A DNA stretch of 33,420 nt, from contig WAOR01000086.1 of assembly GCA_015521175.1 (NCBI GenBank), forward strand, positions 1-33,420, given 5' to 3'. Both the position numbers and the translations under genes were made by a program. The DNA is from Thermodiscus sp. Lineage in GTDB: Archaea; Thermoproteota; Thermoprotei_A; Sulfolobales; Acidilobaceae. Below are positions 1-33,420 of this stretch, piece after piece; the stretch's first letter is position 1; every line of letters starts with the position of its first letter. The notes beneath the pieces are model-generated. The model had not been told where the DNA came from and made no database searches. It saw nothing but the letters and a program-made list of their open reading frames with translations.

Positions 1-1
1 A

Positions 2-1120
2 GAGCCTGCCGGCGAAGCCCTAAAGGGTATTCTACAGCTCCACGAGGCTAAGAGGCTTCTAATAGTCTCGGACCCGGTGATCTCGAGGCTGGACTTCTAC
101 AAGGAAGTAATAGAGGCCCTCGAAGACGAGTACGAGATCGAAGAATTCACTGAGGTAGAGCCAGAGCCTAGCATAGAAACCGCCGTTAAGGCCGGGGAGA
201 AAGCTAGAGGGAGGGACGCAGTCGTAGCCATTGGAGGCGGGAGCGTAATAGACGTAGCGAAAACCGCTAGCTTTTTAGCGAAAAGGCCCGGACTGAACGT
301 GGAGGACATCGCCCCCTTCAACCCTCTTGGAATCGAGCTCGAGAAGCCAGTCCTCATAGCAATCCCAACCACTGCGGGGACAGGTAGTGATGCGAGCTAC
401 GGGATAGTACTATCTAAGACCGAGCCAGGAGTGGGAAAAGTTAAGGTAGCAGTTGGCAGCTACGAGGTCATACCCTATGCTACAATACTAGACCACAGAA
501 TACCCGCCGGAGCCCCCAGAAAAATCAAAGCTGGAGCCATAGCAGACGCACTAAGCCACGCCCTCGAAGCCCTAGCAAGCACTAACTCTAACCCCTTCAG
601 CGACGCCCTAGCAGAGAAGGCAATAACACTCATACTAACAAGCGCCCCCAAAGCCGTAAAGGAGAACGATGAGGAGGCCTGGCAGAACCTACACGCCGCC
701 GCAACAATGGCGGGAATGGCCTTCTCTAACAGCGGGCTAGGCCTAGCCCACGCGATAGCCCACCCCTTAGGAGCACTCCTAAGGCTACACCACGGAGCCA
801 CTGTCGGAATCGTAATGCTGGGAGTCCTAGAACTCTACATGAGGGGCCCCCAGGTGTCGGCTAAATACGATAGAATCAAGCGCCTTCTAGAAGTAGTCTA
901 TGGGCTTCCAGAAAGGCCGAGTCTCCTAGACCACATAACCTGGCTGTACAAGGAGATAGGGCAGCCCACGAGGTTTAACGAGCTGGGAGTGGACCGGGAA
1001 AAGTATAATGATGCGGTTTCTAAGGCCTCTGAACTCGCCTATCATGACCCGGATATAGCGTTTTCACCAGTGATACCCTCCACCGAGGATATTCAAGAGA
1101 TATTATGGAAACTATACTAG
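2..1120 (+). CDS. Iron-containing alcohol dehydrogenase family protein, 5' truncated by the window edge
   Basis: The reading frame stays open from nt 2 (EPAGEALKGILQLHEAKRLLIVSDPVISRLDFY...), so the listed GTG at 77 is probably internal. Fe-ADH motifs: GGGSVIDVAK, IPTTAGTGSDAS, DALSHALEALAS, HAIAHPLGALLRLHHG. Confidence 0.9.
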   Translation, partial: EPAGEALKGILQLHEAKRLLIVSDPVISRLDFYKEVIEALEDEYEIEEFTEVEPEPSIETAVKAGEKARGRDAVVAIGGGSVIDVAKTASFLAKRPGLNVEDIAPFNPLGIELEKPVLIAIPTTAGTGSDASYGIVLSKTEPGVGKVKVAVGSYEVIPYATILDHRIPAGAPRKIKAGAIADALSHALEALASTNSNPFSDALAEKAITLILTSAPKAVKENDEEAWQNLHAAATMAGMAFSNSGLGLAHAIAHPLGALLRLHHGATVGIVMLGVLELYMRGPQVSAKYDRIKRLLEVVYGLPERPSLLDHITWLYKEIGQPTRFNELGVDREKYNDAVSKASELAYHDPDIAFSPVIPSTEDIQEILWKLY

Positions 1121-1148
1121 ATTATTATATAAAAACATTGGTTGTCGT

Positions 1149-2567
1149 CTATTCCTCTTTTTCCTTCTCTCCTCTTAACATATCTATTAACGGTGCTAAC
1201 CTAGATAGAACAAGCCTGCCTGCGAGATCAGCCATGTCGTCCGCGGCACTATTATGTTCTTGTATTTCATCAAAGAAAATAATGGAATAGTTATCACTAG
1301 TGTTCCTCGCTTTCCTCAATAGTTGCTTAACTATTTCCTTCTCGGCCTTTGAGTCGTCTAGTGGCGGGATGCTTGTGCCGAGGAGTTTGTTTAGGAAGCC
1401 GCGCGGGGGACCTATTCTTAAGCCTACGGAGTCTATGTAGATATTCCAGGGGTATAGTGCTTCATGGCTTCTACCCGTGTACTCTTGGTAGGCTTGCAAG
1501 GCGTCATCAAGCCATGCTTTAATAGTTTCAACAGTCTCCTCGTCTATCTCGCTCACACGATCAACGTAGACCTGGAAGGTGCCATACGCCGGGGGAACAA
1601 AGAACAAAGCCCTCCTACTGGGTGAAAAGCCCAACGGCTGCTCGACATACTTGTAACGTGCCAGCTCGCCCCACGAACTGTCCCATTCCTCTCGAGAGAC
1701 CCCTCCTCCGCCTCCTTCTCTAGGCATGTATACTAGGGCGGCTAGGCCCAAGTCTAGCCGGAGGCAAGCGTACTGCTCTAAGTGCGACCCAGCAGTATAG
1801 AGGCGTCTACACCACCACGTGGATGGGAGCTCTACCCTGTAACTGGCCGGGTACACATCTCCGAATTCCATGGGTTCTAAGTCAGACCTCTGCACAACCA
1901 TTTCTCTCCGGAACCCGTAGCCCTTCACACGATAATATGCGTCGGGAGGGCGTGGAGAGTGAAATCGTATGATGTGAGTAGCCGGTAACACTAGTTTGCC
2001 TTCTGGGCCCTTGTCCCCGGACTTGTACTCGAGGATGTATCTTATCGTGTATTTTCCGGCCTGAGAGACGATGAACAGGTGTTTCTGCAATACGCAGGCG
2101 TCCTCTTCCGGATCCTCCTCCCCCGACAGCTCCACCACGTCTATGCTAGACGCCACAGGAGAGGGTATAACGCGGGCGGCGAACTGGTTAGACCGGAGAA
2201 GCTCGAAGTACCTGTCGCAAACCCTAATAGTGACCTGGTAGAAGCCGGGTAGGGTCTGCTTCACCCCTACTATATCGACTGTGAAAAGGGTGCTCCTATA
2301 CGTGCACCTATAAACCATCTCGTAGAACTCGTACTCATTAGTGAGAACCGTGCAGCCGAAACGATTGAGCGCTAGCTTCACGCATTCGAGGAATCTCCTA
2401 GAAGGACTTGATAGTACCGTGTCCAGGTTGAAGAGTAGCCTCGTCTTTACAGCCTTGTCCCCGAGCTCCATGAGTTCCTCAACGCACTCTTCCAGCCTCC
2501 AGCTGGTCTCATTGTCATAGAAGACTCCCGTCAAGATCCTATTGATAACGTACTCCAATCCTATCAC
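1149..2567 (-). CDS. Unrecognised 472-aa protein, second large gene of an orphan pair
   Basis: Long ORF with GTG start; begins 5 nt after the stop of the upstream 563-aa ORF on the same strand; no family recognised. Confidence 0.8.
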   Translation of the reverse strand: MIGLEYVINRILTGVFYDNETSWRLEECVEELMELGDKAVKTRLLFNLDTVLSSPSRRFLECVKLALNRFGCTVLTNEYEFYEMVYRCTYRSTLFTVDIVGVKQTLPGFYQVTIRVCDRYFELLRSNQFAARVIPSPVASSIDVVELSGEEDPEEDACVLQKHLFIVSQAGKYTIRYILEYKSGDKGPEGKLVLPATHIIRFHSPRPPDAYYRVKGYGFRREMVVQRSDLEPMEFGDVYPASYRVELPSTWWCRRLYTAGSHLEQYACLRLDLGLAALVYMPREGGGGGVSREEWDSSWGELARYKYVEQPLGFSPSRRALFFVPPAYGTFQVYVDRVSEIDEETVETIKAWLDDALQAYQEYTGRSHEALYPWNIYIDSVGLRIGPPRGFLNKLLGTSIPPLDDSKAEKEIVKQLLRKARNTSDNYSIIFFDEIQEHNSAADDMADLAGRLVLSRLAPLIDMLRGEKEKEE

Positions 2568-2571
2568 CCCG

Positions 2572-4263
2572 CTAAGGGTTCCAGCTATTCATTGTAGTAA
2601 TCCTAGCGAGGACAGGTTTGGGGAACCTTATCTCGGCCCTACCATGCTCTGGATGGTCTATGTAAACGCTGCCCTCTATTAGTACTAGCTCTTCACCAGT
2701 TTTAGCGGCCAAGCCTCTCGATAACGCATCTAGAACGTCGAGGGTGCAGGCTGCTCCCGTGGGTGACTTAGCGAAGCGGTATATCTTCCTTATAATGGTT
2801 TCTGCTTCTTCTAGGAATACGCTGGTAGCGTAGAGTGTTCCCGTGACTCTATAAGCTTCCCCATAGAGTGTATGATTCTCTAGCGTTACTCTGAGTATCC
2901 TCGACGATCTCCACAAGTCACACAGGTTCCTTCCAATGCTTCTAAGGAGTGGCGGGAAGCCGTCTAGACTGCGGGGATCGGAACAGAGCCTCGCCCATTC
3001 CCTTGCTTCCCTAGTCCAGAGCTTCTCTAATACTATTGACCTCATTATCGTGTAGATGAGGTTCACAGGCCTGGTTACATTGACGACTATTTGGCGCTTG
3101 TCTATAATCCAGTGAAGGATGGAGGGTTTCGGGACTTCATAGTCCTCGAGCCTCCCCGTCAGGGCCTCATAGTATTGTGGTTTAATCCCCTGGGGTCTAG
3201 GTGCATCACTCATTGCGAGGAGGGGCTTATAGAGTATGCTATCCGCTTTAACTATTGAGGAAGCCTTCCTAACGTACTCTATTACCTCGCTATCATCATG
3301 TATGCCGGCCGCAAACCAGGCCCACTTATCGGCGAAGAGCATCGAATAGTCGACACGGTAATACTCGGTTCCACGCCTTACTTCTTCATCAATCCAGGGA
3401 AGTAGAGATTGCACCTCGGGGATTCCTATAGACACGCCAAGGAGGTCCTCAGAAGCCCTGAAAACACCGCGCATTATGGCCCTCTCGACGCTTTCCTCAC
3501 CCAAATCCTCCTCTTCGTCGATCTGAGAGAGCTCTCTAGAGATACGCGACTTAACAGCAAGCTCGACATAGTCGAACAACCCTGTCAAAACATTATCCAC
3601 AGCCAAGGCGATAACGGTGTTGTTATAGGCTTCATCGAGGCTCCCATCATACTGCTGTAGCACTTCTAAGACAAGGTCGCCTTGAACCCTTACCCGGCCA
3701 CTACCACCCTTATACTCCCACAGATGATAATCAAAACCCATTAACACGCGGAGAGGCTTCTCGTCGCCCAAAGCCTGGCACATAAACCCTAGCATCGAGA
3801 TGGAAGGCGGGAGAATATGCACAAAGAATTTACCAGTGGGCCTATCAACGCCAACCACAGCAACTCTCACAAGTGGACTGCGGTCGCTGAACGCTGCGGT
3901 GTTGAGAATGTCGCCTAACGAGTCCCTCAAGGCCCTAATAAGCCAAGGACCTGGACCCTCGTTCTCGAGGGTAACGCCGATTAGCCTAAACGGGCTGGAA
4001 AAATACGATTTTAGACTCGATATTAAATAATTTTTATCGAGTAGGGCTAGCTCTCTACTTACTAGACTAGCTACAATATAGTCTCCAACCCTGCCTACAC
4101 GGAGATCGCAGCCCCAGCGGGTATCCATGATGGATAGCAGCCTATCAAAGTGGCCTGGAAGGAACAATTCTTTACCCGGACAATTCTCCGAGCGGTGCCA
4201 GTCCATATACCAACAATGTTTAACCAATTTTTTAACTTTCTGAATCCCCTCTCCCCCAGACAT
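2572..4263 (-). CDS. Unrecognised 563-aa protein, first large gene of an orphan pair
   Basis: Long ORF with ATG start and upstream GGAGG; tightly linked to the 472-aa ORF; no family recognised. Confidence 0.82.
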   Translation of the reverse strand: MSGGEGIQKVKKLVKHCWYMDWHRSENCPGKELFLPGHFDRLLSIMDTRWGCDLRVGRVGDYIVASLVSRELALLDKNYLISSLKSYFSSPFRLIGVTLENEGPGPWLIRALRDSLGDILNTAAFSDRSPLVRVAVVGVDRPTGKFFVHILPPSISMLGFMCQALGDEKPLRVLMGFDYHLWEYKGGSGRVRVQGDLVLEVLQQYDGSLDEAYNNTVIALAVDNVLTGLFDYVELAVKSRISRELSQIDEEEDLGEESVERAIMRGVFRASEDLLGVSIGIPEVQSLLPWIDEEVRRGTEYYRVDYSMLFADKWAWFAAGIHDDSEVIEYVRKASSIVKADSILYKPLLAMSDAPRPQGIKPQYYEALTGRLEDYEVPKPSILHWIIDKRQIVVNVTRPVNLIYTIMRSIVLEKLWTREAREWARLCSDPRSLDGFPPLLRSIGRNLCDLWRSSRILRVTLENHTLYGEAYRVTGTLYATSVFLEEAETIIRKIYRFAKSPTGAACTLDVLDALSRGLAAKTGEELVLIEGSVYIDHPEHGRAEIRFPKPVLARITTMNSWNP

Positions 4264-4371
4264 ACCAAATACCCTCCAAGCCCTGCGCTAATCCGAAATG
4301 CTTCTAATAGACAGGCGCTAAGCCACACATATCACCGAGGCGAAGCTAGAATGATAAGAGGGGTCCGGGGG

Positions 4372-4521
4372 CTAATCCACCGGCTTCCCCCCTTGAATAT
4401 AGAGATACTCCACCTCTACCCGAATCTCTCCCCTTTCGACGATGGACTCGACCCTCTCGCCACGGACCGAGGAACTCGAGGACTTACGGCCGACCCGGAC
4501 CGCTCTAGCTACTCCCTTCAT
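4372..4521 (-). CDS. Small 49-aa ORF, possible leader gene of the orphan pair (not in the supplied ORF track)
   Basis: MKGVARAVRVGRKSSSSSVRGERVESIVERGEIRVEVEYLYIQGGKPVD*. SD-like GAGGAG 6 nt upstream of ATG; TATA-like GATATAAG about 55 nt upstream. Confidence 0.6.
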   Translation of the reverse strand: MKGVARAVRVGRKSSSSSVRGERVESIVERGEIRVEVEYLYIQGGKPVD

Positions 4522-4571
4522 GGCATACTCCTCTGCCTGAAGGTCGGCAGTACTATAGGAGGAGGTCAGGG

Positions 4572-4580
4572 CTTATATCT
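4572..4580 (-). promoter_or_regulatory. Candidate TATA box for the 4372-4521 / 2572-4263 / 1149-2567 transcript
   Basis: Minus-strand GATATAAG in an AT-rich spacer upstream of a small ORF with an SD-like sequence. Confidence 0.4.
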
Positions 4581-4680
4581 AGATTACTATGTGAACTGGG
4601 GGATTCCTATATCGAGTAATGTTTTACAGGAAACTTCTCCCTATCTAATAGATATTTAGCTTGTATAAGTTAATATTAAT

Positions 4681-4701
4681 TTTAAAAATTGTATTTTTAA
4701 A
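4681..4701. repeat. Perfect 9-bp inverted repeat TTTAAAAAT-TGT-ATTTTTAAA
   Basis: Read directly; arms are exact reverse complements around a 3-nt spacer. Confidence 0.85.
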
Positions 4702-4745
4702 TGTACAGATTCCTAATATATCGTATATTCAGCGGGTCCTATTCC

Positions 4746-4990
4746 TTAATCCAACGGATGCTGGATATACAAGCCCAAACATTTGCTTTTTTCCTCGATC
4801 AGCTCCATAATTCCATGATTCCCAAGATTCCTAATTCCTCCTGTACTCAGGCTTGAGCCTTGAAACAAACCATCGTAAATTATTTTACTATCTCGTATAT
4901 CATTATCGTCTTTTTATTCTTGATTTACACGGTATACTATTATTACGCCTTTGCAGCCTCTAGACTGATTCGTATTTTAGTGGATAGTTA
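4746..4990 (-). pseudogene. Decayed coding relic
   Basis: One minus-strand frame reads NTNQSRGCKGVIIVYRVNQE*KDDNDIRDSKIIYDGLFQGSSLSTGGIRNLGNHGIMELIEEKSKCLGLYIQHPLD*. Protein-like composition, but an in-frame stop and no good start. Confidence 0.4.
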
Positions 4991-5088
4991 ATTCCCTTAC
5001 TTACTCCTTAGGATCACTAGAGACGCCACACGAACTAATTGTCCTAGATCCGTTACTATCTGTCACGGTAGTAGTTTCAGAGGGAGGC

Positions 5089-6519
5089 TTGATAGCAGTG
5101 AATGGTAAATGTGACGTTGAGTATTACCTTAATAGTCTGAATGATGTTGGAATTGAGTATCGTATTGTAGAACCAAAATTGCCGGGTAGTTGGGATAAGT
5201 GGTGGCCTTACCCGCTAGATGCCTGGCCTCTATGCAATCTTACGTTTTACTCGGGCATTTATCAGCCGGGTAAGATTGTGGTCATACAGCCGAGAAACGT
5301 GAATGAGCTGAAAGAAGTAGTTTCGAGAGCCCGTAATCATACTGTTTGTCTCTTGCCTAGGGGTGGGGGTAGCGGGGTGCTCGGTGCCCTCGCCCCTCGC
5401 GACTGCTGTGTCTATGTTGACTTGTCTAGATTTGACTGGATCGAGCCCCATGTGGAGGAGGGTTATGTTTACGTGGGAGCCGGGGCTCTGCTCTCGCGTG
5501 TAGAGGAGGTACTCGGCGGGAAAGGTTACACGACTGGGCTGGAGCCGCAGAGTATAAGGGTTGCAAGCGTTGGGGGCTTAGTCAATACTCTCGGTGCTGG
5601 AGCTCTCCAGCCTGGGATCGGGAATATAGAGGACATCCTCATTTACGTGGACATGGTTGACGGCGGGAGTCGTAGGCTGAGGCTGGGGGACCCTCGCCGT
5701 CCTAGGGCCTATGGCCTTGCGGGGGGCCCATTCCTAATTGCAGGTAGCGAGGGTAGCCTGGGAATCGTGTATGGCGTCGGCCTGAGGATACGTAGGATCC
5801 CGCGGTATACTAGTAGTGGGACCTTTGAGTTCAATAGTATCGAGGACGCCCTACTTGTGGCTAGAAGGCTCCTGCAGTGGAACCAGCCAGCCCTACTCAG
5901 GGTGCTCGACGAGTATGAGGCCTCAACGCTCTATGGTGGGAGCGGGACCCTCCTATTGGTCGCCTACTATGACAATGAAGACCCGAGAGTTCCACAGGCC
6001 CTCCTCGGCAAGGCCTCCAAGATAGCGGGAGCCCAAGGCGGAAGGTCTACACAGGACATTTACGAGAAGTGGAGGGAAACAAGGTACGACTACCATAAGC
6101 TAGTGGAACAGGTGGCTGGCATCGGCCTATGGTTTGATACCATAGACGTTCAAGCTACGTGGCCAAGGCTACCAAGGATCCATAAGGCTGTAACCGAGAA
6201 GTTGCAAGCAACCAAGGGTGTCGTTGGGGTATTCAGCCATATATCACACTTCAACACTATGGGCGGATCCCTCTACACCACGATAATAGTTGAGAGGGAC
6301 CCCCAGGTACTCGCTAATGCTTGGCGTGTAATGCTTGACACGGTCCTAGAAATAGGGGGATCAGTGACGCACCATCACGGAGTCGGCCTTCAGAAACTAT
6401 ACTGGATACTCCGGGAGAGGCCCTGGGAGATAGAAGCCTACTGCAGGGTTAAGAGAGCCTTCGACCCAGAAGGAATACTGCAGGCTCACGGACTAGCCAG
6501 CGCCTGCAGGAGGAGCTAG
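5089..6519 (+). CDS. FAD-binding oxidase/dehydrogenase of the GlcD / alkyldihydroxyacetonephosphate synthase superfamily
   Basis: LLPRGGGSGVLGAL..., ASVGGLVNTLGAGALQPGIGNIEDI, LIAGSEGSLGIVYGVGLRIRRIP; C-terminal GGSVTHHHGVG as in AGPS-like proteins. TTG start preceded by GAGGGAGG. Confidence 0.85.
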   Translation: MIAVNGKCDVEYYLNSLNDVGIEYRIVEPKLPGSWDKWWPYPLDAWPLCNLTFYSGIYQPGKIVVIQPRNVNELKEVVSRARNHTVCLLPRGGGSGVLGALAPRDCCVYVDLSRFDWIEPHVEEGYVYVGAGALLSRVEEVLGGKGYTTGLEPQSIRVASVGGLVNTLGAGALQPGIGNIEDILIYVDMVDGGSRRLRLGDPRRPRAYGLAGGPFLIAGSEGSLGIVYGVGLRIRRIPRYTSSGTFEFNSIEDALLVARRLLQWNQPALLRVLDEYEASTLYGGSGTLLLVAYYDNEDPRVPQALLGKASKIAGAQGGRSTQDIYEKWRETRYDYHKLVEQVAGIGLWFDTIDVQATWPRLPRIHKAVTEKLQATKGVVGVFSHISHFNTMGGSLYTTIIVERDPQVLANAWRVMLDTVLEIGGSVTHHHGVGLQKLYWILRERPWEIEAYCRVKRAFDPEGILQAHGLASACRRS

Positions 6520-7574
6520 TGGGGAGCCCCTTGACAGACGCCGATATAATAATAGTGGGCGCCGGGGTCGTAGGCCTATTCACTGCTCTAGAAGCCGCCC
6601 ACAAAGGCCTAACGCCACTAGTACTAGAAGAGAGATCGCCAGGAGCAGGTGCATCGACGCGTAACGCGGGGGTACTCCACCTAATCCAGCCGCCCCCAGG
6701 CAAGCTGAGGCGCAGGCTAGCCCTCGAGGGGGCAAGACTCTACCGGGTACTAGCCGGTGGGATAGGCTACCAGGTCTACGAGACAAGACTGCTAATACTT
6801 GCTACCACGAGGCTTGAATCGCTACTCCTCCGTCCAGCCCTCATAGCGATCAGGAGGCTAGCACCGGGTGTGAAAGCGAGGATAGCCGGGAGAAGAGAGA
6901 TACTTAGACTGGAACCCGAGGCTAATCCAAAGGTGCGATCGGGGATCATAGTGGAAGGCTATGGAGTCGTCGAGCCACGACACCTAATAAGCAGGCTAGC
7001 TAGAGAAGCTGAAGCGCGTGGAGGCATAGAAACGGGGAAGAAAGTAACCGGGATCAAGTGCAGGGGCGATAAGGTAATCGTGGAGGCAAGCGATGGAAGC
7101 GAATACACGGCTCGTTACGCTATAAACGCTGCTGGTGCGGGGGCGGAAGTCCTAGCACGCCAACACGGGATAAGGGTAAGGGTCGAGTTAAAGCCGGGAA
7201 CAATGGAGATTTACCAAGACCCCAAGCCCAGAAACATTCTAGCGAGGATACCGACCACGTCGAAAACCAAGGGAGGAGCAGTCATACCCTGGCCGCAGGG
7301 GACCCTCTACGGCCCCGACCTAAGGGAGAGCCCGGGGGACCCCCAGCCATCGCCTGGAGCGGTAGCCGCAAAGTATCGCAGGCTAATTCGCAGGGACCCC
7401 AGAGGCCTACTCGAGAGGATCGAGGGCCTCCGGACGGTCGCCAAGCCTAGAGACTTCCATTTAATCGTACCGGAGCGTTGCCCGCGAGTGGTCCATTTGC
7501 TAGGCATCGAGAGCCCTGGACTGACAGCTGCGCCAGCCCTAGCCCGGCTAGCCCTCTCAAAGCTCTTCGGATAG
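6519..7574 (+). CDS. FAD-dependent oxidoreductase, DAO family (GlpA/LhgO-like)
   Basis: N-terminal ADIIIVGAGVVGLFTALEAAHKGLTPLVLEE Rossmann motif and GAGASTRNAGVLH. GTG start overlaps the upstream TAG. Confidence 0.85.
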   Translation: MGSPLTDADIIIVGAGVVGLFTALEAAHKGLTPLVLEERSPGAGASTRNAGVLHLIQPPPGKLRRRLALEGARLYRVLAGGIGYQVYETRLLILATTRLESLLLRPALIAIRRLAPGVKARIAGRREILRLEPEANPKVRSGIIVEGYGVVEPRHLISRLAREAEARGGIETGKKVTGIKCRGDKVIVEASDGSEYTARYAINAAGAGAEVLARQHGIRVRVELKPGTMEIYQDPKPRNILARIPTTSKTKGGAVIPWPQGTLYGPDLRESPGDPQPSPGAVAAKYRRLIRRDPRGLLERIEGLRTVAKPRDFHLIVPERCPRVVHLLGIESPGLTAAPALARLALSKLFG

Positions 7575-7579
7575 CGGGC

Positions 7580-8002
7580 CTACTCGATGGGGACCCTCTG
7601 AGCGGCCTTAACCATCTCTAAAGCCGCTATGGGATACCTCATAATTATACTATAGCTGCCCTTCGCTAGCACAAGCTTCCTCCTCATAATTGCTGAGAGG
7701 GGGTTAACCTTTCCCTGGATAATATCGAGCCAGTCCTGGAGTGTCGCCTCGAGCACGTAGGGAGCATCGGCCTTTGAGGCATCGTCATACCACTCCACAC
7801 CCTCACACTTGCCATTGTTCAGCTTTAGGACGAAGCCCTTCTTCCTACCGTTCTTCACGACGAATAGGATGGGCCAAACCCAGCCCCGGGCGCTCCTAGC
7901 ATAGGACTCGCTACGGTTGAGCTCTTTGCAATAAGCCTCCGCCCACTCCTTACTTGGAAACTTGGGCACTTCAGGCTCCCCCATAATTTTTAGAGAGCGC
8001 AT
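7580..8002 (-). CDS. SCP2 sterol-binding-domain-like protein
   Basis: Pattern ...LEATLQDWLDIIQGKVNPLSAIMRRKLVLAKGSYSIIMRYPIAALEMVKAA matches the SCP2-family C-terminal pattern. Confidence 0.7.
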   Translation of the reverse strand: MRSLKIMGEPEVPKFPSKEWAEAYCKELNRSESYARSARGWVWPILFVVKNGRKKGFVLKLNNGKCEGVEWYDDASKADAPYVLEATLQDWLDIIQGKVNPLSAIMRRKLVLAKGSYSIIMRYPIAALEMVKAAQRVPIE

Positions 8003-8045
8003 TGCCTATAACGTTTAACTACTCATTAAACTAGTTATTTAAGCT

Positions 8046-8442
8046 GTTACTGAGATCGGGGGGAACTCGTACCTTTCAATGCACTCATTTGTATCCTTTG
8101 GAACTCATCATATAGAACCTCTGCAAAGAAGTACCTCAACTGGCTCCTCGCCTTCTCCTATTATTGCACCACTGAACGGGTCAGATACTAGAAGAGTATA
8201 TTCTGTTAGCGAGAGTTTTGCTCTCTATCAGCGTAGATATATGTGACCTTCACCCAGATTAAGGCTGCTTAACACTTACATTTTCCTTAGATTCGAGGGC
8301 TAGGAGCTCCTCCAAGACAATAGGAAACCTGTCTGCAATGGATCCTAATAGGCGTCTCGCTACCCCCTAAGATGCCGTCGGGAAAAGGACTATCCTGTAG
8401 AAGGTGTTTCAGGAATACTGAGATGATTCTTGCAATATATCA
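8046..8442 (-). pseudogene. Frameshifted remnant of a protein-coding gene
   Basis: Minus-strand frames read in order YIARIISVFLKHLLQDSPFPDGILGG / VARRLLGSIADRFPIVLEELLALESKENVSVKQP* / AKLSLTEYTLLVSDPFSGAIIGEGEEPVE / RSQLRYFFAEVLYDEFQRIQMSALKGTSSPRSQ*. Continuity needs several frame changes. Confidence 0.55.
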
Positions 8443-8497
8443 CTAGAACTTGTTAGAACATAAACTATAAAATATCGTAACTATATGAAATAAATAA

Positions 8498-9901
8498 TTA
8501 GTCTCCGATTAGGTTGGCCAATAATTCTCCGATCTCTCCAGCCGAGTCCTCATCTTCAAACCCTGTAAGGAGCCTGTCGAAAGCCTTTCCAATTTCATAG
8601 TATAATTCCCCTCCTACTCCAACATTGCTACACTCTGTTAGCGGATGCCTATCGCTGAGTGCCCTCGACGCGAGAATCGCCGCTCCCAGAGATGTTGGAT
8701 CTTGGCGGCAATAGAATACCTCGCCAGGCAATACACGTTGAAGTATTTCCCTAATTAGAGGTATGCTAGCAATACTGCCCGTCAGGTAAACCTTCTTAGG
8801 CTTGCTTCGCTGAGAATGGAGCCATAGTAAATGGCTAGCAATGCCTACAACACCGGTCACAATGGCGCATGTGAGCTCTTCATTTCCTATTATAGAAGGA
8901 CTGCCTAGTATGATGACCCTTGAAGCTCCAACTCCTGCTCCTGGTCCTGCTGGGTATGGTAGTAGTATTGAGCCTTGCCATTGTTTGCAGTGTTTGGGTT
9001 TGAGTTGGTGTAGTGTTTGGAATCCTCCTATTGCCTCTGCTAAGCCCTGTACTGCTAGTCCTGCTCCCGGTGCTAGTGTTTCGATGCCCCATTCTACTTT
9101 TTTACCGTGCTTGTAGACTACTATTGGTAATTGTCCTCGTGGCAGTGTTAGTGGCGGTGGGCCCTGGATTCTCCTGTCGGCGAAGAAGCCTGTTCCTAGG
9201 CTTAGCTTCACGCAGATGGTGTCGCATGGTAGTGCTAGTAGTGCTGCTTGTTGGTCTGAGATTATCGCCCGGATGTTCATTGGCTCGTCGTCTAGTATGT
9301 TGTCTCCTAGTAGTGGTAGTTGTAGGTCTCTTAGCGCTGCTAGTTCCCGTATTAGTGGTATTGGCTTGAGGGTTCGGGGGTTGATTATTCCTGTTAATGC
9401 GGCCGCCGTGGGCTCGGTTCGGTAGCCTGCTCCTATCCACTCGCTTACTAGTGCGTCTAGCGTCCATACCCTGGCATTCGGATGCCTGGTGTGGAGGTGG
9501 TGGATTACTGGTAGGGGTGTGTGCTCGTTTATCACTTTGTTGTAGGGTGGTATCTTGGAGGCTACTCGTGCCCGGAGGGGTAGCTGGCGGTATGCTTCCT
9601 CGTGTATCTTGCGGTCTAGCCATAGGATTACGGGTTCCAGTGTTTCACCGCCGGGTTTCCATGCGGTGACGCTTGCCCTGTAGAGGGCTATCCCTATCGT
9701 CTTGGCTCCTTTTTCGATTGCTTTCTTCCTCATTTCTAGGAGTGCTTGGCGTAGTGCTTGGGGGTCGTGCCATGCCCTGCCCCGGTGCCAGTGGAGGGGT
9801 GAGGGCCTCGACTCTGAGTAGACTAGCCGGTCTTCCTCGTCGTAGACGTGTAGCTTTATCCTCGAGGTTCCAATGTCTATTCCCGCGGCTAAGTGCTCCA
9901 T
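8498..9901 (-). CDS. FGGY-family carbohydrate kinase (glycerol kinase-like; substrate unassigned)
   Basis: N-terminal AAGIDIGTSRIKLHVYDEEDRLVYS phosphate-binding motif; VILWLDRK; C-terminal KKVYLTGSIASIPLIREILQRVLPGEV...LGAAILASRA. Confidence 0.85.
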   Translation of the reverse strand: MEHLAAGIDIGTSRIKLHVYDEEDRLVYSESRPSPLHWHRGRAWHDPQALRQALLEMRKKAIEKGAKTIGIALYRASVTAWKPGGETLEPVILWLDRKIHEEAYRQLPLRARVASKIPPYNKVINEHTPLPVIHHLHTRHPNARVWTLDALVSEWIGAGYRTEPTAAALTGIINPRTLKPIPLIRELAALRDLQLPLLGDNILDDEPMNIRAIISDQQAALLALPCDTICVKLSLGTGFFADRRIQGPPPLTLPRGQLPIVVYKHGKKVEWGIETLAPGAGLAVQGLAEAIGGFQTLHQLKPKHCKQWQGSILLPYPAGPGAGVGASRVIILGSPSIIGNEELTCAIVTGVVGIASHLLWLHSQRSKPKKVYLTGSIASIPLIREILQRVLPGEVFYCRQDPTSLGAAILASRALSDRHPLTECSNVGVGGELYYEIGKAFDRLLTGFEDEDSAGEIGELLANLIGD

Positions 9902-9917
9902 TTCGTGGGACCCTCTC

Positions 9918-11075
9918 CTAGGGGTTTACCTGGTGGGGGTTGGTGATTAGTGATGTGCATGGTCCTGGCCCCCTCCTGGCTAGTTTTATGTGGAGGGCTG
10001 GGTGTATCTCGGCCCACTGGCCGTGGTCTGTGTCTACGACGTGGACCCCGGTCACTATTAGCTCGTCTCCCTTGCAAACCATTCCTCCTAGCTGGTGTAG
10101 GAGGCTCCTGTCCCTTGGTATGATTTCTACGTGGAGGTTGCCGTGGCGTAGCACTATGTTGCCTATGCTGAGTACGGGGGTTGCATTAGCGTCCTCTACT
10201 CGGAGGTCGAAGCAGTAGTCTCCGTCGTCGGCTGTGAACGGTATACTAGCTACTACACCCCTCACCGTTACGCACTCGTGTACGATGCGTAGCCTCGCCG
10301 GGTCGTGTACACCCGTGAAGGCGTTGGTTCTCCCTTGGCAGGCCTGGTGGAGGCTCCACCTCCCCGTGGTGTAGCTCGAGGGCTTGAAGGGGTAGCTCAA
10401 TATGGAGGCGTTAGCCCACAGGCCGGGTCCCCCAAGGGCCACTCCTACTAGTAGGAGTAATAGTAGGCCTCCAATTGAGGCTCTCTTGGCCTGTGTCTTG
10501 GAGGCGAGCGGTGGGGCTAGTACTGCGGCTAGGCCTCCTGCGAGGGCGGTGGGGCTTGGAAAGAAGATTGTCCCGGCTATGTAGAGGGCTGTGCCTAGCC
10601 ATGAGAGGAGGCCTAGTGCTTTGTCCCTTCTCCAAGCTATTAGCCCCGTGTAGGCGAGTAGTACTACTATGGTGTTGAACACGCTTAGGCCGACATGGAT
10701 TCCATCGTCTCCATAGTAGAGTATGCCGGCGAGCGTCGCGACTAGAGGTGTTAAGGCTGAAAGGGCTAGGACTCCTGCCAGTGGACCCTTCCTAGCGGTT
10801 ACAAGGCTGGCCGCGTAGGCGACTAGCGGTCTTAGGACTAGGCCTAGCACTGCCACGGGGAGGAGCATGCTCTTACTCAGGGCTATGATCGGGAGGCCAG
10901 CGAGTTCTCCCAAGAATACTGTGGCTAGCGCCCACCGTGGGTCTAGTAGGAGGGCGGCGAGGGCCGTGGCGAGTGTTATGAAGCCGTAACCTGAAGCTAT
11001 GCTGGGAGCGTTCACTGATAGGGGAAAGGAGGCGAGGACCACTAACGTGACAAGTACGATTCTAATCCTTTTCAA
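9918..11075 (-). CDS. Multi-pass membrane protein with a C-terminal extracytoplasmic OB-fold-like domain
   Basis: Multiple hydrophobic segments, then CVTVRGVVASIPFTADDGDYCFDLRVED...LHVEIIPRDR...GDELIVTGVHVVDTDHGQWAEIHPALHI. Confidence 0.75.
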   Translation of the reverse strand: MKRIRIVLVTLVVLASFPLSVNAPSIASGYGFITLATALAALLLDPRWALATVFLGELAGLPIIALSKSMLLPVAVLGLVLRPLVAYAASLVTARKGPLAGVLALSALTPLVATLAGILYYGDDGIHVGLSVFNTIVVLLAYTGLIAWRRDKALGLLSWLGTALYIAGTIFFPSPTALAGGLAAVLAPPLASKTQAKRASIGGLLLLLLVGVALGGPGLWANASILSYPFKPSSYTTGRWSLHQACQGRTNAFTGVHDPARLRIVHECVTVRGVVASIPFTADDGDYCFDLRVEDANATPVLSIGNIVLRHGNLHVEIIPRDRSLLHQLGGMVCKGDELIVTGVHVVDTDHGQWAEIHPALHIKLARRGPGPCTSLITNPHQVNP

Positions 11076-11184
11076 CCCTCGTTACACCTAGTGATTGGCC
11101 CCACTAGTATCCTACCCTGATCGTAATACTAGGGCTTATCCCCTTGGATAGTATTGAGGGGTTAACCACCCGTGTGGGGAGGCA

Positions 11185-11511
11185 GTGGTGCCGGGTCTAA
11201 ACGGTGCTTGGCTAGTGGTTGGAGAGGATGCTGAAAGGCTTAGGAGATATGCCTCCCGCCTCAGCGACCCCAGGCTTTCCGCCCTTGTGAGGATGGCTGC
11301 TAACGTGTTGGAGCAGGCGAGCTGGGAGCTCATGACTGGCCGTGTCACGTCTAACACGATTGAGAGTCTTGGGATTGTGGAGAGGCTCCTCGCCTCCACC
11401 CGGCTACCCGTTGAGCCTATCCGGAGGGCCCTGAGGATTGCTAAGATGAGTGTTAGGGCCAGGCTCGAGGGCCTCGCCGCTATTGAGGAGGAGGTTGTAG
11501 CCCTCCCCTAG
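11185..11511 (+). CDS. Small hypothetical helical protein (108 aa)
   Basis: ORF with GTG start and GGGGAGG upstream; helical, charged composition. Confidence 0.6.
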   Translation: MVPGLNGAWLVVGEDAERLRRYASRLSDPRLSALVRMAANVLEQASWELMTGRVTSNTIESLGIVERLLASTRLPVEPIRRALRIAKMSVRARLEGLAAIEEEVVALP

Positions 11512-12104
11512 CATTCTGCGTGGGCTTCGAATTCCACGGCCTCGTAGCCGTCAAGGCGCATTCCTTTGCTTATAGATATCTCGACTATCCTACCTCTCGC
11601 TAGCCTGTCCACGTACCCGGGGGTTTCCACGCCCCTTATCTTACCGCAGGGCTGTGCTATCCAGTAGACGGTGTAGGGGTACTCTGCGGTCTCGGGCTCG
11701 TAATAGTCCTCGTAGACGTTCAAGCCGTCGATGGGCTCGTAGGGGATCCTGGCGTGGAATACTAGGCTGTGCCTCCTCCTGCTCCCCCTGAAGACTATGC
11801 GGGCGCTGTCAACTATAGTACGTGTTCTCATCCCGTTGACTATTACTTTCTCCTCGTCCATGAACTCTTGCATGCGTCTGCGAGCCTCTTCCGCCTCCTT
11901 ATCCTCTAGTTCATGGCTCGTAACATAGTCGTAATAGTCGCCTTCAAGGTCGACGTAGTCGAATACAATGGTGTAGTAGATAGTCCCCCATGTAATATGA
12001 AAGAAGCCCTCCCCGAAAACAGGGACAAGCCTAGCCACCCTTGAGGGACCCCCAGCCAAGGAGAGAGTATAATGAGCTATTACAGCTTTGAGGGACCCCC
12101 GCAA
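11508..12104 (-). CDS. Hypothetical protein (about 198 aa; start uncertain)
   Basis: Long protein-like ORF; the annotated start overlaps the divergent PHP ORF. Confidence 0.65.
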   Translation of the reverse strand: MRGSLKAVIAHYTLSLAGGPSRVARLVPVFGEGFFHITWGTIYYTIVFDYVDLEGDYYDYVTSHELEDKEAEEARRRMQEFMDEEKVIVNGMRTRTIVDSARIVFRGSRRRHSLVFHARIPYEPIDGLNVYEDYYEPETAEYPYTVYWIAQPCGKIRGVETPGYVDRLARGRIVEISISKGMRLDGYEAVEFEAHAEC

Positions 12105-12797
12105 CTAGTACGTGGCGGGGGCTGGCAAGGATTGCCGAGGGCCGAGCTACACCTCCACACCACCGCGAGCGACGGCTCCCAGACCCCGGAGAGGGCAGTA
12201 AGGGAAGCCGTGAGGCGGGGCCTCACTGCACTGGCCGTGACGGACCACAACACGTTCCGGGGGTCCAGCCTGGCGATGCGGGTCTCCAAGCTACTCGAGG
12301 GACCCTTGATAATACCTGGGAACGAGGTTAGAACAGACTACGGAGACGTCCTAGTATACTGCCCCGAGCCCCACGAGGAAACCCCCAAGCCACTAGCCGA
12401 GCTGAGGGAATGGGCCGAGGAGAATAACTGCGTACTAGTCGTCGCACACCCGCTACAGCCTGGGAAGCACAGTGTCGGTCTAGCGACTAGAAGGCTAATC
12501 CCGTACTTCGACGCCATTGAGGTATGGAACTCCCGGGGGCTACCATGCCTCAACGCCCTGGCAATACTCCTTGCCAGGAAGCACGGGAAACCAATGACCA
12601 GCGGGTCAGACGCCCACACACCCCAGGAGGTCGCCACAGCCCCTGTAGAGCTACCCGGTGAGCCAGAGACGGTGGAAGACGTGCTGGAGTGGATAAGGAA
12701 GGGGAGGGTCAAGCCTCTCTATAGGCCCGTTAGGCCCTGGGCCATACCCTACATGCTAGCCTGGAGCGTGAAGAGGCGCCTTGGGAAGGGAGAGTAG
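12072..12797 (+). CDS. PHP-domain metal-dependent phosphoesterase
   Basis: AELHLHTTASDGSQTPERAVREAVRRGLTALAVTDHNTFRG, LVVAHP, SGSDAHTPQEV. Confidence 0.9.
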   Translation: MSYYSFEGPPQLVRGGGWQGLPRAELHLHTTASDGSQTPERAVREAVRRGLTALAVTDHNTFRGSSLAMRVSKLLEGPLIIPGNEVRTDYGDVLVYCPEPHEETPKPLAELREWAEENNCVLVVAHPLQPGKHSVGLATRRLIPYFDAIEVWNSRGLPCLNALAILLARKHGKPMTSGSDAHTPQEVATAPVELPGEPETVEDVLEWIRKGRVKPLYRPVRPWAIPYMLAWSVKRRLGKGE

Positions 12798-12869
12798 CCT
12801 AGACTCCCAGGCTACGGTATCCTCTTATTCCCCGGGAGGGTCCCTCAATGGAGCACGGCGTGGATTACA

Positions 12870-13703
12870 TTGCTCACCCCCAAAACCCTAGCACTACCAG
12901 CATATCCTCCCAGCAAGCCGGAGGAGGCGCAGGCCCAGGTCGAGGAGCTAGTAGCCCTACACCTTGAGGGGAAGATCCAGGCAGGCCTCGTAGCCTCCTC
13001 ATGGAGTGGAGAAGGCCTAGTCCTCGGGTTCTACGAGGCATACCGTGAGGGTGCCAGGTGGAGGAGGATAACCGGGGGACCCTCATACAAGGCCACAGGA
13101 GCGACTGGGTACGCGGGCCTAGTCTTCGCTAGCGAGGACCTAGGAGAGGTCGCCGAGATAGCAAGTAGGCTAGCCGAGTGCATCGGCGGTGAGGCGTGGG
13201 GTGTGACGAGGATAGGCCCCCCACAGCTAGCCGCTGGAGTCGTCGAGGTGCTCGGAGGGTTCACTCCGGACACCGCGGTTGCATGTGTCCAAGAGGAGCT
13301 ATTCGGTGTGAGACTCGAGGCGAAAAGTGTAGGGTTGAAGTCTACTGAGAGGATTTCGAAGGCATACGCTGCAAAGGGCTGGGTGCACTATACTGGAGCA
13401 GTCGAGATGCCATTCGTCGGGAGGGTTGAGCGTGGGGACTACTGGGTTAGAATGGGTATCGCTGTGACGGGTGACGGCTTCATATCCAACGCTAGGATTG
13501 ACGGAGTGTTCCACGCTGCTCCGCCTAACGAGCCCTATAACCTGGTGAACGCAGTCCTTGGAATGCCTGCGGGAGAGCAAGCATTGGACTTATTCGAGGC
13601 CAGGAGCAACCTCGTAGAAGTGTGGGGCTTGGAGAGGAGCGACCTTGTCGAAGCCCTAGCCAGGGCGATAGATGCTTCTAGTAAAGGTCTAGACGACGAA
13701 TAG
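12870..13703 (+). CDS. Lipoate-protein ligase-like protein (LplA/LplB-like fold), divergent
   Basis: WRRITGGPSYKATGATGYAGLVF resembles the RRxxGGG motif of LplA; C-terminal GDGFISNARIDGVFHAAPPNEPYNLVNAVLGMP resembles the lipoate accessory domain. TTG start likely. Confidence 0.5.
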   Translation: MLTPKTLALPAYPPSKPEEAQAQVEELVALHLEGKIQAGLVASSWSGEGLVLGFYEAYREGARWRRITGGPSYKATGATGYAGLVFASEDLGEVAEIASRLAECIGGEAWGVTRIGPPQLAAGVVEVLGGFTPDTAVACVQEELFGVRLEAKSVGLKSTERISKAYAAKGWVHYTGAVEMPFVGRVERGDYWVRMGIAVTGDGFISNARIDGVFHAAPPNEPYNLVNAVLGMPAGEQALDLFEARSNLVEVWGLERSDLVEALARAIDASSKGLDDE

Positions 13704-13964
13704 CGCCCTCGGAGAGACTAGCACTACGTCGCCATCGCTGAGGGGCGTGTCGAGGCCTTGGAGAAACTCGATCCTCCTACCATTAACCGAGACCATGGCC
13801 GGATGCTTCAACTCTCCCTCAGGGGTAAGGACGCTGCTCTTTACTGGTTCTGGCAGCCTTTCTAGGAGGTCCCTGACCTTTGCACCCTCAGGGACTTCTA
13901 CTATGAGCTCGTGGCGGCCTAGAGCCTGGTAGAACTCCTGGACTAGTAGTACCTTGATCTTCAA
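13689..13964 (-). CDS. MoaD/ThiS-family beta-grasp protein lacking the C-terminal GG
   Basis: MKIKVLLVQEFYQALGRHELIVEVPEGAKVRDLLERLP...VSVNGRRIEFLQGLDTPLSDGDVVLVSPRALFVV; adjacent to AOR. Confidence 0.8.
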   Translation of the reverse strand: MKIKVLLVQEFYQALGRHELIVEVPEGAKVRDLLERLPEPVKSSVLTPEGELKHPAMVSVNGRRIEFLQGLDTPLSDGDVVLVSPRALFVV

Positions 13965-14032
13965 CTCGGATCGTACCGTGTATGAAGGAGTGGCTCCCGG
14001 TCTATTAAAAAGGAGGAGTATGCGGGGGTTGA

Positions 14033-14050
14033 GGGACCCTCAGGGGTCCC
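14033..14050. repeat. Perfect hairpin GGGACCC-TCAG-GGGTCCC in the AOR/MoaD spacer
   Basis: Exact 7-bp arms and 4-nt loop, built from two copies of the recurring GGGWCCC core. Confidence 0.85.
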
Positions 14051-14057
14051 CCAGCTG

Positions 14058-15923
14058 TTATGCTCCTAGGTCTATGAACTCCTCGAGGCCCACTCGCTTG
14101 AGGGTTTCCTTTGTGGGCTTGCCGTCTACCCAGCCCCTGAGCTCGTAGAAGTAGGGGAGGTAGACCTCCATTGCTTCCTTAGCCCTCTTACCCTTGGCTG
14201 GGCCGTCTGGTATTGGCTCCTCCATGAGCCTCTTGGGCAGGTAGTCCTTGTAGCCGTGTCCCTCTCTTACAGCGAATAGCCTCTCGAGGTTGTAGATCCT
14301 CTCTCCGGTGAGGAGCAGCTCTTCGCTTGTTAGATCGTCCCATCCCATTGCGGCTTGGAGGAGGCCCACGTAGTCTGGCACGTCGGTGGCGAATGTGTTG
14401 AACTTGCATAGTACTAGGCTGTCGATCACGCTGAAGTAGTCCTGCTGGTACTTGACTAGCTCAACCTTCCTCTTATCGATCGCTAGTGGGTCGAACTTCT
14501 CCGGCACTCCGAGGACATCGAAGCTCACGGCGTAAGCCCTGAGGTGGCATCCGCCCCTGTTGCTCGTGGCATAGCTTAGCGCCATGCTGTTAATGCCTCT
14601 CGGGTCGTAGGCTGGTAGCTCGAGGCCCCTCACGTGTATCGCGCTGTCGGGGCTCCCGAAGTACTCTGCCAGCCTAGCCGCTCCCTCAGCCATGTAGTCT
14701 CCTATGCCGTGCCTGTACGCGGTCCTCCATACTGCCTGGATGAAGCTGTCTGGGTCGCCCCAGTCTGGCTTAATGTCTTCGAGGAGGTCTAGTAGCTCCT
14801 TCGCCTTATCCTCGGGTAGCTCGCCCTTCTGAGCCTTCTCGTACAGCTCCCTCAGGACTGCCATAGTGTTGCCGAGGCTTATAGTGTCGAAGCCGAGGTC
14901 GTTGGCCAGGTAGTTCAGCTTGATGATCGCCTCCATGTCTCCTATCAGGTTGTTGGCTCCGAAGGCCCATATTGTCTCGTACTCTGGCCCCTCTGAGACA
15001 GGGGTCCTGTAGGGGCCGTTATCCACCTTTGAGACCCTGGCGCACCTTATCACGCAGCCCCAGCATCCCTTGTTTGATACCAGGTACTTCTCAGCTAGGT
15101 ACTCTCCGCTTATCTCGAATGCTTTCTCGAAGGTACCCCTAGTCCAGTTCTTCGTTGGGAATGCTCCGTGAGCGTTAATTATGTTGACTAGCACTGCTGT
15201 GCCGAACTTTCCTAGAGCCTCGCTTATGCTGTGTTTCATTATCTTGTCTAGGACCTTCTTGCTCTCCTCTTTAAACTTCTCCTTGTCAACAACCTCGATC
15301 TTGCGGGAGCCCTTGACGAATATCGCCTTCAACTTCTTATAGCCGAGGACTGCGGCGAGGCCAGTCCTCCCTGCGGCCCTGTACTTATCGTTCATTATCG
15401 CTGCTATCTTCGAGAGGTTCTCGCCTGCAGGGCCTATTGCTAGGACGCTCCCTATGTGCTCGCTAGGCGTCTTCATTTCTTTGCGTATAAGCTTCTCCGT
15501 GTAGACTACGCCCTTCCCCCAGAGCTTCTTCGCCGGGTGGAATGCTACCTCCCCGTCGACAATGCTAATCCAGACTGGCTCGTCGCTGGCACCCTCTACG
15601 ACTATTCCGTCGTAGCCGGAGAAGCGTAGCCATGGGCCGAACTGTCCTCCACTGTTTGAGTCTCCTAGTATCCCGGTTAGGGGGCTCTTTCCTACAACGT
15701 GGTACCTGCCTGATTCGAATGCTCCGGTCCCGGTTAGGGGACCGGTGAGGATGTAGATCTTGTTTTCGGGGCTTAGAGGGTTAATGTGAGGAGGTATCTC
15801 TTTCATCGCGAGGTAGGCTCCAAGGCCTCTGCCACCAATATACTTCCTGAGGATCTCGTCTGGTACTTCCTCGACTCGGTAGGACCAGTCGGTTAGGTCT
15901 ACCCTGAGGAGTTTGAATCCCAC
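14058..15923 (-). CDS. Tungsten-containing aldehyde:ferredoxin oxidoreductase family protein
   Basis: MGFKLLRVDLTDWSYRVEEVPDEILRKYIGGRGLGAYLAMKEIPPHINPLSPENKIYILTGPLTGT; cofactor/Fe-S motifs SNKGCWGCVIRCARV and SNRGGCHLRAYAVSFDVLG. Confidence 0.95.
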   Translation of the reverse strand: MGFKLLRVDLTDWSYRVEEVPDEILRKYIGGRGLGAYLAMKEIPPHINPLSPENKIYILTGPLTGTGAFESGRYHVVGKSPLTGILGDSNSGGQFGPWLRFSGYDGIVVEGASDEPVWISIVDGEVAFHPAKKLWGKGVVYTEKLIRKEMKTPSEHIGSVLAIGPAGENLSKIAAIMNDKYRAAGRTGLAAVLGYKKLKAIFVKGSRKIEVVDKEKFKEESKKVLDKIMKHSISEALGKFGTAVLVNIINAHGAFPTKNWTRGTFEKAFEISGEYLAEKYLVSNKGCWGCVIRCARVSKVDNGPYRTPVSEGPEYETIWAFGANNLIGDMEAIIKLNYLANDLGFDTISLGNTMAVLRELYEKAQKGELPEDKAKELLDLLEDIKPDWGDPDSFIQAVWRTAYRHGIGDYMAEGAARLAEYFGSPDSAIHVRGLELPAYDPRGINSMALSYATSNRGGCHLRAYAVSFDVLGVPEKFDPLAIDKRKVELVKYQQDYFSVIDSLVLCKFNTFATDVPDYVGLLQAAMGWDDLTSEELLLTGERIYNLERLFAVREGHGYKDYLPKRLMEEPIPDGPAKGKRAKEAMEVYLPYFYELRGWVDGKPTKETLKRVGLEEFIDLGA

Positions 15924-16079
15924 TACTAATACACCCTTTATCGCTTTACCCGTATAGTCTTTACTGGTATTTAAGTTAGGATGCCATTAATACAATGAGA
16001 TATACTGGGGCCGGTGACGTGGATCGCCGGCACTGTAGAAAATGATGAGCAGGTTAGACTCGCCGAGGCCCCCAGAAGG

Positions 16080-17411
16080 CTAGAACCTCCTAGCGAACGC
16101 CACGGCCGCAGCCACTATTATGACGGCTATAATAGCGGCTGCCGCTAGTGTCACTGTCTTGCTACTCGTTGCGGTTTCTACCCTGACACTATCGAGATCC
16201 TTTATCTTGATGGTGTCCGGCTCTATCTTCTTTATTCCATTATCGCCGGGCTTCAAGTGTACTGTAGTGTTGAGGAAGTCTTTCTTCTCATCGCTTGGTA
16301 GGTTGCTTGCGATGAGGTCTGCAAGTGATTTGAGGGTATCTAGGGGGTTAGTGGCCCCTACTTTCCGTATCTTTGGCGTAGAGGCTAGCATCATATTGTT
16401 AGTAACTATGAGCCGGAGTACTCCTCCCTCTTCTACCTCGTAATCTTCTCCCAGCTTGCTTAGTAGGCTCGACACGTTTTCCCCTCCGGATATGTTGTAG
16501 GCGCGGTCGACCTTCACTATGAAGTCAGCGTACATTTTTGCTAGCTTGTTAAAGCCGACGTGTAACACGGTGGTAGAGTTCGACTCGTACATGCCCGGTT
16601 TCATAACATACCTGTAATGGATCTCATCGGCGACTCCAACGCCCACGGTTAAACCGAAGATGCCGCTCTTCGCAATAGCTATCATGGGGAGAGGCGCCAT
16701 CCCTGTTACACCAGTGAAGCCGGACGGCTCTAACATCACCCTAACCGATACGCTCATAGTATCCTCCTTCCTGTTGACAACTAGTCTCTCAACGCTTAAA
16801 CCAGGGATTCTTGTGGAGTTGAGCTCTCTAAGATAGCCGGTTATCTTAGCGAGAGTAGCGTTAGACCCTTTAATCGTCACGTTACTATCTACTATAGTCT
16901 CGTTACCCTGGCTTATTACGGCGAAGACTCCGGAGGCCTCCAGGTTATATGGATCCACGTTCACGTATGCGTGGAAGCTTCCTCTCAAAGCACCGCTCTC
17001 CCTCTTTCCGTCCACCTTCACTTTGATTGTTGTATTGGTGTTGGACTGGCCTGGTAGTGGTGTTGGAATCGTCTCCTGTAATGATATTTTCTCGTAAGAC
17101 TTTATTATCGTCTTATTCTTCAAGAATTTAACCATAGTATCAGAGACAGTAGTGACTCCTCTGGTAGTCGTGGAGTTGAACTGCTCAGTAGCGTTTATCT
17201 TCACCCAGCCGTCGCTGTAGAGTATTACGGTGATCACGGGTTTACCTGACTGCAACTCCGTTACTCTAGGGCTGGCCGTCGTGGATACTAGCTGGGCTTG
17301 GGGGTAAGTTGGGGTTGTGTGCTTCTGAGCGAGGGCGGATGCTCCCCCTAGCATTATTATGGTTAGAAGGCCTACGAGGATGAGTAAAAGCAATGGTCCA
17401 GACCTTGCCAA
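16080..17411 (-). CDS. Secreted or membrane-anchored surface protein
   Basis: N-terminal signal-like segment (LLLLILVGLLTIIMLGGASALA), Asn-x-Ser/Thr-rich ectodomain, C-terminal TM (AAAAIIAVIIVAAAVAFARRF). Confidence 0.75.
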   Translation of the reverse strand: MARSGPLLLLILVGLLTIIMLGGASALAQKHTTPTYPQAQLVSTTASPRVTELQSGKPVITVILYSDGWVKINATEQFNSTTTRGVTTVSDTMVKFLKNKTIIKSYEKISLQETIPTPLPGQSNTNTTIKVKVDGKRESGALRGSFHAYVNVDPYNLEASGVFAVISQGNETIVDSNVTIKGSNATLAKITGYLRELNSTRIPGLSVERLVVNRKEDTMSVSVRVMLEPSGFTGVTGMAPLPMIAIAKSGIFGLTVGVGVADEIHYRYVMKPGMYESNSTTVLHVGFNKLAKMYADFIVKVDRAYNISGGENVSSLLSKLGEDYEVEEGGVLRLIVTNNMMLASTPKIRKVGATNPLDTLKSLADLIASNLPSDEKKDFLNTTVHLKPGDNGIKKIEPDTIKIKDLDSVRVETATSSKTVTLAAAAIIAVIIVAAAVAFARRF

Positions 17412-17467
17412 GGCTCACACCACTAATACCGCTTTCCTAAAGTAACCCTGGGGGTATATGTAATTAT

Positions 17468-17477
17468 GTATGCATAC
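17468..17477. repeat. 10-bp perfect palindrome GTATGCATAC
   Basis: Read directly; in the spacer upstream of the surface protein. Confidence 0.6.
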
Positions 17478-17521
17478 GACCACAGAGCATGTAATAGTGT
17501 GTTTATACAATGGAGGACTAG

Positions 17522-18121
17522 CTACTTGAATACTATACCATCAACAGACCTCACCACTATCCCTTTGTAGAGCCATGATACCTGCCGGAGAGTGGCGTGG
17601 AGGTCGAAGTCTGTTAGGGCGCTTATTCCGTCTATCGGAACTATCACCTTGTACCACCTTAGTGCGGCGCTCGCCGCAGTATGGAGCACACAGATGTTGG
17701 CCACGGTGCCCACTATCACTGTGTTTTTGATGCCATACACGCGGAGCAGATCGTCTAGCGGTGTCCCGTAGAAGCCATCGTACCTAGTCTTAACCACTAC
17801 TATGTCTCCCTCTTGGGGCTTCAACTCGTCTATGATTTGCCAACCCCATGTCCCGTAGCGGACGTGCTCTCCCCAGATCTCGTATTCGGGGTCGTTGTCG
17901 TAGTGGGTGTCCTGGGTGTAGAATGCCCGGGCCCCCGCCTTACGGGCCTTTTCTAGGAGCCTCTTTATGGGCTCGACTGTGGCCTGTGCTGTTGGAACAT
18001 AGAGCTTGCCCTCTGGCTTGACGAAGTCGTTTTGCATGTCAACCACTATGATAGCTGTCTCCTTGGCGGAGAGCTCTACCTGGTCCACGACCTCGTATTC
18101 GGGGACTTCCACTGTGGCCAT
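17522..18121 (-). CDS. Isochorismatase-family cysteine hydrolase (nicotinamidase-like)
   Basis: TAIIVVDMQNDFVKPEG, TQDTHYDNDPEY, VVKTRYDGFYGT, IVGTVANICVLHTAASAALRWYKVIVPIDGI. Confidence 0.88.
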   Translation of the reverse strand: MATVEVPEYEVVDQVELSAKETAIIVVDMQNDFVKPEGKLYVPTAQATVEPIKRLLEKARKAGARAFYTQDTHYDNDPEYEIWGEHVRYGTWGWQIIDELKPQEGDIVVVKTRYDGFYGTPLDDLLRVYGIKNTVIVGTVANICVLHTAASAALRWYKVIVPIDGISALTDFDLHATLRQVSWLYKGIVVRSVDGIVFK

Positions 18122-18225
18122 AGCTACATCACCATACTACTAGTAGTCTTCACGAGGGGAGTTTAAGGTTGCGCGTATAACCCTGTAAACACCCATAACA
18201 CGTACCCGGGGAGGTGCTGTAGGAA

Positions 18226-19791
18226 GTGACGACGGGGATACCTGGCCTCAGGCCTGGAAGGTTAGAGGAGGCTATTAGTGTAGAGGATATGAGGGCATAC
18301 GAGCTTAACGGCGTATACCTGGGGGTCCCCCTACTCCTCATGATGGAGAACGCTGGCAGAAGCGTTGCCGACTATGTAGAGTACAGGCTAGGCGGAGTTA
18401 AGGGCAAGAAGATCGTAGTCTTCGCCGGCAAGGGCGGGAATGGTGGAGACGGCTTCGTAGCGGCACGCCACCTAGCCGCTAGGGGTGCGATCGTCGAGGT
18501 ACACCTAGCATACCCGCCCAGCGAGGTCGAACACCCAGACGCCAGGCTCAACCTAGAGGCGCTACAACGCCTGGATAGCGTCAGGCTGGTGAAGCCCTTC
18601 GCCAAGGGATGGCTCGAGACAAAGTCGGCCGACGCAGTCATCGACGCCCTACTAGGCACTGGCGTGAAGGGTGCTCTTAGGGGCAGCATAAGGGAGGCGG
18701 CGAGGGCCTACAATGAGGCGGGAGGCCTAAGGGTCTCCGTAGACGTGCCTACAGGCGTAGACCCCGACACTGGCAACGCCGTGGAGGGAGCTGTGAGGTC
18801 TGATGCAACAGTTACAATGCACAAGCCCAAGAAGGGCCTCTTTCAAGCCAGACACTATACGGGAGAGATCATTGTAGCAGAGATAGGTCTACCAAGAGAC
18901 GCCGAGGTAATAACTGGGCCTGGAGATGTAGCCGCGAGGATCCCGGGTAGGCCTAGAGACGCCCATAAGGGGTCGGCTGGAAGACTCCTCGTAGTCGCTG
19001 GTAGCAGGTACTATGTCGGAGCCCCACTCCTGGCGAGTATGGCGGCGGCCAGGGTTGGCGTGGACCTCGTATTCCTCGCCTCCACGCGCGAGATAGCGTT
19101 CGAGGCCGCTAGCCAGTGTTCAACAATAGTCCCAAGACCCTTCCACAGCGAAACGCTCACGAGCAGGGATCTACAAGAACTATCAAAGCTACTCGACAAG
19201 GCCCACGGACTACTCGTAGGCCCCGGGCTGGGCGACGAGCAGGAGACACTAGAAGCAGTAGTGAGCCTCGTCCATGAAGCCGTCGAGAAGAAGATCCCCG
19301 TTGTAGTGGATGCGGATGGCCTCAAGGCGATAGCAAAAACTAGCGGTAGACTAAGTGGATCAGTGGTGCTTACACCTCACAGAGGAGAGGCAAAGAGGCT
19401 GGCGGGAGTGAGTGATAGTGACGATCATTCTGACTGGAGGAGGCTCGCAAGGATGATAGCTGAGAAGTACGATGCGGTAGTGCTTCTCAAAGGCCCTACT
19501 GACTATATCTGCGATGCCAAGGGGAGATGCCGTGAGAACAGGTCCGGCGTGCCAGCCATGAGCGTGGGCGGGACCGGGGACGTGTTATCAGGGCTAGTAG
19601 CCGGGATATTGGCTAAGAGGAAGGCTCTAGGCAAGGATCCAGACCCCCTCAACTCGGCGGCGACAGGAGCGTTCCTAAATGGGAGGGCCGGAGAGCTCGC
19701 TTATAACGATCTCGGGGAGTCCTTGACGGCCAGAGACCTTCTCACATATATACCCGTATTGTTGAGGGACCCCCTCTTAGGGGTCAAGTAA
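18226..19791 (+). CDS. nnr: Bifunctional NAD(P)H-hydrate epimerase / ADP-dependent NAD(P)H-hydrate dehydratase
   Basis: MMENAGRSVADYVEYRL, VFAGKGGNGGDGFVAARHLAARG; C-terminal DAHKGSAGRLLVVAGS, GLLVGPGLG, VVDADGLKA, LTPHRGEAKRLAG, SVGGTGDVLSGLVAGILA. Confidence 0.93.
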   Translation: MTTGIPGLRPGRLEEAISVEDMRAYELNGVYLGVPLLLMMENAGRSVADYVEYRLGGVKGKKIVVFAGKGGNGGDGFVAARHLAARGAIVEVHLAYPPSEVEHPDARLNLEALQRLDSVRLVKPFAKGWLETKSADAVIDALLGTGVKGALRGSIREAARAYNEAGGLRVSVDVPTGVDPDTGNAVEGAVRSDATVTMHKPKKGLFQARHYTGEIIVAEIGLPRDAEVITGPGDVAARIPGRPRDAHKGSAGRLLVVAGSRYYVGAPLLASMAAARVGVDLVFLASTREIAFEAASQCSTIVPRPFHSETLTSRDLQELSKLLDKAHGLLVGPGLGDEQETLEAVVSLVHEAVEKKIPVVVDADGLKAIAKTSGRLSGSVVLTPHRGEAKRLAGVSDSDDHSDWRRLARMIAEKYDAVVLLKGPTDYICDAKGRCRENRSGVPAMSVGGTGDVLSGLVAGILAKRKALGKDPDPLNSAATGAFLNGRAGELAYNDLGESLTARDLLTYIPVLLRDPLLGVK

Positions 19792-19839
19792 GCTTAATAA
19801 TATTCACATTTATCCAAGCCATACGCGGGGCCACAGGTA

Positions 19840-20718
19840 TTGGATATAACAGTAGGCTTCAGCATCGACAGGCTATTCGACCTTATCCAGTGGGGAGCAC
19901 TAGAGAACCCCGGGGAGGCCAGGGCACGGGAGAGATTCTCCAAGCTACGAGACTATTTTCAGAAACTCCTTGGAAGGAAGCTTTTCGAGAAAATCGCTGG
20001 CTCCGAACAAGTACTGGTTGTAGACGTCATGGGCGGTACAGGGATAGCCGGAGCAGCTTTTCTAGCGGCCCACCAGGCCCTAAGGGGGGAGAAGGGAGAA
20101 TACAAGCTAACCGTGGTCGACGCGAGGAGGAAGGCCCTGGACTATGCCTCGAGGTGGCTTAGCCATGCGGGTCTCCAGGGAGTGGAGCTCTCAGCTATTA
20201 CTGGCGATGCTAGGAGGCTCCCAGAGGTACTCGGCGGTGAGAAGTATGATGTAGCCCTCGTGTGGGGTAGCAGTCTACCTCACGTAGACGTGCCGGGGAT
20301 GATACTGCTATTAGCAGGCCTGCGAGAGTCCATCGCCGAGGAGGGAGTAGCCCTGATAGAACAGCACGACCTTCTGCCCCGCCTTCTATTCGCCAACAAC
20401 TATAAGGACGTCTTGCTCGAGGGCGAGGCCATAACTATGCACCGCGGCTACGACCCCCGTACTGGTAGCGTGGAGCGGGTCGTGTATGATGCAAGGACAA
20501 TGCTATACCAGGGCGTCATGAAGACGAGGATATGGGAGATGAGCACGATAGCCGGGTACGCCTGGCTCTTCTTCCAGGAAGTATATCGCGACCACTACCT
20601 CGAGCAGGCTGGAGGGGGCCGCGCAGCCACGGTTTTGATAGCCTCTAAGCCCCGGGGCAACGCTCCGGGCTGGGAGGAACTGTGGGGGTCCCTCGACGAA
20701 TACTACAAGCCATTATAG
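19840..20718 (+). CDS. Class I SAM-dependent methyltransferase
   Basis: VLVVDVMGGTGIAGAAFLAAHQAL...LTVVDARRKALDYA...ALVWGSSLPHVD; TTG start. Confidence 0.75.
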   Translation: MDITVGFSIDRLFDLIQWGALENPGEARARERFSKLRDYFQKLLGRKLFEKIAGSEQVLVVDVMGGTGIAGAAFLAAHQALRGEKGEYKLTVVDARRKALDYASRWLSHAGLQGVELSAITGDARRLPEVLGGEKYDVALVWGSSLPHVDVPGMILLLAGLRESIAEEGVALIEQHDLLPRLLFANNYKDVLLEGEAITMHRGYDPRTGSVERVVYDARTMLYQGVMKTRIWEMSTIAGYAWLFFQEVYRDHYLEQAGGGRAATVLIASKPRGNAPGWEELWGSLDEYYKPL

Positions 20719-20760
20719 CAGTCCCCCAGGGAGACCACCACCCCGGAGGGCTACCGGGTA

Positions 20761-21288
20761 ATGGGTAAGGGCCACAGGATAAGGGAGAGGTACGAGGCCA
20801 CAGCCGCCGGGTACGATGAACTCTACAGGGCCGAGCAATACGAGAAGTATAGCGTAGCGTTGAAGAGGGTCCCTCCAAAGGGCCGAGTCCTAGACGCTGG
20901 CTGTGGTACAGGGCTCCTAGCCGAGTACATGCGCACCGCCGGCTACCTCGACAATGTCAGCGAGTACTACTGCCTCGATTACAGCTGGGAGATGCTACGA
21001 ATAGCCCGTTGGAGGCTGAGCCATATCTGCCCTGGCAAGTGCCACGTTTTGGAGGGCAACGCGATGGCCCTCCCCTTCCATGATAACGTCTTCGACGTTG
21101 TATACAGCTTCACAGTACTAGACCTTGTAGACAATCTAGACATCGCAGTAAGGGAACTAGTAAGGGTCTCCCAAGGCCCCGTAGTGGCGAGCCTCCTAAA
21201 GAAGCTACCCTACAAGGACAAGCTCCTCTCACAGCTTAAGCCGATCGTAGCGGTCACGAGCAAAGACGTAGTCCTAAGGCTCGACTAG
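20761..21288 (+). CDS. SAM-dependent methyltransferase (UbiE/Methyltransf_11-like)
   Basis: GRVLDAGCGTGLLAEYM, YYCLDYSWEMLRIARWRL, GNAMALPFHDNVFDVVYSFTVLDLVDN. Confidence 0.88.
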   Translation: MGKGHRIRERYEATAAGYDELYRAEQYEKYSVALKRVPPKGRVLDAGCGTGLLAEYMRTAGYLDNVSEYYCLDYSWEMLRIARWRLSHICPGKCHVLEGNAMALPFHDNVFDVVYSFTVLDLVDNLDIAVRELVRVSQGPVVASLLKKLPYKDKLLSQLKPIVAVTSKDVVLRLD

Positions 21289-21989
21289 AGGGACCCCCAA
21301 GTCATCCTCCTAAAGAAGGGGTTCTCCCTGCGAAGCCTCTCAACAGTCTCCTCAACGCTAACCCCTGGCGGGACCTCGACCTTTAGGAATACTCCCGTCC
21401 TCCCATGCTCCTTCCTTCTAGTCAACACCCTGACCCTCTCAAGCACCGTCTCAATTGACACGCCTACTATTCTCGCGACGAGGTGCTCGTTCCCCTCAAC
21501 CTCGACCTCCACGTGCCCCCCTGGAGTGGGTATTATGAGGCGTAGCTCCTTTGACACTCCAGGGACCCTCACGCTCCCTATTAGGCCCTTGTAGTCTAGC
21601 TCGCCTCCCCACTTGTAGAACTCCCTCTCCCTAGGCCTGAGCCTCGCTAAAGGGTGGCTCACAACCTTCTCCTCCCTCTCGTCAAGGTAGTAGTAGACCT
21701 TGGGCACGTAGCCAGGAGTGGCCTGGACTATCTCCCGGTAGTATACCATGTACCCAGCCCTTTCGAGCAGTAGCTCGACCATGCTGGGGGGCACGGGCTC
21801 CAGTATGACTACGTCTATATCACTATCCTCACGGACGTCTCCCCTCGCGATACTACCGTGTACCACTACTGGGGCTCGGAGGGGCTGGAGAGCCTCTACT
21901 AGGCGTTTAGCCCTACGCCTCTTCTCCGCCAGGACCTCCCAGTGCCTTGGGGTATACTCCCTCTCCTCCCCCAGCCCCTCCCAGGTCAT
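21285..21989 (-). CDS. MNT/Pol-beta-like nucleotidyltransferase-domain protein
   Basis: VVVHGSIARGDVREDSDIDVVILEP (GSxxRG...SDxD motif). Confidence 0.85.
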   Translation of the reverse strand: MTWEGLGEEREYTPRHWEVLAEKRRRAKRLVEALQPLRAPVVVHGSIARGDVREDSDIDVVILEPVPPSMVELLLERAGYMVYYREIVQATPGYVPKVYYYLDEREEKVVSHPLARLRPREREFYKWGGELDYKGLIGSVRVPGVSKELRLIIPTPGGHVEVEVEGNEHLVARIVGVSIETVLERVRVLTRRKEHGRTGVFLKVEVPPGVSVEETVERLRRENPFFRRMTWGSL

Positions 21990-22357
21990 CCCTCAACCAC
22001 GTACCTCTCGTTCAGGGCCTCCCCAATTATCTCCCCCTGGGGGTCCCTCGCTGTTATTATGAAGAGGGCCCTCCTACCGTCGAAGGAGGCGAGCCTAGCC
22101 TCAACGATAACCCTCTCTCCGACGCCCACGCTACGCCTATGCTTCACGTCAACCCTATACCCCACACTAGTCCTCCTATCGCCTAGCAGCTCGTCGAGGC
22201 ACATCCTAGCGGTAGCCTCCATGAATAGGGCGAGACAGGGCGTTGACAGGACGAGCTTACCCCTACCCGCTAAGTGCTGGGCCACATGCTCCTCGCCTAC
22301 AGTCCACTCGGCCTTACAGACGACCTGCTCCTCCCGCTCTATGCTAAGGCTGGGCAT
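21986..22357 (-). CDS. Hotdog-fold thioesterase-like protein (FlK-like)
   Basis: LVLSTPCLALFMEATARMCLDELLGDRRTSVGYRVDVKHRRSVGVGERVIVEARL; T/E/H positions resemble the FlK-type triad. Confidence 0.75.
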   Translation of the reverse strand: MPSLSIEREEQVVCKAEWTVGEEHVAQHLAGRGKLVLSTPCLALFMEATARMCLDELLGDRRTSVGYRVDVKHRRSVGVGERVIVEARLASFDGRRALFIITARDPQGEIIGEALNERYVVEG

Positions 22358-23168
22358 ACTCCTCAGCCCTCCTCACGAAGCCCTCGGCTGCGGCAAAAAT
22401 GTCCTCTGGCTCCACCCCAGCGTATTCTAGGAGGCTTATGAAGCTGTTAGCGAGCGAGTATGCAAGCCCTGGGCTGGGCGGGGAGTAGACAGTCTCCTTT
22501 ACGAGGCTCCGGGCCAGGCCTGGAGGATAGACGTGTATGTTCGAGTCGGGCCATAGCCCCCGTATGAGGCCGTCGCTCACGTATCCCACTAGGCCGAACA
22601 CGCTGCCATTACGGGTAACCCTGTAGGAGACTAGGCTACCCTCACCCCTAACGGGGTCTATCCACTCTTCCCTGGAGAGCTTTGAGACAATTGGCTCCAA
22701 TAGCTCTCTAGGAACGGGTTCGTCATCCTCTACTATATCCCATTCCCGGAATGCCTCCTCGACAACGGCTTCAAGGCTGCTAGGCGAGTATAGTTCTATG
22801 AAGGGTTTAGAAGCGCTCTTACCGACACCATAGACGAGACCGCTATATCTCGAGAACTCATCGACCGCCACTTCATATGCCCACTTGAGGGTCCCCCCGT
22901 TAAACACTATGACCCCGAAGTAGTCGCCGCCACTAGCCCTATACTCGCCACCACCACTAGCCCTCCTAAAAACACCACCACTACTCCAAACAGCTGCAAG
23001 ACTTCCCACCGTGACACCGGAGCCGTCAATCCTGCCAGTAGCTACTAGGGCCTCATAGCCCTCTGGAAACCTAGGAGCGGCGAACAATGGTATAGCCGCG
23101 GCCTCGGCCAGGGATAGACTGCCAGCATCGACCAGTAAGACCCTCGGCATCCTAGAGGGACCCTCCAA
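22344..23168 (-). CDS. Lipoate-ligase-like protein, apparent divergent paralogue of 12870-13703
   Basis: FRRASGGGEYRASGGDYFGVIVF aligns with WRRITGGPSYKATGATGYAGLVF; VSDGLIRGLWPDSNIHVYPPG aligns with VTGDGFISNARIDGVFHAAPP. Confidence 0.5.
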   Translation of the reverse strand: MEGPSRMPRVLLVDAGSLSLAEAAAIPLFAAPRFPEGYEALVATGRIDGSGVTVGSLAAVWSSGGVFRRASGGGEYRASGGDYFGVIVFNGGTLKWAYEVAVDEFSRYSGLVYGVGKSASKPFIELYSPSSLEAVVEEAFREWDIVEDDEPVPRELLEPIVSKLSREEWIDPVRGEGSLVSYRVTRNGSVFGLVGYVSDGLIRGLWPDSNIHVYPPGLARSLVKETVYSPPSPGLAYSLANSFISLLEYAGVEPEDIFAAAEGFVRRAEEYAQP

Positions 23169-23183
23169 TCCACCGGGGAAGGC

Positions 23184-23774
23184 CTAGTCGAGCAACCCAC
23201 TATAACGGTCGAGTACATACACCGGTGGGACCTCCCTGAGACTCCGCCTCCTAACCGTCACAACCACCGCCCTCTCATCGGGGAGGTAAGCCCAGTCATA
23301 ATCCTCCCCATGCCTCTGCAACGGGGGCTCCTCACCCTCCTCCAAGTAGTAGTAAGCCTCAACGAGCACTCCGTCGGGGCCCCAGTCCACGCGGAGCCTA
23401 TCAGCCAGGAGATCACTACCCTCTAATGCGGCGAACTCCATTATGAAACCGGGCTCGTCCGGGTCGAACTCCAGCATCTCAAGCTCAAAGCGGCCCCTAG
23501 CCTCCAACCTATCCAGGACTCTCGACACGAGGCTCCTCCAAGCCTCAACAGCGTAGAAATAGACCTCGTCGAACAGTGAGGCCAGCCTGTGCTCCTTCCT
23601 AACCTTCAGGTCGAGCCCCCACCTGGCTAGGTCGCCCGAGTAGGGAGCCATTGATTCAAGGCTGGCCTTAACAACATCCTCAACGCTAGCCTTCAGCCTT
23701 TCGGCAAGGCGGGAAAGCTTCCCAAGAGTCTCCTTGTCAACCTCAACCCTAACCTCTACCATCAGCTTCACCAA
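23184..23774 (-). CDS. Hypothetical protein (196 aa), first gene of a four-gene minus-strand operon
   Basis: Long protein-like ORF; N-terminus VEVRVEVDKETLGKLSRLAERLKASVEDVVKASLES could be RHH-like. Confidence 0.65.
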   Translation of the reverse strand: MVKLMVEVRVEVDKETLGKLSRLAERLKASVEDVVKASLESMAPYSGDLARWGLDLKVRKEHRLASLFDEVYFYAVEAWRSLVSRVLDRLEARGRFELEMLEFDPDEPGFIMEFAALEGSDLLADRLRVDWGPDGVLVEAYYYLEEGEEPPLQRHGEDYDWAYLPDERAVVVTVRRRSLREVPPVYVLDRYSGLLD

Positions 23775-23885
23775 AGCCCCAGGGTTAATAGTGAGGGGTT
23801 ATAACCGGGGTCAAACACATACTCGAGTGTAAAAGATAGCGCCTTTATACCATTCCAGCCCCTCGGCCAGTGAGGCGACGAGAGA

Positions 23886-24167
23886 ATGATGACGGCAACA
23901 CAGGCAATAGGCGTCGCAGGAATGCTACTCGTATTCGCAAGCTTCATAGCCAAGAACTGGATATGGCTCTACAGCCTAAACCTCCTAGGCTCAACCCTAC
24001 TGATGCTATACGCGATACTAAACCATGACCCAGTCTTCACAATACTCGAGGCAGGAATAGTATCCCTCCTAGTCTACAGGCTCATAGGAGAGGTGAAGCG
24101 GAGGCGGCTCGAGACTCGGGTTCGATCCTCACCAGAGAGTGTCGGCAGCGGTCAAGCCACTCCATAG
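23886..24167 (+). CDS. Small membrane protein, CBU_0592-like
   Basis: QAIGVAGMLLVFASFIAKNWIWLYSLNLLGSTLLMLYAILNHDPVFTILEAGIVSLLVYRL. Confidence 0.7.
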   Translation: MMTATQAIGVAGMLLVFASFIAKNWIWLYSLNLLGSTLLMLYAILNHDPVFTILEAGIVSLLVYRLIGEVKRRRLETRVRSSPESVGSGQATP

Positions 24168-24293
24168 CCGCCTCCAGGGAGCAAGTATTGTATACTCCTA
24201 GTTAAAATATTAAACAACAACCAACGAGTTGTTAAAAGGTACTACAATTTCCACTCACAAATGGCAGTAAACGAAACCGGAGAAGTAACCAAT

Positions 24294-24306
24294 AAACATA
24301 TATAGC
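24294..24306 (+). promoter_or_regulatory. Candidate TATA box for the first pilin-like gene
   Basis: AAACATATATAG in an AT-rich spacer about 50 nt upstream of the start. Confidence 0.45.
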
Positions 24307-24349
24307 CCCGCCACGATAATAGCGTACTGACAACATAATAAGGTGATGT

Positions 24350-24796
24350 ATGATGGCCAGGTCGAGGAAGGGTATAAGCCCAGTAATCGCCACCGTAATC
24401 ATCGTAGCTGTAGCGATTGCAATTAGCATCGCCGTGGCAGGATGGCTATTCGGACTATGGGGCGGCCTAGCAAGCGGAACCGCCCAAATCCAGGTATCAA
24501 GCGTCTCAGTCAATACGACAACCGCTAGCATCTACGTAGTAAACACTGGCAGCGGCGCCGACCAAATCCTCAAGATCGAGCTAAACAATGGAACTAAGAC
24601 CGTAACCCTAACGCCAACAAGCGCATTCGGCCAGGCAGTAACAAGCTACCCAATCAAGATACAGGCTAACCAGAAGGGCTGGATCTACGCAAGCGTGCCC
24701 ACCACGATAACGCTAACCCCCGGCCAGAGCGTAACCGTCAAGATCTACTTCGAGAAGAGCGGAACCGTAACAGTCCCTGTAACCGTCCAGGGCTAA
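24350..24796 (+). CDS. Archaeal type IV pilin-like protein
   Basis: Class III-type signal RSRKG|ISPVIATVIIVAVAIAISIAVAGWLFG followed by a beta-rich, Thr-rich domain. Confidence 0.85.
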   Translation: MMARSRKGISPVIATVIIVAVAIAISIAVAGWLFGLWGGLASGTAQIQVSSVSVNTTTASIYVVNTGSGADQILKIELNNGTKTVTLTPTSAFGQAVTSYPIKIQANQKGWIYASVPTTITLTPGQSVTVKIYFEKSGTVTVPVTVQG

Positions 24797-24871
24797 CATC
24801 CTTAATTTTTTGTTTAAAGTGTAAATTATTTAGTAATATAGTTTTAAGTTCTATAGAGATAGTATAATTTA

Positions 24872-24893
24872 ATACCTGGTATTTTCCAGGTAA
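24872..24893. repeat. Short inverted repeat ACCTGG-TATTTT-CCAGGT between the pilin-like genes
   Basis: Exact 6-bp arms read directly, just upstream of the second pilin-like ORF. Confidence 0.6.
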
Positions 24894-24911
24894 CAAAACA
24901 CGGGGCGTGCA

Positions 24912-25349
24912 TTGAAGAAAAGAGCGATATCCCCGGCTATAAGCGAGTTTATATTAGCAGTAATAACGGTCTCTCTTGCAATCCTAGCGACATCATACTT
25001 TATAGGCGTGTGGAACCAGCAACAGGAGAAATTCTCAGTAGTACCAATTGTTAACATTAGGAGTACCTTGAACTCTACTTCCACACAGCCCGTGCTGGTT
25101 TTACATATTAAGAATGAGGGGGCGCGGGCGGTTCACATTATCCGGGTCGAGATCCGGGTGGGGACTGGTGCTTGGGTTAATACGTCTAACTGGACTATAA
25201 AGCCTGGAGAATCAGTTGACCTGACGATTTCTAGCTGGGAGTGGTGGGGGAATGATAGCCCGCCTGACTTGAATCCGGGCGATAAGTGTAGGGTTGTCAT
25301 AATAACCGAGAAGATTGGATCACTCTTCTATGATGTAACAGTCTCGTAG
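24912..25349 (+). CDS. Second type IV pilin-like protein
   Basis: TTG start; KKR|AISPAISEFILAVITVSLAILATSYFIGVW N-terminus. Confidence 0.82.
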   Translation: MKKRAISPAISEFILAVITVSLAILATSYFIGVWNQQQEKFSVVPIVNIRSTLNSTSTQPVLVLHIKNEGARAVHIIRVEIRVGTGAWVNTSNWTIKPGESVDLTISSWEWWGNDSPPDLNPGDKCRVVIITEKIGSLFYDVTVS

Positions 25350-25358
25350 CAACTTCCT

Positions 25359-26003
25359 CTACACGAGCCTATAGGGGCACTCCGTTCTAAGACTGCAGGC
25401 TGAGCATTTATTCCCTGCTGGAGGCCTCGGCTGTACAAGGCCTACGAGTAGTCGGACGGGTCTCGCTAAAAGCCGTAGTATTTCGTCCTCTCCAAGTATC
25501 CTGGTTTTTATGGTGTAGGCCGGGTTTTTGGCTGGTTTTGGGCCCTCATTTTTAATCTTCCATACTGCTTCCCTGAGGGCCTCTTCGTCCCTGGCTAGGG
25601 CTAGTGCGAGGACGATCGTGTCGGGGTCTCTCCCGGTGATCTGGCCTAGGAGTAGGCTTGCTAGTGCTAGTACTGCCCAGTCTCCTGGGTAGTCTCGGAG
25701 GTTGGGCCTTATCTTGCCTCGTATGATTGCTTTAGGCCGGGCGTTTTCGAAGTATACTGCGTCAGGGGTGGTTATTGCTGGGTATCCCATTATTTCGCCT
25801 GCTAGTGTTAGTTTTACGTAGGCTTTTCCCACCCTTGGTATTTGCTTGATTGTTTCAAGGGTTCTCTGTACTATTCTCCTGGCTAGTCCCGGGGTTATCC
25901 TGGTTTGCTTCTTGGCTTCTATGTATGGCTTGTATTCGCAGTATAGCGCTGATTGTATTAGGTATCCTGTTATTGCGCCTGTGTATGCTATTGGCGGGTC
26001 CAT
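25359..26003 (-). CDS. Cas4/RecB-like protein with C-terminal Cys cluster
   Basis: N-terminal ALYCEYKPYIEAKK, central TTPDAVYFENARPKAIIRGKI (PD-(D/E)xK-like position), C-terminal CSACSLRTECPYR. Confidence 0.5.
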   Translation of the reverse strand: MDPPIAYTGAITGYLIQSALYCEYKPYIEAKKQTRITPGLARRIVQRTLETIKQIPRVGKAYVKLTLAGEIMGYPAITTPDAVYFENARPKAIIRGKIRPNLRDYPGDWAVLALASLLLGQITGRDPDTIVLALALARDEEALREAVWKIKNEGPKPAKNPAYTIKTRILGEDEILRLLARPVRLLVGLVQPRPPAGNKCSACSLRTECPYRLV

Positions 26004-26206
26004 TGTAGGTCTTTCCTCCCTGGGGGTCCCCTGGCTGGTGGCCCTTGTTTCATCTGGGGTTCTTGTTGTTTTGTATTACGTTTTGTTAGTGGATTCTATT
26101 AGGCTTCGCATGGGTTTACATGTGGAAGCTATTTATTTCTGCGCCTATACTGAGTAGTTTACCCAGGAATCGAGTAAGGTCTTTACTTAGGGGAGGGTGA
26201 CGGGGA

Positions 26207-27901
26207 GTGAACCTGCTGGGACAGTGGGCTAGCTACCCAGCGTTTCACGATAGAGTATTGTCGATGATTGGCATCGAGGTACACTGGGCCATACTACAAT
26301 ACGTGCTGGGGCTTAGCGCTATCTCATTCATACTCTACCTCATCTACCTCAAGACAGGAGACAAGAAGTGGGAGAAGCTGGCCTACACCACCTTTAAGGG
26401 CTTCGTCATAGTATTCGCCGTAGGAGCGGCTACCGGTACTGCAAGCGAGTTCGGCCTCGTACTGCTATGGCCTAACCTTACAGAGGCGGCTGGCAGGTAC
26501 GTTTACTTCCCCCTCTACGCCGAGGTATTCGCCTTCCTACTGGAGGTAATCTTCGTCTACCTCACCTTCTACGGCTGGAGGAAGTTCGGCAAGGCCGCAA
26601 TGGTAGTATTACTATTCCTATCAGTGCTGGGCCCATGGTATAGCGCCGCTATGATTGTCAGCGTGAACAGCTACATGGTCGCCCCAACCGGGATAGAGCC
26701 CGCCTACAACCTTGCAACAGGCCATTGGATGTACGATCAGGGATACCCCAAGGTAACCCTAGTAGTGCCCAAGGACCTCGTCAAAGATCTAAACGTTACC
26801 CTACTCGAGAAGCTCGGAATGGACGTCAAGGGTACCACCAATGATGCCGTGATAGTTGCGATGCCTTCGAGGATAGTGCAACGCCTCGCCTATGAGTCAT
26901 GGGCCGGGTACAAGGTGAAGGACAGCATCCTAAAGGTAGTCGTCAATAAGACCACGATCGCGCACATGTCGAAGGACCAGTTGAACAAGCTATTGAACAC
27001 CCCCGTTAAGGCTATCGTTGACAAGATACTCGTGAAGACTGTCGAGACCGTTGGAGTAACATGGGTGACCTTCAAGAGCCCAGTATACGCCGCGTCAATA
27101 ATGCACGTGATAGGCGCAGCACTAACAGTCTCATCCTTCACGATGCTTGGAGCCTACGCTATGAGGATTCGGAAGTATAAGAATGCTAGCAAGGAGTACA
27201 AGGAGTATATTAACGCCGCCTTCAAGTTCGCAGTCGTGTTCGCCCTTATAGTAATAGCGGTACAAGGCCTCGTCTTCGGCCACGAGATGGGCAGGGCCAT
27301 TGCACACTACAACCCGGAGAAGTTCGCCGCCATGGAAGCCACCACCGTACAAATCACCCCGGTAACCAAGTACCTGCCCGGCGGCGAGAAGCTCGTAGCA
27401 CTACTAGCCTACGGTAACCCCAACGCTCCACTACCAAGCTATGACAAGATACCCAACGACTACTGCGTATGCCAGCTGACCAAGGCACAGGACCTGGCCA
27501 GAATAGGAGGAACCTGTAGGCCTCCACTACTCATACACTACCTATACTACACTAAGATAACCCTAGCCGTCCTCCTAGGATTCTACGCCCTCATACTAAC
27601 CGGGTACCTGTGGTGGAAGAAGGACCCGGAGAAGACGCCAGGATGGCTACTAAGCCTGGGAATAGTAGCGATAATAGTAGTACACCTAGTAAGCTACCTA
27701 GGCTGGGCTGTCAGGGAGATAGGCAGAAAGCCGTGGACAATCTACGGCATAATGACCACCGATGTCGCCCACACAATCAACCCGGCAAGCACCACTGCAG
27801 TAGCACTAGTGGCGCTATTCTTCATACTGATACTGATAGCGCTCGGCTACAGCGTGTGGAAGTTCCTCTGGGTCCCCGGTAGGCCCGAGGAGGAGGTCTA
27901 A
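26207..27901 (+). CDS. cydA: Cytochrome bd-type oxidase subunit I (CydA)
   Basis: FAVGAATGTASEFGLVLLWPNL, GHEMGRAIAHYNPEKFAAMEA, LGWAVREIGRKPWTIYGIMTT. GTG start. Confidence 0.88.
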   Translation: MNLLGQWASYPAFHDRVLSMIGIEVHWAILQYVLGLSAISFILYLIYLKTGDKKWEKLAYTTFKGFVIVFAVGAATGTASEFGLVLLWPNLTEAAGRYVYFPLYAEVFAFLLEVIFVYLTFYGWRKFGKAAMVVLLFLSVLGPWYSAAMIVSVNSYMVAPTGIEPAYNLATGHWMYDQGYPKVTLVVPKDLVKDLNVTLLEKLGMDVKGTTNDAVIVAMPSRIVQRLAYESWAGYKVKDSILKVVVNKTTIAHMSKDQLNKLLNTPVKAIVDKILVKTVETVGVTWVTFKSPVYAASIMHVIGAALTVSSFTMLGAYAMRIRKYKNASKEYKEYINAAFKFAVVFALIVIAVQGLVFGHEMGRAIAHYNPEKFAAMEATTVQITPVTKYLPGGEKLVALLAYGNPNAPLPSYDKIPNDYCVCQLTKAQDLARIGGTCRPPLLIHYLYYTKITLAVLLGFYALILTGYLWWKKDPEKTPGWLLSLGIVAIIVVHLVSYLGWAVREIGRKPWTIYGIMTTDVAHTINPASTTAVALVALFFILILIALGYSVWKFLWVPGRPEEEV

Positions 27902-27913
27902 GGGGGTGGTGGA

Positions 27914-29128
27914 GTGATGCTCTACACGGTGTTCTGGCTGGCGTTAACCTTCGGCCTCCACATAATGCTCGTAAACCTAGGCATATTCCTAGCCCTATAC
28001 GTCCCATACCTGAAATGGAAGGCTGACAAGGAGGGCGATGAGGGCCTCGAAAAGGTGGCCTATAAGCTGATGCGCTTCTACGCCGCAACCTACGGTGTAG
28101 CGGGAGTATTCGCCACCGCGTTCACAGTATTCCTTCTAAGCTACTACCCCAACTTCCTCGGCCTAGCCGGTAACATTGCGATGATACCATTCGGCATCGC
28201 AATAACAATGATAGTGCTACACTTCTTCAGCATCGCCACATTCTACTACGGCTGGTACAGGTGGAGCAGGCCGGTACACTACACGCTAGGCTTCCTGCTA
28301 GCACTATCAGCAATTCTAATACCGCTAGGCTTCAGGTCAGTATTCGCATTCCTCAACATACCAGTAGGCCTCCACTTCGCCAATGGCAAACCCTATCTAA
28401 ACGTCTCCGAGGCCCTAGGAAACCCAACACTATGGCCACTATACTTCAAATCACTAGTAGCCGCGATAACCGCTGGAAGCCTCGCAATAGCCGGAGGCCT
28501 CGCCTACAGCTACCATAAGAGCGAGGACCAGGCTTACAAGGCAGCTATCAATAAGGTACTGAGGCAACTGGCACCCGTTAGCCTAACAGGCCTGATACTA
28601 ATGTTCTTCCTAGGCCTCTGGTACGCCTACACGCTCGAGAGCATACCATACAAGTTCAACAATGTCTTCGCCAGTCTAGGCTGGAAGGTAGGAGACGGCG
28701 TTGTACACTACAACGTTGCGTGGGTCTTCGTACTGAAAATGATACTCTACGTCTTCCAGTTCGCAGTCATAATAGCTGTCTACAAGTACATGAGGAGCGG
28801 TTCAATGCCCTTTGCCAAGGCCAAGCTCCTACTCTATGGTGGCCTCGCCGCCCTGGCCACGATAATGCTGGGAGAGTGGCTCAACGCTTTCAGCCAGTAC
28901 CCCTACTTCATCGCCTGCCTAGGAAGCCCCCAGAGCTGCCAGAGCATACTCGCGGAGATACCTAAGGACCAGCTACCATATATTGCCAAGATACTTAACC
29001 TAGAGAACTACAACCAGTTGGCGGTAGTATCGAGCGTAAGGATGTTAACCGATGGCTTCATGCTATTCCTACTGGCCTCAGTAGTATACTTCTTCTACGC
29101 CTACTTCTTCAAGCCAGAAAAAGCCTAG
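27914..29128 (+). CDS. Second CydA-like subunit (CydA' type) of the cytochrome bd-type oxidase
   Basis: Multi-TM CydA-like N-terminus (FGLHIMLVNLGIFLALYVPYLKW), starts 12 nt after cydA, lacks a GRxPW segment. Confidence 0.75.
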   Translation: MMLYTVFWLALTFGLHIMLVNLGIFLALYVPYLKWKADKEGDEGLEKVAYKLMRFYAATYGVAGVFATAFTVFLLSYYPNFLGLAGNIAMIPFGIAITMIVLHFFSIATFYYGWYRWSRPVHYTLGFLLALSAILIPLGFRSVFAFLNIPVGLHFANGKPYLNVSEALGNPTLWPLYFKSLVAAITAGSLAIAGGLAYSYHKSEDQAYKAAINKVLRQLAPVSLTGLILMFFLGLWYAYTLESIPYKFNNVFASLGWKVGDGVVHYNVAWVFVLKMILYVFQFAVIIAVYKYMRSGSMPFAKAKLLLYGGLAALATIMLGEWLNAFSQYPYFIACLGSPQSCQSILAEIPKDQLPYIAKILNLENYNQLAVVSSVRMLTDGFMLFLLASVVYFFYAYFFKPEKA

Positions 29129-29234
29129 CCCCAGGCCAGGAAACCTCATTCTTTTTCCTTCTAGACTATTATCATTTCTTATTTACTCCTAAAATCTGAG
29201 GGACCCGACAGTACAAGAATTAATCGAATAACCA

Positions 29235-29948
29235 GTGAGTGCAATCACACGGGCCGGGTGCGAGCAAATGGTGAGGCTCGTAGTCCTTAACGATAACGAG
29301 CCGAGCCCCGGACTACTCAACGAGTGGGGCTGGAGCCTCTACGTTGAGGGACCCTCACGCCTCTTATTCGACGCCGACACAGACTACCACGTCATAGAGC
29401 ACAATGCTAAGACACTAGGCGTAGACCTAGCAAGTCTAGACTACGCAATACTAAGCCACTGGCACAGGGACCACTATGGGGGCTTCCCAGCAGTAGCGAA
29501 GGCCAAGCCAGGGCTAACAGTATACTCTCCACCCGGGCCTACCTTCAGGCTCGAGAGACTCGGCCTAAGAGTAGTCACTGTGAGGGACCCCCTCAGGTTA
29601 GACGACGGAGTAATCATACTTCCACCCCTCTACGCTGAAAGCGTAGGCCTCTACGAGCTCGCCGCGAGCATACCCTCGGCTAAGGGCAGGATCCTAGTAG
29701 TAGGCTGCAGCCACCCGGGCGTGGACAGGCTGGCAATGCTACACTTGGAAGTGGTGGGGGAGAAGCCCTACATGGTGATAGGCGGCTTCCACGCCCCGCC
29801 CAGGAGTGTATTGGACAGGCTGGCAGGGATAGTCGAGGGACCTGTATGCGCCGCCCATTGTAGCGGGGACGAGGCGAAGGAATACATAGCCCGCGAGTAC
29901 ACGTGGAAGGCCTGCAGTGTTAGGACGGGCTCCATAGTGGAGGTCTAG
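29235..29948 (+). CDS. MBL-fold metallohydrolase (COG1237-like); true start probably ATG 29268
   Basis: YAILSHWHRDHYGGFPAVAK (HxHxDH), GCSHPGVDRL, VIGGFHAP. Confidence 0.85.
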   Translation: MSAITRAGCEQMVRLVVLNDNEPSPGLLNEWGWSLYVEGPSRLLFDADTDYHVIEHNAKTLGVDLASLDYAILSHWHRDHYGGFPAVAKAKPGLTVYSPPGPTFRLERLGLRVVTVRDPLRLDDGVIILPPLYAESVGLYELAASIPSAKGRILVVGCSHPGVDRLAMLHLEVVGEKPYMVIGGFHAPPRSVLDRLAGIVEGPVCAAHCSGDEAKEYIAREYTWKACSVRTGSIVEV

Positions 29949-31301
29949 GTGCCTAGTAGGTTGCCGGTTAAACTCTGGGTTATCGCTAGGCCAGTGTACG
30001 GTGGGAGGAACGCCTTCGCCCCACTACTGTCAGCGATCGAGGACAACCTAGGCGTCGAGTACAAGGTTACAATCATAGAGGGAGACCCCCTCCCATTTGC
30101 CAGGAGGGCGAGTGAAGCAGGGTATAAGCCCGTGGTCCTCTACGGCGTCTCCTCCCCAAGCTACCTCGACCTACGCGGGGAGATAGCAAGAGTCTCCAAG
30201 AGATACCACGTTATAGTAGGGGGGCCTCATGCTGAGGGAGCCTACTGGCACTTGTTGCGTGACGGCGCCTGGGCTGTAGTGGTTGGGGACGGAGAAGAGG
30301 CTATCACACCGCTACTAGAGGCAGCGGCCCTGGGGGACCCTCCAAGTAGTACTCCTAACACAGCGTATAGGGATGAGGACGGGTTCCACGTTACCAGGCA
30401 GGTCTATGCTAGACTAGACGACTACAAGCCCCACAACTCTACCCATGGCTTATACCCGCCGATCGAGATAATGCGTGGCTGCCTCTACAAGTGCAAGTAC
30501 TGCCAGGTACCATGGCTCTTCAAGGCCAAGGTGAGGTATAGGAGCATTGCTAAGGTGAGGGAGGCAGTTAGAGACTACGTGGCCGCTGGTAAGAGGAGGA
30601 TAAGGTTCATCGCTCCAATAGGTTTCGCCTACGGTAGCGCGATTCCTGGAAAACCAGATCCTATCATGGTGCGTGGCTTGCTTGAAGCGGTGAGGGAGGC
30701 GGGAGGGACCCCCTTCCTCGGTAGCTTTCCAAGCGAGACGAGGCCGGAATACGTTACACCCGAGGTTCTCGAGGCGGTGAGGGAGCTAGCTGGGAATAGG
30801 AAGATCTCCCTGGGCCTCCAGTCGGGTAGTAATAGGCTTCTGGAAAGGGTCGGAAGAGGGCATACTGTGGAGGAGGCCCTCGAAGCCGTGGACCTCATCC
30901 TCGAGTACGGGTTCACCCCTGTAGTGGACATATTGTTCAGCTTGCCCGGTGAGGAGGAAGAGGATGTTAAGGAAACAGTTAGAGTAATGGAGGAGCTAGC
31001 GGGTAAGGGGGCAAGACTACGCCTACACACCTTCATACCACTACCGGGAACCCCATTCGCGCGTAGCCGGCCCCATCCAGTACATAGGCTATACCGCAGG
31101 ACAGTCCTCCGGCTACTGGGGCGAGGCGTGCTCGAGGGCTACTGGGAGTGGCAGGAGGAGATAGCCCCAGCAGTCTACTGCCTAACAGCCCTAGACCCCG
31201 CTCCTACCCCTACACCCAGACCCCTGCCTGGTGCACGACAATACTGTCGTAGCTATTTAAAACAGAAGTATTACAGGACAGCCGCCCTACACCTCACCTG
31301 A
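29949..31301 (+). CDS. B12-binding-domain radical SAM protein
   Basis: IVGGPHAEGAYWHLLRDGAWAVVVGDGEEAI, then PPIEIMRGCLYKCKYCQVPWLF (CxxxCxxC) and SLGLQSGSNRLLERVGRGHTVEEALEAV. Confidence 0.92.
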   Translation: MPSRLPVKLWVIARPVYGGRNAFAPLLSAIEDNLGVEYKVTIIEGDPLPFARRASEAGYKPVVLYGVSSPSYLDLRGEIARVSKRYHVIVGGPHAEGAYWHLLRDGAWAVVVGDGEEAITPLLEAAALGDPPSSTPNTAYRDEDGFHVTRQVYARLDDYKPHNSTHGLYPPIEIMRGCLYKCKYCQVPWLFKAKVRYRSIAKVREAVRDYVAAGKRRIRFIAPIGFAYGSAIPGKPDPIMVRGLLEAVREAGGTPFLGSFPSETRPEYVTPEVLEAVRELAGNRKISLGLQSGSNRLLERVGRGHTVEEALEAVDLILEYGFTPVVDILFSLPGEEEEDVKETVRVMEELAGKGARLRLHTFIPLPGTPFARSRPHPVHRLYRRTVLRLLGRGVLEGYWEWQEEIAPAVYCLTALDPAPTPTPRPLPGARQYCRSYLKQKYYRTAALHLT

Positions 31302-31412
31302 ATCCTTCAACGACATCAACCCGCTTTCTAGATTAATTCAAGAAATCCCCATATCCCAACGATTCCTGTATAAGACAATTTACTAAAACACGCAACACAC
31401 GAGGGATCCCAC

Positions 31413-32792
31413 ATGAGTATCTCTGAGAAACTCGACGCTTTCTTCCACGTGAGCGAGAGAGGCTCAACTATACACAGGGAGATCCTAGCAGGGATAACGA
31501 CCTTCATGACAATGGCCTATATCCTCCTAGTAAACCCCGCAATACTAGGGAAAGCAGGGGTCCCACCAGCAGGAGTGGTAACCGCTACAGCACTGTCGGC
31601 GTCCCTGGCCACGCTAATGATGGGCCTCTACGCGAACGCTCCATACGCCCTCGCACCGGGAATGGGTCTAAACGCCTACTTCGCCTACAGTGTTGTACCC
31701 TTCGTATCCGCGATCCTAGCAGTGAGAGGATTAGATGACCCCGATCCTTGGAAGATAGCCCTCGCCGCCGTCCTAGTCGAGGGCATAGTATTCATCCTAC
31801 TCTCGGTTACCAGGGCGAGAGAATCCGTAGCTAACTCTATACCTACGAGCCTGAAGTACTCGATAGCGGCTGGAATCGGATTATTCCTCACATTGATAGG
31901 CTTCGAAGACGCCGGCCTTGTAACGGGTAACCCTGCGACACTACTCTCCTTCAACATTTCATCCTTTACGAAGCCAGGCCCCATCATAGCCCTCGTATTC
32001 GTCCTAGTCGCAGGTGCACTAATGGCCCTAAGGATCCCTGGAGCTCTCCTAATCTCAATACTACTAGCTGCTCTGACGAGCTGGGCACTAGGAGTATCTC
32101 CCCCACCCAGTGGCGTGGTCTCGAGGCCAGATTTCTCAGCGACCCTCCAATTAGACCTGCAAGGCCTAGCAAGCCTAGGGCTTGCAACGGCAACAGCCAT
32201 AGTCTTCACCTTCTTCATGGTAGACTTTTTCGACACTCTAGGAACCGTTACAGGACTATCAGCAATAGCTGGACTACTAGACGAGAAAGGACGGGTTAAA
32301 GGCATTGGGAGAATGCTCCTAACCGACGCAACCGGTACAACCATCGGAGCGCTTCTCGGGACCAGCACTGTTACTACCTACATAGAGAGCGCGGCCGGAG
32401 TCGAGGAGGGAGGGCGCACAGGCCTAACCGCTATTATCGTAGGCTTACTATTCCTACTAGGCCTATTCTTCGCCCCAGTATTTACGTCTACACCCGCATA
32501 TGCAACCGCTCCTGCACTGATAATCGTGGGACTCCTAATGGCCCAGGCCATAACTAGAGTCAACCTGAAGGACCCGACGGAGGCGATACCAGCATTCCTA
32601 ACCATAGCAGGAATACCTTTCACTTTCAGCATAGCGGACGGTATGGCCCTGGGCTTCATAAGCTACGTCGCCCTGAAAGCCGTGACGGGCCGGTGGAGGG
32701 AGCTCAACCCAATACTGGTTGGCGTAGCCCTACTATTCCTGGCATACTTCCTAAGCCTACCCCACATCCAGTCAGTAACCCTTAAAGGCTAG
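31413..32792 (+). CDS. NCS2-family (AzgA-like) nucleobase permease
   Basis: EILAGITTFMTMAYILLVNPAILGKAGVP, APGMGLNAYFAYSV, DFFDTLGTVTGLSAIAGLLDEKG, ALLGTSTVTTYIESAAGVEEGGRTGLTAIIVGLLFL. Confidence 0.93.
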   Translation: MSISEKLDAFFHVSERGSTIHREILAGITTFMTMAYILLVNPAILGKAGVPPAGVVTATALSASLATLMMGLYANAPYALAPGMGLNAYFAYSVVPFVSAILAVRGLDDPDPWKIALAAVLVEGIVFILLSVTRARESVANSIPTSLKYSIAAGIGLFLTLIGFEDAGLVTGNPATLLSFNISSFTKPGPIIALVFVLVAGALMALRIPGALLISILLAALTSWALGVSPPPSGVVSRPDFSATLQLDLQGLASLGLATATAIVFTFFMVDFFDTLGTVTGLSAIAGLLDEKGRVKGIGRMLLTDATGTTIGALLGTSTVTTYIESAAGVEEGGRTGLTAIIVGLLFLLGLFFAPVFTSTPAYATAPALIIVGLLMAQAITRVNLKDPTEAIPAFLTIAGIPFTFSIADGMALGFISYVALKAVTGRWRELNPILVGVALLFLAYFLSLPHIQSVTLKG

Positions 32793-32858
32793 CCTAGCCC
32801 TAGCACTCAATAACAAATACCTTCTTTTCCATCTCCATAATCCCCGGCGGCTGACTAC

Positions 32859-33420
32859 ATGCCAAAGATACTAGTACTAGCAGGATACGGGGGCCACGCC
32901 GGCTACGCCTACGCGGTACTATACCATCTAAGACACGCATACAATGTCCCCATAGAGGACATAGACGTTCTAGTCCCACAAGGCTACAAGTGGGTGCGAG
33001 AAAAGTTAGAGGGTCTAGGAAACATCCTCGAAGCACCACTCCCCCGCAAACCCAACGAACCCTTCATAAAGACCCTTCACAGGTGGCCCGGAGCACTTAT
33101 AAGAGGATTAAGAGAATGCCGAGACTACAGCGTTGTACTAGCCACGGGGAGCAACTTCTCTCTCCCCCATGCGGCGACATGCCTATTGAAGAGGAAGGCT
33201 AGAGTCTTAGTAATCGAGGCTGTAGATAGGGTGATAACTGCTAGTAAAACCCCGAAAATACTCTCACGGCTAGGAGCAACTCCAATACTTGCCTGGGAGG
33301 AGCAGAAGAGAAACTACCCCGAGGGAATCGTCGTAGGCCCAATATATGAGCCACCAATATACGAGGCCAGAGACGAGGGCTTCATCCTGGTTACAACGGG
33401 GACGCTCGGGCTTCCACGCC
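32859..33420 (+). CDS. Alg14-like glycosyltransferase subunit, 3' truncated; possibly running into an Alg13-like domain (not in the ORF track)
   Basis: ATG 32859, open to the window end: MPKILVLAGYGGHAGYAYAVLYHL...VLATGSNFSLPHAATCLLKRKARVLVIEAVDRVITASKTPKILSRLGATPILAWEEQKRNYPEGIVVGPIYEPP...GFILVTTGTLGLPR. Confidence 0.8.
   Translation, partial: MPKILVLAGYGGHAGYAYAVLYHLRHAYNVPIEDIDVLVPQGYKWVREKLEGLGNILEAPLPRKPNEPFIKTLHRWPGALIRGLRECRDYSVVLATGSNFSLPHAATCLLKRKARVLVIEAVDRVITASKTPKILSRLGATPILAWEEQKRNYPEGIVVGPIYEPPIYEARDEGFILVTTGTLGLPR

Follow-up and report, generated by a model that had tools for sequence, protein, structure and literature searches.

GRGGGWCCCYC, a genus-specific and over-represented palindrome with HIP-like behavior in Thermodiscus-related archaea

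The palindrome GRGGGWCCCYC is a highly iterated word specific to one archaeal genus, in which it is over-represented and all-or-none in sequence. Individual sites are conserved among close relatives, and their position is otherwise free. We rate as most likely (probability roughly 0.4) that the word is read as double-stranded DNA by a candidate genus-specific, symmetric dimeric protein that would act chromosome-wide, a mechanism that we infer from the sequence pattern.

Excess of the word in the window and in the genus

The window, i.e., the whole stretch of 33,420 nt that was analyzed, belongs to a MAG of a hyperthermophilic, Thermodiscus-related archaeon; congeners are labeled G000 to G004, G004 being Thermodiscus sp. 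WAKH01. It holds 33 GGGWCCC cores, and 20 of them fit the 11-bp palindrome. No strand is assigned to any of the sites listed here.

Exact matches to GRGGGWCCCYC:
5685-5695, within ORF 5452-6519(+)
6294-6304, within ORF 5452-6519(+)
7334-7344, within ORF 6519-7574(+)
12043-12053, intergenic, between 12038 and 12072
12090-12100, within ORF 12072-12797(+)
12836-12846, full GAGGGTCCCTC, intergenic
13074-13084, within ORF 12870-13703(+)
14031-14041, full GAGGGACCCTC, intergenic
18321-18331, within ORF 18226-19791(+)
19764-19774, close to the 3' end of ORF 18226-19791(+)
20684-20694, close to the 3' end of ORF 19840-20718(+)
20865-20875, full GAGGGTCCCTC, within ORF 20761-21288(+)
21288-21298, convergent ends of ORFs 20761-21288(+) and 21285-21989(-)
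22039-22049, within ORF 21986-22357(-)
22887-22897, within ORF 22344-23150(-)
23155-23165, full GAGGGACCCTC, intergenic, between 23150 and 23184
29346-29356, full GAGGGACCCTC, within ORF 29268-29948(+)
29582-29592, within ORF 29268-29948(+)
30332-30342, within ORF 29961-31301(+)
30703-30713, within ORF 29961-31301(+)

GGGWCCC cores with one good flank:
5944-5950, newly added
7299-7305
7590-7596
9907-9913, intergenic
10425-10431
12299-12305
14044-14050, intergenic, with the neighboring copy at 14033 lying 11 bp away
21562-21568
26024-26030, intergenic
29200-29206, intergenic

Further GGGWCCC cores:
7393-7399
27870-27876
31558-31564

Counting either strand, GAGGGWCCC occupies 25 distinct places in the window (30 strand hits). 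Dinucleotide shuffling predicts 1.42 hits, and none of 100 shuffles of the window reached 30. The over-representation claimed in the sequence-only reading was confirmed and is stronger than first stated, with all 33 cores verified. The positions it had listed for GAGGGWCCC and GGGWCCC are real cores, except that the one at 5944 was overlooked and 12044 should read 12043. Its five GAGGGWCCCTC copies (12836, 14031, 20865, 23155, and 29346) are correct, and GRGGGWCCCYC, with its 20 window copies, is the better consensus.

Genome-wide, GRGGGWCCCYC occurs 485 times in the assembly versus 19 times for a reversed control, and GAGGGWCCC gave 375 + 370 hits versus 54 + 32. A low-order Markov model, agreement with which had been named as a refutation, does not account for the word: enrichment over an order-2 model was 63-, 35-, and 42-fold in three congeners. 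Furthermore, the proposed comparison with permuted palindromes revealed 239 copies of AGGGWCCCT in G001, while the median for permuted arms was 11. In three congeners, GGGWCCC was the top-scoring palindrome of 6 to 7 bp and AGGGWCCCT that of 8 to 9 bp. The GGGWCCC core alone is 2.9- to 7.7-fold above expectation and hence is not avoided. Its density is 560 to 1,010 per Mb and that of the 11-mer roughly 140 to 380 per Mb; the published HIP range of about 1,000 to 2,000 per Mb is slightly higher.

The word has sharp boundaries. A change at any one of the inner 7 bp lowered the enrichment to 0- to 2-fold in three congeners, and sequence conservation ends abruptly 2 bp beyond the core. At position 2, opposite flanks agree above expectation (0.67 versus 0.56, and 0.50 versus 0.41), a pattern as for a symmetric dimer. 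GGGSCCC stood below its expected count in each of the three genomes (0.72, 0.61, and 0.07), and GGGCCC was also low (0.20 to 0.75).

The excess was present in all five genomes of the genus, which are separate, concordant assemblies. In the rest of the order (147 genomes), no genome approaches this enrichment, and no excess was detected in any other genus of the family; the nearest relatives are without the word. A literature search on GGGWCCC methylation, GGGACCC in archaea, and over-represented palindromes in Pyrodictium returned nothing relevant.

Position relative to genes

In line with the sequence-only reading, copies occur in all frames and on both strands. Its exclusion of protein constraint was also borne out, and codon usage does not account for the word either, since synonymous-codon shuffling predicts 22 coding copies, a tenth of the 215 that exist, and a second comparison gave 82 versus 5.6. 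Among coding copies, the reading phase yielding R-D-P is favored, and word density climbs with G+C (r = 0.53), as would fit an origin in composition, codon usage, protein motifs, or an assembly artifact. However, the 11-mer is enriched 16- to 34-fold in every G+C class, and five assemblies agree. Together with the shuffling result, the Markov model, and the control counts, this means that such an origin is already refuted.

Intergenic density is two to three times that within genes and peaks directly after stop codons. In G001, it amounts to 2.68 per kb in the first 15 bp past the stop versus 0.52 beyond 120 bp, in agreement with the proposed enrichment at gene ends. This peak favors a transcription-related gene-end element, i.e., a terminator, a roadblock, or an RNA-processing site. 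Nevertheless, about three quarters or more of the 11-mers (82/102 and 214/288) are intragenic, and divergent spacers contain the word too. A hairpin or RNA stem is not supported, because nothing outside the 11 bp is complementary and the center is a single base. We consider a gene-end element very unlikely.

The uptake sequences of Neisseria and Haemophilus are short exact words present in hundreds of copies, genus-restricted, and favored at gene ends, and GRGGGWCCCYC shares these properties. A signal for DNA uptake or exchange, by which conspecific word-bearing DNA would be imported or recombined preferentially and the word spread by transformation drive, could thus explain a frame-independent word kept at many sites. 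However, the uptake words known so far are not palindromic, as GRGGGWCCCYC is, and are tied to bacterial competence; we know of no sequence-specific DNA uptake in archaea. Such a signal seems quite improbable.

A mobile miniature motif, one of the roles initially suggested, is not supported. Nothing is common to the copies beyond 11 bp, their flanks are unrelated with no conservation past 2 bp, and the aligned sites are mostly free of gaps (59 of 71 coding 11-mers of G000 align without a gap in G001). Clustered sites, with up to 8 copies per gene, fall in unremarkable genes; over-dispersion is moderate, and there is no single hot locus. Separately, a stretch near L010:5397-5507, first taken as an interspersed repeat, reads as putative tRNA genes, several of them apparently interrupted by introns.

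Site conservation, conversion drive, and methylation

In two pairs of close congeners, the sites were kept preferentially. G003 and G004 (93.8% identity) have 46 of 56 sites in common versus 55 of 127 for 19 composition-matched words (Fisher, 9e-7), and G000 and G002 (87% identity) have 27 of 38 versus 30 of 119 (Fisher, 6e-7), the pairs supplying only these 56 and 38 sites, not all of them independent of local context. The core accumulates about half as many substitutions as its own flanks. At 68% protein identity, few aligned 11-mers are common (7/59 for G000 and 7/31 for G001). Sites are thus kept between close congeners while positions turn over at longer distance, and we conclude that what is maintained is the word and not its location.

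The main rival to a reader protein, albeit a doubtful one, is a drive in which a repair, nicking, or recombination enzyme preferring the word would convert near-miss heteroduplexes to GGGWCCC. Conservation of the word and not of the place, genus-specific switching, and accumulation under weak constraint are what such a drive would give, and it could yield both excess and retention with no benefit per site. The GGGSCCC deficit could mark the converted donor, but the low GGGCCC may account for it without conversion. Moreover, the other one-mismatch neighbors, which a converting drive should drain, are mostly at expectation in G001, the largest sample. The drive proposed for HIP1 needs methyl-directed MutS repair (PMC4390886), whereas MutS_V was found in only one of the five genomes of the genus and MutS was not found in the other four.

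Odd-length palindromes with a central W are typical of type II recognition, and the SanDI word is GGGWCCC, identical to the 7-bp core. A solitary DNA methyltransferase might therefore modify GGGWCCC (or the inner GGWCC/GGNCC), its mark serving replication, repair, or regulation; the HIPs of cyanobacteria include methyltransferase words (PMC4390886). This reading was weakened by the gene distribution. Genes for C5 methyltransferases are found throughout the order, also in genera that do not carry the word, and the three C5 enzymes examined from the genus closely resemble their counterparts in other genera. Strong N4/N6 hits within the genus are limited to two of the five genomes, G000 and G002, with none in G001 (95% complete). 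The single N6 enzyme seen in G001 adjoins a probable restriction gene, which fits the near erasure of CTCGAG in this genome (14 seen versus 794 expected). In searches with PF00145 and PF01555, no genus-wide, genus-specific methyltransferase tracked the word, and we regard methylation as an improbable explanation. A link to restriction is not supported either: a word under restriction becomes rare, as CTCGAG has in G001, while GGGWCCC accumulates. The initial interpretation thus stands in part, with excess, frame and strand independence, and gene-end enrichment retained, the mobile and restriction readings dropped, and a chromosome-organizing site or some other recognition word kept as candidates.

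Known systems and a proposed reader

In its behavior, this archaeal word is comparable to the highly iterated palindromes (HIPs). In cyanobacteria, these comprise HIP1 (GCGATCGC) and others, e.g., GGGATCCC in hot-spring Synechococcus; HIP1 function is unexplained, the main model being methylation-directed mismatch repair (PMC4390886). As with HIPs (PMC4390886), the word is G+C-rich, lineage-specific, and spread genome-wide, its core at up to about one per kilobase. It is the most over-represented palindrome of its length, and deviation from it was resisted in two congener pairs. Unlike HIPs, it has an archaeal instead of a cyanobacterial host, an odd length, a central W, and a two-base flank requirement, it lacks an associated PF00145/PF01555 methyltransferase, and it occurs in genomes of which four of five are without detected MutS.

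According to the proposed model, a symmetric dimer peculiar to the genus would read the 11 bp; GGGWCCC would be the essential core, and the GR/YC flanks would contribute affinity. The protein would act along the entire chromosome in compaction, in segregation, or in marking points for repair or recombination. Each copy would confer a small benefit, and copies would be gained by point substitution where constraint is weak, i.e., in spacers, just past stop codons, and in loose protein segments. They would be kept for a time and then replaced elsewhere.

More tentatively, we suggest that an archaeal genus evolved its own genome-wide double-stranded DNA address word, through which a putative lineage-specific dimer would organize or maintain the chromosome independently of methylation and MutS. 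In that case, words of the HIP type would belong to prokaryotic chromosomes in general, as a layer that evolved repeatedly, and would not be peculiar to cyanobacteria. A word with no methyltransferase in step, and mostly without MutS, would imply either that the HIP1 model does not hold generally or that such words are produced by different machineries. Since the word arose within a single genus, setting this genus against its sister genera could lead straight to the reader protein, which would make the old HIP question testable.

To our knowledge, SegB is the sole archaeal chromosome-organizing reader with scattered sites. In the Sulfolobales, its sites are a 13-bp TCTAGASTCTAGA-like motif, with 46 in S. 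solfataricus, clustered near segAB (PMC12284271). SegB is not supported as the reader: its sites number tens, while GRGGGWCCCYC is a different sequence in hundreds of copies. The segAB locus was not seen in G001, and a Walker-A pattern search for a segA-like gene in about 1.34 Mb of this genome yielded none, so that SegB is not an obvious candidate. An 18-bp palindrome of Caldithrix abyssi is likewise over-represented along a thermophile genome but differs in having 38 exact copies that are mostly intergenic and strand-specific (PMC5317091).

A genus-specific, all-or-none palindrome

Recounting bore out the over-representation reported by the sequence-only reading. The window (contig 86 of a 1.27-Mb assembly with 131 contigs, 83% complete) contains 33 GGGWCCC cores versus 8.6 in dinucleotide shuffles, and GAGGGWCCC gives 30 strand hits versus 1.4. 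All cores named earlier are present, but the list had missed the one at 5944 and placed another 1 base off.

For comparison, five genomes of the Thermodiscus-related genus (G000 to G004) were used. G004 is Thermodiscus sp. isolate S012_152 (WAKH01; contig 9 identical), and G003 has sequence in common with Thermoproteota archaeon M_MaxBin.162 (JAADGB). All genomes were draft MAGs of 65 to 95% completeness, so that a gene missing from one of them is weak evidence, and G000, G002, G003 and G004 were read in part.

Flank statistics extended the core to the consensus GRGGGWCCCYC: position -2 of the core is G, position -1 is A or G, and further out no base is consistent. Strand counts of this 11-mer far exceeded order-2 Markov expectation in G000 (204 versus 3.2; 283 kb sampled), G001 (576 versus 16.5; 1.34 Mb) and G004 (28 versus 0.7; 99 kb), and in all three genomes the word scored highest among palindromes of equal length. 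Altering any one of the inner seven positions brought the count down to 0 to 2 times expectation, and GGGSCCC was rarer than expected. Enrichment in G000 was 63-fold with both flanks good, 4- to 5-fold with one, and about 1-fold with none.

GAGGGWCCC was abundant in all five genomes of the genus (418 to 745 hits versus 20 to 106 for the reversed control), while in the other 13 genera of the family it did not exceed the control, apart from a few mild exceptions (G026, 69 versus 50). An order-wide count in 149 genomes gave 485 and 309 copies of the 11-mer in the two genus members sampled and never more than 29 elsewhere. Two genomes of a distant genus in another family, G076 and G084, showed a small but clear excess (29 versus 1 and 20 versus 0), which may represent a weaker occurrence of the word or one that arose independently.

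Position relative to genes and turnover of sites

Most copies lie inside genes (82/102 in G000, 214/288 in G001). As claimed from the sequence alone, they occupy all three phases, with the R-D-P phase preferred. Codon usage does not explain them: synonymous shuffling within each gene predicted 5.6 coding copies in G000, 22 in G001 and 0.9 in G004, versus 82, 215 and 10 seen. The excess was present in all G+C classes and was smaller at low G+C (16-fold versus 34-fold). Density between genes was 2 to 3 times that within them, peaking in G001 within 15 bp downstream of stop codons (2.68 per kb versus 0.52 far away). All gene ends come from a simple in-house ORF scorer and are therefore approximate. 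These results show that hundreds of copies are kept in this genus by something other than composition or protein coding.

Unusually dense core clusters were seen within or between ordinary-looking genes: 22 cores in 3.3 kb (G004:C5, stretch L026, 25-3306) and nine in 1.1 kb (G001:C5:78750-79830). At 5452-9901 of the window, adjoining genes weakly match the glycolate oxidase GlcD, FAD-dependent glycerol-3-phosphate oxidase and sugar/glycerol kinase families, which suggests a glycerol or polyol utilisation cluster.

Core sites were shared by G003 and G004 in 46/56 cases, versus 55/127 for control words (Fisher p 9e-7), and by G000 and G002 in 27/38, versus 30/119 (p 6e-7); the controls comprised every other way, 19 in all, of placing three G and three C around a central W. 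Substitution in the core was about half of that in flanks 3 to 30 bp away (p 0.010 and 0.005), with the central base in G000/G002 changing at about the flank rate. Between G000 and G001 (median protein identity 68%), only 7/59 and 7/31 aligned coding 11-mers were in common, and the G000 sites lay in less conserved stretches than average (identity 0.59 versus 0.65). Since close congeners keep sites and distant ones mostly do not, single copies are held temporarily and the word is held longer.

Candidate readers of the word

The word has sharp edges and symmetric outer flanks, and no pairing extends beyond it. These features speak for a protein that reads it as double-stranded DNA, and against a role in RNA. 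Such a reader would be a dimeric DNA-binding protein peculiar to the genus, using the word chromosome-wide. The word behaves similarly to the HIP words of cyanobacteria, and its layout resembles that of the SegB sites in Sulfolobales, which are likewise scattered (PMC12284271), but it lacks defining features of each.

The HIP1 model combines methylation with MutS (PMC4390886). It is not easily transferred to this genus, because a search of the five genomes gave no MutS match in G000 to G003; G004 carries two adjoining MutS_V-like ORFs of 524 and 513 aa (G004:C63:3512-5478). C5 methyltransferase genes are present throughout the order, and strong N4/N6 methyltransferase matches within the genus were confined to G000 and G002. 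These two share an N4/N6-type gene (G000:C38, L114; G002:C74, L117), with no comparable score in G001, G003 and G004.

In G001, the signs of two palindromes are opposite: GGGWCCC is in excess, whereas CTCGAG is almost erased (14 copies in 1.34 Mb versus 794 expected; contigs L012-L021 and L032-L111). Congeners have CTCGAG at densities of 0.83 and 0.5 per kb. Beside a G001 gene for an N6 methyltransferase of the Eco57I family lies a 299-aa gene that matches no Pfam family (L081/L082, G001:C4:218267-220632); the two may form an XhoI-type restriction-modification pair behind the CTCGAG loss. G001 also contains 104 copies of a CRISPR-like repeat (GTTCAAAATAAGCAAGACTAA...).
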